DNA from: Nonlabens xylanidelens
Lineage (GTDB): Bacteria; Bacteroidota; Bacteroidia; Flavobacteriales; Flavobacteriaceae
Reading direction: 5' to 3'
DNA length: 64,000 nucleotides
Assembly (NCBI RefSeq): GCF_002934445.1
Contig: NZ_PTJE01000001.1
Coordinates: 1 to 64,000, forward strand
Below, one piece after another: positions 1 through 64,000 of the stretch. A program made the position numbers and the translations under genes. Each line of letters starts with the position of its first letter. Position 1 is the first letter of the stretch. The notes beneath the pieces are model-generated. The model was not told the DNA's origin. It was given only the letters and a program-made list of their open reading frames with translations, and did no database searches.

Positions 1-62
1 CGACTTGCATGTGTTAGGCCTGCCGCTAGCGTTCATCCTGAGCCAGGATCAAACTCTTCATC
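1..62 (-). rRNA. rrs: 16S ribosomal RNA, 5' end only (partial)
   Basis: The reverse complement carries the universal bacterial 16S start: AGAGTTTGATCCTGGCTCAG, followed by GATGAACGCTAGCGGCAGGC and CTAACACATGCAAGTCG. The gene runs leftward out of the window, so only about 60 nt are visible. The mature 5' end is placed near 62 by comparison with other 16S genes. Its promoter is the element at 320-347. Confidence 0.97.
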
Positions 63-494
63 GTCGAATCTTTTAAAGATCATTTAATTATATGACTTTA
101 TCGAAACCACTCAATTAGCTTTGTGTCTATCTTATTTTTTTTAACCTACTGTTATTAAAACAATAAATCTTTTTTTTGTGCTGTCAATATCTCAATGAAC
201 TCCTTCAAATACCTTAGTTAAAATCTTACTGCAAATCTTCACGACTCACTAACTGATCTTTTAACCTATCTGAAGAACATTTGCCTCGTTAAACATTTAG
301 CTGTTTTCCTAAGCGGCTGCAAATATACAGAGAACTTCTTCTATCAACCTAATCTTTATGTCCAAAATATTAAATAATTGTAAAATAAAAACGCAACCAC
401 CTTATAATAAAACATCTAAATATTTATTTATTTAAAATAAAAATTAGATTTATTGATAAATACTTTATTCGGATCAATTTAACTTAAAGCAAAA
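63..494. other. rRNA leader and spacer, no gene
   Basis: From 63 to about 313 lies the transcribed leader of the rRNA operon, AT-rich. The rRNA promoter follows. From 348 to 494 there is very AT-rich sequence with no ORF and no hairpin followed by a T-run that I can support. Confidence 0.6.
320..347 (-). promoter_or_regulatory. rRNA operon promoter (Bacteroidota -33/-7)
   Basis: On the minus strand TTG (345-347), 17 nt and TATATTTG (320-327) match the Bacteroidota housekeeping promoter TTG-N17-19-TAnnTTTG. Transcription would start near 313 and give a leader of about 250 nt before 16S. This is the clearest promoter in the window and served as the template for the others listed. Confidence 0.8.
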
Positions 495-1985
495 CTAGAT
501 TTTAGGTAATACAAAAGTAAATTCACTTCCTTTGTGATGCTTGCTGTACACCTCAATTGTTGAATTATGTAATTCAATTATTTTTTTAACGATAGCCAAT
601 CCTAAACCAGCACCATCTTTACTGAAACCTTCACTAGTTTGTTTAAACCTATCAAAAACCGAGCTCTGAAGCTCTGGAGCTATTCCTATACCTGAATCGT
701 TTACAGCTACCTTACAACTTCCACTACTATCATCTAGTTTTAATTTAATTATTCCATTCTCAGGCGTAAACTTAAACGCATTATCTAAAAGATTTTGTAA
801 CGCTCTTTCTATAAGACTAATATCTGCATAGACCATTATATTTTTATTTTGATCCACACCTAAAGACAACTCTATATTCTTTTCCTTTGCAACTAGCTGA
901 TACTTTGATACAAGATCTAAACAAAGGTCTGTAATTGAAAACTGCTCCATTAAAGGCTCAATCTGTTTAGCTTCTAATTTACTGTATTCAAACAATTGCT
1001 CTACTAGATTAGTCAATTTATCACTATTAGAACTTATCACACCTAGATATCTTTGCGTTTCTTCTTTACCTAGAACTTCACTTTTTTCTTGCAATGTCTC
1101 TGCATAACCTTTCAAAATTGCTAGTGGAGTACGTAGATCATGGGAAACATTTGCAATCAATTGTCTTCTTAATTCATCTACATTTTTTATTTCTTCTAGG
1201 TTCTCATTAATTGTATCTGCCATTTCATTAAAAGTATGAGCAAAAACAGATATATCAGTATTTTCAGGATTATCAATTCGAGCATCTAGATCACCTTCTT
1301 TGAAGCGTCGTGCTACTTGTGTAATCTTTCTCAAGTTCTTAGTTAAAAACCAAATAACCCCTAAACCAAATAACAAGGTGAAAATTGTAGTCAACCCAAT
1401 TGCTCCTAACCCAAAGCTTTTAATATACTTACTGAATATGTTAGCACTCGCAGTTTGATAAGCTTCACCAGAAAGTATGATATATATGTAACCATTCTTA
1501 ATTTTGTTTTCAAAATGAGCAACAGAAAATATTTTCCTTTCATCAGGATCTCTAGGGTCATCTCCTAAACAAAATCCTTTACCTCCACTTGCCAAAAGAT
1601 CTTCGATGGGTTTTACATCTACATATTGAGAAGGCACTCCTGGATCATGTTCTAATACTACAGAATAAAGAACCTCTCCATCTTCTCCAAGCATATACAC
1701 TTCGATACTACGATTAACAGCCATCATATCATGCATTAAATCACCGAATACAGCCTTATTAACACTACCGTCCTCTAGAAAAGGCGGAGTATCTTCAGTG
1801 AACTTCTCGTTGATCAAGTGCTGAGCTAATGGAGAATTAATCTCTTGTTGAGTCGCTAAGTGATGTTGATTAGAATAATAATTAGTAATTAGAATATAGC
1901 AAATCGCCATACCAACTATTAAAACACTAAGTGCAAACCATAGTTTGAATACTAATTTGGGTGTTAAAGTAGATTGCTTATTCAT
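495..1985 (-). CDS. sensor histidine kinase (HAMP, HisKA, HATPase_c)
   Basis: This is a 496-aa inner-membrane sensor kinase. Visible are a short N-terminal membrane segment (about 14-36), an extracytoplasmic domain of about 150 residues, a second membrane segment (about 190-214), a HAMP linker (to about 270), a HisKA dimerisation box with the phospho-acceptor His282 in NVSHDLRTPL, and a C-terminal ATPase domain with the N box (LLDNAFKFTP), G1 box (DSGIGI) and G2 box (GAGLGLAIVKK). It follows its response regulator after 2 nt, so the two form one operon with the regulator first. The stimulus cannot be deduced; the sensor region has no domain I recognise. Confidence 0.95.
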   Translation of the reverse strand: MNKQSTLTPKLVFKLWFALSVLIVGMAICYILITNYYSNQHHLATQQEINSPLAQHLINEKFTEDTPPFLEDGSVNKAVFGDLMHDMMAVNRSIEVYMLGEDGEVLYSVVLEHDPGVPSQYVDVKPIEDLLASGGKGFCLGDDPRDPDERKIFSVAHFENKIKNGYIYIILSGEAYQTASANIFSKYIKSFGLGAIGLTTIFTLLFGLGVIWFLTKNLRKITQVARRFKEGDLDARIDNPENTDISVFAHTFNEMADTINENLEEIKNVDELRRQLIANVSHDLRTPLAILKGYAETLQEKSEVLGKEETQRYLGVISSNSDKLTNLVEQLFEYSKLEAKQIEPLMEQFSITDLCLDLVSKYQLVAKEKNIELSLGVDQNKNIMVYADISLIERALQNLLDNAFKFTPENGIIKLKLDDSSGSCKVAVNDSGIGIAPELQSSVFDRFKQTSEGFSKDGAGLGLAIVKKIIELHNSTIEVYSKHHKGSEFTFVLPKI

Positions 1986-1987
1986 TA

Positions 1988-2683
1988 TTATATCTCTTCA
2001 TTAAAACGATAACCTATACCCCAAGTAGTCAATATATAAATAGGGTGAGACATATCTGGCTCTATTTTGGCCCTCAATCTATTTACATGAGAATTTACTG
2101 TATGCTCATAACCTGAAAAATTATAACCCCAAATAACATCTAACAATTCTGACCTGCTATAACTTCTACCAGGATGACCTGCTAGAAGAACTAAAAGTTC
2201 AAATTCTTTTGGAGACAATTCTACCTTATGACCGTCTAGAGTCACACGTCTCATTTCAACATTAATCTTTAAGTCTCCAAAATCCATATCTGATTCTCCT
2301 GCAGAATTCACAGCAGATTTCTCACTTCTTCTCATAACCGCTTTTGCTCGAGCTTTTAACTCTCGTATTGAAAAAGGTTTAGTGATATAATCATCTGCAC
2401 CTATTTCTAGCCCCAAAACTTTATCTATCTCTTCACTTTTTGCAGTTACCATTATAACCGGTGTATCTTTAGTCTTTCTAAGTTCTCTACATACTTCTAC
2501 ACCATTTATTATAGGTATAGAAAGATCTAGCAAAATCAAATCGTAGTCTATTGCAAGAGCTTTTTCAAGTGCTGAGCGTCCATCATTAACACTATCTACT
2601 GTAGCGTTAAGATCCTTCATATGTATTTCTAGTAGTCCGACGATTTCTAAATCATCTTCAACAATAAGTATGCGATTTTCCAT
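1988..2683 (-). CDS. OmpR/PhoB-family response regulator
   Basis: This 231-aa protein has an N-terminal receiver domain (about 1-115) with the acidic pair Asp10-Asp11, phospho-acceptor Asp53 in LILLDLSIP, and the conserved Lys in ITKPFSIREL. The C-terminal winged-helix DNA-binding domain (about 130-231) shows LSPKEFELLVLLAGHPG and the HTVNSHVNRLRAKIE recognition region, typical of the OmpR/PhoB class. It is first in the operon and is presumably phosphorylated by the kinase immediately downstream. Target genes are not evident; no direct repeat resembling a PhoB-type box was found nearby. Confidence 0.95.
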   Translation of the reverse strand: MENRILIVEDDLEIVGLLEIHMKDLNATVDSVNDGRSALEKALAIDYDLILLDLSIPIINGVEVCRELRKTKDTPVIMVTAKSEEIDKVLGLEIGADDYITKPFSIRELKARAKAVMRRSEKSAVNSAGESDMDFGDLKINVEMRRVTLDGHKVELSPKEFELLVLLAGHPGRSYSRSELLDVIWGYNFSGYEHTVNSHVNRLRAKIEPDMSHPIYILTTWGIGYRFNEEI

Positions 2684-2806
2684 AATTCAAAACAAGTTAA
2701 AGCATATCACAAAACATTCACGAATTATTTTCAAAAGTTGAATCTATCGTTATATAATTGAGATAAGATAAGGGTTAGTTTGTACTGTAAAATTAAAACA
2801 ATATAC

Positions 2807-3703
2807 ATGAAAACTTACTTATCAATAGCAGCTCTTGCTGTTTTAGCACTAACCGGTTGCTCAAACGACGATGATGCAGGCACAACTAATTTAAACAAAG
2901 ATCTTACATTAAACATCAATGGACTTGAAGATTTAGGCCCTGGATTTGCATATGAAGGATGGGTACTAGTAAATGATGTACCAGTAACAACAGGTGTATT
3001 TACGGTAGATAGTTCTGGAAACTTAAGTCAAACTACATTTTCTGTAGCGACTGAAGCACTAGATGCTGCGACAGCATTTATCTTAACCATAGAACCTAGT
3101 CCAGACAACGATCCTGCACCAGCAGACTCAAAATATCTAGCAGGAGAATTTAATAATAATGACGCTAGTATATCGACTAACTTCGGTCCAGCACCTGGAG
3201 ATTTCTCTACAGCGACTGGTTCTTTTTTCTTAAGAACACCTACAGACGAGCCTGCAGGAACTGCAAATAACGGTAATGACACAAATGGTGTATGGCTAGG
3301 TCTTCCTGGAATGCCTCCTACTGCAGACGCGACTTTACCTACCCTACCAGCAGGATGGGTATATGAAGGATGGGTTATAGGAGACGCAGGACCATTATCT
3401 ACTGGTACTTTTACAGATTTCTCTGCAGTAGATTCAGGAAACGGATTCTCGGGAACTGAAAACAACGCAGGACCTCCTGTACCTGGAGAAGACTTCTTTA
3501 ACAATTTACCAGCTGGTGAATCACTTCCTTTTAGTGTAGTAGGCCGTAATGTAGTTATAACAGTAGAGCCAGTTCCAGATAACTCTCCAGCACCATTTAC
3601 ATTAAAACCTCTTGCAAAAATAGCAACAGCAGACACAGCTCCAAGTTCACAAACATTTGATAACATATCTGACACTTTCCCTACAGGGACAGTTACTAGA
3701 TAA
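2807..3703 (+). CDS. secreted lipoprotein with two YEGW repeats, function unknown
   Basis: I start at the ATG at 2807, giving 298 aa, because it begins a lipoprotein signal peptide: MKTYLSIAALAVLALTGC with lipobox LTGC and acceptor Cys18. A start at 2780 would put nine extra residues before it. The mature part holds two related units, each beginning F/W-x-YEGWV (one near residue 45, one near 185) followed by a TTGVFT or STGTFT strand and, about 40 residues on, an ITVEP or LTIEP segment with PxPDNxPAP. The composition is acidic and Gly/Pro/Asp-rich, as expected for an exported protein. No enzyme motif is visible. It has its own terminator. Confidence 0.85.
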   Translation: MKTYLSIAALAVLALTGCSNDDDAGTTNLNKDLTLNINGLEDLGPGFAYEGWVLVNDVPVTTGVFTVDSSGNLSQTTFSVATEALDAATAFILTIEPSPDNDPAPADSKYLAGEFNNNDASISTNFGPAPGDFSTATGSFFLRTPTDEPAGTANNGNDTNGVWLGLPGMPPTADATLPTLPAGWVYEGWVIGDAGPLSTGTFTDFSAVDSGNGFSGTENNAGPPVPGEDFFNNLPAGESLPFSVVGRNVVITVEPVPDNSPAPFTLKPLAKIATADTAPSSQTFDNISDTFPTGTVTR

Positions 3704-3728
3704 ACTTTTTGGTTGGTTAGTTAGTTTG

Positions 3729-3767
3729 AAAGCGCTCTATGTTAAAGTTCATAGGGCGTTTTCTTTT
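3729..3767 (+). terminator. Rho-independent terminator after the YEGW lipoprotein
   Basis: The stem CGCTCTATG (3733-3741) pairs with CATAGGGCG (3750-3758, one G-T pair) across an 8-nt loop and is followed by TTTTCTTTT. Confidence 0.8.
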
Positions 3768-3839
3768 ATAAAATTTTGAGCTTTTCTCGTTCTTTACTAG
3801 AAGTCTATCTGCAAGAAACTAAATCAGAACTAATCTATC

Positions 3840-5132
3840 TTAGTTATCTGACATATGCTCTTCTCTCTTCTTAAACTTATAGGGATGTTTTAGATACGTT
3901 TTCGCGAAAGCGTAACCACGAGCATAATTTATTCTAAAATATTCTACTGCAATATGAGCCATCGTTGCACTAGTTGCTAACATAGCAAATAAAGGAAACA
4001 AAGAAACCGTGACAAATCGAGATACATACCAACTCGCTATAGAACCAAAAATCATACTTACCGCACCGACAAAAGCGCTAGCACTACCTGCACGTTGTGT
4101 AAATGGATTTAAAGCTAGAGCTGTTGCATTAGGATTTTGAAAACCTATCAACAGCATCATAAAAAACAAAGTTGGGTAAACTACCCAAAATGTTGGTGTA
4201 AAATTCCACACATAAATAAATCCAAAACCAGTAACTAAAACGAGCAATGTACTTACTACGTAGGTAATTTGAAATGTTGTATAACGTTTTAAAAACAAAC
4301 GATTTAACTGACTACCTGTTATTAATCCAGCTGCGTTACTACCGAATATATAACCGAAACTATCCTGACTCATCCCAAAGTACTCCATAAAGATAAAAGG
4401 AGCCGCTGCTACATATCCTAATAATAAACCTACAACAAAACCACGAGTAGTTGAAAAGACAAAAAAGTCTCTGTTTTTATAAATCCCTATATACTCTCGT
4501 AAAACAGGTACCGGATGTAAACTAGTCGCTTTATTAGGCCTAGTACTTTCTGGCAATATAAAGATGACGTTAAACAACATTAACGTTGCAAACCCAGCTA
4601 ATCCATAAAATATCATTTCCCAGTGATAATGCTGGATCACAAAACCTCCTATAGTAGGTGCGATGATAGGTGCGATTCCCATAATTAACATGAGCGTAGA
4701 GAGAACGTCTGCCACTTTTTCTTCGTCAAATAGATCTCTAACTATCGCTTTACTAGCCACCATACCGGCACAAGCTCCTAAAGATGTAAAAAATCTCAAC
4801 GTCGCAAGAGAAGTTACATCCCATGCATAGGCACTTAAAATACTAGTGATTATGTATAGTACTAATCCAAAGATTAATGGTTTTCTCCTACCATATCTAT
4901 CCATTAAAGGACCGTATGCCAGCTGCCCCAACCCTATTCCTATAAAATAAGTAGTTAGCGTGATACCTATAGCACTAGTATCTACTTTAAAATCGCCAGC
5001 TATCTGTCTAAAAGCAGGCAAGTATGCATCTATAGAAAAAGGTCCTACCGCTATCAGTGTCCCTAGAACAAGTATCACACTTGCTCTACGTCCTTTGCTC
5101 ATTTTATTCTTTTCTACCAGCTTCACTTTCAT
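3840..5132 (-). CDS. Bcr/CflA-family MFS drug efflux transporter
   Basis: This 430-aa polytopic protein has twelve predicted membrane segments. The first carries the Bcr/CflA-like stretch LGTLIAVGPFSIDAYLP and the loop after segment 2 holds MFS motif A (GPLMDRYGRRKPL). The family exports drugs or small metabolites by proton antiport; the substrate cannot be inferred. A -7-like TAGTTTTG (5137-5144, reverse) sits so close that the ATG at 5132 would give a leaderless mRNA; Met11 at 5102 is an alternative start. The C-terminal tail contains a translated copy of the dispersed palindrome (AFAKT, residues 408-412) beyond the last membrane segment, where extra residues are likely to be tolerated. Confidence 0.92.
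   Translation of the reverse strand: MKVKLVEKNKMSKGRRASVILVLGTLIAVGPFSIDAYLPAFRQIAGDFKVDTSAIGITLTTYFIGIGLGQLAYGPLMDRYGRRKPLIFGLVLYIITSILSAYAWDVTSLATLRFFTSLGACAGMVASKAIVRDLFDEEKVADVLSTLMLIMGIAPIIAPTIGGFVIQHYHWEMIFYGLAGFATLMLFNVIFILPESTRPNKATSLHPVPVLREYIGIYKNRDFFVFSTTRGFVVGLLLGYVAAAPFIFMEYFGMSQDSFGYIFGSNAAGLITGSQLNRLFLKRYTTFQITYVVSTLLVLVTGFGFIYVWNFTPTFWVVYPTLFFMMLLIGFQNPNATALALNPFTQRAGSASAFVGAVSMIFGSIASWYVSRFVTVSLFPLFAMLATSATMAHIAVEYFRINYARGYAFAKTYLKHPYKFKKREEHMSDN
3897..3912. repeat. dispersed palindrome, copy 1 (inside MFS gene)
   Basis: CGTTTTCGCGAAAGCG, one mismatch from the consensus CGCTTTCGCGAAAGCG. It is translated on the minus strand as AFAKT. Confidence 0.85.
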
Positions 5133-5238
5133 TTTACAAAACTACGTTTTAGCGTTTTCTTAAGATGGATTATTCACAAAGCTTTACCATTTCATAACGA
5201 CCGATAATTCGTACTTTTAAACCAAATAAAACATTATA

Positions 5239-5940
5239 ATGAAAAAAGCTTTTTTACTATTATCTATAATTGCTTTAATAACTAGCTGTAAAAACGATTA
5301 TAAATCTCAAAACTCTCTAGATAACGAGATAGAAAAAGAAACCGCAGCAATTACCATTGCTCAACATCTAGCAGAAAACGCAGGGATATCTAACTGGGAT
5401 AATGTAGAAGAAATCAAATTTTCTTTTAACGTAGGTAAGGATGGACGTACCGTTTTAACTAGAAACTGGAAATGGAATCCTAATACTGATAACGTACAAC
5501 TTATCTCACTAGGCGACACCATTAATTACAACCGCAATTCAAAATTAGACAGCATACAAGCCAGTACTGATCGTGGTTTTATAAACGACGTTTACTGGTT
5601 AATTCCAGAGTTTAAATTAGTATGGGATGAAGGTACCGAGATAACAGAAAAAAAATCACAAATAGCACCTATATCAAAGGAAAAGCTAGATATGATTACT
5701 ATTCTTTACAATAATGAAGGCGGTTATACTCCAGGTGACGCTTATGACATTTATTATGATAAAGATCATAAATTTAAAGAATGGGCATACCGCAGTAAGA
5801 ATGATAGTGTGATCACTATGGCTACCACATTTAAAGAATATAAAACCATTGAGGGAATAACTATCGCAACGGACCATCTCACACCAGACGGTTTTACTCG
5901 TATTAACTTTACCGATATAGAAATTATTAAAAAGAAATAA
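5239..5940 (+). CDS. lipoprotein, DUF6503-like, function unknown
   Basis: This 233-aa protein begins with a lipoprotein signal peptide (MKKAFLLLSIIALITSC, acceptor Cys17). The remainder is a beta-rich domain with a FSFNVGKDGRTVLTRNWKW core, resembling the small exported proteins of Flavobacteria grouped as DUF6503; that assignment is from memory and tentative. Its stop codon shares one base with the kynU start (TAATG), so the two are translationally coupled. Whether it has any role in kynurenine degradation is unknown. Confidence 0.85.
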   Translation: MKKAFLLLSIIALITSCKNDYKSQNSLDNEIEKETAAITIAQHLAENAGISNWDNVEEIKFSFNVGKDGRTVLTRNWKWNPNTDNVQLISLGDTINYNRNSKLDSIQASTDRGFINDVYWLIPEFKLVWDEGTEITEKKSQIAPISKEKLDMITILYNNEGGYTPGDAYDIYYDKDHKFKEWAYRSKNDSVITMATTFKEYKTIEGITIATDHLTPDGFTRINFTDIEIIKKK

Positions 5941-7202
5941 TGACTTACAAGACTGACCATAACTTTGCATTACAATTAGATCAAGAAGATTCATTATCTC
6001 GCTTTCGCGAAAGCTTCCATATTCCAAAGCATAAAGATGGAACAGACTCTATCTATTTATGTGGTAATTCTCTAGGCTTGCAACCGAGACAGACTAAAGA
6101 CTTTTTAAATAAAGAGCTAGAAGACTGGGCAAATCTAGGTGTAGAAGGACATTTTCATGCAAAGCATCCATGGATGCCGTATCATGAATTTTTAACAGAA
6201 ACTACCGCTCAGATAGTAGGTGCAAAACCTCATGAAGTAGTCATTATGAATACACTGACTACTAACTTGCATTTAATGATGGTTAGTTTTTATCAGCCTA
6301 AAGGTAATCGCACTAAAATTCTTATAGAAGGAGATGCTTTCCCAAGTGATCGATATGCAGTTGCATCACAAATTAAATTTCATGGTGGCGATCCAGAAAC
6401 CGATTTAATCACCTGGCAACCTAGACCTAGCGATCATACACCATCATTTGAAGACTTAGAAGTTATTTTAAAGAATCAAGGTGACGAGATTGCACTAGTT
6501 ATGATAGGTGCGGTAAATTACTATACAGGACAACTTTTTGAACTTAAAAAAATAGCCGATTTATGTCATTCTTACGGCATCATGGTCGGTTATGATTGTG
6601 CGCACGGTGCCGGTAATGTAGACTTACAGCTGCACGATTCTGGAGCAGACTTTGCCGTATGGTGTACATACAAATACATGAATGCTGGCCCTGGTAGTTT
6701 GGGTGGTTGTTTTGTACATGAGCGCCATGCAGATAATGCCGACTTACCACGTTTTACTGGCTGGTGGGGACATAATAAAGACACACGTTTTAAAATGCGC
6801 GACGATTTTGAACCTATGCGCGGTGCCGAAGGTTGGCAATTATCAAATCCTCCTATATTGAGTATGGTAGCTATAAGAGCAAGTCTAGATCTTTTTGCCC
6901 AAGCAGGTTTTGAAAACCTAAGAGAGAAGTCAATTAAAATGACTAATTATCTAGAATTTTTATTACAAGAACTGGATGGTGATCGCATTTCTATTATTAC
7001 CCCTAGCGATTCTAAAGATCGCGGTTGTCAATTATCACTAGCTGTTAAAAATGCCGATCGATCACTTTTTGACGCCATCACAGCAAAAGGCGTTATTGCA
7101 GACTGGCGTGAACCAGATGTAATACGCATTGCACCTGTTCCTTTATATAATAATTTTGAAGACTGCTGGAGGTTTGTGGATGTGTTGAAGTCGGAGTTAT
7201 GA
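5940..7202 (+). CDS. kynU: kynureninase
   Basis: This 420-aa PLP enzyme of fold type I hydrolyses L-kynurenine or 3-hydroxykynurenine to anthranilate or 3-hydroxyanthranilate plus alanine, in the cytoplasm. Diagnostic are CGNSLGLQP near the N-terminus, the PLP-binding Asp region GYDCAHGAGNVDL (about 218-229), the Schiff-base lysine in WCTYKYMNAG (Lys245) and TGWWGH. Its start overlaps the upstream stop by one base, and the next gene overlaps its end by four (ATGA). Residues 21-25 (RFRES) are a translated copy of the dispersed palindrome in the N-terminal extension. Together with kmo and the amnD-like gene it marks tryptophan catabolism. Confidence 0.96.
   Translation: MTYKTDHNFALQLDQEDSLSRFRESFHIPKHKDGTDSIYLCGNSLGLQPRQTKDFLNKELEDWANLGVEGHFHAKHPWMPYHEFLTETTAQIVGAKPHEVVIMNTLTTNLHLMMVSFYQPKGNRTKILIEGDAFPSDRYAVASQIKFHGGDPETDLITWQPRPSDHTPSFEDLEVILKNQGDEIALVMIGAVNYYTGQLFELKKIADLCHSYGIMVGYDCAHGAGNVDLQLHDSGADFAVWCTYKYMNAGPGSLGGCFVHERHADNADLPRFTGWWGHNKDTRFKMRDDFEPMRGAEGWQLSNPPILSMVAIRASLDLFAQAGFENLREKSIKMTNYLEFLLQELDGDRISIITPSDSKDRGCQLSLAVKNADRSLFDAITAKGVIADWREPDVIRIAPVPLYNNFEDCWRFVDVLKSEL
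6000..6015. repeat. dispersed palindrome, copy 2 (inside kynU)
   Basis: CGCTTTCGCGAAAGCT, one mismatch at the end. It is read in frame as RFRES (kynU residues 21-25). Confidence 0.9.
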
Positions 7203-7798
7203 TTAGAAATTTAGTATCATCGATGTTCTGCTTCCTGCTACTTAACAATGTGGAATCTCAGGAAAATAAAACTATGGAATCTGAAATTCTACAGTCTTAC
7301 ATGATCTCTATTCAAGATTTTAATAAAAAAACCGAATTTTATAAAAACACAGAAGTTATAGTTTTTGATAATACTGATGAAGATTTAATTGAATATTATC
7401 TTAAGAGTTGGAAAATAACAAAAGCTGATACCCTAATTAATAGAGCTGACTCTACAGATATAAACTCTCCTTACATTTTAAATAAGAAGTTAAAGAAAAT
7501 ACTAATTAAGGAACTTAAAAAAGACGAACCGATCGATTGGAACAATGTTCAATTTCCAGATAATTTTAGACTGGTTGAATATAAGAAAGCGCCTATTCTT
7601 GAAAACCTTAAACTTTCTAAAAGGAAAATAAGTCTTTTGTTATCTAAGCCAGTTATTTTTCAAAATGGAACTATGGCAATTTTTAGAGCTTGGGAAATAT
7701 ATGGAAGTAACATATCAGGAACACCGACTTTGCAATTCTATAAAAAGAAAGATTCTAAGTGGGTGAAATTTTCAGAAATAGCATGGGGTTCTTTTTAG
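7199..7798 (+). CDS. exported protein of unknown function in the kyn cluster
   Basis: This 199-aa protein starts within the kynU stop (ATGA overlap). The N-terminus MIRNLVSSMFCFLLLNNVES looks like a short signal peptide, and the rest is Lys/Ile/Asn-rich with no motif I recognise; the C-terminal part (FRAWEIYGSN, YKKKDSKWVKFSEIAWG) resembles a small beta-sheet domain seen in exported Bacteroidota proteins. It is noticeably more AT-rich than kynU and kmo, so it may be a later insertion into the catabolic cluster. No function is proposed. Confidence 0.7.
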   Translation: MIRNLVSSMFCFLLLNNVESQENKTMESEILQSYMISIQDFNKKTEFYKNTEVIVFDNTDEDLIEYYLKSWKITKADTLINRADSTDINSPYILNKKLKKILIKELKKDEPIDWNNVQFPDNFRLVEYKKAPILENLKLSKRKISLLLSKPVIFQNGTMAIFRAWEIYGSNISGTPTLQFYKKKDSKWVKFSEIAWGSF

Positions 7799-7865
7799 AT
7801 TCTAATAATTAATAATTGAAGATATTCGTCTAGCTTGACGAATACGTTTTGCTACTAAACCGAAT

Positions 7866-8264
7866 ATGAAACTAAAACTACTTCTACAAATCTGGCTTTT
7901 TATATTAGGCTTTTTGAGTTTTGGCAGCCTTTATAATCAATCAGAAGGTTCAAGGTTTAAAATAGCACTAATAGTATCTTTAACTTTTTTAATAAATCTA
8001 TCAATTTATTTTCTTTATATAAAAAAAGAGTTTTTTCTAGTTTTCAAAATCAGCTGCATAACTATAAATTCTATTGTTAGTTTAGTTCTTATATGTCAAC
8101 TAATAGCTTATATATTTATATTATATAAAGGAGCTCAATCCATCATCACAAGTACACAAATAATAAACCTTTGTTTCTCTTTATCAATAGCTATTTTACC
8201 TAGCTATATAGTTTACAAATCTTTGATACTTTCTAAAGAACAATACCGGAATGAAAACAACTAA
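7866..8264 (+). CDS. small four-helix membrane protein of unknown function
   Basis: This 132-aa protein is almost entirely hydrophobic, with about four transmembrane helices (residues about 5-22, 34-51, 60-82, 97-118). It ends 14 bases inside kmo, so the two are probably cotranscribed. Low GC and heavy Ile/Leu use set it apart from the enzymes on either side, as with its upstream neighbour. I do not recognise the family. Confidence 0.65.
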   Translation: MKLKLLLQIWLFILGFLSFGSLYNQSEGSRFKIALIVSLTFLINLSIYFLYIKKEFFLVFKISCITINSIVSLVLICQLIAYIFILYKGAQSIITSTQIINLCFSLSIAILPSYIVYKSLILSKEQYRNENN

Positions 8265-9645
8265 CAAAAAAACTAAAATATTAATCACTGGCGCTGGACT
8301 TTGCGGTTCGCTTTTAGGATTACGACTAGCGCAAAAGGGTTATCATGTAGATATACTTGAGAAAAGACCTGATATGCGCAAAGCAGTAGTAGATGGTGGT
8401 CGTTCTATTAACCTAGCACTTTCTGATCGTGGTCTGGCTGCTTTAAAGTTAGTAGGACTAGAAGACAAAGTCCGTGAGTTATGTATTCCTATGAATGGTA
8501 GATTAATTCACGATGTAGAAGGAAATACTTTTGCTTCTAACTACAGTGGCCGTGATGGAGAATATATCAATTCCATCTCTAGAGAAGAACTTAACAAGCT
8601 ACTACTCGACGAGGCCGATAAATATGAAGATGTTCAAATAGACTTTGATGATAAGGTTACAGCCGTTGATTTAAAAAACGCATCGGTTACATATTACGAT
8701 TCTGAAACTGGCACTGATAAAGAATGGAAGGCTGATATACTTTTAGGAACGGATGGTGCAGGCTCTGTAGTCCGTAAAGCAATGATGAAACAGCGTGATT
8801 TTCTTTTTTCACACAGTATGAATTGGTTGCCTCATGGTTATAAAGAATTGAGCATACCACCTACAGCAGATGGAAAATGGCGTATAGAAAAGAATTTTCT
8901 ACACATCTGGCCACGTGGTGGTTTTATGTTAATCGCCTTACCTAATCTAGATGGTAGTTTTACACTAACTCTGTTCATGCAATATGATGGAGATGGACCA
9001 GCGTTTAATAATATAAATACAGATCAAGAGATAAAAGACTTTTTCAACACTTACTTTAAAGATGTCATAGAACATATTCCAGATCTTGTAGAGCAATACA
9101 AAGCAAATCCATCGCCATCATTAGGCACTGTGCGTTGTTCTCCATGGACAGCAAATAGTACAAGTCTTATTTTAGGAGATGCTGCACACGCGATTGTACC
9201 TTTCTATGGACAAGGAATGAATGCGAGTTTTGAAGATGTAGTTGTCTTTGATGAAATGATCGATACAAATGAAACCTGGGCAGATGCATTCAAATCATTC
9301 TCTACCACTAGAAAACCAGATGCAGATGCTATCGCAGATCTTGCTCTAGATAACTTTGTAGAGATGAGGGATAGCGTTGCAAACCCTAACTTCCAATTAA
9401 AACGACAGATTGAGATGCGTTTAGAATCCGCTTTCGCGAAAGCGGAATACCAATCCAAATACTCACTTGTAACGTTCCCTGAAAAAGGAATAGGTTATGA
9501 AGAGGCTATGCTTAAAGGACGTGCCCAAGACAAAGCAATCTTGTGGTTGCTAGAAAATGGAGACATAACCGTTAATGATGAATTGGATTCATTGTTGAGC
9601 AAGATAAAGGTAAAGACGGAAGAGGTTCTTTGGTTGCGTGGATAA
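8251..9645 (+). CDS. kmo: kynurenine 3-monooxygenase
   Basis: This 464-aa FAD-dependent aromatic hydroxylase converts L-kynurenine to 3-hydroxykynurenine with NADPH and O2. Seen are the Rossmann FAD motif GAGLCGSLLG (about 14-23), the DGGRSINLALSDRG segment typical of KMO, LLGTDGAGSVVRKAM, and the second FAD motif GDAAHAIVPFYGQGMN (about 309-324). The C-terminal helix region differs from animal KMO and lacks an obvious membrane anchor. Residues about 394-398 (AFAKA) are a translated dispersed palindrome in the C-terminal region. It lies downstream of kynU and upstream of the amnD-like gene. Confidence 0.96.
   Translation: MKTTNKKTKILITGAGLCGSLLGLRLAQKGYHVDILEKRPDMRKAVVDGGRSINLALSDRGLAALKLVGLEDKVRELCIPMNGRLIHDVEGNTFASNYSGRDGEYINSISREELNKLLLDEADKYEDVQIDFDDKVTAVDLKNASVTYYDSETGTDKEWKADILLGTDGAGSVVRKAMMKQRDFLFSHSMNWLPHGYKELSIPPTADGKWRIEKNFLHIWPRGGFMLIALPNLDGSFTLTLFMQYDGDGPAFNNINTDQEIKDFFNTYFKDVIEHIPDLVEQYKANPSPSLGTVRCSPWTANSTSLILGDAAHAIVPFYGQGMNASFEDVVVFDEMIDTNETWADAFKSFSTTRKPDADAIADLALDNFVEMRDSVANPNFQLKRQIEMRLESAFAKAEYQSKYSLVTFPEKGIGYEEAMLKGRAQDKAILWLLENGDITVNDELDSLLSKIKVKTEEVLWLRG
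9429..9444. repeat. dispersed palindrome, copy 3 (inside kmo)
   Basis: Exact CGCTTTCGCGAAAGCG, translated in frame as AFAKA near Kmo residue 394. Confidence 0.95.
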
Positions 9646-9721
9646 AAGTAAAATCGAGATTTAATAAAGACCCAAACGTTTTAAAAACCTTTGGGTTGGG
9701 ATATAGAAAAAAAATAACAAC

Positions 9722-10126
9722 ATGGCAGTATTAAAAGATAAAGCGACACCTAGAGGTAAATATCCACACGTAAAACGTGTGGGTGATTTTCTTTTCGTAT
9801 CAGGAACTAGTAGTCGTCGAAAAGACAACACTTTTGCAGGCGTAGAAGTAGATGAAATGGGAACCACTAATCTTGATATAAAAGAACAAACTGCAGCGGT
9901 ATTAGAAAACATAGACGCTATTCTCAAAACCGAAGGTGCATCTATAAAAGATGTGGTAGATGTGACTAGCTTCCTAGTAAACATGAATGACTTTGGTGGA
10001 TATAATGAAATCTATGGTACTTACTTTGATTATGATGGACCTACAAGAACAACGGTAGCAGTGCATCAACTGCCACATCCACACTTACTGATAGAGATCA
10101 AAGCGATGGCTTATAAACCGCTTTAA
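9722..10126 (+). CDS. amnD: RidA-family deaminase, probable 2-aminomuconate deaminase
   Basis: This 134-aa protein of the RidA/YjgF family has [20 protein letters not shown] near the N-terminus, SSRRKDN and the closing strand [15 protein letters not shown]. The YPHxKRVGDF...SGTSSRR pattern matches the branch used in 2-aminomuconate degradation (AmnD/NbaF-like) rather than the classical imine deaminase RidA; this is from memory of the family. Position downstream of kynU and kmo supports a role late in the 3-hydroxyanthranilate branch. The dioxygenase, decarboxylase and aldehyde dehydrogenase of that route are not in the window. A bidirectional terminator follows. Confidence 0.85.
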
Positions 10127-10212
10127 AAAGGAATATTTAAGCCTCAAGAAGTGATATGAATAATTATAATAATCAATGAAGGTCTAAATAATTCAATTGA
10201 TTAATAAACACA

Positions 10213-10245
10213 AAAAAGCCTGATCTTAATAAGATCAGGCTTTTT
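10213..10245. terminator. bidirectional terminator between amnD-like gene and nqrF
   Basis: GCCTGATCTT (10218-10227) and AAGATCAGGC (10231-10240) form a perfect 10-bp stem with a 3-nt loop, flanked by A6 and T5, so it can stop transcription from both convergent units. Confidence 0.92.
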
Positions 10246-10267
10246 AATATAGTTGGGTGAATAGTTA

Positions 10268-11566
10268 CTATCCTCCGAAATCATCAAAACGAATATTCTC
10301 AGGATCTACTCCAAAGTCTTCGGCCATTTTACCTACCGCGTTATTCATCAATGGTGGTCCACAGAAATAAACTTCTAGATCTTCTGGAGCATCATGTTTA
10401 GTTAAATATTGATCTATTACTACCTGGTGAATGAATCCTACAAATCCATCTCCTTCTGCATGAATATCATCTTTTACTTTCCAGTTATCTTCTTCAGCTG
10501 GCTCAGAAAGTGCAAGGTAGAATTTGAAGTTAGGGAAGTCACGTTCTAGTGAACGGAAATGCTCAATGTAAAACAATTCTCTTTTAGAACGACCACCATA
10601 CCAGTAAGTCACCTTACGGTTAGTTTTCAATGTTTTGAAAAGCTCATATAAGTGAGAACGCATAGGTGCCATTCCTGCTCCACCACCTACGTAAAGCATT
10701 TCTGCCTCAGAATGGTTGATAAAGAATTCTCCATAAGGTCCAGAAACTATTACTTTATCTCCTTTCTTTTGGTTAAAGATATAAGAACTAGCTACACCAG
10801 GATTAACATCCATCCATCCATTCTTTGCTCTATCCCATGGCGGCGTAGCAATACGCACGTTAAGCATGATTTCACGACCTTCTGCAGGGAAAGAAGCCAT
10901 AGAATAAGCTCTTTCTACCGTTTCGTTATTTTTCATTACAAGTGGCCATAAGTTGAACTTATCCCATTCTGCTTGAAATTTATCTGGCGTTTCATGTTCT
11001 TCTGGGTGAGCCGTGATGTCCATATCTTCAAAGCGTACTTCACACTTAGGAATTTCGATTTGGATATAACCACCAGCTTCATAATGCATATCTTCTGGAA
11101 GAAGAACTACAAATTCCTTAATAAAAGATGCTACGTTATAATTACGTACAACCTCTGCTTCCCACTTCTTGATACCAAAAACTTCTTCTGGAATCTCGAT
11201 TTTCATGTCCTGCTTTACTTTAACCTGACATCCTAATCTCCATCCTTCGGCAATTTCTTTTCTTGTAAAGTGAGGCACCTCAGTAGGTAGAATAGATCCA
11301 CCACCGTCAGATACGATACATTTACATTGTACACAGGTACCACCACCACCACAGGCAGATGGTAAGAATAATTTATTATCACCCAAAGTACCTAGTAGTG
11401 TCCCACCAGAACCTGTAGTAATATCTTTCTCTCCATTTACATTAATAGTAACCGGTCCAGAAGGAAGTAGCTTAGACTTTGCTCCTAGTAAAAGAGAAAC
11501 CAGTAATAAGATAAGTGTAAGAAAAATCACTACACTCGCTAAAATCGTTATCATATTAGAATCCAT
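10268..11566 (-). CDS. nqrF: Na+-translocating NADH:quinone reductase subunit F
   Basis: This 432-aa protein is the NADH-oxidising subunit. It has an N-terminal membrane helix (about 7-28), a [2Fe-2S] ferredoxin domain with ligands Cys72, Cys78, Cys81 and Cys113, an FAD domain with RAYSMASFP and an NADH domain with [13 protein letters not shown] and [11 protein letters not shown]. It passes electrons from NADH through FAD and the iron-sulfur centre to the membrane subunits. It is the last gene of nqrABCDEF and ends at the shared terminator. No apbE (flavin transferase) follows it in the window. Confidence 0.98.
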
Positions 11567-11581
11567 ATCTATGTTTCCTTT

Positions 11582-12196
11582 TTAAATTTCTATTCCCATA
11601 AAACTCATGAAGCCTATCGCCATAAGTCCAGTTATAATAAACGTAATACCTAGACCTCTTAAAGGTGCTGGCACGTTAGAGTAAGATATTTTCTCACGTA
11701 TAGCAGCAATGGCTAATATTGCAAGGAAAAAACCTACACCACTACCTACACCGTAAGTAAGTGATTCTGATATTCCTGAAAAATCTTTTTGTTGCATAAA
11801 TAACGAACCACCTAAAATGGCACAGTTTACAGCAATTAAAGGAAGGAAAATACCTAACGCACTATAAAGTGACGGAGCAAAACGCTCTACCACCATTTCT
11901 ACTAGTTGTACCATACTCGCGATAACAGCGATAAACATGATAAAACTTAAGAATGATAAATCAACATCAGCATACTCAGTACCTAGCCATTCTAAAGCAC
12001 CAGGCTTTAACAAATAAGTATCAAGTAACCAGTTAATAGGTACTGTAATACCTAGTACAAATACAACAGCAGCTCCTAGACCTACCGCAGTCTTAACCGA
12101 TTTTGAAACGGCTAAGTAAGAACACATACCTAAGAAATAGGCAAATATCATGTTCTCTATAAAAACACTTCTTACGAAAAGATTGATTAAATCCAT
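11582..12196 (-). CDS. nqrE: Na+-translocating NADH:quinone reductase subunit E
   Basis: This 204-aa integral membrane subunit has six predicted helices. The N-terminus ([20 protein letters not shown]) and the internal [18 protein letters not shown] are characteristic of NqrE/RnfA. With NqrD it holds an iron centre between half-helices through conserved cysteines, here Cys25 region LGMCSYLAV and VNCAILG. It sits 15 nt before nqrF and 18 nt after nqrD in the operon. Confidence 0.97.
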
Positions 12197-12214
12197 TTTG
12201 TTCTATTTCTTAAA

Positions 12215-12916
12215 TTAATTTTGTTCTATTAAAGATCTATTGCGACTACGCTGTACCCATATAATGATACCTACAGTAATCAATGCCATAGGTGATAATA
12301 GCATTAAACCGTTATTAGAATAACCAGCTTCATACCATGAATCTGGAATGATTTGAGCACCAAATAATTTACCTGCTCCTAATAACTCTCTAAAGAAAGC
12401 TACTAGAATAAGGATAAATGCATAACCTGCTGCATTACCTATTCCATCTAAGAATGATTTATAAACACCGTTACCTAAAGCAAATGCCTCTAGACGCCCC
12501 ATTACGATACAGTTAGTAATAATAAGACCTACAAATACCGACAGTTGTTTAGACACATCGTATGCATAAGCTCTTAATACTTGATCAACAAGAATTACTA
12601 ACGCTGCAACAATTACTAGTTGTACGATAATACGAATACGAGAAGGTATTAAATTACGTAACATCGATATGATCATGTTACTAAAAGCCATTACCGCCAT
12701 AACCGCAAGAGACATTACAATCGCCGGCTCTAATTGAACTGTAATTGCAAGTGCACTACAAATACCTAATACCTGTACTGTAATTGGGTTATTGTCTGTA
12801 AGTGGATCAGAAAGTAACTTTCTATTTTTCTTACCTAGAAGTCCTTCCCTCTCATCAGTATCTGATAAGAAAAGAATAAGATCTTCTTTTTTAGTTAATT
12901 CTTTATTTTCAGCCAT
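12215..12916 (-). CDS. nqrD: Na+-translocating NADH:quinone reductase subunit D
   Basis: This 233-aa membrane subunit has six helices and the paired half-helix architecture of NqrD/RnfE. Diagnostic segments are [19 protein letters not shown] with its Cys, and [20 protein letters not shown] with the second Cys ligand. The N-terminal about 35 residues ([16 protein letters not shown]...) form a charged extension compared with proteobacterial NqrD. The 45-nt gap from nqrC contains a copy of the dispersed palindrome, the only sizeable spacer inside this operon. Confidence 0.97.
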
Positions 12917-12935
12917 TGCCGTTGTTTTTTTATAT

Positions 12936-12951
12936 CGCTTTCGCGAAAGCG
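12936..12951. repeat. dispersed palindrome, copy 4 (nqrC-nqrD spacer)
   Basis: Exact CGCTTTCGCGAAAGCG followed by TAACTA, lying in the transcribed spacer upstream of nqrD. Confidence 0.95.
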
Positions 12952-12961
12952 TAACTAACTA

Positions 12962-13687
12962 CTAGTTAGCTGCCACTTTTACGTTAGTTTTATTTTTAAA
13001 GTAAGGAAGGTATCTCTCAAGACGCTCAGAGATCATATCAGTAACACCATCACCTGTAATAGTGGCACCAGAAATAGCATCTACTGCATTATCATCCTTA
13101 TTATCTCCACCTTGGTAACCCTTAGCAACAGACACACCTATAAAGTTTCCTGATTCATCAAAGACTTTTTCATCATCAAATCTTTTCTTGAACCATACTT
13201 GTGTAATCTCTCCACCTAAACCAGGAGTTTCTCCTTTGTGGTCAAAAACAGCACCTTTAATAGTGTTCACATCGTCTTTAAGAGCGATATAACCCCATAT
13301 AGCATCCCAAAGACCTTTACCTCTTAATGGTACGATATAGTATTTTGCTCCTTCTACGTTTGCAACGTATAGTGGAAAAGACTGCTCTTCTACATCTTTC
13401 TTAAGTTCTTTCTTAAGATCTACTTCAAAGGCATTCACTTCTGTTTTTTCCTGACCTTTACTATCTAGAGCAATACGCTCTACGATGTATTTATCAAAAG
13501 GTACAGCTGCGCTATCTCTAGACACCTCGATACCTACGGTACCAAGAATGTTTTGCATTTTTTCGTTCTTTACATTCTCTGCTTGTGCTGGTTGTAATTG
13601 TGTTGCTGCAAATGCAAGAGCACTTGCTACAACAGCTACAAGAATCACTGCAAATATGAATGTATAAGCATTTGAATTTCTATCCAT
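12962..13687 (-). CDS. nqrC: Na+-translocating NADH:quinone reductase subunit C
   Basis: This 241-aa protein has one N-terminal membrane helix (about 8-28) and a periplasmic FMN-binding domain. The FMN is attached covalently by ApbE to the Thr of DAISGAT (Thr209), which matches the D-x-x-S-G-A-T flavinylation motif. GLWDAIWGYIAL and GETPGLGGEI are family hallmarks. It begins 2 nt after nqrB ends. The protein relays electrons from the NqrDE iron centre to NqrB. Confidence 0.97.
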   Translation of the reverse strand: MDRNSNAYTFIFAVILVAVVASALAFAATQLQPAQAENVKNEKMQNILGTVGIEVSRDSAAVPFDKYIVERIALDSKGQEKTEVNAFEVDLKKELKKDVEEQSFPLYVANVEGAKYYIVPLRGKGLWDAIWGYIALKDDVNTIKGAVFDHKGETPGLGGEITQVWFKKRFDDEKVFDESGNFIGVSVAKGYQGGDNKDDNAVDAISGATITGDGVTDMISERLERYLPYFKNKTNVKVAAN

Positions 13688-13689
13688 TT

Positions 13690-14865
13690 CTAAGCTGTTT
13701 GAAGTTTTGCCTTTGCTTTAGAAAGGCGTTTTTTACGTTTATTCACGTTTGCCTGTACTACATAATGATCAATAGTTGGAGCAAATACGTTCATCAATAA
13801 AATAGCAAGCATGATACCTTCTGGATATGCTGGGTTAAATACACGTATCATAACACCAAAGAAACCACAAAGGAATCCATATATCCACTTACCTTTTAAG
13901 GTTTGTGCTGCACTTACAGGGTCGGTAGCCATAAAGACAATACCAAAAGATAACCCACCTACTACTAGGTGCATGTACCATTTAAATTCCATTAGAGCAT
14001 TTAATCCAAAAGCATTGAATATTAATCCCATGATCGCTGCACCAGCAAAACCACTAAGGATAATTCTCCAACTACCTACTTTAGTAAGTATAAGAATTGC
14101 TGCACCTATTAAAACTGCAATAGTAGATGTTTCTGACACGGAACCTGGAATAAATCCAGCAGCTGCATCAAAGAAGCTATATGCAACCGATTTACCTTGT
14201 GCAAGAGTACCTAAAATAGTCTCTCCAGAAATACCGTCTGTAGAACCTTCATGTACCCATATCGCATTACCAGACATATACAATGGATATGCAAAGAATG
14301 CAAATGCACGTGCTGTAAGAGCAGGGTTTAAGATATTCATTCCTGTACCACCGAAAGCTTCTTTACCTATCAATACAGCAAAAGCTACAGATATGGCAAG
14401 CATCCATAATGGAATGTCTACAGGGAAAATCATAGGAATTAACATACCAGTTACTAAGTAACCTTCATTAACCTCATGACCTCTATAGATCGCAAAAATA
14501 AATTCAATTGTAAGTCCTACTATATAACTCACTAAAATAAGAGGAGTTACTAAAAGTGCTCCTTCTATAAAAGCATCCCAAAAAGGAACATCAGTTACAT
14601 TTTCTAATCCCATATCTTGATACAAGTACTGAGCACCTGTATTCCACATTCCAAAAAGAAGTGCTGGTATCAAAGCAAATACAACGGTAATCATTGTACG
14701 CTTTAAATCTACAACGTCGCGTATATGCGCTCCTTTTTTAGTCGTGTGATTAGGAGTATATAAAAAAGTATCAAAAGCATTGATCGCTGGAGCAAATTTT
14801 TCTAATTTTTGTCCAGGTTCAAATGGCTTTCTAGCTTGGTCTAATTTGTTTCTAACCCATTTCAT
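13690..14865 (-). CDS. nqrB: Na+-translocating NADH:quinone reductase subunit B
   Basis: This 391-aa polytopic subunit carries the Na+ channel and covalent FMN. Segments GKEAFGGTGMNILNPALTAR and FMATDPVSAAQTLKGKWIYG are typical. The expected ApbE-modified Thr aligns with DGISGET (Thr216), where the residue before Thr is Glu instead of the Ala seen in the usual SGAT motif; NqrC in the same operon keeps SGAT. It is separated from nqrA by 3 nt and from nqrC by 2 nt. In function it takes electrons from NqrC FMN to riboflavin and quinone while pumping Na+. Confidence 0.97.
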   Translation of the reverse strand: MKWVRNKLDQARKPFEPGQKLEKFAPAINAFDTFLYTPNHTTKKGAHIRDVVDLKRTMITVVFALIPALLFGMWNTGAQYLYQDMGLENVTDVPFWDAFIEGALLVTPLILVSYIVGLTIEFIFAIYRGHEVNEGYLVTGMLIPMIFPVDIPLWMLAISVAFAVLIGKEAFGGTGMNILNPALTARAFAFFAYPLYMSGNAIWVHEGSTDGISGETILGTLAQGKSVAYSFFDAAAGFIPGSVSETSTIAVLIGAAILILTKVGSWRIILSGFAGAAIMGLIFNAFGLNALMEFKWYMHLVVGGLSFGIVFMATDPVSAAQTLKGKWIYGFLCGFFGVMIRVFNPAYPEGIMLAILLMNVFAPTIDHYVVQANVNKRKKRLSKAKAKLQTA

Positions 14866-14868
14866 AGT

Positions 14869-16212
14869 CTATCCTACTTCTGTTATCATTAAATCTAATC
14901 CTAGACGTATCACTTCTTGTGCTTCTAGTTTAGACGTATTTGTAAAATCAATAAGAGCAAAATCTTCTGGCGCTACTTCATAGATACCTAGATTTTCCAT
15001 TTTTTCAATATCACCACTCATACAGGCTTTGATAAGCTGTAAAGGATAAATATCCATCGGTAAAACTTCTTCCATCTCACCAGTTACTACTAGAGCTCTT
15101 TCTTCACCATTTAAGTTAGTATCTACCTTACGTTTTCCTCCTAATAATCTAGAGAAAGATGTACCAGCATTAGACGGTACTTTATTACGTGTAAATGGCA
15201 ACCAGCCTAGTAATGCATATTCATTACCTTCTGGAATAAGAGTTAATGTATTGTTGTAGAAGTTAAGAAACTGATCATTTGATAACTTATCTCCAGTTAA
15301 AACATCACCAGAAATAATACGTGTATCATTAGTATCTACAGTACCTGCTATGCTATTCACATTTGCACCTACTACAGTACGGTAATACTTACGATCAGAC
15401 TCTTTTGCATCAGTACCTACTAGAGCAATAGTCCTTTCTGGTTTAAACTCACCAGTTAAGAATAGATTACCTATGGTAGCAACATCTTCAGCACCTACAG
15501 TCCATACTCTATCTCCCATATTCACAGGATCTAGTTTATGAATTTGCACACCTACATTTCCAGCAGGGTGCGGTCCTTTTACCGTATGTACCTCAGCATC
15601 TTTAATATTCTTAAGATCCGACCCTTTCCCTACACACAAGTGCACTGCACCTGAAGTAAGTTTACTAAGAGCGGTAACTCCAGCCTGAAAAGCTTCTTTT
15701 TTATCTGCTAGAATTACCTCAGCATCACCTGCTAGAGGCGCTGTTGTGTAAGCAGATATAAAGATAGATTTAGGTGTATCTTCAGAATTTGCAACGATAC
15801 TGTACGGTCGTTGTATAATAAATGGCCAGCAACCGCTTTCTAGAAGTAAGCTACGTACCTGGTCTGCACTAGCAGAAGCAGGATTCACCTTACCACGATT
15901 TATAGCGTCGTTAGTTCCATTTGCAGTAATTTTAACCTCAAGAATCCTTCTTTTAGCACCACGTAGAATCTCAGTAATAGTTCCACTCACAGGAGCAGCA
16001 AACTTTACTTTTTCATCATACTTGGAATAAAATACGGTTTCCCCAGCCTTTACAGACGCTCCTTCCTTAAGTACTAACTTAGGTACTACAGCGTGAAAAT
16101 CGGCAGGTTTTATTGCATAAATGGAAGACTGCGGCGCATTGACAATTTTCTTGTCAGCCTCACCTTTGAGCTTTAGATCAAGCCCTTTTCTTACTCTAAT
16201 GTCCTTTGACAT
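14869..16212 (-). CDS. nqrA: Na+-translocating NADH:quinone reductase subunit A
   Basis: This 447-aa soluble subunit is the first gene of the operon. The N-terminal barrel-sandwich region (about 20-100) resembles RnfC, with the PKLVLKEGASVKAGETVFY and FAAPVSGTI segments; KGPHPAGNVGVQIHKLDPV is a strongly conserved NqrA stretch. It caps NqrB on the cytoplasmic side near the quinone site. A -7 element TAAATTTG lies 34 nt upstream (16246-16253, reverse). The divergent neighbour is the T9SS plug gene. Confidence 0.97.
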   Translation of the reverse strand: MSKDIRVRKGLDLKLKGEADKKIVNAPQSSIYAIKPADFHAVVPKLVLKEGASVKAGETVFYSKYDEKVKFAAPVSGTITEILRGAKRRILEVKITANGTNDAINRGKVNPASASADQVRSLLLESGCWPFIIQRPYSIVANSEDTPKSIFISAYTTAPLAGDAEVILADKKEAFQAGVTALSKLTSGAVHLCVGKGSDLKNIKDAEVHTVKGPHPAGNVGVQIHKLDPVNMGDRVWTVGAEDVATIGNLFLTGEFKPERTIALVGTDAKESDRKYYRTVVGANVNSIAGTVDTNDTRIISGDVLTGDKLSNDQFLNFYNNTLTLIPEGNEYALLGWLPFTRNKVPSNAGTSFSRLLGGKRKVDTNLNGEERALVVTGEMEEVLPMDIYPLQLIKACMSGDIEKMENLGIYEVAPEDFALIDFTNTSKLEAQEVIRLGLDLMITEVG

Positions 16213-16245
16213 AGGATGTTATATTTAGTCTTTTTTTAAAGTTCG

Positions 16246-16253
16246 CAAATTTA
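16246..16253 (-). promoter_or_regulatory. -7 element of the nqr operon
   Basis: TAAATTTG on the minus strand matches TAnnTTTG exactly. I do not see a good TTG at the -33 distance, so activity may need another factor or a weaker -33. Confidence 0.5.
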
Positions 16254-16330
16254 CGCAATAAAGCCTTTAAAACCGGTAGATATAACTATTTAGAAATAAT
16301 CTAAATAAACAAAATAGCCTGTTTTGGCAT

Positions 16331-16346
16331 CGCTTTCGCGAAAGCG
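16331..16346. repeat. dispersed palindrome, copy 5 (nqrA/T9SS plug intergenic)
   Basis: Exact CGCTTTCGCGAAAGCG followed by TAACTA, in the divergent intergenic region about 50 nt before the start at 16397. Confidence 0.95.
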
Positions 16347-16396
16347 TAACTATAACTAACAATTATATTATATTTATCACTTAGTGTAAACCATTT

Positions 16397-17656
16397 ATGA
16401 AGTCGTATATTTTACTTTTTATTACAGTTTTTCTTTTCTTTTTTCAAGGCAATTCTCAAAGTGAAAAAGAACTAGTTATTGACCCTGACTACATTAAGTC
16501 GGTAACTTTTAACAAACCGCCTGAAAACATGCTCCCTATTTTCAATCTAGGAGACACTTTTCAGATCAGTTTTGACGATGTGATAGGTGACGAGGCAGAT
16601 TATTATTATCAATTTGAGCACTACGATTATGACTGGAAACCTAGTAAATTATTTAAAAATGAGTTTCTAGAAGGTATCGATGACATGCGCATTTTTAACT
16701 ATCGCAACTCTTTTACTACCATACAACCTTATTCTCATTATGACCTAACGGTACCTAATCAGTTTACCAAAGGTTTTAAAGTAAGTGGTAATTACATGAT
16801 TCATTTCTATAATGACGCTCATGAACTTATTTTTTCTAGAAAATTTATGGTCTTAGATGAAAAAGCGTCGGTAGGTGTAGAAATTAAACGTGCTAGAGAT
16901 TTAAATTATGTTTTACACCAGCAAAGGGTACAGTTCTTTATCGACTCTCAAGAGATCAATTTTATCAATCCAGACCAGCAATTAAAAACGGTGATTCTAC
17001 AAAATAGTGATTTAAAGACTGCTATTACTAATGTAAAACCTCAATTTAATCTAGGCAATAAACAGGTATACAAGTATGATGAAGAGACTTCTTTCTGGGG
17101 AGGAAATGAGTTTCTTAATTTTGAGAATAAAGATTTTAGATCTCCTAATATAAACATTGATTTTGTGCGTAAGAAAGACCTGTACAACGCTTACCTTTTT
17201 ATAGATGGTGCACGCAGAGATATTGAATACACTTACAATCCTGACATCAATGGTAACTACCTAGTAACAACACTAGATAATGAAGATAACGACATACAAG
17301 CAGAATATGTGAATATTCATTTTGCTCTAGACGCACAAGGTATCGAGGTGCCGCCAGATGCAAAGATTTATATATTAGGTAACTATAACGCTTACCAATT
17401 ACAACCAGAGAACGAGGCTGTTTTAAATCCAAAAACAGGAAAATACGAGGCTATTATTTTACTTAAACAAGGGTTTTACAATTACCGATACACGATAGTC
17501 TACAATGACGGTTCTCAAGACCCAGGATTTATAAGTGGTAACAAATGGCAAACAGAAAATCAATATTCTGTACTTGCTTATTATCGAGAACTAGGTGGTC
17601 GCTATGACAGATTAATAGGAATAGGCGAAGCCAACTCGCAGAATATTACGAATTAA
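16397..17656 (+). CDS. type IX secretion system plug protein (DUF5103)
   Basis: This 419-aa protein begins with a signal peptide (MKSYILLFITVFLFFFQGNS). The body matches the DUF5103/T9SS plug architecture: an N-terminal beta domain with YIKSVTFNKPPENMLPIFNL and YYQFEHYDYDWKPS (about 30-80), and a C-terminal Ig-like half with YILGNYNAYQLQPENE and the YNYRYTIVYNDG strand. Members have been linked to closing the large SprA translocon pore in gliding Bacteroidota; that role comes from family knowledge. It is monocistronic with its own terminator. Confidence 0.88.
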   Translation: MKSYILLFITVFLFFFQGNSQSEKELVIDPDYIKSVTFNKPPENMLPIFNLGDTFQISFDDVIGDEADYYYQFEHYDYDWKPSKLFKNEFLEGIDDMRIFNYRNSFTTIQPYSHYDLTVPNQFTKGFKVSGNYMIHFYNDAHELIFSRKFMVLDEKASVGVEIKRARDLNYVLHQQRVQFFIDSQEINFINPDQQLKTVILQNSDLKTAITNVKPQFNLGNKQVYKYDEETSFWGGNEFLNFENKDFRSPNINIDFVRKKDLYNAYLFIDGARRDIEYTYNPDINGNYLVTTLDNEDNDIQAEYVNIHFALDAQGIEVPPDAKIYILGNYNAYQLQPENEAVLNPKTGKYEAIILLKQGFYNYRYTIVYNDGSQDPGFISGNKWQTENQYSVLAYYRELGGRYDRLIGIGEANSQNITN

Positions 17657-17689
17657 AAAAATGCTTAGAAGGATGTTCTAAGCATTTTT
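17655..17689. terminator. terminator after the T9SS plug gene
   Basis: ATGCTTAGAA (17661-17670) pairs perfectly with TTCTAAGCAT (17676-17685), with A6 before and T4 after; it may also serve the convergent small ORF at 17703. Confidence 0.9.
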
Positions 17690-17702
17690 GAAATTTACCT
17701 TT

Positions 17703-17951
17703 TTAAAGATAGGTAACTAACATAAAGGTTATCATTAAAACCACAAATGAAAATTGAACTATAAGGACATTTTTATTTAATGATTTGCGGTGATAGATTA
17801 ACATTGCTATTCCTAAAATCAATAACATCCCATAAAAAATCATCCTATTTAAAAAACTATCTTCAAAATAAGAAAGTTTAAAAAATGATGTTCCTATTGC
17901 TAGAATCAAAAAATATGCGATTACATGTTGATTTCTTTGATCTATAACCAT
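17703..17951 (-). CDS. small membrane protein, unknown
   Basis: This 82-aa reading frame encodes about three hydrophobic helices (about 9-25, 34-53, 62-81) separated by charged turns (YHRKSLNKN). Length, hydropathy pattern and the terminator placed exactly at its 3' end support a real gene, but I know of no family for it. No clear promoter was found upstream. Confidence 0.5.
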   Translation of the reverse strand: MVIDQRNQHVIAYFLILAIGTSFFKLSYFEDSFLNRMIFYGMLLILGIAMLIYHRKSLNKNVLIVQFSFVVLMITFMLVTYL

Positions 17952-18179
17952 AATTAAATATATTTAGGTTGCATCACCTATTACATCTTTGTAATTGTAT
18001 ATCACAATCATCTACAGCTGTTAAATATAACGCAGTTAAAATTTCATAACAAGCAAGACTACCAACTAAAGTTACATTTAAAGCAGAACAACCTATCGAT
18101 TCCATAAAATATTCAGTCGAAGCTAACTCGCGAATTAATTACTTTTGCAATAGCTTTAAAACCAATCAATCAAATTTTA

Positions 18180-19499
18180 ATGTTTCAGAAAATCTCTACA
18201 CTGCTGGTCATCATCATGACCTGTCAACTTTCCATTGCTCAATCGTATCAAAGAAGAACTAGCAGTACGATAAAAAACAGCGATAAAAACCAAGATGCAA
18301 TTGCAAAAGGCTTAGAAAAGGATGACGATTTCAATAGAATTATGTATGAAAACTTTCAATCTAAGGTAATTAAATATTTATCTGTAGAACAAGTTGAACA
18401 ACTCAGAAAAAAAGCGGTTCAAGACACTGTAGTTGTTGCACTTTCTATTCAGATAAATAAAAAAGGTAATGCTAGAAAAGCTTTCTTAATGGATGCATTT
18501 TATAAAAATTTATTTTCAACACCTATAGCCGTTGAAGGAATAACATTAGAAAAATTTAAACCGAATAAAAGGGTTAAAAGAAAATTTTCTGATTATAATT
18601 ATATCAATTATGATCTCCTCTACGTGTTGAAGGAAAGCGGAAATTTAGAACCTATTCCATTTGAAACAGTATACGATATACCACGAAGAAAGTTAATTAA
18701 AAATAATATCGATAGAATTAACTTAGTAACCACGAATTCTAAAAACGATAACAATCCAGAAGTAGCATTTTACAATCATTTACAAGAAGAGTTATCTTCA
18801 GCAATTATTGAACTAGGTAACGATCAACTAAATACCAGTGCCATAAATGATGTCATCAATCTTCAACTTAATCTATACATGCATAAAGTAGACGGATTAG
18901 ACACAACATTAACTAGAGCAAGCATTCTTAATTCAAATGATCCTTTGGATTCTATTGAAGACGCATTGCATCTAATGACATTTGAACCATTATTTAAAAC
19001 AATCCCATCTAATCTAGATTACTACAGTTCTACCATAAATATTTTTTACAAATTAAGTTTTGACGATCAAGAAAAGCCTATTCTAACAAATTTACCCATT
19101 GAATTTAAGCATGATTATTACAGTTATCAAATGACTACCAAACCAGTGGACAATCATAAAATGAGTCGTTACCCTAAACACCCTCATTGCGATGAATTTT
19201 CTGACGTCAAAGAAGCTAAAAAATGCTTGAGCAAAGAATTAAATATATTTATAAGTAAAAATTACATCATTAATAAACAAAACAATCAATCTATTAATGA
19301 AAATATGAGTTTTCAATTTTTCATTGATAAAAAAGGTGAAATAACAGTTATATCTGCTCATGGCTTCAAGAATGTAAAATTTGCTGAAGAAGCTATAAGA
19401 GTAATTAACGAAGTACCTTCTCTAACTCCTGCTCTAAACTCAGACGGTGAATTAGTGAGAGTACTTTTTACTCTACCTGTTAAATTAAGAGTAGAGTAA
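18180..19499 (+). CDS. exported protein with TonB-C-like C-terminal domain
   Basis: This 439-aa protein starts with a signal peptide (MFQKISTLLVIIMTCQLSIAQ). The C-terminal about 90 residues show the TonB C-terminal fold pattern used in many Bacteroidota proteins: MSFQFFIDKKGEITVISAHG, EEAIRVINEVPSLTPALNSDGE, then a final LFTLPVKLRV strand. A second, weaker copy (VVVALSIQINKKGNARKAFL) occurs near residue 85. There is no N-terminal anchor helix other than the signal peptide, so it is not a classical TonB energy transducer. A -7-like TACTTTTG lies at 18140-18147. Function unknown. Confidence 0.8.
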   Translation: MFQKISTLLVIIMTCQLSIAQSYQRRTSSTIKNSDKNQDAIAKGLEKDDDFNRIMYENFQSKVIKYLSVEQVEQLRKKAVQDTVVVALSIQINKKGNARKAFLMDAFYKNLFSTPIAVEGITLEKFKPNKRVKRKFSDYNYINYDLLYVLKESGNLEPIPFETVYDIPRRKLIKNNIDRINLVTTNSKNDNNPEVAFYNHLQEELSSAIIELGNDQLNTSAINDVINLQLNLYMHKVDGLDTTLTRASILNSNDPLDSIEDALHLMTFEPLFKTIPSNLDYYSSTINIFYKLSFDDQEKPILTNLPIEFKHDYYSYQMTTKPVDNHKMSRYPKHPHCDEFSDVKEAKKCLSKELNIFISKNYIINKQNNQSINENMSFQFFIDKKGEITVISAHGFKNVKFAEEAIRVINEVPSLTPALNSDGELVRVLFTLPVKLRVE

Positions 19500-19555
19500 A
19501 CTGAGCGTTATAAAGGTTAAGTTTCCCTATTTTTACCAGCGACTAACCACCGCCC

Positions 19556-20749
19556 ATGAAACCTACTACAAGATCACTTATTAGATATAGAGGAGAAGAA
19601 TGCCTCAATTGCGGTACTCCGTTAGATGCAGAAGATAAGTATTGCCATCAATGTGGACAGCTTAATTCTACTAAGCAACTGGCATTAAAAGATTTCTTTG
19701 GCGAGTTCTTTTCTAATCTGTTTTCTTATGATAGTAGAATATGGCGCACGATCAAACAATTACTGTTCAAACCTGGTTTTGTAAGTAAGGAGTTTATCAA
19801 AGGAAAACGATTGAGTTATGCAAATCCATTTCGTTTCTTCCTTAGTGTCTGTATTGTCTTTTTCTTAATGATACAAGCACAAGAGTTTTTTGAGTTATTT
19901 ACCGATAGCGTAGTAGAAAATACAAAAGCTAAAAATCAAGAAGCAGATATAGATGTGGGTAACGGTTTATTCTCAGTAAAATTAGATGACACTAATAATA
20001 ACGAACCCTTAACCGAAGAACAACTTAAAGAGATAGAGAACCAACCTTATGTAGGTAAAATGGTTGCTCAACAAATAAGAGAACAACAAAACATACAAGC
20101 ACAAACCGACAGTATAGTTTCTGAAGCTACAAAAGATCACAAAGAAACCGAGCTTACACCTGTTACCCAAGCACAACTAGACAGTCTAAGTTCTACTGAG
20201 AGATTTTTTAAACAAGTTAATTATTATGAGTCTTACACAGAGAAACATAAAATAGCAGACCCAGAAACGGCCTTAAGAAAAATGGGGCATGATAACACAA
20301 AATGGAATCAGTCGTTATATGAGAAAATGGTATTAATGGAAAGTATAAGTCGAGACCCTACTATTCTAGTTGATATTATATTACCTAAACTACCTATATT
20401 CTTATTTCTATTTACTCCAGTTTTAACTCTGTTTCTTTGGCTATTATACGCACGTAGAGATTTCACTTACATGGAACATCTGGTATTTGCATTTAACGTG
20501 TTTACCTTTGTATTTCTAAGTATGATATTGCTATTCTTAGTAAAATGGATCACCTTTGGGTATATTAATCTTGCTCAATTCTTTTTCTGGTTTATTGGAC
20601 CTTTCTATTTTTACAAATCCATGCGCAATTTTTATGGGCAGCGACGCATAAAAACTATACTAAAATTTCTTTTAGTAAGTTTTATATTTGTAATCGGACT
20701 TATTACAGGAGTAAGTTTACTACTTTTGGTAGGAATAGCGCTTTATTAA
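19556..20749 (+). CDS. DUF3667 membrane protein with N-terminal zinc ribbon
   Basis: This 397-aa protein has an N-terminal zinc ribbon (CLNCGTPLDAEDKYCHQCGQ, two CxxC pairs at about 17-36), then SYDSRIWRTIKQLLFKPGFV and KGKRLSYANPFRFF, the signature of DUF3667. A first membrane segment follows (about 95-115), then a long hydrophilic coiled region rich in Gln/Glu, and three or four C-terminal membrane segments (about 275-395). It is followed by apaG after 3 nt. The family is common in Bacteroidota and has no established function. Confidence 0.88.
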   Translation: MKPTTRSLIRYRGEECLNCGTPLDAEDKYCHQCGQLNSTKQLALKDFFGEFFSNLFSYDSRIWRTIKQLLFKPGFVSKEFIKGKRLSYANPFRFFLSVCIVFFLMIQAQEFFELFTDSVVENTKAKNQEADIDVGNGLFSVKLDDTNNNEPLTEEQLKEIENQPYVGKMVAQQIREQQNIQAQTDSIVSEATKDHKETELTPVTQAQLDSLSSTERFFKQVNYYESYTEKHKIADPETALRKMGHDNTKWNQSLYEKMVLMESISRDPTILVDIILPKLPIFLFLFTPVLTLFLWLLYARRDFTYMEHLVFAFNVFTFVFLSMILLFLVKWITFGYINLAQFFFWFIGPFYFYKSMRNFYGQRRIKTILKFLLVSFIFVIGLITGVSLLLLVGIALY

Positions 20750-20752
20750 ATT

Positions 20753-21139
20753 ATGATACAACAGGTTACCAGAGGAATTAAGATCTCGGTTCATACGAGT
20801 TTTGAGGGTACATTTTATAAAAACTATAAGATGCACTTTGCCTTTGCCTATATCATAACCATAGAAAACCAGAGCAAGGACTCTGTACAACTGCACACAC
20901 GTCACTGGAGAATTAAAGATAGTCTAAGCCGCACAGAACATGTAGATGGCGAGGGCGTTATAGGTAAAAAACCTGTACTCAAACCAGGAGAATCTCACAC
21001 CTATCAAAGTGGCTGCCTTCTTGCATCGCCATTTGGTAATATGAGTGGCTTTTATAATATGGTAAACTTTTCTAACAGTAAACAATTCAGCGTTATCATA
21101 CCAGCATTTAAACTAAGTGCTCCATTTGCTTTAAATTAG
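20753..21139 (+). CDS. apaG: ApaG-domain protein
   Basis: This 128-aa protein is an ApaG immunoglobulin-like beta domain. Diagnostic are GIKISVHTSFEG, FAYIITIENQSKDSVQLHTRHW and GVIGKKPVLKPGESHTYQSG, ending MSGFYNM. Homologues are annotated as Co2+/Mg2+ efflux-related, though biochemical evidence for transport is thin; the domain is also found in F-box proteins. It starts 3 nt after the DUF3667 gene and so is cotranscribed with it. Confidence 0.95.
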   Translation: MIQQVTRGIKISVHTSFEGTFYKNYKMHFAFAYIITIENQSKDSVQLHTRHWRIKDSLSRTEHVDGEGVIGKKPVLKPGESHTYQSGCLLASPFGNMSGFYNMVNFSNSKQFSVIIPAFKLSAPFALN

Positions 21140-21153
21140 ATAGTTGTAGATCT

Positions 21154-21169
21154 CGCTTTCGCGAAAGCG
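21154..21169. repeat. dispersed palindrome, copy 6 (apaG-pruA intergenic)
   Basis: Exact CGCTTTCGCGAAAGCG preceded by TCT and followed by GGAAC, 15 nt after the apaG stop. Confidence 0.95.
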
Positions 21170-21281
21170 GAACCCACAACCGCCACCTCAACGACATTAA
21201 GACTACTTTACCACCTTACCACTTCCTGATGCGATAGATTCTTTGTAATTTCACGCTCAAATTAATAAACAAAATTATATC

Positions 21282-22910
21282 ATGGGAAAAGGATTTTTCA
21301 AAGTCCCAGTTGCTGTAAATGAGCCTATTAAGACTTATGCTCCAGGAACTGTAGAAAGAGATCAAGTGCTAGCAGCTTACAAAGAATTGTGGAATGCTAA
21401 CACAGAAGTACCGCTATATATTAATGGTAAAGAGGTTAAAACCGGTGATACCGCAGCTATAAGACCGCCACATGATCACCAAAATGTAGTAGGTAACTAC
21501 CACAGAGGTAGTAAGAAAGAAGTTCAACAAGCTATAGAAACTGCTATAGAAGCTCGTAAATCATGGTCACAATTACCATGGGAACAAAGAGCTGGTATTT
21601 TCTTAAAAGCGGCAGAGCTTATTGCTGGTCCATATAGAGCACGTATCAATGCGGCTACTATGATCAACCAGTCTAAAACTATTTTCCAAGCAGAAATAGA
21701 TGCCGCTTGTGAACTTATAGACTTCTTAAGATTTAACGTACAGTATATGACAGAGATCTATGCTGAACAACCAGAATCTACTTCTGGAGCATGGAATAGA
21801 CTAGAATACAGACCTCTAGAAGGTTTTGTATACTGTATCTCTCCATTTAACTTTACTGCTATTGCTGGTAACCTACCTGCTAGTGCTGCCTTAATGGGTA
21901 ACGTTTGTGTATGGAAACCTAGTGACCACCAGATGTTAAGTGCTCAAGTAATTGTAGAAGTATTTAGAGAAGCTGGTGTACCTGATGGTGTTATCAACAT
22001 GGTTAATGCAGATCCTGTTATGATGACTGACGAGGTAATGACACACCCAGATTTTGCTGGTGTTCACTTTACTGGTTCTACAGCCGTATTTAAAAGTCTA
22101 TGGACTAAAGTAGGTGAGAACATTAATACTTATAAAACCTATCCTAAAATAGTAGGAGAAACTGGTGGTAAAGACTTTATAGTAGCTCACAGTAGCGCTG
22201 TACCTGCACAGGTTGCAACTGCTATAGTTAGAGGTGCCTTTGAATTCCAAGGTCAGAAATGTAGTGCTGCTTCTCGTGCTTACATACCTAAAAGTATGTG
22301 GGCAGAGGTAGAACAGTTAATTAGAACAGATGTAGAGAGCTTTAAAATGGGATCTCCAGAAGACATGAGTAATTTTATTACTGCTGTAATTCACGAAGGT
22401 TCTTTTGACAAGCTTGCTAAATATATAGATGGCGCAAAAAGCGACTCAAATGCAGAGGTGGTTATAGGTGGTAACTATGACAAATCTAAAGGATGGTTTG
22501 TAGACCCAACTGTTATCGTTACTACAGACCCTAAGTATGTAACTATGGAGACTGAATTATTCGGTCCTGTAATTACTATTTATGTGTATGAAGATGATCA
22601 ATATGCTGAAATGTTGAAGCTAGTTGATGAGACTAGTGAATATGCATTAACTGGTGCTATTTTAGGTCAAGATCGTTATGCAGTATCTCAAGCTACTACA
22701 GCTTTAGAGAACTGTGCTGGTAACTTTTACATCAATGATAAATGTACTGGAGCAGTAGTGGGACAACAACCTTTTGGTGGTGCTCGTGCTTCTGGAACTA
22801 ATGATAAGGCAGGTTCTAAATTGAACTTACTTAGATGGGTTTCTCCACGTATGATTAAAGAAACATTTGTAACTCCAGTAGATTACAGATATCCTTTCTT
22901 AGGAGAGTAA
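21282..22910 (+). CDS. pruA: L-glutamate gamma-semialdehyde dehydrogenase (P5C dehydrogenase)
   Basis: This 542-aa aldehyde dehydrogenase of the long P5CDH class oxidises glutamate semialdehyde to glutamate with NAD+, the second step of proline catabolism. Seen are the PPHDHQNVVGNYHRG N-terminal region, the NAD-binding FNFTAIAGNLPASAALMGN and VHFTGSTAVFKSLW, the general base Glu in VGETGGKDF and the catalytic Cys in FEFQGQKCSAASRAY. It is monocistronic between the palindrome and a strong terminator; putA-type proline dehydrogenase is not in the window. Confidence 0.97.
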   Translation: MGKGFFKVPVAVNEPIKTYAPGTVERDQVLAAYKELWNANTEVPLYINGKEVKTGDTAAIRPPHDHQNVVGNYHRGSKKEVQQAIETAIEARKSWSQLPWEQRAGIFLKAAELIAGPYRARINAATMINQSKTIFQAEIDAACELIDFLRFNVQYMTEIYAEQPESTSGAWNRLEYRPLEGFVYCISPFNFTAIAGNLPASAALMGNVCVWKPSDHQMLSAQVIVEVFREAGVPDGVINMVNADPVMMTDEVMTHPDFAGVHFTGSTAVFKSLWTKVGENINTYKTYPKIVGETGGKDFIVAHSSAVPAQVATAIVRGAFEFQGQKCSAASRAYIPKSMWAEVEQLIRTDVESFKMGSPEDMSNFITAVIHEGSFDKLAKYIDGAKSDSNAEVVIGGNYDKSKGWFVDPTVIVTTDPKYVTMETELFGPVITIYVYEDDQYAEMLKLVDETSEYALTGAILGQDRYAVSQATTALENCAGNFYINDKCTGAVVGQQPFGGARASGTNDKAGSKLNLLRWVSPRMIKETFVTPVDYRYPFLGE

Positions 22911-22934
22911 TTTATCTCTCTATAAAATAATAAA

Positions 22935-22969
22935 AGCCGTTATCATTAATTTGATAACGGCTTTTTTTT
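22935..22969. terminator. bidirectional terminator between pruA and rsmG
   Basis: AGCCGTTATCA (22935-22945) and TGATAACGGCT (22952-22962) form a perfect 11-bp stem with a 6-nt loop and a long T-run; an A-run on the other side suits the convergent rsmG. Confidence 0.93.
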
Positions 22970-22993
22970 GATTCTTAATTACAAGAGTATTAC

Positions 22994-23638
22994 TTACTTT
23001 AACGGTAAATGAACCACTTTTTTAGTTTCAAAGAATGGATCTTCAAAAACATCTTCTAGTTCATAGATTTGTGCCTTGGGGAAATCTTTTAATTCTTCTG
23101 TAAGATCACCACCTTTAAGATACAAAATTCCATTTTTTAAGTTGTGACAACTCTCTTTTCTGATTTTATTTCTTACCCAACTTACAAAATCTGGCATATT
23201 AGTCACTGCTCTAGAGACTACAAAATCAAAACGTCCCTTAACTTTTTCTGCTCTTCCATGCTCTGTAGTTACGTTAGTAAGTCCCAACGCTTCAACTACA
23301 GCATCTACTACTTTGATCTTCTTACCTATCGCATCGATAAGATGAAAACTAGTTTTAGGAAACATAATAGCGAGTGGTATTCCAGGAAATCCACCACCAG
23401 TCCCTACGTCCAGTACTCTCGTACCACCTGTTTTATTGGGTAAGCTTTCGCGAAAGCGGACTACAGACACAATTCCTAGAGAGTGTAAAACATGTCGAGT
23501 ATACAGTTGATCGATGTCTTTTCTTGAGATAACATTGATCTGAGCGTTCCATTCTGCATACAAATCACCTAGTCTAGAAAACTGCTCTAATTGATGATCT
23601 GTAATATGCGGAAAATGTTCTTTTATAATTTGATGCAC
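22994..23638 (-). CDS. rsmG: 16S rRNA (guanine527-N7)-methyltransferase
   Basis: This 214-aa protein is the GidB/RsmG methyltransferase, which modifies G527 of 16S rRNA using SAM. The SAM site is VLDVGTGGGFPGIPLA (about 76-90), with the preceding NAQINVISRKDIDQLYTRHV helix and FDFVVSRAVTNM typical of the family. Residues 61-65 (RFRES) just before the core Rossmann fold are a translated dispersed palindrome, in a loop where RsmG proteins vary in length. It has its own promoter back-to-back with that of the aminotransferase. Confidence 0.96.
   Translation of the reverse strand: MHQIIKEHFPHITDHQLEQFSRLGDLYAEWNAQINVISRKDIDQLYTRHVLHSLGIVSVVRFRESLPNKTGGTRVLDVGTGGGFPGIPLAIMFPKTSFHLIDAIGKKIKVVDAVVEALGLTNVTTEHGRAEKVKGRFDFVVSRAVTNMPDFVSWVRNKIRKESCHNLKNGILYLKGGDLTEELKDFPKAQIYELEDVFEDPFFETKKVVHLPLK
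23443..23458. repeat. dispersed palindrome, copy 7 (inside rsmG)
   Basis: AGCTTTCGCGAAAGCG, one mismatch at the end; read on the minus strand as RFRES, RsmG residues 61-65. Confidence 0.92.
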
Positions 23639-23654
23639 TATTTATAAGTTTGTG

Positions 23655-23682
23655 CAAAAATAAAATAATAATTCTCGTTCAA
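23655..23682 (-). promoter_or_regulatory. rsmG promoter
   Basis: On the minus strand TTG (23680-23682), 17 nt, TATTTTTG (23655-23662), ending 16 nt before the rsmG start. Confidence 0.75.
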
Positions 23683-23687
23683 TGCGA

Positions 23688-23716
23688 TTGTTAATTCAAG
23701 TGTTATGATATTTTTG
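23688..23716 (+). promoter_or_regulatory. aminotransferase promoter
   Basis: TTG (23688-23690), 18 nt, TATTTTTG (23709-23716), 18 nt before the ATG at 23735. It is back-to-back with the rsmG promoter, the two -33 elements being only 5 nt apart. Confidence 0.75.
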
Positions 23717-23734
23717 TAATTCAATTATATCGTT

Positions 23735-24922
23735 ATGAAATCTCAATTATCTGATCGCATCAATAATTTACCTGTTAGTGCAACGCTGGCTATGGCCGCA
23801 AAAGCTCGTGAATTAAAAGAACAAGGAAAAGACATTATAGGTTTAAGTCTAGGTGAGCCTGATTTTAACACACCAGACTTTGTTAAAGAAGCAGCTATAA
23901 ATGCTATTAACGAGAACTATAATAGCTACACTCCTGTAGATGGTTATCCAGAATTAAAGGATGCTATTATCAATAAATTTAAAAGAGATAACAACCTTAC
24001 TTATGACCGCAGTCAGATAGTAGTATCTACTGGAGCAAAGCAATCTATTGCAAATGTAGCCATGGTTTTACTTAACAAAGGTGATGAATGTATTCTTCCT
24101 GCACCTTACTGGGTAAGTTATGCCGCTATAGTAGAACTAGCAGAAGGTGTTCCTGTAGAAGTAAGAGCTGGTGTAGAACAAAATTTTAAAATAACTGCAG
24201 AGCAACTGAGAGCTGCCATCACGCCTAAGACTAAGATGATGTTGTTCTCTTCTCCTAACAACCCTAGTGGTAGTTTATTTAGTGAAGAAGAGTTACAAGC
24301 ATTTGCAGACGTACTTGCAGACTATCCAGATATCGTGGTAGTAAGTGATGAAATCTATGAGCACATTAATTATACTGGTAAACATGCTAGTATCGCTGCT
24401 ATACCTAGTATGTATGATCGCACGGTTACTATTAATGGAGTTAGTAAAGCATTTGCCATGACTGGCTGGAGAGTAGGTTACATAGGCGCACCTACATGGA
24501 TAGCAAGAGCGTGTAACAAGATGCAAGGACAGATTACTAGTGGTACTAACTGTATTGCACAACGTGCGGTTATTACAGCACTAGAAGCACCGATTTCTAA
24601 GATTCAATACATGATCGATGCTTTTGCAAAGCGTCGTGACTTGATACTAGGACTAGCGTCAGAAATAAAAGGATTTACAACAGACAGTCCAGAAGGAGCT
24701 TTCTATATATTCCCAGATGTTTCTGAGTGGTTTGGTAAAACGGTAAAAGGCCATAAAATAGAAACCTCAACAGATTTCTCTCTTATGATTCTAGAAGAAG
24801 CAAATGTGGCAACGGTTTCTGGAGATGCCTTTGGTGCACCTAATTGCATACGTATTTCTTATGCAGCAAGTGAAGAACAAATCGTTGAAGCGATGAGAAG
24901 AATTAAAGAGGTGCTAGATTAA
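23735..24922 (+). CDS. aspC: PLP-dependent class I aminotransferase, probable aspartate aminotransferase
   Basis: This 395-aa fold-type I aminotransferase belongs to the Ib aspartate aminotransferase group. Diagnostic are LSLGEPDFNTPDFVKEAA at the N-terminus, the PLP phosphate loop STGAKQSIANV, SSPNNPSGSLFS with the cofactor Asn, the VVVSDEIYEH Asp, the Schiff-base Lys238 in INGVSKAFAMTGWRVGY and the carboxylate-binding Arg in NCIRISYAAS. It should interconvert aspartate/oxaloacetate with glutamate/2-oxoglutarate; aromatic substrates are possible in this branch. Confidence 0.93.
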   Translation: MKSQLSDRINNLPVSATLAMAAKARELKEQGKDIIGLSLGEPDFNTPDFVKEAAINAINENYNSYTPVDGYPELKDAIINKFKRDNNLTYDRSQIVVSTGAKQSIANVAMVLLNKGDECILPAPYWVSYAAIVELAEGVPVEVRAGVEQNFKITAEQLRAAITPKTKMMLFSSPNNPSGSLFSEEELQAFADVLADYPDIVVVSDEIYEHINYTGKHASIAAIPSMYDRTVTINGVSKAFAMTGWRVGYIGAPTWIARACNKMQGQITSGTNCIAQRAVITALEAPISKIQYMIDAFAKRRDLILGLASEIKGFTTDSPEGAFYIFPDVSEWFGKTVKGHKIETSTDFSLMILEEANVATVSGDAFGAPNCIRISYAASEEQIVEAMRRIKEVLD

Positions 24923-24942
24923 TCAATCTAGATTTCATTCAT

Positions 24943-24984
24943 AAAAAAAAGGTTGATTAGAATTATCTAATCAACCTTTTTTTT
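24943..24984. terminator. bidirectional terminator between aspC and trkH
   Basis: An 18-bp perfect inverted repeat (24943-24960 and 24967-24984, core GGTTGATTAG/CTAATCAACC) with A8/T8 ends and a 6-nt loop. Confidence 0.95.
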
Positions 24985-25000
24985 ATCATTATTTTAGTTT

Positions 25001-26506
25001 CTACCTATTCCTCCAGAAGAAAGGAGTTAACAATATCAAGACAGTAAAGAGCTCTAATCTACCGATAAGCATCAAGAAACTACACCACCATTTACCTAGT
25101 TGTGGCAATCCGGCAAAATTATCTACTGGAGAGAGGTCTCCAAATGCTGGACCTACATTACCTAGCGTACTTAACGCACCACCTATAGCGGTATCAAAAT
25201 CTAGTCCGAGAGCAGCAAGCACAATCGCACCGACTATAAAGGAAAGCATATAAAGAATAAAGAATCCTAGCACATTAAAAACAATACCACTCTGTAATGC
25301 TCTACCATTATATCGCACAGGTAATATTGCATTAGGATGTAATGTTCTTTTAAATTCCATAATACCATTACGTATTAATATAATGTGTCGCACTACTTTA
25401 ACACCACCAGACGTAGATCCTGCACTACCACCTAAAAAGAACAAACCAAAAAACATAATGGTAAGAAATGGAGTCCACAAAGTATAGTCTGCCGTAACAA
25501 AACCTGTCGTGGTCATTACTGCAAGTACCTGAAATGTACTGTGTCTAAAAGCACTCTCCATCTCACCCAATACCATAGGATGATCTATGGAAGATATGGA
25601 AGGGTCTGCATATAAATAGATTAATGTGCCTCCCAAAACAGAAAAACCAACCACAAAACTGGTATACCATTTAAACTCAGTATCTCGCCACACCTTGCTG
25701 AATTTACCCTTAAAAGCAAAGTAACTTAGTACGAAGTTAGCTCCAGCTATAAACATAAAGATTATGATAATCCACTGTATAGCTGGATTATCATTCCAGT
25801 AAGCTGTACTCGCATTTTTTGTAGAGAAACCTCCTGTAGACAGCGTACTCAATGCATGGTTAATAGCATCAAACCAGCCCATACCTGCTATTTTAAGAAG
25901 TACGGTTTCTATAGCTGTAAAACCTACATAAATAAGCCATAGTCTTTTTGCAGTATCTGTTATACGTGGATGCAATTTATCTGCGCTAGGTCCAGGAGCT
26001 TCGGCAGCAAATAGCTGCATACCGCCTATTCCTAATAATGGCAATATGGCAACTGCTAGAACTATAATTCCCATACCTCCTATCCAGTGAGTCATACTAC
26101 GCCAGAATAATATTCCTTTAGGTAAAATCTCTATATCATTAACCACACTGGCACCAGTAGTTGTAAAACCACTCATAGTTTCAAAAAATGCGTCAGTATA
26201 ATTAGGTATTGAACCTGTAAACATATAAGGCATCGTCCCGGCAAAAGCCATGATCAACCAACCAAGTGTCACAATTAAATACCCTTCTTTTTTACGCAAT
26301 TCCTTTACATGATTGCGAGTTAAGTACATCAAGATAGCTCCTATAGAAACTGCAACACCAGATGCTGCTAGAATATCAAATCCTTCACTCTCTCTATAAA
26401 TAGCACTTACCAAGGCAGACACAGACATGAAACCACCGTTAAAAACCAGTAGTAGTCCCATGATAAAGACTATAATTTTATAATTAAGTTTAGTAATTCT
26501 AGTCAT
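25001..26506 (-). CDS. trkH: TrkH-type potassium uptake channel subunit
   Basis: This 501-aa membrane protein has the four pore-loop repeats of the TrkH/KtrB family, with selectivity segments around SGFTTTGASV, LSTGGFSTKN, TTTGFVTAD and LGNVGPAFG, plus GGSAGSTSGGVKVVRHI. It conducts K+ under control of the cytoplasmic TrkA ring. Its start shares one base with the trkA stop (TAATG), so the pair is translationally coupled with trkA first. Confidence 0.96.
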   Translation of the reverse strand: MTRITKLNYKIIVFIMGLLLVFNGGFMSVSALVSAIYRESEGFDILAASGVAVSIGAILMYLTRNHVKELRKKEGYLIVTLGWLIMAFAGTMPYMFTGSIPNYTDAFFETMSGFTTTGASVVNDIEILPKGILFWRSMTHWIGGMGIIVLAVAILPLLGIGGMQLFAAEAPGPSADKLHPRITDTAKRLWLIYVGFTAIETVLLKIAGMGWFDAINHALSTLSTGGFSTKNASTAYWNDNPAIQWIIIIFMFIAGANFVLSYFAFKGKFSKVWRDTEFKWYTSFVVGFSVLGGTLIYLYADPSISSIDHPMVLGEMESAFRHSTFQVLAVMTTTGFVTADYTLWTPFLTIMFFGLFFLGGSAGSTSGGVKVVRHIILIRNGIMEFKRTLHPNAILPVRYNGRALQSGIVFNVLGFFILYMLSFIVGAIVLAALGLDFDTAIGGALSTLGNVGPAFGDLSPVDNFAGLPQLGKWWCSFLMLIGRLELFTVLILLTPFFWRNR

Positions 26507-27855
26507 TATAAAAACAGTTTTTCTACCTTAGTAATAGAACGTGGCAAACAACAAACTACCACTCTATCACCAGCCTCTATCTTAAAGCTACCTAAAACTA
26601 TATTACCTATTCCCTGTCTTATTACACCACCTATAATAGCACTTCTAGGTACACCGGCATTGGCAATAGTTTTACCACAAACAGCACTTTCTGGCTGTAC
26701 GATAAATTCTAGTAGCTCTGCATTCATGTTGTTGAGCTTAGTCATTGCAACTACCTCACCTTTACGTACGTATCTAAAAATATTATTGGCTGCAAGTAAT
26801 TTTTTATTAATCAGTGTATCTATTCCTATACTGTGAGATAATTGAAAATAATCCATGTTCTCTACTAGAGATATAGTTTTCTTCACACTTTTACTCTTTG
26901 CCATAAGACAAGAGATAATATTAGTCTCACTATTACCTGTCACGGCTATAAATGCATCCATTTCATGAATGTTTTCTTCTTGGAGCAACTCTACGTTACG
27001 TCCGTCGCCATTTAAAACAAGAACTTCAGGTAGAGCGTCTGCTAGGTCAAATGCCTTTTTTGCATCGTTCTCTATCAACTTTACGTTAATCCCTGCTTTA
27101 GAAAGTTGTTGTGCCGTTTGCTTACCTATATTACTACCGCCTAAAATCATCACATTGCGCATGGCATGTTTAGTCTTACCAGTTAACTTATATAGTTCTT
27201 CTACACCACCTGCTGTGGTAATAAAATACACTTGATCTCCTTCTTTAAACTGTGTATCACCTCGAGGTATTAACGTGTATTGGGTACCAAATCTTTGTAT
27301 AGCAATAGGCATAAAATGAATCTCTGGAAAAATCTCACCAGCTTGTTGCACTGTTTTACCTACAAATTGTGCCGTACGTTGCAGGTTAACACCTACCATA
27401 GTTAGAGCGCCGTCCTCAAATTCATAACTATCATTAAACGCACTTTGATTGAGCAGTAATTCTATCTCTTTACTCGCCAGTGCCTCTGGAGATATCAACT
27501 CATCAATACCAAAACCAGAAAAACCTATAGCATCTTGATGCTCTAGAAACTCTGTATTTGTAATACGAGCAACGGTGCGTTTTGCACCTAATTGTTTGGC
27601 CAGTACACAAATAGTAATATTAGTCGTCTCGCTACTAGTAACAGCTATTACCAGATCTGCCTCGTCTACTCTAGAATCTTGAAGAATTTTTATAGAGGTA
27701 GAATCGCCTCGTACCACCCTAATATCTAGGTGAGTATCAGCATAATGTAAATTATCCTGTTCTGGATCTATTAATGTAATATTCTGTGACTCGTAGGATA
27801 ACAGCTTGGCTAGGTGAAAACCTACCTCACCAGCACCTGCAATAATGATTTTCAT
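26506..27855 (-). CDS. trkA: Trk potassium uptake regulatory protein TrkA
   Basis: This 449-aa protein has two tandem RCK (TrkA-N plus TrkA-C) units. The first starts MKIIIAGAGEVGFHLAKLL; the second nucleotide site is MILGGSNIGKQTAQQLSKAG (about 230). It binds NAD(H)/ATP and gates TrkH from the cytoplasmic face. I choose the ATG at 27855 because the longer frame would begin at a TTG (27879) that lies inside the -7 element TATCTTTG (27877-27884), and because the Rossmann motif normally begins at the N-terminus. Confidence 0.96.
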   Translation of the reverse strand: MKIIIAGAGEVGFHLAKLLSYESQNITLIDPEQDNLHYADTHLDIRVVRGDSTSIKILQDSRVDEADLVIAVTSSETTNITICVLAKQLGAKRTVARITNTEFLEHQDAIGFSGFGIDELISPEALASKEIELLLNQSAFNDSYEFEDGALTMVGVNLQRTAQFVGKTVQQAGEIFPEIHFMPIAIQRFGTQYTLIPRGDTQFKEGDQVYFITTAGGVEELYKLTGKTKHAMRNVMILGGSNIGKQTAQQLSKAGINVKLIENDAKKAFDLADALPEVLVLNGDGRNVELLQEENIHEMDAFIAVTGNSETNIISCLMAKSKSVKKTISLVENMDYFQLSHSIGIDTLINKKLLAANNIFRYVRKGEVVAMTKLNNMNAELLEFIVQPESAVCGKTIANAGVPRSAIIGGVIRQGIGNIVLGSFKIEAGDRVVVCCLPRSITKVEKLFL

Positions 27856-27876
27856 ACAATCGTTTCTGTAGTGTCC

Positions 27877-27884
27877 CAAAGATA
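27877..27884 (-). promoter_or_regulatory. -7 element of the trkAH operon
   Basis: TATCTTTG on the minus strand matches TAnnTTTG; a -33 TTG is not evident. It lies 21 nt before the trkA ATG. Confidence 0.5.
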
Positions 27885-27946
27885 CTGTTATGTGATCTAT
27901 AATTTAAAAAAAGCTTGATTTTTAACGGTTTTATGGATGTTTATCT

Positions 27947-27962
27947 CGCTTTCGCGAAAGCG
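27947..27962. repeat. dispersed palindrome, copy 8 (trkA/ubiE divergent region)
   Basis: Exact CGCTTTCGCGAAAGCG preceded by TCT and followed by GGAATA, midway between the divergent trkA and ubiE promoters. Confidence 0.95.
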
Positions 27963-27990
27963 GAATAGCAATAACCTCAACGCGCTGCAT

Positions 27991-27998
27991 TATCTTTG
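27991..27998 (+). promoter_or_regulatory. -7 element of ubiE-porT
   Basis: TATCTTTG matches TAnnTTTG, 18 nt before the GTG start at 28017. Its presence rules out the TTG at 27996 as a start codon. Confidence 0.55.
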
Positions 27999-28016
27999 CT
28001 ATCTAAATTAAAGCTC

Positions 28017-28751
28017 GTGTCTGAAGAAGTAAAGCCATATAACGGAGAAGATTCTGGAAAAAAAGAACAGGTTACCAAAATGTTTGACACCATAAGTGGT
28101 GAATATGATGGACTAAATAGAATGATATCTTTAGGCCTGGATCAAAAATGGAGAGATAACGTTGTTAAAATGATAGCTGCTCATAAGCCACAAGTGATTA
28201 TGGACATCGCTACCGGTACTGGCGACCTAGTCATTAAAATGGCGCAACAAACCGATGCAAAAAGATTAATAGGACTCGATATTTCTAGCGGTATGTTAGA
28301 AGTAGGAAAGGTTAAGGTAAAAGAAGAAAATCTAGATAGCCGCATAGAAATGGTATTAGGAGATTCTGAAAACCTACAGTTTGAAGATAATTCTATAGAT
28401 GCCGTTACCGTTTCTTATGGAGTACGTAATTTTGAAGATCTGGAAAAAGGACTGGGTGAAATATTAAGAGTTTTAAAACCTGGTGGTATTCTAGTGGTGC
28501 TAGAAACTAGTGTCCCTACAAAGTTTCCATTTAAACAAGGGTATTATTTTTACTCAGGCATTATCGTACCTACCTTAGGTAAATTGTTTTCTAAGGATAA
28601 AATCGCTTATGGATATTTATCAGAAAGCGCTTCTAAATTTCCATATGGAGAGCGTTTCAACAATATTTTAAAGAAAGTAGGGTTTAAAGAGGTAGAAAAC
28701 GAGTTACAATTTCATGGTGCATCTACCATTTATAAAGCAGTAAAAGCATAA
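28017..28751 (+). CDS. ubiE: demethylmenaquinone C-methyltransferase
   Basis: This 244-aa class I methyltransferase completes menaquinone by methylating demethylmenaquinone with SAM. Visible are the family N-terminus (VKPYNGEDSGKKEQVTKMFD), ISGEYDGLNRMISLGLDQKW, SAM motif I MDIATGTGDLVIKMA (about 61-75), VTVSYGVRNFEDLEKGL and the LKPGGILVVLETS strand. I start at GTG 28017 (MSEEVKPY...), since the longer frame from TTG 27996 overlaps the -7 element. It is followed after 1 nt by porT. Confidence 0.95.
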   Translation: MSEEVKPYNGEDSGKKEQVTKMFDTISGEYDGLNRMISLGLDQKWRDNVVKMIAAHKPQVIMDIATGTGDLVIKMAQQTDAKRLIGLDISSGMLEVGKVKVKEENLDSRIEMVLGDSENLQFEDNSIDAVTVSYGVRNFEDLEKGLGEILRVLKPGGILVVLETSVPTKFPFKQGYYFYSGIIVPTLGKLFSKDKIAYGYLSESASKFPYGERFNNILKKVGFKEVENELQFHGASTIYKAVKA

Positions 28752-28752
28752 T

Positions 28753-29454
28753 ATGAGACAGGTTATAGTCATCATTATTTTAGCACTAGGTTTTCAAACC
28801 GCTAGTGCTCAATTATTTTCAAAAGAAAAAATTAAAAACCTAGAAAACTTTGACAAGCAATTTCTTACTTGGGGTTACTATTTAGGTTTTAACTCTTATG
28901 ATTATAAATTTGATTATAACGAGATTACCGAAGAGATCGTTACAGAATCTAGTGCCGGTTTTAATGTAGGTCTTATAGGTGACATGCGCATTAATGAATA
29001 CATTAACTTAAGACTGGAACCAGGTATCGTGTTTGCTACAAGAAATCTAACCTTTCCAGACGCATCACTTACTACTGCTGCTCAAATGGAGCGTGAGGTT
29101 ACTTCTACGTACATACACATACCATTATTAGTTAAGTTTTCTACTAAAAGATTAAATAACTGGAAACCCTTTGTTGTTGCTGGAGCATCATGGTCCAATA
29201 ACTTATCAAGTAATTTTGATAATCCAGATGACAATAGTTCTGGACAGTTTAGACAGACGTCTAGTGTTCTTAACTATGAACTAGGTATAGGATTTGATCT
29301 ATACTTATATTACTTTAAGTTTTCACCATCGATAAGAGGTGTATTTGCTATAGAAGACGAACTAGTACGCGACGCAGATCCTAACAGTCCGTGGACTGGA
29401 AACATAGACAGCATGCAGACTAGAGGTATTTTTATCAACTTTACATTCCAGTAG
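28753..29454 (+). CDS. porT: type IX secretion/gliding outer membrane protein PorT
   Basis: This 233-aa protein has a signal peptide (MRQVIVIIILALGFQTASAQ) and an eight-stranded-barrel pattern of alternating hydrophobic strands, ending in a C-terminal Phe-x-Phe (FINFTFQ). The core KNLENFDKQFLTWGYYLGFN and its position directly behind ubiE match PorT/SprT of gliding Flavobacteria, a component needed for the type IX secretion system. It overlaps the convergent rRNA methyltransferase gene by 14 bases. Confidence 0.88.
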   Translation: MRQVIVIIILALGFQTASAQLFSKEKIKNLENFDKQFLTWGYYLGFNSYDYKFDYNEITEEIVTESSAGFNVGLIGDMRINEYINLRLEPGIVFATRNLTFPDASLTTAAQMEREVTSTYIHIPLLVKFSTKRLNNWKPFVVAGASWSNNLSSNFDNPDDNSSGQFRQTSSVLNYELGIGFDLYLYYFKFSPSIRGVFAIEDELVRDADPNSPWTGNIDSMQTRGIFINFTFQ

Positions 29455-30169
29455 TACGCAACCACTCGCCTAGTATAAGAGATGTTGCCATGGCTACATT
29501 GAGACTTTCAGTTTCTTGAACTTTTCCATATTGTGGTATACTGATAGAGTTTCCTATTTTAAGAATAGCATCACTTACACCAGCAGACTCATTTCCCATG
29601 ACTATAATACCTTCTTCTGGTAATGTACTGGTATAAATATTTTCCCCATTCATTGCCGTAGGATATATAGGTAGCAAAGACTGTTTTAAATAGTCATGCA
29701 AGTCAGTATAATGAACTTGTACTCTAGCAAGAGAAGCCATGCTTGCTTGCACACATTTAGAATTATAAACGTCTACCGTTTCTTTACTGCACACGATATC
29801 TGAAATCCCAAACCAGTCTGCTAGTCTAATAATAGTACCTAAATTACCTGGGTCCTTAATATCATCTAGCGCTATTACTTTACCCACTTGAGGCAATTCT
29901 AACTTCTTATTCATTTTAAAAACGGCCAGATAACCTGGTGGAGTCTTTAAACTAGAGATAGAATTCATGTCTTTTTCACTAATTGTTACTGGATCTAATC
30001 CATCTAAGTGATTATTTCCTGAAGTTATGAGAATATCTTCTACAATAAGACCAGAATTAACTAGTTCTCTTATAGATTTGTATCCTTCAACAATAAAAAG
30101 CTGGTGCTCTTCTCGAGTTTTTTTTCTGCTGAGAGATTTGATAAGCTTTAACTTACTTTTGGTAATCAT
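29441..30169 (-). CDS. TrmH/SpoU-family RNA 2'-O-methyltransferase
   Basis: This 242-aa protein has an N-terminal RNA-binding-like region (about 1-90) and a C-terminal SPOUT knot domain. The three SpoU motifs are visible: DPGNLGTIIRLADWFG, IIVMGNESAGVS and SIPQYGKVQETESLNVAMAT. It methylates ribose of an rRNA or tRNA; which nucleotide is not deducible. It is divergent from tamL, whose promoter overlaps its 5' region, and convergent with porT. The arrangement next to tamL is common in Flavobacteria as far as I recall. Confidence 0.92.
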   Translation of the reverse strand: MITKSKLKLIKSLSRKKTREEHQLFIVEGYKSIRELVNSGLIVEDILITSGNNHLDGLDPVTISEKDMNSISSLKTPPGYLAVFKMNKKLELPQVGKVIALDDIKDPGNLGTIIRLADWFGISDIVCSKETVDVYNSKCVQASMASLARVQVHYTDLHDYLKQSLLPIYPTAMNGENIYTSTLPEEGIIVMGNESAGVSDAILKIGNSISIPQYGKVQETESLNVAMATSLILGEWLRTTGM

Positions 30170-30186
30170 TTATAATCGTATTTTTG
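30159..30186 (+). promoter_or_regulatory. tamL promoter
   Basis: TTG (30159-30161), 17 nt, TATTTTTG (30179-30186), 11 nt before the ATG at 30198. The -33 box lies inside the divergent methyltransferase gene. Confidence 0.75.
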
Positions 30187-30197
30187 AATATTGTACT

Positions 30198-32750
30198 ATG
30201 GGAAAATCGGGACTTCATGCAAAAATAGGCTTATTTATATTGCTTATTATTTTATTGGTTTCTTGCAATGCAATTAAACGAGTACCTGATGGTAAGCAAC
30301 TGCTTACTAAAAACACGATTCTAGTTGATAGTCTGTCACCTAAAGACCCAAGAGTACTTACTCTACCTACACTACAGCCCAATCAAAAACTTCTTAATTA
30401 TCCATTAAGGCTCCATATTTACAACCTTGCACGACCTCATAGAGATTCCATTTACTTAAAATGGATGCAGGATAATCCTAAAGGCTTAAAAAGACGTAAT
30501 GCTATACTTTCAGAAAAGCAAACCATGGAATTAGGTCAAAGTCTTGTTAATTTTAATAATTGGCTTAAAAGAACTGGAGAAGCGCCTAGCTTAATTGATA
30601 AAACAGCTATTGAGAAATCAAAAGAAAGATTAAGAGCATGGTACTGGAATCAAGGATGGTTCAATACAGAGGTAGATCATAAAATCATAGATTCTAAAGA
30701 TGATAAAAAGGCTCGTATTGAATATTATGTAAATAGGCACACCCCTTATCTTATCGATAGTCTCAATACTCAAATCGCAACACCTGTTATTGACTCTTTA
30801 TACCAACTGGTCGATTCTGAAAGTATTCTTAAAAAAGGTGAGCAATATTACACTCCAGATATAAATGCCGAGAAGGACCGATTGAATACATATTTCCGTA
30901 ATAATGGAGTCTATTATATGGAAAAAGATAATATAAGATTTGAGGGAGATACGGTAAACACTAAAAATAAAGCAAACATCACTCTTATTATTAAAGATAG
31001 AGAAGTGCAGGACGCTGACTCTACAATAAGTCTTCCTTATAAGATTCATAAAATAAGTGAGGTTAATATTATACCAGATTATCAAAACGCGATAAGTAAC
31101 AAAGAGGCAGATACACTGGCTTATGAAGATTACAACATATTACGTTTTGGCGAGCGCAAGTACAAAAAATCTACCTTAACAGATGCCATATTTATTCACA
31201 AAGGCGATCTTTATAAAGACATAGATAGAGATAGAACATATAGGAGAATCACAGAGCTACAAAGTTTTCAATATCCTACCATAAGATATATTGAAGACCC
31301 TAGAGACTCAACAGGTACTGATCTTATAGCAAATGTGTTACTTACGTCAAAGAAAAAGTTTGAATTCACTTATGGAGTAGAAGCAACACATAGTAATATA
31401 CAGGCTATAGGTGTAGGTCTTAACACATCTCTTTTAATTAGAAATTTATTTAGAGGTAGTGAGCTTTTGGACATTTCTTTTAGAGGTAATATAGGTGCGA
31501 GTACCAATGCTGCTAATGGCGATTCAAGATTTTTTGACTTACAAGAATTAGGAGCAGATGCTAAGCTTAGTTTCCCTAGATTATTTTTACCCTTTAATGT
31601 AGATAACTTGATACCTAAGTACATGTCACCATCTACTAATTTTTCTCTAGGATATTTCAGTCAGACCAATATAGGACTCGATAAACAGAGCTTAAATGGA
31701 GCACTTACTTATAACTGGAGACAGACTGAGATAAAAAGTACTAGATTAGATTTAATCAATGCTCAGTATGTGCGCAACCTAGATCCTGGTAACTTTTTTA
31801 ATGTCTACCAAAGTAGTTACAGCAGTATTAATGATATAGCTAGCGACCTTAACCTTACCGATCCTATTTATGTTAATGACTCTGGTAATCTTACCATACC
31901 AGATGGTACTACGGCCTTCATTAACAATTCCCTAAATGGAAGCCTATCTGTAAGTGATGATCAAAGAGAACAAATAAGAAACGTAAGAGAACGTAGAGAC
32001 AGGTTATCACAAAATAACCTGATCGTATCTACCAGTTATAGCTGGACTCGTAACAATAGAGAGGGAATTTATGATGACGACTTCTCGAGATTCAACTTTA
32101 GAATAGAAGGCGCCGGTAATGTACTTTCTGGTATTTCTAGTCTTGCTGGAATAGATAAAAATGAAAACAATAGAAGGCGTGTTTTTGGTGTAGAATACAG
32201 TCAGTATGTAAAGACAGAGATTGACTACATTAAACACTGGCAATATGTAAACAATCATGTTTTTGCCATAAGAGCCTTCGGTGGTATTGCCATTCCATAT
32301 GGTAATTCTGATAACATACCATTCATAAGATCTTTCTTTGCAGGTGGACCTAATGATAATAGAGCGTGGCAAGCCTATGAATTAGGACCAGGTAAAACAG
32401 GCGGATTAAATGATTTTAATGAGGCTAATATGAAAATAGCCCTCAATGCAGAATATCGATTCCCTATTTCTGGAGCCTTTAAAGGTGCCGTATTTGCAGA
32501 CATAGGTAACATCTATAACGTTCTAGATAGTGAAGAAGATCCTGACGCCATTTTTAATGATATAAGCGACCTAGAATACCTAGCACTAGGTACAGGTGCT
32601 GGATTACGATATGACTTCGGTTTTTTTGTGTTGAGATTTGACATGGGCTTTAAAACCTACAACCCTGCACTAGAAGAAGATAGAAGATGGTTTAAAGAAT
32701 TTAAAATTTCAAAATCTGTTCTTAACGTAGGTATTAATTATCCGTTCTAG
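30198..32750 (+). CDS. tamL: TamL-type lipoprotein of the BamA/Omp85 family
   Basis: This 850-aa protein begins with a lipoprotein signal (IGLFILLIILLVSC) and continues with POTRA-like repeats (about 25-390; segments such as KERLRAWYWNQGWFNTEVDH and EKDRLNTYFRNNGVYYMEKD), then a C-terminal 16-strand Omp85 barrel with the SFFAGGPNDNRAWQAYELGPG loop and a terminal strand ending in Phe. Such lipidated Omp85 proteins in Bacteroidota are called TamL and partner TamB in outer-membrane assembly. The start at 30198 is supported by the promoter just upstream and by the lipobox; the open frame extends further upstream but through antisense sequence. Confidence 0.9.
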   Translation: MGKSGLHAKIGLFILLIILLVSCNAIKRVPDGKQLLTKNTILVDSLSPKDPRVLTLPTLQPNQKLLNYPLRLHIYNLARPHRDSIYLKWMQDNPKGLKRRNAILSEKQTMELGQSLVNFNNWLKRTGEAPSLIDKTAIEKSKERLRAWYWNQGWFNTEVDHKIIDSKDDKKARIEYYVNRHTPYLIDSLNTQIATPVIDSLYQLVDSESILKKGEQYYTPDINAEKDRLNTYFRNNGVYYMEKDNIRFEGDTVNTKNKANITLIIKDREVQDADSTISLPYKIHKISEVNIIPDYQNAISNKEADTLAYEDYNILRFGERKYKKSTLTDAIFIHKGDLYKDIDRDRTYRRITELQSFQYPTIRYIEDPRDSTGTDLIANVLLTSKKKFEFTYGVEATHSNIQAIGVGLNTSLLIRNLFRGSELLDISFRGNIGASTNAANGDSRFFDLQELGADAKLSFPRLFLPFNVDNLIPKYMSPSTNFSLGYFSQTNIGLDKQSLNGALTYNWRQTEIKSTRLDLINAQYVRNLDPGNFFNVYQSSYSSINDIASDLNLTDPIYVNDSGNLTIPDGTTAFINNSLNGSLSVSDDQREQIRNVRERRDRLSQNNLIVSTSYSWTRNNREGIYDDDFSRFNFRIEGAGNVLSGISSLAGIDKNENNRRRVFGVEYSQYVKTEIDYIKHWQYVNNHVFAIRAFGGIAIPYGNSDNIPFIRSFFAGGPNDNRAWQAYELGPGKTGGLNDFNEANMKIALNAEYRFPISGAFKGAVFADIGNIYNVLDSEEDPDAIFNDISDLEYLALGTGAGLRYDFGFFVLRFDMGFKTYNPALEEDRRWFKEFKISKSVLNVGINYPF

Positions 32751-32768
32751 AATCTGAAAATAGGCGTT

Positions 32769-32786
32769 TATTTTTGCTTATTTTTG
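32769..32786 (+). promoter_or_regulatory. tandem -7 elements upstream of fba
   Basis: Two copies of TATTTTTG (32769-32776 and 32779-32786), 10 bp apart, precede the ATG at 32807. No TTG is well placed for either. Confidence 0.4.
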
Positions 32787-32806
32787 CTATTCCAAGAATA
32801 AAAATT

Positions 32807-33874
32807 ATGAGTCACAATATAAAACCAGGTGTTGCCACTGGCGACCAAGTACAAGAGATTTTTAATCATGCAAAAGCAAATGGATATGCACTTCCTGCTG
32901 TTAATGTTGTAGGATCTAACACGGTAAACTCTGTGATGGAGACCGCTGCAGAGTTAAACTCTCCAGTAATTATTCAGTTCTCTAATGGAGGTAGTGTATT
33001 TAATGCTGGTAAAGGTTTAAATAATGACAACCATAGAGCTGCTATTTTAGGTGGTATTGCAGGTGCCGAGCATGTTCACAGACTAGCTGAAGCATATGGA
33101 GCTAGTGTAATTCTTCATACCGACCACTGTGCAAAGAAATTACTTCCTTGGATAGATGGTTTATTAGATGCTAGTGAGGCACGCTTTCGCGAAAGCGGAA
33201 AAAGTTTATACTCTTCACACATGATAGACTTGAGTGAAGAACCTCTAGAAGAAAACATAGAAATATGTAAAAGATATCTAGAAAGAATGTCTAAAATGGA
33301 CATGACTCTAGAAATAGAATTAGGTATTACCGGTGGTGAAGAAGATGGTGTTGATAATAGCGATGTAGATGAGTCTAAATTATACACACAACCAGAAGAG
33401 GTAGCCTATGCTTATGAAGAGCTTATGAAGGTGAGCGATAAATTTACTATCGCCGCAGCATTTGGTAACGTTCATGGTGTATACAAGCCTGGTAATGTAA
33501 AACTTACTCCTAAAATTCTTAAGAATTCTCAAGAATTTATCTCTAAGAAATATAACGTAGAGCATAATCACATCGATTTTGTATTCCACGGTGGTTCTGG
33601 TTCTACACTAGAGGAAATAAGAGAAGCTATAGGTTACGGTGTTGTAAAAATGAATATTGACACAGATCTTCAATGGGCATTTTCTGACGGTGTAAAGAAA
33701 TACATGGATGCTAACAACGATTTCCTACTTTCTCAAATAGGAAACCCTAATGGAGCAGACCTTCCTAATAAAAAATATTATGACCCACGTAAATGGTTGC
33801 GTCATGGAGAAGAGTCTTTTAAAGCTAGACTAAAACAAGCTTTTGAAGATTTAAATAATATCAATACATTATAA
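32807..33874 (+). CDS. fba: class II fructose-bisphosphate aldolase
   Basis: This 355-aa zinc aldolase cleaves fructose 1,6-bisphosphate to the two triose phosphates. Zinc and catalytic residues appear in VILHTDHCAKK (Asp106, His107), NVHGVYKPGN and DFVFHGGSGST; the length and sequence fit the class IIA (E. coli FbaA-type) group. I start at ATG 32807 (MSHNIKPGVATG) because upstream codons fall within the -7 elements. Residues 126-130 (RFRES) are a translated palindrome in the region just after the first zinc ligand helix. Confidence 0.97.
   Translation: MSHNIKPGVATGDQVQEIFNHAKANGYALPAVNVVGSNTVNSVMETAAELNSPVIIQFSNGGSVFNAGKGLNNDNHRAAILGGIAGAEHVHRLAEAYGASVILHTDHCAKKLLPWIDGLLDASEARFRESGKSLYSSHMIDLSEEPLEENIEICKRYLERMSKMDMTLEIELGITGGEEDGVDNSDVDESKLYTQPEEVAYAYEELMKVSDKFTIAAAFGNVHGVYKPGNVKLTPKILKNSQEFISKKYNVEHNHIDFVFHGGSGSTLEEIREAIGYGVVKMNIDTDLQWAFSDGVKKYMDANNDFLLSQIGNPNGADLPNKKYYDPRKWLRHGEESFKARLKQAFEDLNNINTL
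33182..33197. repeat. dispersed palindrome, copy 9 (inside fba)
   Basis: Exact CGCTTTCGCGAAAGCG, read in frame as RFRES (Fba residues 126-130). Confidence 0.95.
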
Positions 33875-33989
33875 TAACTGTTTCTACTTTTTACGATAAG
33901 TATTCTGTAATTATACTGGTAGAAACATTAAAAACAATAAGTGATTTAGGTAATATTCCTTACTTCAACACTTAATTTAGAACTAGAAT

Positions 33990-34853
33990 ATGGCTTGGTT
34001 TAAAAGAGATAAAAAAGGTATTACCACACCTACAGAGGCAAAGAAGGACACTCCTAGAGGTTTGTGGTATAAGTCACCTACTGGTAAAGTAGTAGACACA
34101 GATCAACTTAAAAATAATTTTTACGTTAGTCCAGAAGATGGTTATCACGTAAGAATAGGAAGTAATGAATACTTTGAAATTTTATTTGACAACAATGAGT
34201 TCAAAGAATTGAACCCTAACATTGTTTCAAAAGATCCATTAAAATTTGAGGACACTAAGAAATACACAGACCGTGTAGAGGCAGCTCAAAAGAAAACAGG
34301 TCTTAAAGACGCTGTGCGCACTGCTGTAGGTAAATCAAAAGGAAACGACCTAGTTGTAGCCTGTATGGATTTTGCCTTCATAGGTGGTTCTATGGGTAGT
34401 GTAGTAGGAGAAAAAATTGCTCGCGCTGCAGACTACTCTCTTAAGAACAATATTCCATTCATGATTATTTCAAAATCTGGTGGTGCCCGTATGATGGAAG
34501 CTGCATTATCATTAATGCAACTTGCAAAAACTAGTGCAAAACTTGCTCAATTAAGTGACGCTGGTATTCCTTATGTTTCTTTATGTACAGATCCAACTAC
34601 TGGTGGTACAACAGCATCATTTGCTATGTTAGGAGACATTAACATTGGAGAACCAGGTGCATTAATTGCTTTTGCAGGTCCACGTGTAGTAAGAGATACT
34701 ACAGGAAAAGAATTACCAGAAGGTTTTCAAACCGCAGAGTTTCTTCTTGAAAAAGGTTTCTTAGACTTTATCTGTCCTAGACATGAATTAAAGGACAAAG
34801 TAAACCTTTACCTTAATTTGATATTAAATAGAAAAGTAGAGATAAGCGCATAA
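33990..34853 (+). CDS. accD: acetyl-CoA carboxylase carboxyltransferase subunit beta, without zinc ribbon
   Basis: This 287-aa subunit forms the carboxyltransferase of acetyl-CoA carboxylase with AccA, the first step of fatty acid synthesis. The crotonase-like core is intact: [56 protein letters not shown] and [14 protein letters not shown]. The N-terminal region keeps the overall pattern ([12 protein letters not shown]...[14 protein letters not shown]) but has Ser, Asp and other residues where the four zinc-ligand cysteines of E. coli AccD occur. accA is not adjacent. A terminator follows. Confidence 0.95.
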
Positions 34854-34878
34854 TACGGTGTCTTCTTTTTTAAAAGAT

Positions 34879-34921
34879 AAATCGTCTTGAGAAACTAACT
34901 TATTCTCAAGACGATTTTTTT
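34879..34921 (+). terminator. terminator after accD
   Basis: ATCGTCTTGAGAA (34881-34893) pairs perfectly with TTCTCAAGACGAT (34903-34915), 9-nt loop, then a T-run. Confidence 0.93.
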
Positions 34922-35049
34922 ATGCATTAAAAATAAAATTCTCAAGTTGACCCCAACAATTCTGCTGGATTCTATTTCTCATATCCCATTTAAACGCAAT
35001 AATTAACAATCATTAATCTTTTCTTAAGAGCATTATTCTACAGTAAAAT

Positions 35050-35057
35050 TAACTTTG
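35050..35057 (+). promoter_or_regulatory. -7 element upstream of the YpdA-type gene
   Basis: TAACTTTG matches TAnnTTTG and ends 6 nt before the ATG at 35064, which predicts a leaderless or nearly leaderless mRNA. Confidence 0.5.
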
Positions 35058-35063
35058 AAGCTT

Positions 35064-36026
35064 ATGAAAAATGGAAAGTTATTTGACGTTATCATCATAG
35101 GTGCTGGACCTATAGGTATTAATTGTGCACTAGAAGCAAAGAAGAAAAAATTATCTTATCTAGTCATAGAAAAAGGACCACTAGTAAACTCACTATATAA
35201 TTATCCTGCAAACATGCAGTTCTTTTCTACAAGTGAGAAACTAGAACTGGACAACATTCCATTTATTTCTAAAGACCCTAAACCTAGTAAGCAAGAAGCT
35301 CTAGAATACTATAGACGCATTGCTGTATCTAACGGCTTAAACATTAATTTGTTTGAAAAAGTACTTTCTGTAGATCAAATTAAAAACTTTAAAGTCACAA
35401 CAGACACATGTTCTTATCACGCAAAGAACATTATCGTCTCTACAGGGTTTTATGACCTACCTAATAAAATGAACGTAAAGGGAGAAGAACTCCCTAAACT
35501 AACTCATTATTATAACGACCCACACTTATATGCATTTCAAAATGTAGCTGTTATAGGGGCAAGTAATAGTGCTGTAGATGCTGCTTTAGAAATATATAGA
35601 AAAGGAGGTCATGTAACTATGATTATACGTGGAGACTCTATAGGAGACCGAGTTAAATACTGGGTAAAGCCCGATATAGAAAATCGCATTAAAGAAGGTT
35701 CTATAAAAGCTTATTACAACAGTGAAGTAAAAGAAATACTAGAAGATAATATTGTTATTAATCACGGAGGTAAAATCATTAAAATAGAAAATGACTTTGT
35801 AGTTGCACTTACTGGCTACCGACCTGATTTTAGCTTCTTAAAATCTATCGGAGTAGAACTAGTCGGAGAAAAACAAATACCCACCTATGATGATATCACT
35901 ATGGAGACTAATGTGAAGGGGCTTTTTCTAGCAGGTGTTATTTGTGGTGGTCTGGAAACTCATAAATGGTTTATTGAAAATAGCCGTGTGCATGCTTCTC
36001 AAATCATGGACACTATCGCTCCATAA
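35064..36026 (+). CDS. ypdA: YpdA-type FAD/NAD(P) thiol reductase (putative bacillithiol disulfide reductase)
   Basis: This 320-aa flavoprotein has the FAD motif IIIGAGPIGINCALEA at the N-terminus, YNYPANMQFFSTSEKLEL typical of YpdA, and an NAD(P) motif GASNSAVDAALEIYRKGG (about 176-193), ending GLFLAGVICGGLETH. It resembles thioredoxin reductase but lacks the redox CxxC pair, as in YpdA proteins, which reduce bacillithiol disulfide. Whether this organism makes bacillithiol cannot be told here. The start at 35064 is chosen because the TTG at 35055 is part of the -7 element. Confidence 0.88.
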   Translation: MKNGKLFDVIIIGAGPIGINCALEAKKKKLSYLVIEKGPLVNSLYNYPANMQFFSTSEKLELDNIPFISKDPKPSKQEALEYYRRIAVSNGLNINLFEKVLSVDQIKNFKVTTDTCSYHAKNIIVSTGFYDLPNKMNVKGEELPKLTHYYNDPHLYAFQNVAVIGASNSAVDAALEIYRKGGHVTMIIRGDSIGDRVKYWVKPDIENRIKEGSIKAYYNSEVKEILEDNIVINHGGKIIKIENDFVVALTGYRPDFSFLKSIGVELVGEKQIPTYDDITMETNVKGLFLAGVICGGLETHKWFIENSRVHASQIMDTIAP

Positions 36027-36051
36027 CAACAATCCTATTTTATTAAAAGCA

Positions 36052-36092
36052 AAAACACCTTATCTAACCATCACGGCTGGATAAGGTGTTTT
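36052..36092. terminator. terminator after the YpdA-type gene
   Basis: AAAACACCTTATC (36052-36064) and GATAAGGTGTTTT (36080-36092), a perfect 13-bp stem with a 15-nt loop and T-rich end; usable from both sides. Confidence 0.85.
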
Positions 36093-36142
36093 AAATTGAA
36101 AGCAAATCAATTATAGTCTTTTTCTTTATTTGAAAAAGGATA

Positions 36143-36172
36143 TGTGTTCCGCTTTCGCGAAAGCGGAACACA
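36143..36172. repeat. dispersed palindrome, copy 10, extended to 30 bp
   Basis: The core CGCTTTCGCGAAAGCG (36150-36165) sits in a perfect 30-bp palindrome with TGTGTTC/GAACACA arms, between the converging YpdA-type and 4Fe-4S genes. Confidence 0.95.
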
Positions 36173-36182
36173 CCACTAACTA

Positions 36183-37811
36183 TTATTTTCCTTTATTAAG
36201 TAAGTCCATTAAATCAACATCATTACCCAGCAATACTTCTGTAGGATTGATACGTCCATCTTCAGGACCATTTTCTAGTTTCAATACACCACGAGGACAT
36301 ACCGCACTACACACACCACAACCTACACAACTAGCTCTTACAATGTTTTCTCCTTTTTGTGCATAAGCTCTTACATCGATACCTTGCTCACAGTAGGTAG
36401 AACAGTTACCACATGAGATACACTGACCACCGTTAGTAGTAATTCTAAAACGAGATTTAAAACGTTGTACAAGCCCTAAATAAGCAGCTAGTGGACAACC
36501 GAAACGACACCATACACGGTTACCAAAAATAGGATAGAAACCAGTACCGATAACTCCTGCAAACCATGCTCCTATCAATACACTATAAGCATCTTTAATC
36601 CAGTCTGCTGGAATACCTAGTAAAGAATTTGCACCTGTAAAATAAGCATAAAGTGTTACTATGGTCATTACTAGAGAGAATACTAAAACCGAGTGAATTA
36701 ACCAGCGTTCTAGTTTCCATGAAATTAATTTCTTACTAGAATTCTGTCTATATGGATCTCCTAGTGTTTCTGCTAGTCCACCACATCCACATACCCAACT
36801 ACAGTACCATCTTTTACCAAAGAAGTATACCATAACCGGTACAATAATTACTGTTAGAACGATACCCCATACTAGTATAAATAAACCTATCGCACCACTA
36901 TCTAGTAAACTATCCAGATTCCATGAGAAGAAGAAATCATAATCTAGCGGAAATGCATTTTTAAAATCATATGCTGGCATTTGCAAGCTGGTCATTATTT
37001 CAGGAATTAAGAATGCTAGCACAATCTGAAAAAACAATACAGATGTCGTCCTTAATACTTGATATTTATTATGACGGTATTTGATATACATTCTCACAGC
37101 CATTACAGACATAAGAACACAGTAAAGGAAACCGTAAACAAACCACTGGCTCGCCTCATTACCACTTAAGAATAAACTGATAGGATCTACTATAAACGTC
37201 CAGTTTACCACATAGTCTGCCATGAAGTAGAGTGTGATATAAAATAATACTAGATATACCAGTACTAACCATGCTATCCAACCACGGCTAGTGGCAGCAC
37301 TGTGATAAATACCGTTATTCTTAATTCCTTTTCTACCTAATAGTTGTAATTGCGGTGCTATAAACATAAGCGCACCTAGAATACCTAACCCAAAAGTTAG
37401 GAACCACATTAGGCCTTTGTTCTCTACCACAAAGCCTATTGCAGACTTTTTAGCTAGAGAAAAACTCATCGCACGGAAATCCTTCTCGTTAATTCTATAC
37501 TGATACTGTTTCCCTTTATTATCCCAGTCCTTTGCGGCATCATACTTTGCAATAAGCGCATCATAATGCACATTGTTTTTTTCTAATGCACCTCGCACAC
37601 TGCTGGAGAATTCAAAAATCCCCATAGGTCCTTTAGAGACCACGTCTTCATTTAATTCTTTAATTATAAACTCATTTGCTATTCCTTTAGACTCCAGAAA
37701 TGAGTTAAGCTGCTCTTTTTGAAGATCAAAAGAACCTGCAAAAATAGATCCTGTAAAAATGGTTAGTCCTATTAAAAAAATGACTAATCCTATATGGTGT
37801 ATTGCTTTCAT
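36183..37811 (-). CDS. membrane 4Fe-4S protein of the NapH/NosR/CcoG type
   Basis: This 542-aa protein has an N-terminal membrane helix (about 5-26), a soluble domain of about 100 residues, and about six to seven further helices. Between and after them lie cysteine motifs: YCSWVCGCGG, VWCRFGCPL, and a C-terminal pair of ferredoxin clusters CISCGNCSTYCEQG and CVGCGVCSAVCPRG. This layout is that of NapH/NosR/CcoG-like electron carriers that pass electrons across the membrane. The upstream FAD oxidoreductase, 30 nt away, is the likely partner. The physiological acceptor is unknown. Confidence 0.88.
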   Translation of the reverse strand: MKAIHHIGLVIFLIGLTIFTGSIFAGSFDLQKEQLNSFLESKGIANEFIIKELNEDVVSKGPMGIFEFSSSVRGALEKNNVHYDALIAKYDAAKDWDNKGKQYQYRINEKDFRAMSFSLAKKSAIGFVVENKGLMWFLTFGLGILGALMFIAPQLQLLGRKGIKNNGIYHSAATSRGWIAWLVLVYLVLFYITLYFMADYVVNWTFIVDPISLFLSGNEASQWFVYGFLYCVLMSVMAVRMYIKYRHNKYQVLRTTSVLFFQIVLAFLIPEIMTSLQMPAYDFKNAFPLDYDFFFSWNLDSLLDSGAIGLFILVWGIVLTVIIVPVMVYFFGKRWYCSWVCGCGGLAETLGDPYRQNSSKKLISWKLERWLIHSVLVFSLVMTIVTLYAYFTGANSLLGIPADWIKDAYSVLIGAWFAGVIGTGFYPIFGNRVWCRFGCPLAAYLGLVQRFKSRFRITTNGGQCISCGNCSTYCEQGIDVRAYAQKGENIVRASCVGCGVCSAVCPRGVLKLENGPEDGRINPTEVLLGNDVDLMDLLNKGK

Positions 37812-37841
37812 AAAGCTGTGATTATTTGAGATTGTGTTTAA

Positions 37842-39182
37842 TTAAGCAAAAATGCGTTTCCAGCTTTTTTTAACCGGTTTAATTTGTTTTCCCCTTTCTT
37901 GATTATAATGTGAGATGATCGCATCTTCATGCTTAGAATAAAATTCAGGATCAAAATTGGCATCTTTAAGATAAGCCATTACATCATCTACTTTACGGTT
38001 TTCAGTTAACCAGCGATCAAATATCTCGTGACGCATTCTTATACCAAAGGTGTTGATACCTAAAAACTCGTCTGTATCTTTATGATATGATACTGTTACA
38101 CATATATTCTCTACAGGATGTCTCCAGTGAAATTGATCTTCAAATTCTGGTTTTCTAGAACCACTTACCCATCCATAAGTTTGATATTCGACATCCATAA
38201 ACTTAGCACTATTAAACCAGTGTCCAGGATTATACTCTGTCGCATTACCACATATAGTTTGTGCTAGCGCCTCACCCATCATACGGCCTGTATACCATAC
38301 GGCCTCAATAGGTCTACGTCTACCTATTCCCTCGCGTTGCTCTGCACAGTCACCTATGGCATAAACATCTTTAACACTAGTCTCGAGCAATCTATTTACC
38401 ATGACACCACGACCTAATTCTATATCAGAATTTTTTAAGAAACTTACATTAGGCGACACACCAGCCGTTAGACCAACTACATCACACTCTATAATTTCAC
38501 CTGTTTCTTGGATTTTAATTGCTTTACACTTCCCGTTTCCATCGTCTATAATTTCTTCTAGATTTTGTTCTAATCGTAAATCAATACCATTTGCAAGAAT
38601 CTCTTCATTTACTAGAGCACTTTCTCCAGCCGGTAAAACACCGTTCCAGAAACTGTTTTCTCTTACTAAAAAGGTAACCGGTATATGACGTGAGTGTAGC
38701 ATCTCTGCCATCTCTATTCCTATTAAACCACCACCTACTATTACAGCACGTTTACACACCTTATTATTAGGCGCATTTTTTTCTAATTTTTCTAGATCTT
38801 GCTTGTGATACATACCTTGCACGCCGTCTAAATCCTGACCTGGCCAGCCAAATTTATTAGGAATACTACCGGTAGCTATAATCAACTTATCAAAGCTCAT
38901 AGACTGACCGTCATTAAATTGTATGCTTTTATTTGCACCAGAAACACTTTCTACCCAAGCGCTTTTTAACTCGATGCGGTTCTTTTTCCAAAACCAACTC
39001 TCATACGGTTGTGTATGCTCAAATTTCATATGCCCCATGTAGACATACATTAATGCTGTGCGAGAAAAAAAGTAATCTGTCTCTCCAGAAATGATTGTGA
39101 TGCGCTTATCAGAATTTTTCCTGATATGCCTTGCTACCGTGACTCCTGCGACACCGTTTCCTATTATAACTATATGTTCCAT
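37842..39182 (-). CDS. FAD-dependent pyridine nucleotide oxidoreductase
   Basis: This 446-aa flavoprotein is of the NirB-N/rubredoxin-reductase type: FAD motif VIIGNGVAGVTVARHI (about 4-19), an NAD(P) motif AVIVGGGLIGIEMAEML (about 145-161) and the second FAD motif VYAIGDCAEQREGIG. The C-terminal about 100 residues differ from standard members and may contact a partner. It lies 30 nt before the 4Fe-4S membrane gene in one operon, so NAD(P)H to membrane FeS electron flow is a reasonable inference. Confidence 0.9.
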   Translation of the reverse strand: MEHIVIIGNGVAGVTVARHIRKNSDKRITIISGETDYFFSRTALMYVYMGHMKFEHTQPYESWFWKKNRIELKSAWVESVSGANKSIQFNDGQSMSFDKLIIATGSIPNKFGWPGQDLDGVQGMYHKQDLEKLEKNAPNNKVCKRAVIVGGGLIGIEMAEMLHSRHIPVTFLVRENSFWNGVLPAGESALVNEEILANGIDLRLEQNLEEIIDDGNGKCKAIKIQETGEIIECDVVGLTAGVSPNVSFLKNSDIELGRGVMVNRLLETSVKDVYAIGDCAEQREGIGRRRPIEAVWYTGRMMGEALAQTICGNATEYNPGHWFNSAKFMDVEYQTYGWVSGSRKPEFEDQFHWRHPVENICVTVSYHKDTDEFLGINTFGIRMRHEIFDRWLTENRKVDDVMAYLKDANFDPEFYSKHEDAIISHYNQERGKQIKPVKKSWKRIFA

Positions 39183-39558
39183 GGCTTGATTATTAAAAAT
39201 GACAAATCAACTATTTTCTTTATATTAGAAATAATCACATACCACACTTCGCATAGTACATTATTCCCTAAACATTATATTAAGAAAATATTGACGTTTC
39301 TAATTTACACAATAATCCGTAATACATATCACATTTTAATAACAAGGGTATGTTTAAAAGTTCCGCTTTCGCGAAAGCGAGTTAAAAACAATCTTATACA
39401 CTCTTAAAACAAGCTGGCAAGAAAATTGATATTTCCTACATATTCAAACTCAAAGCTAAAATTGTATTAATTAAATTGTTTTTACCAAAAAAAAGAAGAT
39501 TATTGTAGCTACAACTATATATTAATTCTTTTACGGTAGCTTCTCAACACTTCTATTT
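39183..39558. other. intergenic region with one palindrome, no gene
   Basis: This 376-nt AT-rich gap between divergent genes holds palindrome copy 11 and no open frame or structure I can support. No exact TAnnTTTG element was found in either direction. Confidence 0.6.
39364..39379. repeat. dispersed palindrome, copy 11
   Basis: Exact CGCTTTCGCGAAAGCG, preceded by TTC (opposite orientation of the GGAA flank). Confidence 0.95.
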
Positions 39559-40563
39559 ATGAAATTTTATTTGCCCTTATTTCTATTGATCAGCACGTTT
39601 TCTTGCCTATCTCAAAACACTAGTAAAACAAAGATTAACGGTATATCATTTGTCGCAACTCGAGACACCGTTAAAGAATCTTCTATAACACCGTTAAAAA
39701 AGTATCATGCAAATTATGCTGCGGTAATCCCATATGCCTGGATGAGAAGTCTAGAAGAGCCTCTAGTTGTTTTTAATGAAAGAGAAGGCTGGTGGGGTGA
39801 AAAATCACATGGTGTTTCTGTAACGTCTAAGCACATGAAAAACCAAGATTTAAAGGTTCTTTTAAAACCTCAATTATGGATAGGTCGCGGACAGTACACA
39901 GGTCATATAAATTTAAAGACCGATGCCGAATGGAAGATTCTAGAAGATAGTTACACAGCGTACATCATGAGATTTGCCCAGGTTGCTGCTCAAGAAAATA
40001 TAAGTATGTTTTGTATAGGTACTGAATTAGACTCTTTTGTAAAAGCAAGACCAGATTACTGGCAAAAACTAATTAAAGAAATACGTAAAATCTACAAGGG
40101 TAAACTTACTTATGCTGGTAACTGGGATAGTTATAAATATGTTTCTTTTTGGGATCAGTTAGACTATATAGGAGTAGATGCTTATTTCCCTATGAGTGAA
40201 GAAAAAACACCTGACCATAATACCATCACTAACAGTTGGAAAAAATGGAAAAAAGAACTTAAAGATGTTTCAGATAAATACAACAAACAAATTCTTTTTA
40301 CTGAATACGGTTATATAAGTGCCGATTATGCAGGTAAAGAGCCGTGGGCAAATGCTGGTGAAGACAAAGCTGTGAATCAAGAAGCACAACATATACTACT
40401 AGAAGGTCTATATAATAATGTATGGCATGAAAACTGGATGGCTGGCGGCTTTTTATGGAAACACCATCCTGTAAAAGGCAGACGTAGTCTTGAAAAAAGA
40501 TTTACTACGCAAGATAAAAAAGCACAAAAAACCGTGCATGCCGCTTACAGCAAACAGTATTAA
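39559..40563 (+). CDS. exported glycoside hydrolase, GH113-like TIM barrel
   Basis: This 334-aa protein starts with a signal peptide ending near Cys16 (MKFYLPLFLLISTFSC), possibly a lipoprotein. The rest is a beta/alpha barrel of the GH113 kind: VLLKPQLWIG, acid/base Glu156 in MFCIGTELDSF and the probable nucleophile Glu249 in ILFTEYGYIS, with WDQLDYIGVDAYFP and GGFLWKHHP. GH113 enzymes act mostly on beta-mannans, but the substrate here is not certain. The next gene starts soon after, so the two are likely cotranscribed. Confidence 0.85.
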   Translation: MKFYLPLFLLISTFSCLSQNTSKTKINGISFVATRDTVKESSITPLKKYHANYAAVIPYAWMRSLEEPLVVFNEREGWWGEKSHGVSVTSKHMKNQDLKVLLKPQLWIGRGQYTGHINLKTDAEWKILEDSYTAYIMRFAQVAAQENISMFCIGTELDSFVKARPDYWQKLIKEIRKIYKGKLTYAGNWDSYKYVSFWDQLDYIGVDAYFPMSEEKTPDHNTITNSWKKWKKELKDVSDKYNKQILFTEYGYISADYAGKEPWANAGEDKAVNQEAQHILLEGLYNNVWHENWMAGGFLWKHHPVKGRRSLEKRFTTQDKKAQKTVHAAYSKQY

Positions 40564-40590
40564 TAGTTAGTGTATTTCAACATCTTCTTT

Positions 40591-42258
40591 ATGAGTTTTA
40601 ACAAGTATCCATTTATAGTATTTCTATTTATTCTGTTCAGTGCAAGTTCTTTGAGTACAGCGCAATTACTACACGACAAAGATCAATTTACAAGACAAGA
40701 TTCTTTACGTGGCTCTATTACTCCAGAACGTGCCTGGTGGGATATTACCTATTATAATCTAGATGTAACTGTACTACCAGAAGATAAATTCATTTACGGT
40801 TCTAATACCATAACTTATAAAGTGCTAGAACCATATCAGGTTATGCAAATAGACCTGCAAGAGCCTATGTACATTACTATGGTGACACAAAATGGTAAAG
40901 AACTAGAAGTAAAACATGAAGGAAATGCTCATTTTATCACCCTACAAGAAAACCAAACTACTGGTTCTAAGAATCAAATAAAAATAGACTTTGAAGGGCA
41001 TCCACGTGAGGCTAGAAATGCGCCATGGGATGGTGGTTTTTCTTGGAGAAAAGATAGCAATGGAAAAGATTTTATCGCCACCTCTAATCAAGGTCTAGGT
41101 GCTAGTGTGTGGTGGCCATGTAAAGATCATATGTATCAAGAAGTAGATGGCATGACTATCTCTGTAAATGCTCCTGCAGGATTGATGAATGTATCTAATG
41201 GACGTTTAACCGGTACAGAATTAAAACCAGACGGTAGTTCTACCTACACATGGGAAGTAAGAAATCCTATCAACAATTATGGTGTGAATATAAACATAGG
41301 TGATTATGTAAACTTCTCTGAAGTATATCAAGGAGAGGCTGGCCCGCTGGATATGAATTACTATGTTTTACGTGATAACCTAGATAAAGCCAAAAAACAA
41401 TTCAAGGACGCTCCTAAAATGATGAAAGCCTTTGAACACTGGTTCGGGCCCTACCCATTTTATGCAGATAGCTATAAACTAGTAGAAGTGCCTTATCTAG
41501 GTATGGAACATCAAAGCTCTGTAACCTATGGTAACAGATATGTAAATGGCTATCTAGGTAGTGATCTTTCTGGTAGCGGTTGGGGAATGAAATTTGACTT
41601 TATCATCATACATGAATCTGGTCATGAATGGTTTGCAAATAACATTACAAATAAGGATATAGCAGACATGTGGATTCATGAAAGCTTTACCTCATATTCA
41701 GAAAACCTGTTTGTCGACTATTATTATGGTAAAGAAGCGAGCGCAGCCTATGTAATAGGCACACGCCGCAAGGTGATGAATGACAAACCTTTGATAGGTA
41801 AATATGATGTTAATAATGAAGGCTCTGGAGACATGTATTACAAAGGCGCCAACTTTTTACATACTCTGAGACAGATTACTAATGATGACGAAAAATGGAG
41901 ACAGATCTTGCGTGGTCTTAATTTTGAATTCTATCATAAAACAGTAACCACCGCACAAATAGAAAATTATATTTCTGATCAAATGGAAATGGATTTAAAT
42001 CCTGTTTTTAATCAATACTTGCGTGATACTCGCATTCCTAAATTAGAATATTCTATCAAAAAAAGAAACCTGCACTACCGCTGGGTAGATGTAGTAGAAG
42101 GTTTTGAAATGCCTATTCAAGTATTGATCGATGGAGAAAAAACTTGGATCACTCCTACTTCAAAGATTCAAAAAATGAAGTTACCTTCTAAGAAATCAGA
42201 ATTTGAAGTTATAGAAGATTTTTATGTGAAGTATAAGAAAAGGAGTAAATTGAGCTAA
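40591..42258 (+). CDS. M1-family zinc aminopeptidase, exported
   Basis: This 555-aa peptidase (start at ATG 40591, which begins a signal peptide ending around LSTAQ; a GTG at 40570 is an alternative) has a gluzincin active site: HESGH at about 341-345 and the third zinc ligand Glu364, exactly 18 residues on (WIHESF). The exopeptidase motif is GMEHQ rather than GxMEN, as in many bacterial M1 relatives. The N-terminal beta domain (WDITYYNLDVTVLPE) is typical. Residues about 480-550 form a short C-terminal Ig-like domain in place of the long helical domain of PepN. Confidence 0.93.
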   Translation: MSFNKYPFIVFLFILFSASSLSTAQLLHDKDQFTRQDSLRGSITPERAWWDITYYNLDVTVLPEDKFIYGSNTITYKVLEPYQVMQIDLQEPMYITMVTQNGKELEVKHEGNAHFITLQENQTTGSKNQIKIDFEGHPREARNAPWDGGFSWRKDSNGKDFIATSNQGLGASVWWPCKDHMYQEVDGMTISVNAPAGLMNVSNGRLTGTELKPDGSSTYTWEVRNPINNYGVNINIGDYVNFSEVYQGEAGPLDMNYYVLRDNLDKAKKQFKDAPKMMKAFEHWFGPYPFYADSYKLVEVPYLGMEHQSSVTYGNRYVNGYLGSDLSGSGWGMKFDFIIIHESGHEWFANNITNKDIADMWIHESFTSYSENLFVDYYYGKEASAAYVIGTRRKVMNDKPLIGKYDVNNEGSGDMYYKGANFLHTLRQITNDDEKWRQILRGLNFEFYHKTVTTAQIENYISDQMEMDLNPVFNQYLRDTRIPKLEYSIKKRNLHYRWVDVVEGFEMPIQVLIDGEKTWITPTSKIQKMKLPSKKSEFEVIEDFYVKYKKRSKLS

Positions 42259-42259
42259 T

Positions 42260-42646
42260 ATGAATTATGCCAGCCTTTCCGATAGAATCAAAGCTTTTAC
42301 AATTGATCAAATACTACTCATAGTCACTATGTTTATTACCTCAGAATTACTTTCTAATTTTGAAAATGTACCTACGTCACTAAGGATGCTATTATTTATA
42401 TCCTTCTTCTTTTTGTATGAACCTATATGTATATCCTTTTTTAAAGGAACCATAGGACAGCAGTATATAAATATTAAAGTAGAAAAGGATAACGATCAAG
42501 GAACAGCAGTCAACTTTTTTCTAGTTATTATAAGAACCTTACTAAAATATTCTCTAGGTTGGATCTCTCTATTAACTATAAGTAGTAGCCCAAAGAAACA
42601 AGCTATTCATGATTCCATAGTAAAATCTATAGTGCTAAGAAACTAA
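42260..42646 (+). CDS. RDD-family membrane protein
   Basis: This 128-aa protein has the RDD pattern: SLSDRIKAFTIDQILL at the N-terminus (Arg and Asp of the first helix), a second helix, FFKGTIGQQYINIKV and a final helix with the KKQAIHDSIVKSIVL tail. Three or four membrane segments. It starts 1 nt after the peptidase stop, so is in the same operon, and its end overlaps the convergent epimerase gene by 12 bases. Members have been linked to Na+ or small-solute transport, but function is open. Confidence 0.88.
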   Translation: MNYASLSDRIKAFTIDQILLIVTMFITSELLSNFENVPTSLRMLLFISFFFLYEPICISFFKGTIGQQYINIKVEKDNDQGTAVNFFLVIIRTLLKYSLGWISLLTISSSPKKQAIHDSIVKSIVLRN

Positions 42647-43528
42647 TTCTTTCAAACAATCCTCTACAGTCTCATAATCAAACTTAAAACCAGCATCTAA
42701 CAATCGTTGCGGATATACATACCTACTTTTCATTAACAATTCAGATTCTGATCCTATAATCGCGCTGCCCAATTCTACGAGCCATTTAGACTGTGATATA
42801 CCAAAAGGAACAGACAACTCTTTCCTTAAAATACCCATGAATTCATTATTTGGTCTAGGCTGTGGCGCAGTGACATTTACAGATCCTGATAATTGAGATG
42901 AGAATAAAAAGTCGATTGCTTTACAAAAATCATTAATATGAATCCAGCTTATAAATTGGTTTCCATTTCCTTGTTTGCCACCCATTCCTAATCTAGTAAT
43001 GGTTTTCAACTTAGGAAAAGCACCACCATCTTTACCCATGACTATAGAACTACGTATGGCTATTTTACGCACATTTTCTATGGTGGTTGAGTAGAATTCC
43101 TTCTCCCATGATTTGGCAATGTTCATCGAGAAATCATCTCCTATCACACCAGTTTCTTCTGTATTAATAGTCGTTTCAGAATGTACATAAATGGTCGCTG
43201 TACTAGAATTTATAAATACTTTTGGCTTATCTACCGCTTGTTCCATTGCTAGATTTAATACTCGTGTACTGTCTATACGAGAACTTAAAATCGCCGCTTT
43301 ATTTTTATCGGTATAACGACAGTCCACCGATTTTCCTGCTAGATTTATTAACGCGGTAGCACCTTCTAGATGCTCGGTCCACTCTCCTAGATCTTTACCG
43401 TTCCAGTAAGTTGTTTTTGGGTCTCGCTTTCGCGAAAGCGTAACTACAACAAACCCTTTCTCCTCAAAATAATTCTTGAGAGCCATTCCTAAAAAACCGG
43501 TTCCACCAGCGATAACTATTTTTTTCAT
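42635..43528 (-). CDS. TIGR01777-family NAD(P)-dependent epimerase
   Basis: This 297-aa short-chain dehydrogenase-like protein (YfcH group) has the nucleotide motif IAGGTGFLGMALKNYF at residues about 6-21, INLAGKSVDCRYTDKNK and VFINSSTATIYVHSE. I start at ATG 43528 rather than the longer upstream frame because the Rossmann motif begins there. Residues 31-35 (LSRKR), just after the second strand, are a translated palindrome in the third possible phase. Substrate unknown. In flavobacteria such genes are often near photolyase or blue-light genes, as this one is near BLUF. Confidence 0.92.
   Translation of the reverse strand: MKKIVIAGGTGFLGMALKNYFEEKGFVVVTLSRKRDPKTTYWNGKDLGEWTEHLEGATALINLAGKSVDCRYTDKNKAAILSSRIDSTRVLNLAMEQAVDKPKVFINSSTATIYVHSETTINTEETGVIGDDFSMNIAKSWEKEFYSTTIENVRKIAIRSSIVMGKDGGAFPKLKTITRLGMGGKQGNGNQFISWIHINDFCKAIDFLFSSQLSGSVNVTAPQPRPNNEFMGILRKELSVPFGISQSKWLVELGSAIIGSESELLMKSRYVYPQRLLDAGFKFDYETVEDCLKELVS
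43425..43440. repeat. dispersed palindrome, copy 12 (inside TIGR01777 gene)
   Basis: Exact CGCTTTCGCGAAAGCG, read on the minus strand as LSRKR, residues 31-35. Confidence 0.95.
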
Positions 43529-43583
43529 AAGAATAGAGCCTATCTCTAGCCCTTTCCAGAGGAAAGGGAACAAGAATAGTTTT

Positions 43584-43970
43584 TTAATTAAACAATGTAA
43601 GAATGATAATTAATACTACACAGCGGAAAGATAACCAAGAAACGGTAGGTAAATAACCCAATTTCATATTACCACAACGCCTTATATGTTCCAATAACAT
43701 CACTCCTACTACGAGCATAAAGTAACCTATATAAAGGAATGGGTGCAATTCTATAAATTGCTGTAGTAGTAATATGGGCAACAATAAAATTCCACCTAAT
43801 GTAGACACGGCACTCATGTTACCTAAATAATCCCAACTGTTTTTGCGTGACCATAAGGTAATCATCACACCTTGCCATACTACCTGACCAAAACAGATCA
43901 TATATTCTACATACCAAGGAGTTTGAAATCCGAAATAATCAGTAATTTGATACGTATAAGAGTTGAGCAC
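43584..43970 (-). CDS. membrane domain, probably the severed C-terminal half of the DCC protein
   Basis: This 128-aa frame from GTG 43970 has about three to four helices (ending VVLIIILTLFN). The frame stays open upstream to 44018, adding FYRTLFIFFTAIFTGL, which completes a first membrane helix, and there meets the TAA stop of the DCC gene in the same frame. No ATG, GTG or TTG lies between that stop and GTG 43970, which falls inside the helix. It is therefore more likely the C-terminal part of a DCC-membrane protein split by one stop codon than an independent gene. Separate translation from GTG cannot be excluded. Confidence 0.6.
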   Translation of the reverse strand: MLNSYTYQITDYFGFQTPWYVEYMICFGQVVWQGVMITLWSRKNSWDYLGNMSAVSTLGGILLLPILLLQQFIELHPFLYIGYFMLVVGVMLLEHIRRCGNMKLGYLPTVSWLSFRCVVLIIILTLFN

Positions 43971-44018
43971 TAATCCAGTAAATATCGCCGTAAAAAAGAT
44001 GAATAATGTACGGTAGAA

Positions 44019-44411
44019 TTAGTTAAAGTCTGGCTCGCAGATTCTATCTTCTACAGGGCTCCTTTTATTTCCAGCAATGACTTTTCTATTGTAGGTAATG
44101 AATTTATACAACTGTTTTAGTGGAAAGTAGATGAAAGGAAACTTCAAAGGTTTCTTGATCCAGCTTTTCTCTTGCGAGAAAAGCTCAATCATAGAATCCA
44201 GTCCATAGATGGTTGTGCCCGTAACTGTATCGTGCAGCGCTACTTCATTTTGTGCACGATGCATATCGATGGTTGCGGTAAGATCCTGACCTACTAATTG
44301 ATAAGGACTTATAGTATCGCTGTCTACCATGCCCAGTTTAGTAAATGTATTGCCGTACACCACACACATAGGACAGTTTTTATCGATGAGTAATTTGTGG
44401 TTTGAGATCAT
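44019..44411 (-). CDS. DCC-family thiol-disulfide oxidoreductase (DUF393), possibly truncated
   Basis: This 130-aa protein shows the DUF393 signature: LLIDKNCPMCVVY with the CPMC redox pair (Cys13, Cys16), a thioredoxin-like arrangement, then HDTVTGTTIYGLDSMIEL and the KFPFIYFPLKQLYKFITYNRK C-terminal region. It ends ICEPDFN at a TAA that is immediately followed in frame by the membrane domain at 43584-44018. The domain presumably reduces or isomerises thiols of a membrane or lipid-linked partner; no substrate is known. Confidence 0.85.
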   Translation of the reverse strand: MISNHKLLIDKNCPMCVVYGNTFTKLGMVDSDTISPYQLVGQDLTATIDMHRAQNEVALHDTVTGTTIYGLDSMIELFSQEKSWIKKPLKFPFIYFPLKQLYKFITYNRKVIAGNKRSPVEDRICEPDFN

Positions 44412-44436
44412 TGTAGTTAATTTAAATTGAGCTGAA

Positions 44437-45315
44437 TTACCCTTTAGTAGCCGTAATCAAGTAATATCCAAAGCTTTTCATATGTAAGCCAGATAAAAGT
44501 GCATAGAAAGAACCTTTTAGGTTATGTAAACTTTCTTTTTTAAATGTTCTTTTGTTGAATAACTCTTTAATTACAAAACCAGCAATAGCAAATGGCACGT
44601 GTAGTACTGATGGTGCTACTCTAAAAGATACATCTTCTACTTTTACATTCTTAAAACCTACTTTTTCAAGATTGAATTTATAATTATTGATGTTTTCTAA
44701 TTGATCTAAATCCCAGTGATTACATAGTTTATTGTATGCAAATCGCCCACCTGAGCATAATTGTTGATGATTTTTCTTTAAAAATGCATCTGCAATAACA
44801 AGTCGTCCACCTGGTTTAAGAATTCTATGCGCTTCTCTTAATGAAGTAATAGAATGTCCACCATGACAAAAGCTTTCTATCGCGAGAGCCGCATCAAAAC
44901 TATTAGAATCAAAAGAGGTGTTATTATAGTTTTGTAATTCAATTGAAGTATTATAAGGCTCTAGTAGTTGATTCCCTAGGTCAACTTGATATTTTGATAA
45001 GGTTACACCGGTAGCTTTTAAATCAGAATTGCGAGAAAGTGCATAGCGCATGGAGTTCCCGACACCACATCCTAAATCGATCATCGTTTTGTCACCTTTT
45101 AAGACATGTAATCTTTTTAGCACTTGGTTATTCATTTCATTGAGCATGGTATCTCTTTTTAACAAAGAAGTGCTATTAAAGCTATAGTAACCAAAATGCA
45201 TATTAAAATCCTTACTCCAAAATTCATAATCCTGAGTAGCCTCATCGTATAAATCTACGGTAGTGATTTCCTTTTCATTTGATTCCAACTGAGTTGATAG
45301 GTTGATTGATTCCAT
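44437..45315 (-). CDS. SAM-dependent class I methyltransferase
   Basis: This 292-aa protein has SAM motif I TMIDLGCGVGNSMRYALSR (about 77-95), a D/E at the end of strand 2 (TGVTLSKYQVDLG), SFDAALAIESFCHGGH and ILKPGGRLVIADAFL. It is close to the coclaurine/cycloartenol/C-methyltransferase-like group acting on small hydrophobic molecules; the substrate is unknown. The C-terminal helical extension (about 200-292) with VPFAIAGFVIKELF may bind a membrane or lipid substrate. It lies in the operon downstream of the membrane protein at 45362. Confidence 0.88.
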   Translation of the reverse strand: MESINLSTQLESNEKEITTVDLYDEATQDYEFWSKDFNMHFGYYSFNSTSLLKRDTMLNEMNNQVLKRLHVLKGDKTMIDLGCGVGNSMRYALSRNSDLKATGVTLSKYQVDLGNQLLEPYNTSIELQNYNNTSFDSNSFDAALAIESFCHGGHSITSLREAHRILKPGGRLVIADAFLKKNHQQLCSGGRFAYNKLCNHWDLDQLENINNYKFNLEKVGFKNVKVEDVSFRVAPSVLHVPFAIAGFVIKELFNKRTFKKESLHNLKGSFYALLSGLHMKSFGYYLITATKG

Positions 45316-45361
45316 ATTTTTAAATTTTGATAAATTGAAAAAGAATTTTTGGTTCTATTAT

Positions 45362-45736
45362 CTAACCTTGAGTAAGAAAAATTTGTTTACGACCGACACT
45401 ACTATTGTATGAAATGAATATGAAGTAAAAAGCTGTCAAACCAGATAATATCATACCTATTGAAAAAGCATTCATGTCTTGATGGTGGTTAAATTCAAGC
45501 ATATCATTAAATAACATAAAAAAGAATGTTACTATAAATAAGGATAGAAGTAAATGAGAAATTGTCATCCAACGTACTGTTTTAGAGATTTTGTTATAAC
45601 GAGTTAATAAATAGACACTAGATACGACTTGAAATAGTCCAAGAAGCATCATAAATAACATACCAAATGGAGGAATTAGAAATAATACTAGGTTAGTAAT
45701 TAAAACATACTTATTAATTTTAAACAAAAGTCTCAT
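45362..45736 (-). CDS. four-helix membrane protein of unknown function
   Basis: This 124-aa protein has about four hydrophobic helices (about 10-26, 31-45, 59-77, 91-109). It is the first gene of an operon with the methyltransferase and probably the DCC gene, and its upstream region (45752-45775) carries the same inverted repeat as the gbsR-like promoter, so it is likely controlled by that regulator. No family recognised. Confidence 0.75.
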   Translation of the reverse strand: MRLLFKINKYVLITNLVLFLIPPFGMLFMMLLGLFQVVSSVYLLTRYNKISKTVRWMTISHLLLSLFIVTFFFMLFNDMLEFNHHQDMNAFSIGMILSGLTAFYFIFISYNSSVGRKQIFLTQG

Positions 45737-45751
45737 AATTTATAGTTTTAG

Positions 45752-45775
45752 AACTTTCAATAAAAACTGAAAGTT
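45752..45775. promoter_or_regulatory. inverted-repeat operator, copy A (upstream of the membrane protein gene)
   Basis: AACTTTCA (45752-45759), 8-nt spacer, TGAAAGTT (45768-45775), 16 nt before the start at 45736. Same arms, same spacer length and same TCAATAA left boundary as copy B at 46325-46350. Confidence 0.8.
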
Positions 45776-45793
45776 TGATTTAAATAAAAAAAG

Positions 45794-46300
45794 CTAAGAG
45801 ATCGCTTTGATCAGCTTTTTCATGTAGTTATTGTTATTAATTTTAGTCATTAAGTTGGTTAAATTTTCCATCTGGCTTACAAAATCAGCTAGGTCAGACA
45901 GTAAAGATTGAAAGTGTTTTACATCTTCTTCTTTCCCTTCTAAAGTTGCTGCTTTAAGCTCGTTTAAAAGTCGTCTTACTGGTTCCAGTTCCCTGCGTTT
46001 GCGCTCTTCCATGATGTTTTGTGAAATAGTATGCACATCGTGCAACGCTACAAAAAACTCTTTGCGCTCTCCTAAAACTGTTTCTTTACGCACTAGTCTC
46101 CAGTTAATTAATTCACGTACGTTGGTATTGACATTCCCTCTACTCAACTGTACTTGCTCCATGATCTCGTCTGCACTTAATCCTTCAGGATAAGAAAGCA
46201 ATAGTGCATGGATTTGTGCCATGGACTTAGATATTCCCCAAGAGCTTCCTAAAGAACCCCATGCCTGAATAAATTTTGATCTTCCTTCTTCTAATTTCAT
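45794..46300 (-). CDS. GbsR/MarR-family transcriptional regulator
   Basis: This 168-aa winged-helix regulator starts at ATG 46300 (MKLEEGRSKFIQAWGSLGSS), as upstream codons fall within the promoter. The segment WGSLGSSWGISKSMAQIHALLL, LSADEIMEQVQLSRGNVNTN (recognition helix region) and LVRKETVLGERKEFFVA match the GbsR subgroup. The C-terminus is a helical dimerisation region. The operator at 46325-46350 overlaps its own -33 box, which predicts autorepression, and a second copy precedes the next operon. Confidence 0.9.
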   Translation of the reverse strand: MKLEEGRSKFIQAWGSLGSSWGISKSMAQIHALLLSYPEGLSADEIMEQVQLSRGNVNTNVRELINWRLVRKETVLGERKEFFVALHDVHTISQNIMEERKRRELEPVRRLLNELKAATLEGKEEDVKHFQSLLSDLADFVSQMENLTNLMTKINNNNYMKKLIKAIS

Positions 46301-46304
46301 ACGC

Positions 46305-46334
46305 CAAATATACAACTACTTTTTAAACTTTCAA
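46305..46334 (-). promoter_or_regulatory. gbsR-like gene promoter, leaderless, overlapped by operator
   Basis: On the minus strand TTG (46332-46334), 19 nt, TATATTTG (46305-46312). The -7 element ends 4 nt before the ATG, so transcription should begin at or within one or two nt of the start codon. Confidence 0.72.
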
Positions 46335-46350
46335 TAATTTCTGAAAGTTT
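46325..46350. promoter_or_regulatory. inverted-repeat operator, copy B (gbsR-like/BLUF divergent region)
   Basis: AAACTTTCA (46325-46333), 8-nt spacer, TGAAAGTTT (46342-46350). It covers the -33 TTG of the regulator promoter and faces the divergent BLUF gene. Confidence 0.82.
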
Positions 46351-46406
46351 TATTTTGAAAACATTCATTTATTTCAAAAGTTGTAAATTACCCTAAGAAA
46401 TAATTT

Positions 46407-46814
46407 ATGAAATGTATTTGTTACATAAGCATATTTGCAGACGACATCAATAAGTCTGTTATTAATGAATTAATAAAAAAAATAGCTAGTAACAATAAAA
46501 AAAATAACATTACTGGAATCTTAATTATAAGAAACAAGCACTTTTTTCAAATTATAGAAGGTGAAAATCATCAAATCGATAAACTCTACAAGACTATTTC
46601 TAATGATAAAAGACATCATAATATCATTAAACTTTTAGAAAACGAATTGTTAGATCGGTTATTTACCGCTTACAATTCTGGTGAGTTTGAAATATTCCAA
46701 AAAAACAAAAATTTTGATAAGCTATTAACCTATTATCGTTGGATAAGAAATGCTAATTACCTGCCTGCCGATCAACTCATCAGTCTATCAAAAAAATTCA
46801 TTGGACATCATTAA
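46407..46814 (+). CDS. BLUF-domain blue-light photoreceptor
   Basis: This 135-aa protein consists of a BLUF domain alone. The flavin-contacting residues are in place with the family spacing: Tyr6 (CYIS), Asn30 (24 residues on) and Gln48 in HFFQIIEGE (42 residues on from Tyr6), with the KKNNITGILI strand and DKRHHNIIKLLENE. BLUF domains bind FAD and signal blue light through the Tyr/Gln hydrogen-bond switch. There is no attached output domain, so output must be through another protein. It is divergent from the GbsR/MarR-like gene, whose operator lies between them. Confidence 0.9.
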   Translation: MKCICYISIFADDINKSVINELIKKIASNNKKNNITGILIIRNKHFFQIIEGENHQIDKLYKTISNDKRHHNIIKLLENELLDRLFTAYNSGEFEIFQKNKNFDKLLTYYRWIRNANYLPADQLISLSKKFIGHH

Positions 46815-46897
46815 GCATCGCTTCACTTATCTAACGATAAATTTAGCACAGTATAAGGTTACTTGAAATTCTCCTTCTTTTAAAATCCCTAATATCC

Positions 46898-47034
46898 CGT
46901 CGCCCGCATCTATTGATGCGTGTGTACTAAAAGCGCATTTGCAATGCGCAAATCTGATTTAAAGTTAAAAGAATCAATGTAAGGCATTACAAATGCCATA
47001 AAAATATCAAACGCATTGCAAATGCGCTCGACGT
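46898..47034. repeat. REP-like structured repeat, copy 1
   Basis: About 137 nt bounded by CGTCG and CGACG inverted ends and packed with small hairpins: CGCATC/GATGCG, GCGCATT/AATGCGC, GGCATT/AATGCC and CGCATT/AATGCG. It is highly similar to 48169-48360. The two copies enclose the antitoxin-like/EndoV-like pair. Confidence 0.75.
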
Positions 47035-47114
47035 GGGATCTCATCCTCATTTACCACTGTGGCAAGTGTAGGATAAAATCTATCTACTAAAACAGGTGTG
47101 CTATTACTGGGCAT
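47007..47114 (-). pseudogene. short frame running into REP-like copy 1, possible gene remnant
   Basis: ATG 47114 opens a 35-codon frame (beginning MPSNSTPVLVDRFYPTL) that reads through the REP end as PRRAHLQCV and stops inside it. It looks like a gene fragment rather than a complete gene. The related frame at 48342-48434 enters copy 2 in the same phase. Confidence 0.25.
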
Positions 47115-47216
47115 ATCGTTAATCTTATTACTTTGTTCTCTTTATTTTTTTACTCTACTACTTTTTAATATTGAAATGATCATTATATCTCATTGTTCCA
47201 TTCTTTTTCTTGATAT

Positions 47217-47232
47217 CACTTTCGCGAAAGCG
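47217..47232. repeat. dispersed palindrome, copy 13
   Basis: CACTTTCGCGAAAGCG, one mismatch, just beyond the 3' end of the EndoV-like gene. Confidence 0.88.
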
Positions 47233-47256
47233 AATCTATAATCAATAATATTCACT

Positions 47257-47766
47257 CTACTCATCACTACTTTTGGTCAAAGAATCTACTTTTTTCAATA
47301 TTGTTGGGATTCTATAATCTCCTTTCATAATTTGTATTTGCCTTGCAGCTATCTCTTTATCAACACCTACAGCTGATACATATAAAGGATTTTTACTATT
47401 TCCTCTAATCACCTCTATTACAGTTTCTTTATTACTATAAAAACCTCTTTTTGCCACTCCTATGACTGGAGTTTTCTTTTTTAATTGTTCCCATAAATAA
47501 CCACCTAATCCATAATTTTTATCATTATCTACGTATACATGACCATCGACTATTATTGCCTCTATTTTCTCAAACTCTACTCTTTCAATTATTTTTAAGA
47601 TTCCTGGCAGCTCTCTTTTGTAAAATTCACCAGGTACGTAAGGTTCTACATTCTCTAATTGCTCAATAATAATTTCTATTGCCTCTTTATCTTCCCATTC
47701 ACATAGTATCCCAACCGCTTTTGCAGAGTCATCTTCTTTATAATGCAAGTCAACAACTAAAATCAT
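47257..47766 (-). CDS. endonuclease V-like protein
   Basis: This 169-aa protein is shorter than canonical EndoV (about 220) but keeps its core: catalytic Asp6 (LVVDLHY), wedge-like PYVPGEF (42-48), Glu52 (YKRELPG), Asp74 (IIVDGHVY) and VIGVAKRGF. The usual DGNGxxHPR stretch is altered to DGHVYVDNDKN, so activity may differ. EndoV cleaves next to inosine in DNA or RNA. It overlaps the upstream gene by four bases (ATGA), so the two are a translationally coupled pair. In Bacillus subtilis, a YwqK antitoxin gene is likewise followed by an EndoV gene (YwqL). Confidence 0.82.
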   Translation of the reverse strand: MILVVDLHYKEDDSAKAVGILCEWEDKEAIEIIIEQLENVEPYVPGEFYKRELPGILKIIERVEFEKIEAIIVDGHVYVDNDKNYGLGGYLWEQLKKKTPVIGVAKRGFYSNKETVIEVIRGNSKNPLYVSAVGVDKEIAARQIQIMKGDYRIPTILKKVDSLTKSSDE

Positions 47767-48128
47767 TCTTCTAAAGCAGGATTAGGGTGTTTCACAATAC
47801 GTAGTTTATTACCTTCTTCATCATAATCTACATGGTATGTGAGAACTCCTTGCTCATCCCATTTTTTCGAAAATTTGTAAATCCCTCCATTTCTAACATA
47901 ATACTCAACTCTTTTATTACCGTTCAAATAATATTCAACTTTTCTTCCCTCTTCATATCCATCAAAGACTTCCCATTCAAAATCTAAGATTTGAGTACCT
48001 GGATGGTATCCATAGATAATTCCAGTAAAAGGCAAGCCATTATAAAAAATACGTCCTCCTCCAGAAGGTGTTACTTCTGCCATCATGTCCAGAAGTGGCT
48101 CATTAGTCTCAATATCTACTCTTATCAT
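47763..48128 (-). CDS. MORN-like/YwqK-type antitoxin-like protein
   Basis: This 121-aa protein has a run of MORN-like strands: FYNGLPFTGIIYGY, a Phe-x-Tyr/Glu repeat through GRKVEYYLNGNKRVEYY, and KWDEQGVLTYHVDYDEEGN. This pattern is shared by the YwqK family of toxin-immunity proteins. No polymorphic-toxin gene lies beside it; the upstream gap (48129-48534) contains only REP-like copy 2 and a remnant. The coupled EndoV-like gene downstream makes an immunity module against a nucleic-acid deaminase toxin a plausible inference. Confidence 0.7.
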   Translation of the reverse strand: MIRVDIETNEPLLDMMAEVTPSGGGRIFYNGLPFTGIIYGYHPGTQILDFEWEVFDGYEEGRKVEYYLNGNKRVEYYVRNGGIYKFSKKWDEQGVLTYHVDYDEEGNKLRIVKHPNPALEE

Positions 48129-48168
48129 AATATTTATTTAATCAAACTTAATTATAAAGGTTACTTCC

Positions 48169-48360
48169 ACGTCGCGCGCATCTGTTGATGCGTGTGCACT
48201 AAAAGCGCATTTGCAATGCGCAAATCTGTTTGAAAGTTAAGAAAAATGCCTCAAGCATTGCAAATGCCATAAAAATATCAAACGCATTATAAATGCGCTC
48301 GACGTGTAAGGCATTGTAAATGTCATGAAATATCAAACACATTATAAATGCTCTCGACGT
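48169..48360. repeat. REP-like structured repeat, copy 2
   Basis: Begins ACGTCGCGCGCATC and shares the GCGCATT/AATGCGC hairpins of copy 1. The right end is duplicated: a unit of about 55 nt ending in CGACGT occurs twice (to 48305 and to 48360). Confidence 0.75.
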
Positions 48361-48434
48361 AGAACATTTTCTTTGTACCAGGCATAGTCAAAATCGGTTA
48401 ATCGTTCCAGCGTTTCTCTTTCTGCTTTTGTCAT
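48342..48434 (-). pseudogene. short frame running into REP-like copy 2, possible gene remnant
   Basis: ATG 48434 opens a 30-codon frame (MTKAERETLERLTDFDYAWY, then KENVL) with gene-like composition that continues into the REP end as RREHL and stops there. It resembles the N-terminus of a gene cut off by the repeat. No ribosomal or promoter signal is clear. Confidence 0.3.
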
Positions 48435-48503
48435 ATAGTAAAGCTAGGTATTCTTCTTTAGGTTAACAAATTCTATTCTTTATTTCAAGGGTTGTTTTGT
48501 TCT

Positions 48504-48519
48504 CGCTTTCGCGAAAGCG
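48504..48519. repeat. dispersed palindrome, copy 14 (upstream of HD gene)
   Basis: Exact CGCTTTCGCGAAAGCG, 15 nt before the HD-domain gene start, between it and a -7-like TACCTTTA (48523-48530). Confidence 0.95.
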
Positions 48520-48534
48520 TGCTACCTTTACCTC

Positions 48535-49188
48535 ATGACACAGCAACAAGTTATAGAGAGTACGGTAGAATTTGTAAAAACACAATTACAAGGAGCCGAA
48601 GGTGGACATGACTGGTTCCACATAGAACGTGTGTGGAGAAATGCAAAGTTGATTGCTCAAAATGAAGATTGCGATAAAGGCATTGTAGAATTAGGGGCAC
48701 TATTACACGACATAGCCGACTCAAAATTTCACGACGGAGATGAAACCGTAGGGCCGCGCGTTGCAAGAGAGTTTCTTACATCTCTAGAATTACCAGAAGA
48801 GGTCATAGTCCATGTAGAAAATATAATCAAATACATATCTTATAAAGGTGGTCACCAGAGTAAAGATTTTACTAGTAAAGAACTAGATATAGTACAAGAT
48901 GCAGACAGACTGGACGCACTAGGTGCGATAGGAATAGCACGTAGTTTAAATTACGGAGGTTTTAAAAATAGAGCCATTTATGACCCCAATATTGCTCCAG
49001 ACTTAAACATGACTAAGGAACAGTATAAAAAAAGCACGGCACCTACTATCAATCATTTTTATGAAAAATTACTTCTCTTAAAAGATTTAATGAATACAGA
49101 TTCTGGTAAAGAAATAGCACAAAAACGTCATGATTACATGCAAGGCTTTTTAGATCAATTTCATGCAGAGTGGAACGGAGAACTATAA
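48535..49188 (+). CDS. HD-domain phosphohydrolase
   Basis: This 217-aa protein is a stand-alone HD hydrolase of the YedJ/uncharacterised type: HDWFHIERVWRNAKLIA supplies the first His, LGALLHDIADSKF the HD pair, and IVQDADRLDALGAIGIAR the final Asp. These residues bind two divalent metals and hydrolyse a phosphomonoester or nucleotide; the substrate is unknown. It is followed after about 40 nt by the TruA-like gene, which has its own -7 element. Confidence 0.9.
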   Translation: MTQQQVIESTVEFVKTQLQGAEGGHDWFHIERVWRNAKLIAQNEDCDKGIVELGALLHDIADSKFHDGDETVGPRVAREFLTSLELPEEVIVHVENIIKYISYKGGHQSKDFTSKELDIVQDADRLDALGAIGIARSLNYGGFKNRAIYDPNIAPDLNMTKEQYKKSTAPTINHFYEKLLLLKDLMNTDSGKEIAQKRHDYMQGFLDQFHAEWNGEL

Positions 49189-49230
49189 ATGGTCTTTTAA
49201 CTTTGTACTTTTACCTTCTTAATCTATTTC

Positions 49231-50037
49231 ATGAATCCAGGACCTTTTGCACAACATAGAAGACAGTTTTTTCTGATAAAAATGCAGTATCTGGGATTTA
49301 GATTTCACGGCTGGCAGAAACAACCCAACAACATACCTACCGTAGAGCACATGGTAACTAGAACCTTGCGATATGTTCTAGATCATTCTAATTTTAAAAT
49401 TCTCGCGGCAGGAAGAACAGATGCAAAGGTATCTGTTAATGAAGCGTGGATAGAGCTTTTTCTAGATGCTAGTGAAGAACTAGAAATGGAGCAGTTTCTA
49501 ATAGATTTTAATCAGAATTTACCCAGTGACATAAGAGCGCTAGCGGTTCAAAAAACAGATAAGAATTTTAATGTAATACAGGCTCCTAAAGTAAAGGAGT
49601 ACATCTACCTTTTCTCTCATGGGGAGAAATTCCATCCCTTTTGTGCTTCTATGATGGTGTACATGAAAGAATCGCTAGACATCGATATAATGATGCAAGC
49701 GGCTAGACTTTTTGAAGGCACTCATGATTTCTGGTCTTACACTTATAAACCTACAGAGACTACCATTACTACTTCTACTATAGAAAGTTGTTTTATAGAA
49801 AAGAATGAGCTTTTTACCGCAAATTTCTTTCCCGAGGAGAGCTTTGTTTTTAGAGTAAAAGGAGAAGGTTTTAAGCGTCATCAAGTACGTTTAATGGTAG
49901 GAATGCTATTTGACTTAGGTATGCACAAACTCACGCTAGATGAGTTTAAGGAAACTCTAGAGGGCAGTAAAAAAATACATTTATCTCACATAGCACCGCC
50001 TAGTGGTTTAATGCTCTATAAAACAGAGCTCAAGTAA
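49231..50037 (+). CDS. truA: TruA-family tRNA pseudouridine synthase
   Basis: This 268-aa protein has the TruA catalytic Asp64 in AAGRTDAKVSVNEAW, the N-terminal QYLGFRFHGWQKQ and FRVKGEGFKRHQVRLMVGML near the C-terminus. The family makes pseudouridine 38-40 in the anticodon arm of tRNA. The protein is somewhat divergent (FLIDFNQNLPSDIRAL where DFNaRfsAxxRxY is typical), so a paralogue with altered target is possible. A -7 element TAACTTTG lies at 49198-49205. Confidence 0.85.
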   Translation: MNPGPFAQHRRQFFLIKMQYLGFRFHGWQKQPNNIPTVEHMVTRTLRYVLDHSNFKILAAGRTDAKVSVNEAWIELFLDASEELEMEQFLIDFNQNLPSDIRALAVQKTDKNFNVIQAPKVKEYIYLFSHGEKFHPFCASMMVYMKESLDIDIMMQAARLFEGTHDFWSYTYKPTETTITTSTIESCFIEKNELFTANFFPEESFVFRVKGEGFKRHQVRLMVGMLFDLGMHKLTLDEFKETLEGSKKIHLSHIAPPSGLMLYKTELK

Positions 50038-50117
50038 ATCTTAATTCTTATAGAAGTGTTAAAGTGATGTTTTCGTGATAAGTAGTCTCTATTTTTAGAG
50101 CTCATAAAAACACAATC

Positions 50118-50723
50118 ATGAAAAAATACATTTTATTGCTAGCTGTGGTACTTTCTAGTAGTACTCTTTTTGCACAAGATCTTACAAAATTAAAATTAGA
50201 CAAGAGTCCTATGGATGCTGCGTTCTTTCCTTCTGGAGCGGCACACCGTGCGTTTGCAAAAACTGATGAAGCTAAAATGGCTGCAGAGCCTAAAATTAGA
50301 GTTCTTTATGGACGTCCAGCTCTTAATGGCCGTAACGTTTTTAGAACTACTGAGAACAAAAAAGATGGTATTACTCAATATGGTAAATCATGGAGACTAG
50401 GAGCAAATGAAAGTACAGAGCTACTTTTAATGACAGACGCTATGATAGGTGGTAAACTAGTTAAGGCTGGTCGTTACTCTATAGTAGTAACGCCTACTGA
50501 AAAAGAATGGACATTCCACATCAATACTGAAAATGATGGATGGGGTAACTATTCTCATAAAGCAAATCTAGATGTAGTAACGGTTTCTGTTCCTGTTACT
50601 AACGATGGTAAAAGTCTAGAGCAATTAAGTATTGCACTTTATTCTCCAAAAAAGGATAACACAGTACATTTAAAAGCTGGATGGGGAACTTACAGAGCTG
50701 AGCTTCCTATTGTTTTAAAGTAA
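50118..50723 (+). CDS. exported DUF2911 protein
   Basis: This 201-aa protein starts with a signal peptide (MKKYILLLAVVLSSSTLFAQ) and carries the DUF2911 domain: LDKSPMDAAFFPS, IRVLYGRPALNGRNVF, GKSWRLGANESTELLL and AGRYSIVVTPTEKEWTFHI. This family is very common in Bacteroidota, often in several copies, with no established function. Monocistronic, followed by a perfect terminator and a palindrome copy. Confidence 0.93.
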   Translation: MKKYILLLAVVLSSSTLFAQDLTKLKLDKSPMDAAFFPSGAAHRAFAKTDEAKMAAEPKIRVLYGRPALNGRNVFRTTENKKDGITQYGKSWRLGANESTELLLMTDAMIGGKLVKAGRYSIVVTPTEKEWTFHINTENDGWGNYSHKANLDVVTVSVPVTNDGKSLEQLSIALYSPKKDNTVHLKAGWGTYRAELPIVLK

Positions 50724-50744
50724 TTAGCGCTTTAATAATTTATA

Positions 50745-50782
50745 AAAAGCAGTTTAACTTTAAATAGTTAAACTGCTTTTTT
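50745..50782. terminator. terminator after the DUF2911 gene
   Basis: AAAAGCAGTTTAACT (50745-50759) pairs perfectly with AGTTAAACTGCTTTT (50766-50780), 6-nt loop, T-run. Confidence 0.92.
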
Positions 50783-50785
50783 AGT

Positions 50786-50807
50786 TTCCGCTTTCGCGAA
50801 AGCGGAA
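50786..50807. repeat. dispersed palindrome, copy 15, extended to 22 bp
   Basis: Core at 50789-50804 with TTC/GAA arms, between the converging DUF2911 and ferredoxin genes. Confidence 0.95.
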
Positions 50808-50821
50808 TAATTAACAAAAAT

Positions 50822-51145
50822 CTAATCTGCTTCTGGAGCTAGTTCTACAACTAATCCGTCTAGAGCCTCAGTAATAGGTACCTGACAACCTAATCGAGAG
50901 TTTTCTTTTACGTTCTCAGCCTCCCAAAGCATGGCTTGCTCGTCATCATTACGTTCTCCTAGATCATGATCGCTTATCACATAACACTGACAGGTCGCAC
51001 ACATGGCCATACCGCCACAAACCGCCTGTACTGGTAAGTCATAAGATTTACATACTTCCATGAGATTCATGTTCATGTCTGTAGGAGCAAGAACTTTATG
51101 CTCCACACCTTCTCTATCTATAATGGTAATGTTTACGTCTTGCAT
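50822..51145 (-). CDS. 2Fe-2S ferredoxin
   Basis: This 107-aa adrenodoxin-type ferredoxin has ligands Cys43, Cys49, Cys52 (CGGMAMCATCQCYV) and Cys87 (RLGCQVP). It starts directly after the reductase stop (no gap), so the pair is cotranscribed. It is the expected electron carrier for the adjacent ferredoxin-NADP+ reductase and, given the sulfur cluster, may supply a reductase elsewhere. Confidence 0.93.
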   Translation of the reverse strand: MQDVNITIIDREGVEHKVLAPTDMNMNLMEVCKSYDLPVQAVCGGMAMCATCQCYVISDHDLGERNDDEQAMLWEAENVKENSRLGCQVPITEALDGLVVELAPEAD

Positions 51146-52225
51146 TTATTTATTACCTATTTTTTTTACTACCGCTTTTTCTGCCTCTTTACGAGTACCA
51201 TCAAATCCGTCTACACCACCTACAGTCGTGTATTTCATTACATACCGTTTATCTGGAAAGATGCGCTGGTAGGCACTTTGACACATTAATGTAGCCTCGT
51301 GAAAACCACACAGAATCAGCTTTAATTTTCCTGGATATGTATTTACATCTCCTATGGCATAAATACCAGGTATATTAGTTTGATAATCTAGTGTGTTATC
51401 TACTTTGATAGCATTTTTTTCTATCTCTAATCCCCAGTTTGCGATAGGTCCTAATTTAGGTGCAAGACCGAATAATGGTATAAAAGCATCGCACTCGATA
51501 ACTTCCATACGCTTTGCCTCATCATTATGTTGTAACAAAACAGACTCTACTTTATCCTCACCTTTTACATCAAGAATTTGTGCAGGAGTAACAAGTCTTA
51601 TTTTTTTAGCATCTACGAGATCTTGAACTTTTTCTACACTATCCAGCGCCCCACGGAATTCTTCTCTTCTATGTACTAAAGTCACCTCAGAGGCTACGTC
51701 TGCTAGAAAAATAGACCAGTCTAGTGCTGAGTCTCCTCCACCAGCGATAACAACTTTTTTATCTCTATAAACTTCTGGATCTTTAATCATGTATGCTAGA
51801 CCGTTGTCTTCATACTTTTCAATTCCATCTATAGCAGGTTTGCGCGGTTCAAAAGAACCTAATCCACCGGCTATGGCAACTACTTTTGTGTGGTGTTTTG
51901 TGCCTTTACTAGTAGTGACTATAAATGTGCCGTCTTCTAGTTTTTCTATCTCTTCAGCTCTTTCTCCTAGGGTAAAACCAGGTTGAAAAGGCTCTATTTG
52001 TTTCATTAAATTATCTACAAGATCGCCAGCGAGAACCTCTGGAAAACCAGGTATGTCGTAGATAGGTTTTTTAGGATACAGCTCTGAACACTGCCCACCT
52101 GGTTGTGCTAGTGCATCAATAAGATGGCATTTAAGTTTTAATAAACCTGCTTCAAAAACAGTAAATAAACCTGTAGGCCCTGCACCTATTATTAAAATAT
52201 CTGTAGTGATCATGTCTTGTTCCAT
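51146..52225 (-). CDS. ferredoxin--NADP+ reductase, thioredoxin-reductase-like type (YumC)
   Basis: This 359-aa flavoprotein of the YumC group has the FAD motif ILIIGAGPTGLFTVFEAG, AQPGGQCSELYPKKPIYDIPGFP, the NADPH motif VIAGGGDSALDWSIFLAD and IPGIYAIGDVNTYPGKLKL. It lacks the CxxC redox pair of thioredoxin reductase, as expected for FNR of this type. It reduces ferredoxin with NADPH; the ferredoxin gene follows directly. cysN ends about 134 nt upstream. Confidence 0.9.
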   Translation of the reverse strand: MEQDMITTDILIIGAGPTGLFTVFEAGLLKLKCHLIDALAQPGGQCSELYPKKPIYDIPGFPEVLAGDLVDNLMKQIEPFQPGFTLGERAEEIEKLEDGTFIVTTSKGTKHHTKVVAIAGGLGSFEPRKPAIDGIEKYEDNGLAYMIKDPEVYRDKKVVIAGGGDSALDWSIFLADVASEVTLVHRREEFRGALDSVEKVQDLVDAKKIRLVTPAQILDVKGEDKVESVLLQHNDEAKRMEVIECDAFIPLFGLAPKLGPIANWGLEIEKNAIKVDNTLDYQTNIPGIYAIGDVNTYPGKLKLILCGFHEATLMCQSAYQRIFPDKRYVMKYTTVGGVDGFDGTRKEAEKAVVKKIGNK

Positions 52226-52359
52226 AGCAACTTGTATGCCTATAATGTGGCTATTGCAAAGGTCGTGATCAATAACTTGTTAAGCAAATGATTAAGAAAA
52301 ATCTAAACGATTCCATGTTTAGATTTTTCTTAATTGGATTATATTAACGGATATTGAAT

Positions 52360-53595
52360 TTATAAGATGAAACCTACGCCCGCTGTGTTATTAGTTTTTT
52401 CATCTATAATTATAAATCTACCTAGGTTTTTATCTGTTGCATAAGAGGTTCCTATAATCTCCTTACTAGTTTTTACCGTGACTGTACCTATATCGTTTAT
52501 TGCTAAAGTATCGGTTTCATTATGGTGATTCTTCATTAATTTTCCCCCACTTATCTTTAATTTACATCGTACTCTAGAAGTACCTTGTTGTAGAAGGTAG
52601 GTAGATCTTTCTGATAGAGCAGTATGATCCATCCAGCACAATTGTGCTTCTATGTTTTTTTGCTTTACATATTTATCACTTCCTACTATTAAGAAATCAC
52701 CTCTAGTTACATTAATATCATTTTCTAATTCTACTATCACAGCCGACTCTTCTCTAGCTGTTTGAAAAGATTTTCCTGCTAGATAAATACTTTTTATTGT
52801 TGATTTCTGACTGGACGCGACTACTTCTACTGCATCACCTACAGAAAGGTCTCCACCTCGCACTGTAGCGGCATAACCTCTAAAATCATGGTACTGTTCT
52901 GTTTTAGGCCTGATAACGTTTTGAATATTTAAAGAAACTGTATTAAAGGTATTATTAACTTCTATACTTTCTAATATATTTAAAACAGACTGCTGTGTAT
53001 ACCAGGAGGTATTTAATGAAGGCTCTATAATATTATCTCCCTTAAGTGCAGATATAGGAACAAAATGTATCGTTCTATTTGCATCAGGGTATTCTATTGC
53101 AAGTTCTTCAATGGTTTTCTTTATATCTAGGAATATTTCTTCACTATAATCAACTAGATCCATTTTATTTACCGCAACAATAATATGATTAGTAAGTAAC
53201 AAATGATTGATTAAAAAGTGTCTTTCTGTTTGTGGCAACTTTCCTTTTCTAGCGTCTATTAATATGATGGCAACATCACTATTACTAGCTCCTGTAATCA
53301 TATTTCTAGTGTACTCTTCATGTCCAGGAGTATCTGCAATAATGTAACTACGCAAATTTGTAGAAAAATAAATATGCGCTACATCTATAGTAATACCTTG
53401 TTCTCTTTCGGCTATTAAACCATCTGTTGCCAGAGAAAAGTCCAAGTAATCATAACCTTTATTTCTACTACTGGTCTCTATCGCTTTTAATTTATCTTCT
53501 TCTAGGGATTTAGTTTCATACAGCAGTCTACCTATTAAAGTACTTTTACCATCATCGACACTTCCTGCTGTTGCTATTTTAAGCACATTCTTCAT
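52360..53595 (-). CDS. cysN: sulfate adenylyltransferase large subunit (GTPase)
   Basis: This 411-aa EF-Tu-like GTPase drives APS synthesis with CysD. P-loop TAGSVDDGKST (9-19), switch/DxxG ADTPGHEEYTRNMI, NKMD and the beta-barrel domains 2 and 3 are visible. Unlike NodQ it has no C-terminal APS kinase domain. It starts 11 nt after cysD ends. No CysC gene is seen in the window, so APS phosphorylation would depend on another locus. Confidence 0.96.
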   Translation of the reverse strand: MKNVLKIATAGSVDDGKSTLIGRLLYETKSLEEDKLKAIETSSRNKGYDYLDFSLATDGLIAEREQGITIDVAHIYFSTNLRSYIIADTPGHEEYTRNMITGASNSDVAIILIDARKGKLPQTERHFLINHLLLTNHIIVAVNKMDLVDYSEEIFLDIKKTIEELAIEYPDANRTIHFVPISALKGDNIIEPSLNTSWYTQQSVLNILESIEVNNTFNTVSLNIQNVIRPKTEQYHDFRGYAATVRGGDLSVGDAVEVVASSQKSTIKSIYLAGKSFQTAREESAVIVELENDINVTRGDFLIVGSDKYVKQKNIEAQLCWMDHTALSERSTYLLQQGTSRVRCKLKISGGKLMKNHHNETDTLAINDIGTVTVKTSKEIIGTSYATDKNLGRFIIIDEKTNNTAGVGFIL

Positions 53596-53606
53596 AATTC
53601 TTTCTT

Positions 53607-54551
53607 TTAAAAATAGCCTTGTTGCTTGCGTTTTTCCATCGCACCTTCACTACGTTTATCATCTATTCTTGCGCCACGTTCTGAAATTGTACTATCTGTA
53701 ATTTCATTAATAACCGCATCAATTTCTGTCGCATGACTGAATACCGCTGCGGTACAACTCATGTCTCCTACCGTTCTAAATCGCACCCAACTTTTTTGAG
53801 TCACCTCATCTTCATCTTTATAAACATGTGGAGACACGGACCAGATCATACTATCTCTAATAAAAACCTCGCGTTCATGAGCAAAATAAATACTAGGAAT
53901 TCCTATTTTTTCAGATCTTATGTAATTCCACACATCTAGTTCTGTCCAGTTAGATAATGGAAATGCGCGTACATTCTGTCCATGATCTATGGTGCCATTA
54001 AGTAATTCAAAAACTTCTGGCCTTTGATTTTTCTCGTCCCATTCACCAAATTCATTGCGTACAGAAAACACACGCTCTTTTGCTCTTGCTTTTTCTTCAT
54101 CTCTACGAGCACCACCTATACATACATCAAACCCATGTTTTTCAATCGCATTAAGTAAAGTAGCCGTTTGTAATAAATTCCTACTGGCATAACGTCCTGA
54201 TTCTTCTTTTGAAATACCTGCATCTATATCATCTTGTACGTGAGCAACAATTAATTTCAGGCCTAGTTTTTCTACCAACTCATCTCTAAAAGAAATGGTC
54301 TCAGGGAAATTATGACCAGTATCAATATGCAATAACGGAAAAGGAATAGGCGCCGGATAAAAAGCTTTATGAGCAAGATGTACTAATGTGATACTATCCT
54401 TACCTCCAGAGAATAATAAAACTGGCTTTTCAAACTGACCAACTACTTCTCTTATGATATAGATAGCTTCTGACTCTAAAATATTAGGTTCTAGAAGCTT
54501 GTTAATTGTGGATTCCACATTCTCTATTTTCGATAACTTTTGTGGGGTCAT
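53607..54551 (-). CDS. cysD: sulfate adenylyltransferase small subunit
   Basis: This 314-aa N-type ATP pyrophosphatase has the PP-loop SGGKDS (48-53), FYPAPIPFPLLHIDTGHNFPE, AFPLSNWTELDVWNYI and the C-terminal RFRTVGDMSCTAAV and ERGARIDDKRSEGAMEKRKQQGYF region (its last 20 residues are typical). It makes APS from ATP and sulfate with CysN. Its ATG lies 50 bases inside cysH, an unusually long overlap; no later ATG precedes the conserved ESEAIYIIREV segment, so the overlap seems real. Confidence 0.96.
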   Translation of the reverse strand: MTPQKLSKIENVESTINKLLEPNILESEAIYIIREVVGQFEKPVLLFSGGKDSITLVHLAHKAFYPAPIPFPLLHIDTGHNFPETISFRDELVEKLGLKLIVAHVQDDIDAGISKEESGRYASRNLLQTATLLNAIEKHGFDVCIGGARRDEEKARAKERVFSVRNEFGEWDEKNQRPEVFELLNGTIDHGQNVRAFPLSNWTELDVWNYIRSEKIGIPSIYFAHEREVFIRDSMIWSVSPHVYKDEDEVTQKSWVRFRTVGDMSCTAAVFSHATEIDAVINEITDSTISERGARIDDKRSEGAMEKRKQQGYF

Positions 54552-55128
54552 AATATTTGAATTCGTTTTTTAAATTATTTTGTTCTAGGTATTCGTCCAG
54601 TTGGTTATCATCATAATCATAAAAAGGAGATACCTTAAGAACGTCATTTGCACCATAAGAAAGCACATCTATAGAATCTCTAAATGCAGTCTGTCCTTTT
54701 CTCAGATTTGTAAACCACACGTCAGGACTCCATTCCTTCATAGCACGTTTAAAAGGTTCTAACTTTACTTGTTCACTAAAAAGAGCATGAGACGGATTAT
54801 CCAATTCAGGAATACCCATAATTACATTTCTATATGCTACAGATTGCTTAGGTACATATATTTTGAGATTTAAATCAAGTAACTCTCTTACATACTCTAC
54901 ATGCTTATAAGTCTGAATGGTATTATAACCTGTATCGCACCAAATGACTGGTATATCTTTTTTTACTTGTGTTATCAAATGAAGAATAGCCACTTCATAG
55001 GGTCTGAAATTAGTTGTTATAATAGGGTTCACCGCTTCTTCTAGTACCTGGCTAACTCTATACAAAGGCTGCTCATTTTTGAGAGCCTCATTATACTTTT
55101 GTACGGACTGTTTGTTTATTTTTTTCAT
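54502..55128 (-). CDS. cysH: phosphoadenylyl-sulfate/adenylyl-sulfate reductase
   Basis: This 208-aa reductase keeps the PP-loop fold and the C-terminal catalytic ECGIH (as RECGIHN at the very end). The paired CC and CxxC that ligate the [4Fe-4S] cluster of APS reductases are absent, so it looks like the PAPS-type. I use ATG 55128 (MKKINKQSVQ); ATG 55164 is possible. Start overlaps DUF2061 by 38 bases and the end overlaps cysD by 50. Confidence 0.92.
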   Translation of the reverse strand: MKKINKQSVQKYNEALKNEQPLYRVSQVLEEAVNPIITTNFRPYEVAILHLITQVKKDIPVIWCDTGYNTIQTYKHVEYVRELLDLNLKIYVPKQSVAYRNVIMGIPELDNPSHALFSEQVKLEPFKRAMKEWSPDVWFTNLRKGQTAFRDSIDVLSYGANDVLKVSPFYDYDDNQLDEYLEQNNLKNEFKYYDPTKVIENRECGIHN

Positions 55129-55378
55129 TATTTGGATTTGTGATTTTATCCCATAGACGTTCATGAATAAAGTATAAAACCATTTTACTAAAAACCTCTA
55201 TACTTCCTATAGTAAGTGCTACATCTATTTTGGAAGTAAGTAACCACGATATCATTATGGTATCTAATGTACCTATGACACGCCAGCTTATTGTTTTCCA
55301 TAATGCAATTTTCCAGTTGGGATCACTAGATTTTTCATTATCAAAAAATTCAGGTTTATAAATTCTATCTAAAATCAA
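55091..55378 (-). CDS. DUF2061 membrane protein, first gene of the cys operon
   Basis: This 95-aa protein carries the DUF2061 pattern: WKIALWKTISWRVIGTLDTI, SWLLTS and SIEVFSKMVLYFIHERLWDKI, with two membrane helices. Family members are frequently next to sulfate-assimilation genes but lack a defined role. The start appears to be TTG 55378; no ATG or GTG precedes the conserved part. A -7 TAATTTTG (55399-55406) and the palindrome ACCCTATAGGGT precede it. Confidence 0.82.
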   Translation of the reverse strand: MILDRIYKPEFFDNEKSSDPNWKIALWKTISWRVIGTLDTIMISWLLTSKIDVALTIGSIEVFSKMVLYFIHERLWDKITNPNNEKNKQTVRTKV

Positions 55379-55398
55379 AGGAACTTCTATTTAAAATG

Positions 55399-55433
55399 CA
55401 AAATTAAAGAATAAAAGATTTACCCTATAGGGT
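55399..55433 (-). promoter_or_regulatory. cys operon -7 element with palindromic operator
   Basis: TAATTTTG (55399-55406, minus strand) is the -7; the perfect palindrome ACCCTATAGGGT (55422-55433) lies where the -33 element should be. A similar CCTTATAGG (55694-55702) overlaps the -33 region of the small-RNA promoter. A role as binding site for the adjacent Rrf2 regulator is inferred. Confidence 0.6.
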
Positions 55434-55518
55434 TCGTAGAGTAATTATTCAAATAAATATTCTAAGGTGTTTATTTAAATCGTAAAGTCGGTTTAGAAAA
55501 TGAGAAATTGGTAGAAAC

Positions 55519-55542
55519 AAAAAATCCATCTAAGTAGATGGA
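55519..55542 (-). terminator. terminator of the candidate small RNA
   Basis: On the minus strand TCCATCT, ACTT loop, AGATGGA, then T6 (55519-55524). A 7-bp stem, modest but followed directly by the T-run. Confidence 0.7.
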
Positions 55543-55657
55543 GAGTGATTGTTTTTGAACGGCCAGCCGCGAGCAGTTATAATAAGAAAACAGCCCATCT
55601 TAATATCGTAAGCTACTCGCGTTGTGTGACCTATCCAAAACTATTGTTAAAACTTAA
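55519..55657 (-). ncRNA. candidate small RNA or structured leader between rrf2 and the cys operon
   Basis: A promoter (55663-55692) and a terminator (55519-55542) delimit a transcript of about 130 nt. Its core is a long stem: CGCGAGTAG pairs with CTGCTCGCG (9 bp), extended across an internal loop by GGTCA/TGGCC, enclosing a loop of about 35 nt that contains a TAAGA/TCTTA mini-hairpin. A 5' hairpin GTTAA/TTAAC precedes. Being complete with its own promoter and terminator, it looks like a stand-alone RNA, although a cys leader cannot be excluded. I do not recognise a known family: it lacks the S-box core and the 4.5S RNA motifs. Confidence 0.6.
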
Positions 55658-55662
55658 CAGTG

Positions 55663-55692
55663 CAAATATATAACAATTTTTAAACCCTACAA
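55663..55692 (-). promoter_or_regulatory. promoter of the candidate small RNA
   Basis: On the minus strand TTG (55690-55692), 19 nt, TATATTTG (55663-55670), the same -7 sequence as the rRNA promoter. CCTTATAGG (55694-55702) abuts the -33 box. Confidence 0.72.
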
Positions 55693-55792
55693 GCCTTATA
55701 GGATAATATCGTATTAATATTTTGCTAATTAAATTTTGAGGATATGATAATCCTATCACACAAAACTGATTATTTTAATGATTACAGCCTAT

Positions 55793-56200
55793 CTAGATCA
55801 AATCTTTAAGCGTTTGATTTTCTAAAATTGCAAGCGTATTATCTCTTACCTGAATCATTAACTTATTAACAGCACAAGCATCTTCATCCACACAGTCTTC
55901 ACACTTTTCATAGAAATTAAGACTGACACAAGGCAACATAGCAATAGGACCTTCTAAAATGCGATGCACTGTGGACATTCTAATTTTCTCAGGTAATTGC
56001 ATTAGATAATAACCACCACCTTTTCCCTTGCGACTACCTAGAATACTGTTCTTACGTAGTTCTAAAAGAATAGCTTCAAGAAATTTGTGTGGAATTTTTT
56101 CTGACTCTGCAATAGTAGCAATAGAAGTAGGCACCTGATCTTCTTGTCTAGCAAGATAAGTGAGTGCTTTTATACCGTATTTTGTTTTTCTAGATAGCAT
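55793..56200 (-). CDS. Rrf2-family transcriptional regulator with Cys cluster
   Basis: This 135-aa winged-helix regulator begins MLSRKTKYGIKALTYLAR (ATG 56200; the -7 element TAAATTTG at 56204-56211 makes longer starts unlikely and predicts a leaderless mRNA). The recognition helix lies in SIATIAESEKIPHKFLEAIL, and GRKGKGGGYYL-like RKGKGGGYYLMQLP follows. Four cysteines (LPCVSLNFYEKCEDCVDEDAC) could ligate an iron-sulfur cluster as in IscR/NsrR, unlike CymR. Its location beside the cys operon and the shared CCTATAGG-like palindrome suggest control of sulfur assimilation. Confidence 0.92.
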   Translation of the reverse strand: MLSRKTKYGIKALTYLARQEDQVPTSIATIAESEKIPHKFLEAILLELRKNSILGSRKGKGGGYYLMQLPEKIRMSTVHRILEGPIAMLPCVSLNFYEKCEDCVDEDACAVNKLMIQVRDNTLAILENQTLKDLI

Positions 56201-56203
56201 TCT

Positions 56204-56211
56204 CAAATTTA
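56204..56211 (-). promoter_or_regulatory. -7 element of the rrf2 gene
   Basis: TAAATTTG matches TAnnTTTG and ends 3 nt before the ATG; no TTG is clearly placed at -33. Confidence 0.5.
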
Positions 56212-56260
56212 ATACATTCTTAGATTCTACGTTAACAGATAGAAACGTTTCTTTTATCAA

Positions 56261-56984
56261 AACCGATCTACATTAATACAATAGTATTATCTAATCATCT
56301 CACAACTACATATAGTAGTTCTAACCAGTAATTATATAGTAAGAGGTATTAGATTTTCATTCATCATCATGAAACAAGTAATTAAATCAATATAAAATTC
56401 TTTGAAACAATAGATTACACAAGCTCTAACTGTTTCATAGCCATAATACTTATAGCTCTTATCTTAAATAAAAGATCAAGAATAAGATAAACTCATAGCT
56501 ATTAACTACCGGTAGATTGTTGCTAATTAAACTAAAACAGCTCAAAAAAGACAAGCAATAAAACGAATAAAAAGAACAAAAGTTAAAGTAACACACTCAA
56601 ATCAATTAAAATTAATCGATAAACGGCATGAATGATTATTGATCATATGACTAGTTACTCATGTAAAAACAGATGTAATAAATTAGTGTATTGTATATTT
56701 TTTCCTACAAATTAAATTTTATAAATTATTGAAAAACCACTGATTCTTAAAACATTGTTTTAGTTAATGACTTAATTAGAACTGAAAATAAAACAAATTA
56801 TATATTTTTTTTCTTACAAGAAAAAAATCACCAATACTCCTGTAAACAACTGAATATAAATAATTTCCAAAACATCATGTTATCGAAAATACCGATCTAC
56901 TTAACCTAAACACCAATCTTAACCCTTAACTTTGAATGAGTTTTACTTCAAACATAGAACTGCAAAAACCACGAATTTCACTTT
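56261..56984. other. long AT-rich intergenic region, no gene
   Basis: 724 nt without a credible ORF on either strand. A -7 element TAACTTTG at 56927-56934 probably serves the GAF kinase (leader about 45 nt). I see no terminator, repeat or structured RNA in the remainder; its length is unusual for this window. Confidence 0.6.
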
Positions 56985-58190
56985 ATGATTGCAGCACCCT
57001 TGCCACTTAATGAAAAAGCTAGAATGAAGGCATTAGAAAGCCTTAACATTTTAGACTCTTTGCCAGAACAGCAATATGATAATATTACTGAACTTGCGTC
57101 CTATATATGTGGCACTCGTAATGCGGTAATTTCTTTAGTAGACGAGAACAGACAGTGGTTTAAATCTAATCTAGGTATGGCAGTTTGTGAGACGCCACGA
57201 GAGGTTAGTTTTTGTGCACACGCTATTCATAATCCTAGTGAGTTGATGGAAATCCCTAATGCTCTAGAAGACCCTAGATTTAAAAATAATCCACTTGTGC
57301 ATGATAAGGATAATCCTGTAATATTTTATGCAGGTGTACCTATACTAGACCAGACAGGATTTGCGTTAGGAACTCTTTGTGTACTAGATAACAAGCCTAA
57401 AAAACTGAGTGATAAACAAAGAAAAGGCTTACTTAACCTAGCTCAACAGGTTCAAGAGCTCTTAAAACTACACGTACTCAATACAGAGCTTAAAGTGTCT
57501 AGATCCCATTTAAAAAAACACAATGATCTTTTAAAAGATTTTGCAGGTACCGTATCACATGATATGAAAATGCCACTGGCAAATCTTATTGTGACTTCTG
57601 ATATTTTAAATAAAAAATACTCGAGTATTTTAGATGATTCAGGTAGAGAATACCTTAGTTATCTCAAAAAATCTTCTTTATCACTAAGCGATTATATTAC
57701 AAATATTCTTGCTCATTACGAGAGCTCTTCTTATAATGTAGATGACCGTAAAAGCTTTGATGTTAATGATCTACTTGAGAACATTATAGAGCTTATCAAT
57801 ATAAAGCACCATTGCGATATTCACCTGCCAGAATTCAATCATACCATTCACTGCAATCGTGTGGCTCTTGAACAAATATTCCTGAATTTAATAGGTAATA
57901 GCATTAAGTATAACGACAAAGAAGAAACCGTTATAGATTTAAGCATCACTCTAGATGATAGTCATTATATTTTTAAAATTAAGGATAATGGTCGTGGCAT
58001 ACCTGAGGATAAATTAGAAACCATTTTTGATTTATTTTCTACTGTAGGAGAATATGATCGTGAGGGACAGAAAGGACATGGAATAGGGCTCTCCACTGTA
58101 AAGCAGCTCGTAGAAAAATTAGGAGGAGAAATTTCAGTAGACTCCGTATTAGGTAAAAACACCACCTTTACATTTAGTATTGCTCAATAA
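56985..58190 (+). CDS. GAF-domain sensor histidine kinase, soluble
   Basis: This 401-aa protein has no membrane segment or signal peptide. It carries a GAF domain (about 25-165; ISLVDENRQWFKSNLGM, SFCAHAIHNP, FYAGVPILDQTGFALGTLCVLD), a HisKA box with His192 in TVSHDMKMPLANL, and an ATPase domain (NSIKYNDKEE N box, DNGRGIPEDKLE G1, GHGIGLSTVKQLVEKLGG G2). The GAF pattern with CxH (SFCAHA) is common in cytoplasmic kinases of this type. No response regulator is adjacent, so the partner is an orphan elsewhere. Confidence 0.93.
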   Translation: MIAAPLPLNEKARMKALESLNILDSLPEQQYDNITELASYICGTRNAVISLVDENRQWFKSNLGMAVCETPREVSFCAHAIHNPSELMEIPNALEDPRFKNNPLVHDKDNPVIFYAGVPILDQTGFALGTLCVLDNKPKKLSDKQRKGLLNLAQQVQELLKLHVLNTELKVSRSHLKKHNDLLKDFAGTVSHDMKMPLANLIVTSDILNKKYSSILDDSGREYLSYLKKSSLSLSDYITNILAHYESSSYNVDDRKSFDVNDLLENIIELINIKHHCDIHLPEFNHTIHCNRVALEQIFLNLIGNSIKYNDKEETVIDLSITLDDSHYIFKIKDNGRGIPEDKLETIFDLFSTVGEYDREGQKGHGIGLSTVKQLVEKLGGEISVDSVLGKNTTFTFSIAQ

Positions 58191-58195
58191 ATTAA

Positions 58196-58233
58196 GATAC
58201 ATGTTCCGCTTTCGCGAAAGCGGAACATGTATC
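58196..58233. repeat. dispersed palindrome, copy 16, extended to a perfect 38 bp
   Basis: The core at 58207-58222 lies in a perfect 38-bp palindrome with arms GATACATGTTC/GAACATGTATC, between the converging GAF kinase and homoserine dehydrogenase genes; it replaces any ordinary terminator there. Confidence 0.96.
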
Positions 58234-58251
58234 CAATAAAATCATAAGTAC

Positions 58252-59337
58252 TTATCCAGCCACTAAAACCTCTTTACACGTTTTACTCACCTTTATAATA
58301 TCTGACAGTAAACCTCTAGCTGTTACTTCTCTACCAGCACCAGCACCTTTTATCACCAGCGGATGTGACGCATAGCTTTCTGAATAAATTTCAAAGAAGC
58401 CATCACTACCTTTTAACTGCCCAGCTGGACTACTTTTAGGTACAGCTTTAAGCGATACTTTAAGTACTCCATTAACCACATCTAACTCGCCTAGATGTCG
58501 CAATACTTGATCGCTAGCGAGGGCATCTTTCTTCTCCTGCAACACCTCATCTAATAAAGTTACTTGGTCTAGAAACTGATTAAGTGACGCTGTTCTCAAA
58601 GAAGGAATAACTAAATTATCGATTTCTATATCGTCAAATTCTAGTTTTAATCCTGCTTCTCGAGCAAGTACTAATAGTTTTCTAGCCACATCATTACCTG
58701 ATAGATCTTCTCTAGGGTCGGGCTCTGTATAACCATCTTTTAATGCATCGATTACTATTTCAGAAAACGGCTTGTTTTCTTCACTGAAACGGTTAAAAAT
58801 GTAACTTAATGATCCTGAAAAAACACCATTAATAGCAAACAATTGTTCACCGCTATTATAGAGATCTCTTACCGCATTAATGATAGGTAAACCTGCTCCT
58901 ACATTAGTCTCGTACTCAAACTGCAATCCTTTATTTTTAAGAGCAGTGCGTATGACATCATAAAAGGACTGCGATAAGGTGTTTGCAATTTTATTTGCTG
59001 TTATAATATTAAAATTATGATCTAATAATTCAGGATAATGCTGAGACAGCTCTTTACTTGCCGTGGCATCTATTGCTATTTTAGTAACGTCATAAAGGTT
59101 TGCAACTTTATAAAAACTATCACTTTCTCTAACTATAGAGATAGAGCTGAAATCTTCTTTCCATTTTTGTGTCATCCCATTTGGGTCAATTAGTACTCTC
59201 TTTGAATTTGCAAGACCTATAATTTTAAGGTCTAAATTATGTTTGTTTTTAAAAAAGGAATGTGATTGCAGTACTTGATTAATCAACGTACTGCCTACAT
59301 TCCCTATTCCGAATATATATAAATGTATTTGTTTCAT
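58252..59337 (-). CDS. hom: homoserine dehydrogenase
   Basis: This 361-aa oxidoreductase reduces aspartate semialdehyde to homoserine. The NAD(P) motif IFGIGNVGSTLINQVL is at the N-terminus, and the catalytic region GVFSGSLSYIFNRFSEENKP with DGYTEPDPREDLSGNDVARK is characteristic. There is no aspartokinase or ACT domain, so it is the C-terminal (monofunctional) form. The arrangement metY-metX-hom in one operon provides homoserine and its acylation for sulfhydrylation. Confidence 0.95.
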   Translation of the reverse strand: MKQIHLYIFGIGNVGSTLINQVLQSHSFFKNKHNLDLKIIGLANSKRVLIDPNGMTQKWKEDFSSISIVRESDSFYKVANLYDVTKIAIDATASKELSQHYPELLDHNFNIITANKIANTLSQSFYDVIRTALKNKGLQFEYETNVGAGLPIINAVRDLYNSGEQLFAINGVFSGSLSYIFNRFSEENKPFSEIVIDALKDGYTEPDPREDLSGNDVARKLLVLAREAGLKLEFDDIEIDNLVIPSLRTASLNQFLDQVTLLDEVLQEKKDALASDQVLRHLGELDVVNGVLKVSLKAVPKSSPAGQLKGSDGFFEIYSESYASHPLVIKGAGAGREVTARGLLSDIIKVSKTCKEVLVAG

Positions 59338-59358
59338 TTGTGAGTTTTGGATAGATCA

Positions 59359-60369
59359 CTAAATTGTTTCAAGCAATCTGATTTTATTACAAATCGATTT
59401 TGATGTTTTAGGTAAACGACTTTCTATAATCTGACATAGAATTTCTTGTACCTGATCATGTTCTATTAAAAAAGCATCGTGCCCATGAATGGAAGTGATC
59501 TCGTGATAATTAATATCTCGATCTCGCTTTAATAAATGGTACGTCTTTCTATCTTCATGGGCTATAAATAGTCCATCGCTATCTATTGCAACTAGCTCTA
59601 TGGCTGTTTGAGAAGCTGCAATCGTAGGCGCTATCTGGTTATCTGTGCTGGCTTGTGCACTAGATAATAACCTATTGAGCAGCCTATAGGCCGGTAAGGA
59701 AAACCTCTTTTTTAATTCTACTCCATGGTAGTCCAACCATTTTTGAACCTTAAAAGAATTTTCTTCCTTTACATTTCCAAATTTAGAATTTAAGCCTATT
59801 GGCGTTCTATAGAATGTCATCGCATGTTGTCTTGCTAGCTCTACTGGCTTTGTAGAAGTCGCGAGTATATTTTCTTGTATGTGGCAACATGCTATAATCC
59901 AGTCTGTCGCTTTCCAGTCTGCAGCGATAGGTACTATGGTGCCGAATAATTCTGGTTGTTGCGCTAGCATTTCCCATAATATTGTACCACCTATACTACC
60001 ACCTATTCCTAAATCTATAAAGGAAATGTTTAATATGTGTAACGCTTTCGCGAAAGCGGAACCCACATCATACAATGTCCAGTCCTGATAATTAAAAATT
60101 AAATGATCGATGTTACCGTCATAACCATTACCAGGTATGTCAAAGGCGATAATGGTAAATTGAGTCGTATCTATGACTCTGCCATCACCTACCAGCTCTT
60201 TCCACCATTGCGTTACAGAAGAATTTCCTGTAAGTGCATGGTTAACCAGAATGATGGGCGCGGTATGTAAAGCACGCCCAAAAATCTGATAGGAAACACT
60301 AATATCTTGCACTTTTCCTGATCTTAATTTAAAATCAGGAAGCTCGATATATTTTAGCTTGTGAGCCAT
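59359..60369 (-). CDS. metX: MetX-like homoserine O-acyltransferase (alpha/beta hydrolase)
   Basis: This 336-aa alpha/beta-hydrolase fold protein has the MetX pattern: VNHALTGNSSVTQWW, nucleophile Ser125 in GIGGSIGGTILWEML, the acid Asp in LVAIDSDGLFIAHED and the base His in SIHGHDAFLIEHDQV. It should activate homoserine as the O-acetyl (or succinyl) ester. It is shorter than standard MetX and diverges at the N-terminus. Residues 105-109 (AFAKA) are a translated palindrome. It begins where metY ends. Confidence 0.9.
   Translation of the reverse strand: MAHKLKYIELPDFKLRSGKVQDISVSYQIFGRALHTAPIILVNHALTGNSSVTQWWKELVGDGRVIDTTQFTIIAFDIPGNGYDGNIDHLIFNYQDWTLYDVGSAFAKALHILNISFIDLGIGGSIGGTILWEMLAQQPELFGTIVPIAADWKATDWIIACCHIQENILATSTKPVELARQHAMTFYRTPIGLNSKFGNVKEENSFKVQKWLDYHGVELKKRFSLPAYRLLNRLLSSAQASTDNQIAPTIAASQTAIELVAIDSDGLFIAHEDRKTYHLLKRDRDINYHEITSIHGHDAFLIEHDQVQEILCQIIESRLPKTSKSICNKIRLLETI
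60043..60058. repeat. dispersed palindrome, copy 17 (inside metX-like gene)
   Basis: Exact CGCTTTCGCGAAAGCG, read on the minus strand as AFAKA, residues 105-109. Confidence 0.95.
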
Positions 60370-61659
60370 TTATGCAAGAACTTTTTTATCTATAGTAGCA
60401 AAGGCCTCTTCAAGATCTGCAGTTAAATCAGAGACGTCTTCTAGACCTACAGAAAGTCTAATTAGATCTTTAGTCGCACCACTACTTATTTGCTCCTCAT
60501 CACTTAACTGTTGGTGTGTTGTACTTGCAGGATGAATTATAAGGGATTTACTATCACCTATGTTTGCTAGCAATGAGAAAAGTTTTGTGTTATCCACTAC
60601 ATTCTTAGCGCTTTCATAACCGCCTTTAAGACCGAATGTAACTACACCACTTTGACCTTTTGGCAAGTATTCTTTTGCCAGATCATGATAATTACTAGTT
60701 TCTAGACCAGGATAATTAACCCATTCTACTTCTTCTCTATTTTGTAACCACTTAGCTAATTCTAGTGCATTCTTAGAGTGCTTTTCTATTCTAAGTGGTA
60801 ATGTTTCTAGGCCTTGAATAATTTGCCATGCATTAAAAGGTGAGATAGCGCCTCCTAGATCTCTTAAACCTTCTATACGTACTTTGGCAATAAAAGCTGC
60901 TGCTTCTAGTGCCTCGCTATAAACTAGACCGTGATAACCAGCACTAGGCTCTGTAAATTCTGGAAATTTACCATTAGTCCAGTCGAAGGTACCTGCGTCT
61001 ACTATAATACCACCTAGAGCAGTACCATTACCGTTTATGTATTTAGTAAGCGAGTGAATCACAATGTTAGCTCCATGCTCAATAGGGTTGAGTAAATATG
61101 GGGTAGCTACCGTATTATCTACGATAAGCGGTACACGAGCCTCTCTAGATTGCGCGCTTATTTTTTTAAGATCTAGTACATCCAGTTTAGGATTTCCTAG
61201 CGATTCTACAAATATGGCACGAGTATTTTCTTGTACTGCATTAGTAAAAGCATCTTTATCATTAGGATTCACAAACGTGGTTGTTATGCCTAAACGAGGC
61301 AAGGTCACAGAAAGCAAGTTATAAGTACCTCCATAAAGCGAGTTACTGGCAACAATGTGATCTCCTGCTCTCAATAAGGTAAGCAATGTTGTAGAAATAG
61401 CGCTAGTTCCAGAAGCCGTTGCAACGGCTGCTATTCCACCTTCTAGTGCTGCTAGACGTTGTTCTAGAACATCTACTGTAGGGTTATTAATTCTAGTGTA
61501 AATAAAACCTGGCTCTGCTAGTGAAAAAAGGTTTGCTGCATGATCACTGTTGTTAAAGACGTAACTAGTAGATTGATACAAAGGCACTGCTCTTGTACCA
61601 CCGTTGTTTTTAAAATCATGACCTGCATGAAGTGCGTTTGTTGAAAATTTTTGAGACAT
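60370..61659 (-). CDS. metY: O-acetylhomoserine aminocarboxypropyltransferase (sulfhydrylase)
   Basis: This 429-aa PLP enzyme of the Cys/Met metabolism family joins O-acetylhomoserine and sulfide to homocysteine. I start at ATG 61659 (MSQKFSTNALHAGHDF). The PLP lysine is in VIHSLTKYINGNGTALGG, with VALASGTSAISTTLLTLL-like TASGTSAISTTLLTLLRAGD and the SLGNPKLDVLD loop; the AGYHGLVYSE loop typical of MetY is present. A SAM-I riboswitch lies 130 nt upstream. It is the first gene of metY-metX-hom. Confidence 0.95.
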   Translation of the reverse strand: MSQKFSTNALHAGHDFKNNGGTRAVPLYQSTSYVFNNSDHAANLFSLAEPGFIYTRINNPTVDVLEQRLAALEGGIAAVATASGTSAISTTLLTLLRAGDHIVASNSLYGGTYNLLSVTLPRLGITTTFVNPNDKDAFTNAVQENTRAIFVESLGNPKLDVLDLKKISAQSREARVPLIVDNTVATPYLLNPIEHGANIVIHSLTKYINGNGTALGGIIVDAGTFDWTNGKFPEFTEPSAGYHGLVYSEALEAAAFIAKVRIEGLRDLGGAISPFNAWQIIQGLETLPLRIEKHSKNALELAKWLQNREEVEWVNYPGLETSNYHDLAKEYLPKGQSGVVTFGLKGGYESAKNVVDNTKLFSLLANIGDSKSLIIHPASTTHQQLSDEEQISSGATKDLIRLSVGLEDVSDLTADLEEAFATIDKKVLA

Positions 61660-61787
61660 AATTGTTTCTTTAAAAATTAAAAATTGAGTTATGCTCAAAA
61701 CCAATTAGAAATATAGATTTGCTCTTTGAACTGAATCAAAAAGTAAAATCAAAAAAGAAACTTGTGGTAGTATAACCTACTATGTGT

Positions 61788-61909
61788 TTGATCATCTCGT
61801 CTCACAAAGTTGTGAGCAGAATGTAGCACCTTCTCTATTTATTGTCGACATAAATAAAGGGTTGCTAAGGAGTCGATGGGTCTGTTCCCTCGTCCTTTCT
61901 TGATAATTT
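61788..61909 (-). promoter_or_regulatory. SAM-I (S-box) riboswitch upstream of metY
   Basis: The transcribed strand has the S-box core: TTATCAAGAAAGGACGAGGG, then ACAGACCCATCGACTCC, AGCAACC, and AAGGTGCTACATTCTGC. The P3 hairpin (TATTTAT/AATAAAT) and P4 (CTCACAA/TTGTGAG) are complete, and TTATCA/TGATCAA closes P1. A weak hairpin TAGTA/TACTA followed by a T-rich run between the aptamer and the gene may be the expression platform. SAM binding should lower expression of metY-metX-hom. Confidence 0.95.
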
Positions 61910-62009
61910 CAGTATGGTTATGAACGTGAGTGTAAATATTCAGAAAACTATCTGTTAATTCCAAATTTTTAACAAATTATTATCCTATTGAATTAGTAGG
62001 GTAATGGGT
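61910..62009. other. spacer between the riboswitch and the helical-repeat gene
   Basis: Contains the presumed metY promoter and the 3' end of the next gene's spacer. I see no further gene; the metY promoter itself was not resolved. Confidence 0.45.
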
Positions 62010-63560
62010 TTAAATACTGTTTTTAGCTAGATATTTACCTCTAACAACCTGATCTATAGGGGTATTTAAAACCTTACTTTCTAACCAAGAAATAACATCT
62101 AAATATAAAAAGGCACGCCTCTCATAAGGGTGATTTTCATAATTTTTAAGTTTAAGAAGTAAATCCTGGAAGGCTTTTTTCAAATCATGAGGGTAAATAT
62201 CTTGTAAACCACGTATAAATTTGATCATTTCTTTTTGTACCTCATACAGATCGTTCATCTTAATTAAGAATTTATATACGCTTCTCAAATAGGTTTCAAG
62301 ATGTTCATCTTGTCCTGCTTCATAATGAGCTATAAGACTTAAAATACGAGAAAAACACAATAAGTCTTCTCGCATGGTAAGTGTTTTATTATTGATAATT
62401 TTATCTAGGTAAAAAATAGTTTCTGAATAATTTCCAGCCCCAAAATGCATACTAGCAAATTTGTAGTAAAACACCATTTGGTGATGCTCATCGAGACGGT
62501 CTTTAAATCCTAATAGGTCTTGTTCTACGTTTGATATTAATGGTAATCCATCTTTAAAACTACCGTCTATGAAGTACTGACTAATTTTATTGAGGTTGAT
62601 ATATAAAAAACTGAGCGCTTCTAGATTCTCATTTTTAGGAAAACTTTTGCCTATTAAAGTTTTCTCTAATTGATCTAAAGTAGATTGATATTTTTCTTTT
62701 TCTTTTAAGAAAAAAAGTGATTCTAGTAAATAGTGATTTCCTTTAATGAAAAACACAGGATTAAGAACTATCATCTTTTTATCCTGATAGAATAAATCGA
62801 CCCATTTTGATGAATATTTATAACAATTCAAAAAGTCTTGCATTAAAAAACTATACCACAAATAGGCTTTATACAACCATAGTTTTTCTCTAAATCCTAA
62901 TTCCTCAAACTCATACGTAGGTAAATGATCGTGAAAATAAGCGGTTACCTTCTCACTTTCTTCTTTGTCCTTTACACAACCTGTTTTGATAAACTCGGTA
63001 TACATTTGTAAAGAAAGGTTAGAAAGCTGGCTTGCTATTATATTAGAATTACTCAGTTCTCTAGCTTGAGTAGTAAGTTGAGCTGTACGAGTACTTATAC
63101 TTCTAGTAATGTATTGTGATTCTATAATCTTTTCTAACTCTACTATTTCATAAGCGAGATTCTTCTCTTCGTGAGCAACCGCTAGTTCTTTTGCTTTGTC
63201 TAGTATTTTTAAGCTTTGTTTATATAATCCTTTATGATATAGAATAGAGGCAAAATCTAATTGTTCTCTTATTTGAGACCTTATATTTTGATGGGCAGGA
63301 TTTGTCTTAAGACTTATTAAAATTTGCTTGTAAAGATGTGTTTTTACATTAGCTAATTGTCTTTTTTGAATGTCAGTAGATTTTAAGATTTGCTTTTCAT
63401 TGTAACTAGCAGCTTTATCTAGATGCATAAACAGATTCAAAAATTTTGAATCGGCATTTACATCTAGTCTCCCTACATATAATTTAAACTGACGCTTTTC
63501 TGACTTAGTTAATGACTTAACCAGTGTAAATAGTCCATCTTTTTGATCCTTTGTCATCAA
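62010..63560 (-). CDS. helical-repeat protein, function unknown
   Basis: This 516-aa protein is all-helical in appearance with no signal peptide. The N-terminal segment SLTKSEKRQFKLYVGRLD followed by KFLNLFMHLDKA and LYKQILISLKTN, then TPR-like pairs (YHKGLYKQSLKILDKAKELAVAHEE; about 110-135) suggest an intracellular scaffold made of repeated helical hairpins. Similar proteins occur next to leucine-biosynthesis genes in flavobacteria, as far as I recall, but no function is established. It is divergent from the LeuB-like gene. Confidence 0.8.
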   Translation of the reverse strand: MMTKDQKDGLFTLVKSLTKSEKRQFKLYVGRLDVNADSKFLNLFMHLDKAASYNEKQILKSTDIQKRQLANVKTHLYKQILISLKTNPAHQNIRSQIREQLDFASILYHKGLYKQSLKILDKAKELAVAHEEKNLAYEIVELEKIIESQYITRSISTRTAQLTTQARELSNSNIIASQLSNLSLQMYTEFIKTGCVKDKEESEKVTAYFHDHLPTYEFEELGFREKLWLYKAYLWYSFLMQDFLNCYKYSSKWVDLFYQDKKMIVLNPVFFIKGNHYLLESLFFLKEKEKYQSTLDQLEKTLIGKSFPKNENLEALSFLYINLNKISQYFIDGSFKDGLPLISNVEQDLLGFKDRLDEHHQMVFYYKFASMHFGAGNYSETIFYLDKIINNKTLTMREDLLCFSRILSLIAHYEAGQDEHLETYLRSVYKFLIKMNDLYEVQKEMIKFIRGLQDIYPHDLKKAFQDLLLKLKNYENHPYERRAFLYLDVISWLESKVLNTPIDQVVRGKYLAKNSI

Positions 63561-63782
63561 CTAATTTATTAAACTAACTAACTTTAATTCAATGTTTTAA
63601 ACAACTAAAAAAATTGTTGAACATCGTAAAATATTCAATTAAACGATTAGTTAGAATAGTCCAAAATATAACTTAGTAATACAATAAAGAAATAATATCA
63701 GCTTTAAAATAAAAGCAAGTCCTGAAATCAATATTTTAATAGGGGTAATAATCTATTGATTTCATATAAATAAGTAGAGAAA
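63561..63782. other. divergent intergenic region, no feature resolved
   Basis: 222 nt of AT-rich sequence between the helical-repeat gene and the LeuB-like gene; no exact TAnnTTTG, repeat or RNA was found. Confidence 0.5.
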
Positions 63783-64000
63783 ATGAGATTAAATATAGCA
63801 GTTATACCCAAGAATGGAATCGGTCCAGAAATAACTACCCAATCGATCAAAGTATTAAAAGCTATTGCATTAGAATTTGATCATCAATTTCTAATCAAAA
63901 TTGCAGACTTAAATAGTAAAAATTCTTCTTCAAATGAAGTCATTGATTTATGTAAAAGTAGTGATGCTATTTTAGCTAGTAATGATTCGTTTTTACAAAG
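63783..64000 (+). CDS. LeuB-like isopropylmalate/isocitrate dehydrogenase family protein, N-terminus (partial)
   Basis: The gene begins at 63783 and runs off the end of the window. The 72 visible codons start MRLNIAVIPKNGIGPEITTQ and continue with IKVLKAIALEF, which match the nucleotide-binding start of 3-isopropylmalate dehydrogenase. Two conserved features differ: the usual GDGIGPE reads KNGIGPE, and the usual DAILLGAVGGP region reads DAILASNDSFL. It could be a diverged paralogue rather than functional LeuB; the rest of the gene is needed to judge. Confidence 0.65.
   Translation, partial: MRLNIAVIPKNGIGPEITTQSIKVLKAIALEFDHQFLIKIADLNSKNSSSNEVIDLCKSSDAILASNDSFLQ

Follow-up and report, generated by a model that had tools for sequence, protein, structure and literature searches.

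A genus-wide iterated palindrome of Nonlabens resembling a DNA uptake sequence

Introduction

Among iterated bacterial sequences, the DNA uptake sequences (DUS/USS) of Haemophilus and Neisseria appear closest to the element described here. The Haemophilus uptake sequence is evenly spaced, its sites being less even than would be expected of a compaction site (PMC1939737), the spacing of the Neisseria sequence matches conversion fragments (PMC2397512), the uptake sequences of the Neisseriaceae come in dialects (PMC3630211), and the receptor of the Neisseria DUS is the pilin ComP (PMC3868556). In the portions of the literature available to us, such sequences are clade-specific, reach hundreds to thousands of copies with significantly even spacing, lie in genes and between them, are conserved in permissive surroundings, have weaker flanking segments and species dialects, and include many gained sites whose divergence exceeds what point mutation would explain (PMC1939737, PMC2397512, PMC3630211, PMC7811141). 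The Nonlabens element is like them in these respects. As far as these papers describe them, DUS/USS are non-palindromic, whereas the Nonlabens element is a 16-bp perfect palindrome with symmetric flanks, belongs to Bacteroidota and is known here from sequence alone. For competent Riemerella, the available text reports that no pilus homologue was found (PMC8459023). R. anatipestifer is described as using a non-pilus uptake machinery, and Riemerella columbina (Flavobacteriales) as preferring its own DNA, with no signal named in the text available.

Several other short sequences invite comparison. The parS and Noc-binding sites are 16-bp palindromes with ParB-type readers, Chi is a short oligomer read in one strand, and the palindromic elements of Rickettsia are inserted repeats that become part of translated genes. 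HIP1 (GCGATCGC) of cyanobacteria, like the Nonlabens element, is a highly iterated palindrome.

A palindrome recurring in a stretch of Nonlabens xylanidelens DNA had been predicted to be a self-inserting or conversion-spread sequence that became protein-coding. Our analysis indicates that it looks like a recognition motif shared across the genus and read as double-stranded DNA, not a jumping element.

Results

The window, that is, the whole 64,000-nucleotide stretch analysed, was searched for CGCTTTCGCGAAAGCG with up to three mismatches, which gave 17 matches, of which 13 were exact and 4 had a single mismatch (Table 1). Dinucleotide-shuffled windows gave a mean of 0.04 matches and none of 100 shuffles reached 17, indicating an iterated element rather than chance. 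Seven copies were genic, three in phase 0, three in phase 2 and one in phase 1, and the remaining 10, which the original prediction did not cover, lay outside ORFs of at least 100 aa. The seven genic copies were located and translated in the window, confirming the original prediction that all three phases are translated in conserved enzymes. The aldolase pentapeptide spans residues 126–130 from the first ATG (137–141 from the listed TTG start), and that of the TIGR01777-type protein residues 31–35 counted from the ATG (starting at 45 if the listed TTG is used). The names TIGR01777 and MetX-like come from the original prediction; Pfam assigns the former protein to Epimerase/DUF1731 (closest solved chain, SDR39U1) and the latter to the alpha/beta hydrolases (closest solved chain, homoserine O-acetyltransferase).

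Table 1. Copies of the palindrome in the 64,000-nucleotide window
Coordinates	Strand	Copy	Location	Evidence
3897..3912	.	1 mismatch	MFS transporter gene (AFAKT, phase 2)	motif match; ortholog copies
6000..6015	.	1 mismatch	kynureninase KynU gene (RFRES 21-25, phase 0)	motif match; alignment
9429..9444	.	perfect	kynurenine 3-monooxygenase Kmo gene (AFAKA, phase 2)	motif match; alignment
12936..12951	.	perfect	between ORFs	motif match; ORF list
16331..16346	.	perfect	between ORFs	motif match; ORF list
21154..21169	.	perfect	between ORFs	motif match; ORF list
23443..23458	.	1 mismatch	RsmG/GidB gene (RFRES 61-65, phase 0)	motif match; Pfam; alignment
27947..27962	.	perfect	between ORFs	motif match; ORF list
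33182..33197	.	perfect	class II fructose-bisphosphate aldolase gene (RFRES, phase 0)	motif match; Pfam; solved homologue
36150..36165	.	perfect	between ORFs	motif match; ORF list
39364..39379	.	perfect	between ORFs	motif match; ORF list
43425..43440	.	perfect	epimerase-like TIGR01777-type gene (LSRKR, phase 1)	motif match; Pfam; solved homologue
47217..47232	.	1 mismatch	between ORFs	motif match; ORF list
48504..48519	.	perfect	between ORFs	motif match; ORF list
50789..50804	.	perfect	between ORFs	motif match; ORF list
58207..58222	.	perfect	between ORFs	motif match; ORF list
60043..60058	.	perfect	MetX-like alpha/beta hydrolase gene (AFAKA, phase 2)	motif match; Pfam; solved homologue

All 23 Nonlabens genomes searched carried 180–737 perfect copies, whereas copies were found in only 17 of 147 other genera of the family, at 1–12 each, and a reversed-pattern control gave no match. 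Such strong clade-restricted over-representation (180–737 versus 0–12) is what is seen with uptake sequences. Sequence context, fetched for 12 of those 17 genera, placed the copies outside Nonlabens mainly in transferred DNA, including a metal-resistance cluster. Palindromic 12-mers with at least two copies were present in 11/11 Nonlabens loci (L053, from Flavobacteria bacterium BBFL7, being counted here by identity and motif) versus 2/69 other loci. In 65 non-Nonlabens loci of at least 9 kb no 11-mer was as prominent as that of Nonlabens, a weak negative because the ratios (150) overlap those of the weaker Nonlabens loci; the non-Nonlabens loci among the best 40 rows had at most 3–4 copies of any 11-mer. 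Two related Nonlabens phages (35.7 kb each, 71 kb together) contained no site, a region of G149 was site-poor (6 sites with at most two mismatches in 60 kb), and 41 IMG/VR stretches contained a site.

The mean spacing was 4.1 kb, with a coefficient of variation (CV) of 0.46 against 1.01 under a class-aware null. Among four species the CV was 0.44–0.56, and 7 of 290 gaps were shorter than 1 kb. The values for G000 (0.461), G152 (0.558) and G155 (0.435) each fell below all 2000 random draws, while that of G159, with 19 sites, was 0.491, above its null minimum of 0.434. In the three species stretches that have 64 sites or more, each taken separately, spacing was thus more even than random placement would give, as in uptake sequences. 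Site density between genes was 7.1-fold that inside genes; the intergenic shares, 57/121 sites with at most two mismatches and 54/114 with at most one, are slightly overestimated because the ATG-only ORF caller put the GTG-start RsmG copy between genes. There was no clear link to gene orientation, site use per intergenic base being about equal across all orientations.

The main rival to an uptake sequence is a chromosome-organising binding site. It supposes that a homodimeric DNA-binding protein specific to the genus binds the palindrome at intervals of ~4 kb and gives the nucleoid its structure, with spacing and DNA sequence both maintained because regular occupancy is selected for; we regard this as possible, though on the unlikely side. 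The regular spacing, the indifference to gene orientation, the perfect dyad symmetry with symmetric flanks and the use of the full palindrome as the unit would all suit such a protein. So would a pair of positions in the cus genes, 388 bp from each other, that often serve as alternatives: 20 of 27 copies had a site at exactly one of them, 4 at both and 3 at neither (27 of 29 rows; L278 and L279, lacking coverage, were left out). Against it, no candidate protein was found, and the turnover and species variants also fit an uptake drive. ParB (ParB_N) was considered as the reader and rejected: 20 of 23 Nonlabens genomes had a single match, like most other genera searched, and so no extra ParB/Noc paralogue, and three had 2–3. 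The palindrome also differs from parS and Noc-binding sites in its hundreds of copies genome-wide. That a chromosome-wide lattice with a pitch of ~4 kb is held by selection, even written into conserved enzymes, seems doubtful, and we know of no fixed-pitch, sequence-defined chromosome lattice in bacteria.

Selection or drive acts on the palindrome at the DNA level. Between G000 and G152, third-codon positions diverged at 5/178 inside sites versus 1058/2423 beside them, 67 of 114 sites being unaligned and dropped from this count. The palindrome is thus found in genes and between them, is richer in permissive DNA and is itself conserved, like an uptake sequence. Among sites gained or lost between the two species, 7 aligned gap-free and 4 with gaps in poorly aligned stretches. 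At 3 of the 7, at least 5 of 16 positions differed from the homologous sequence. The unit is the full palindrome, half-sites being at most weakly enriched: the CGAAAGCG half-site lay inside full or near-full palindromes in 206/207 cases in G000 and 178/187 in G152, and half-decayed forms with 3–4 mismatches stayed at background level. Around the core, flanks reaching to ~18 bp were G-poor reading outward, giving a motif of ~52 bp in total with symmetric extended flanks. Extended palindromicity was considered and rejected, as the left and right flanks match each other no more than expected. In G155 the outer base was relaxed (45 of 53 mismatches fell there) at normal site density.

The restriction to full sites bears on two further readings, both of which we consider improbable. 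A Chi-type recombination hotspot, made active from both directions by its symmetry, would suit the T/G-rich strand leading into the site, the frequency of about one site per 4 kb and a mild half-site excess outside full sites in G152 (CGAAAGCG 9 vs 4.7 expected; GAAAGCG 56 vs 39.4). However, a short asymmetric oligomer over-represented on its own, as in Chi, was not found; almost all half-sites belong to full or near-full palindromes, and G000 showed no excess outside them (CGAAAGCG 1 vs 3.8). A HIP1-like palindrome, whose upkeep depends on an orphan DNA methyltransferase or some other epigenetic mark, would account for an iterated palindrome with a CGCG/TCGCGA centre, and HIP1 has been linked to orphan methyltransferases in the text available (PMC4390886). 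The Nonlabens palindrome does not have the HIP1 sequence, is twice as long and occurs in another phylum. Outside full sites CGCG was below expectation in both G000 and G152 and TCGCGA was uneven (37 vs 25.8 and 24 vs 29.9, respectively), and a methylase reading the inner 4–6 bp would leave the 16-bp unit, the flanks and the spacing unexplained.

To place the genic copies, orthologues were compared, six of the seven outside the genus and the MFS gene within Nonlabens. Orthologous palindromes were present in all aligned Nonlabens loci of the MFS gene (7/7, 0–1 mismatch), KynU (11/11, 1–2 mismatches) and Kmo (11/11, 0–2 mismatches). In RsmG, CGC TTT CGC GAA AGC was identical in 22/22 Nonlabens sequences, a set without the G162 fragment and the second G150 match (L263), and absent from 28/28 outgroups. 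A short mobile palindrome turned coding, like the Rickettsia elements, should have lengthened its host genes, and the original prediction named an in-frame insertion of 15–18 nt as the mark of acquisition. RsmG carried 7 additional residues around the site in all 22 Nonlabens sequences relative to the 28 outgroup sequences, which, at 21 nt, was not counted as the predicted unit, and Kmo exceeded 77 of 86 other-genus rows by one residue. The other four of the six genes kept a constant length: residues 17–29 of KynU showed a gap in 0/80 homologous loci, and aldolase, MetX-like and TIGR01777-like proteins were unchanged across the site against their best solved homologues, although a second TIGR01777 homologue had a one-residue gap immediately past it. 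The copies are, like those of Rickettsia, translated in genes, but mostly as constant-length replacements. Random insertion would not be expected to give even spacing and conservation at the DNA level, and the gap-free alignment of most gained or lost sites likewise speaks against it. The insertion-element reading is thus largely refuted, and we give it very little credence; the data are better explained if sites arose by replacement, through point changes, recombination or both.

The original prediction would have been undermined by outside homologues sharing the residues, and this proved partly so, with R at KynU position 23 in 68/69 other-genus rows, FRE at the site in human kynureninase and SRK at the TIGR01777-like site in SDR39U1. 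By these alignments, the sites in KynU and the TIGR01777-like gene retain ancestral residues. The palindrome is about 7 times as dense outside genes as within them, so its coding use is tolerated and is not its role. A function in the transcript, as an RNA hairpin, a terminator or the like, for which the core could fold as a short hairpin (z-score below −2 in 2/5 folded copies), is disfavoured and highly improbable, as the left and right flanks vary independently without covariation, changes were compensatory in 3/24 two-mismatch sites of four species stretches, a G-T wobble was preserved in 11/42 inner mismatches, and use is about equal in all gene orientations.

Discussion

By analogy with the known systems, the Nonlabens palindrome appears to be an uptake-sequence-like element. 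Our preferred explanation, to which we give about even odds, is that it serves in DNA uptake as a self-recognition sequence and has spread through transformation. It would be read as a symmetric unit, the 16-bp core being flanked on both sides by ~18 bp that are loosely specified, poor in G and rich in A. A putative surface or periplasmic receptor of Nonlabens would prefer site-bearing fragments, which would recombine into the chromosome; biased transformation, together with selection, would thereby add sites and retain them. About one site per fragment length (~4 kb) would result, mostly at the least harmful places, and sites landing inside genes would then be translated. Two elements of this account, an uptake receptor as reader and transformation as the driving force, are inferred.

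The genus-wide iteration, the even spacing in four species, the position of conserved sites in permissive DNA and the dialect-like relaxation in G155 accord with an uptake sequence, as do, less clearly in view of the 41 site-bearing IMG/VR stretches, the site-free phages. The three strongly divergent gained or lost sites resemble those described for Neisseria, and Riemerella offers self-DNA preference and non-pilus machinery within the Flavobacteriales. On the other side, a palindrome suggests a homodimeric and usually intracellular protein, site decay, with half-decayed forms at background level, is less gradual than the Haemophilus mismatch spectrum, and the strikingly even spacing helps the chromosome-organising site. 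Moreover, the stretches of G000 unaligned to G152, although not simply accessory DNA, were no poorer in sites (67 of 114 sites in ~56% of the sequence). As to machinery, ComEC was present in 23/23 and DUF5689 in 22/23 Nonlabens genomes, and in the one locus inspected, in G000, a DUF5689 protein (gene at C1 230221–231681) adjoins a CarboxypepD_reg protein, a candidate receptor pair. Because ComEC also occurred in 10/14 control genomes and DUF5689 in 12/21 genomes outside Nonlabens, neither discriminates. The literature searched contained no report of natural transformation of Nonlabens, no mention of the exact 16-mer or 14-mer and no iterated palindrome in flavobacteria.

Under either reading, the palindrome marks DNA with a past in Nonlabens, as in the metal-resistance cluster that has passed between this and other genera. 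Should it be an architectural site, a bacterial chromosome would carry a regular lattice defined by sequence. Should it instead be an uptake sequence, it would be the first known to be palindromic and the first from Bacteroidota within the literature searched. In the texts available, the uptake machinery studied in this group is free of pili and no signal is named for the preference for self-DNA; the receptor would then be directly findable.

Results

The palindrome is abundant throughout Nonlabens

With at most one mismatch, the palindrome CGCTTTCGCGAAAGCG is present in 17 copies in the window, 13 of them perfect, against a shuffle mean of 0.04. Ten copies lie outside open reading frames (ORFs) of at least 100 residues, and the seven inside genes are translated in every phase, as the original prediction had stated. 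The 3.28 Mb genome carries 579 perfect copies and none of a reversed control. All 23 Nonlabens genomes searched contain 180–737 perfect copies each; among 147 other Flavobacteriaceae genera (one genome each), 17 have 1–12 copies, and of 395 genomes sampled from the phylum, 10 apart from the source genome have one or two.

The palindrome is a conserved, symmetric site

In the 464 kb of contig C1 analyzed in the Nonlabens genome G000, 88 copies were perfect, while 26, 7, and 2 had one, two, and three mismatches, respectively; copies with 3–4 mismatches were no commoner than control palindromes. The outermost base pair took about half of the mismatches (24/46 in G000 and 22/44 in a second Nonlabens genome, G152). 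The form of the motif differs between Nonlabens species, as in G155, where 45 of 53 mismatches fell at the outer base and the density was like that of other species (in 240 kb, 22 copies were perfect, 31 had one mismatch, and 11 had two).

The flanks are informative out to about 18 bp, with composition preserved and sequence not. Reading outward from intergenic copies, G accounts for only 1–12% from +3 to +19, and A reaches 0.81 at +3 and 0.82 at +9, a trend also seen beside coding copies. Within a copy, the left flank resembles the right one no more than expected, and only 3 of 24 two-mismatch sites carry compensatory changes, which speaks against a hairpin. Away from full sites, half-sites show no enrichment in G000 and a mild one in G152, which speaks against a short single-strand signal. 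Taken together, these observations point to a symmetric double-stranded DNA site.

Upon comparing G000 with G152, we found that 47 of 114 sites were alignable and that 42 were kept with at most one mismatch by automatic call; two further sites, split by a gap in the aligner, were visibly kept. At third codon positions of 32 gap-free coding sites, 5 of 178 differed inside the site compared to 1058 of 2423 beside it. In RsmG, the codons CGC TTT CGC GAA AGC occur in all 22 Nonlabens sequences, amid freely variable adjacent codons, and in none of 28 outgroups.

Sites are 7.1-fold denser between genes than within. The density per intergenic base is about equal across all four gene orientations, which disfavors a promoter or terminator role. 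Coding copies favor phase 2 (AFAKA), with phases 2, 0, and 1 used by 34, 16, and 10 of 60; in the same 464 kb, 36 of these 60 lie in the first 40% of the ORF (binomial p = 0.002). The spacing is strikingly even, with a coefficient of variation of 0.461 in G000 against 1.01 for a null preserving the coding/intergenic split, and of 0.558, 0.435, and 0.491 in G152, G155, and G159 (the last with 19 sites only) against 0.92–0.98 for uniform nulls. Only 7 of 290 gaps are shorter than 1 kb.

Sites appear to arise by replacement

The in-gene copies had been read as self-inserting or conversion-spread. Self-insertion was not borne out: judging from the alignments, sites appear to arise by replacement as a rule. 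None of 80 homologous KynU loci has a gap at residues 17–29, and in the 69 loci outside Nonlabens, R is present in 68 and the preceding F or Y in 67, with forms such as HYRNQFHIPK in other genera and HFRECFYIPK in human kynureninase. Length is equally constant in the aldolase (ARFRESGKSL aligned to KHFAATGKPL), in the best TIGR01777-like match (TLSRKR vs. LVSRKP; a second match has one more residue just past the site), and in both MetX-like alignments shown, whose matches are distant. The Nonlabens Kmo is longer by one residue than 77 of 86 other-genus rows, by two than eight, and by three than one, and the Nonlabens RsmG has seven additional residues with the conserved Phe retained. The MFS comparison was confined to Nonlabens; in one Nonlabens MAG (L057), the MFS gene near the KynU locus is disrupted, with a stop and gaps in the alignment. 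Of the sites that G000 or G152 has gained or lost relative to the other, seven align without a length change (three of them showing at least five differences) and four show gaps within poorly aligned stretches.

The site in phages and other genera

Two Nonlabens phages of 35.7 kb each have no sites, which amounts to nearly one observation because they are closely related. The 41 IMG/VR stretches with at least one site count against absence from invading DNA, as does the part of G000 unaligned to G152, where the site density is no lower. A 60 kb stretch of the Nonlabens genome G149 has only six sites (at most two mismatches) and genes matching RHS-repeat, STAND/NACHT, Mrr (weakly), and SbcC-type proteins; it may be acquired DNA. 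It also contains very large genes with elevated GC content, arranged in two sets whose first genes are 49% identical; one gene has an RHS repeat, and the STAND/NACHT and SbcC-type genes adjoin.

Palindrome-bearing stretches were fetched for 12 of the 17 other genera with copies, and 10 were homologous to stretches of further genera, those of G102 and G138 being the exceptions. All twelve copies in G076, also from another genus, lie inside 75 kb. Within the common stretch lies a cluster for metal and efflux resistance (AcrB/CusA-type pumps, outer-membrane efflux proteins (OEP), a multicopper oxidase, and a P-type ATPase), whose palindromes sit at positions common to L131–L147 (other genera) and L264–L283 (Nonlabens). 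In a midpoint-rooted tree built from 5 kb of the cluster, in which some nodes are weak, nine other-genus copies are interspersed among 19 Nonlabens copies, indicating that the cluster was repeatedly exchanged by Nonlabens with several further genera of the Flavobacteriaceae and carried its palindromes along. Two sites 388 bp apart in the cus genes are gained or lost: exactly one is present in 20 of 27 phylogenetically non-independent copies, both in four, and neither in three. At query column 1174, one site falls at an alignment break in L145, L271, L272, L274, and L280, and L145 is about 90 bases longer there than L138. One Flavobacteriaceae MAG and two Winogradskyella (L090, L091, and L098) carry a distinct GC-rich repeat, which contains AGCGCAGTCGA or CGCAGTCGAGA, at three copies per 21 kb.

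Coordinates and loci of features discussed in the text
Feature	Coordinates	Loci	Remark
CarboxypepD_reg then DUF5689	G000 C1:227368-231681 (outside window)	L039:3368-7681	Arrangement as in R. anatipestifer transformation genes
Site-poor stretch	G149 C4:295001-355000	L285-L287	
Groupings in resistance-cluster tree (examples)		L137 + L264; L146 + L274; L138, L145 + L271; L142 + L282	

Discussion

DNA uptake sequences are already documented to share most statistical properties of the Nonlabens motif: even spacing (Karlin, cited in PMC1939737), a spacing matching conversion fragments, conservation where the surroundings are permissive, and gains that differ too much to be explained by point mutation (PMC2397512), flanking segments (PMC7811141), and dialects (PMC3630211). 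We put the chance that CGCTTTCGCGAAAGCG is a DNA uptake sequence at about even. Two features are unmatched among recorded uptake sequences, namely its palindromic form and the rarity of half-decayed copies. The dyad symmetry, together with the strong evenness of spacing, sustains the main rival, in which a dimeric intracellular chromosome-organizing protein reads the site; we saw no sign of ParB as that reader, and consider such a protein a rather unlikely explanation.

As for uptake, Riemerella columbina, of the same order as Nonlabens, is described as preferring its own DNA (PMC7965970). Uptake in R. anatipestifer involves ComEC, DprA, ComF, RecA, and four proteins unlike known uptake parts, including adjoining carboxypeptidase-regulatory-like and DUF5689 proteins (PMC8459023). 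ComEC is present in 23 of 23 Nonlabens genomes and DUF5689 in 22 of 23, and in G000 the DUF5689 protein directly follows a CarboxypepD_reg protein of 947 aa. ComEC and DUF5689 are not Nonlabens-specific, so their presence makes uptake possible without proving it. An Exo_endo_phos_3 protein lies just upstream of the CarboxypepD_reg–DUF5689 pair, and a UvrD-type helicase nearby.

Searches of 5.39 million openly available papers for the 16-mer, the 14-mer, and an iterated palindrome with "Flavobacteri" found none, and the seven among them naming both "Nonlabens" and "palindrom" are, by their titles, not on this motif. We class CGCTTTCGCGAAAGCG as belonging to a known kind, the iterated genomic recognition motif.
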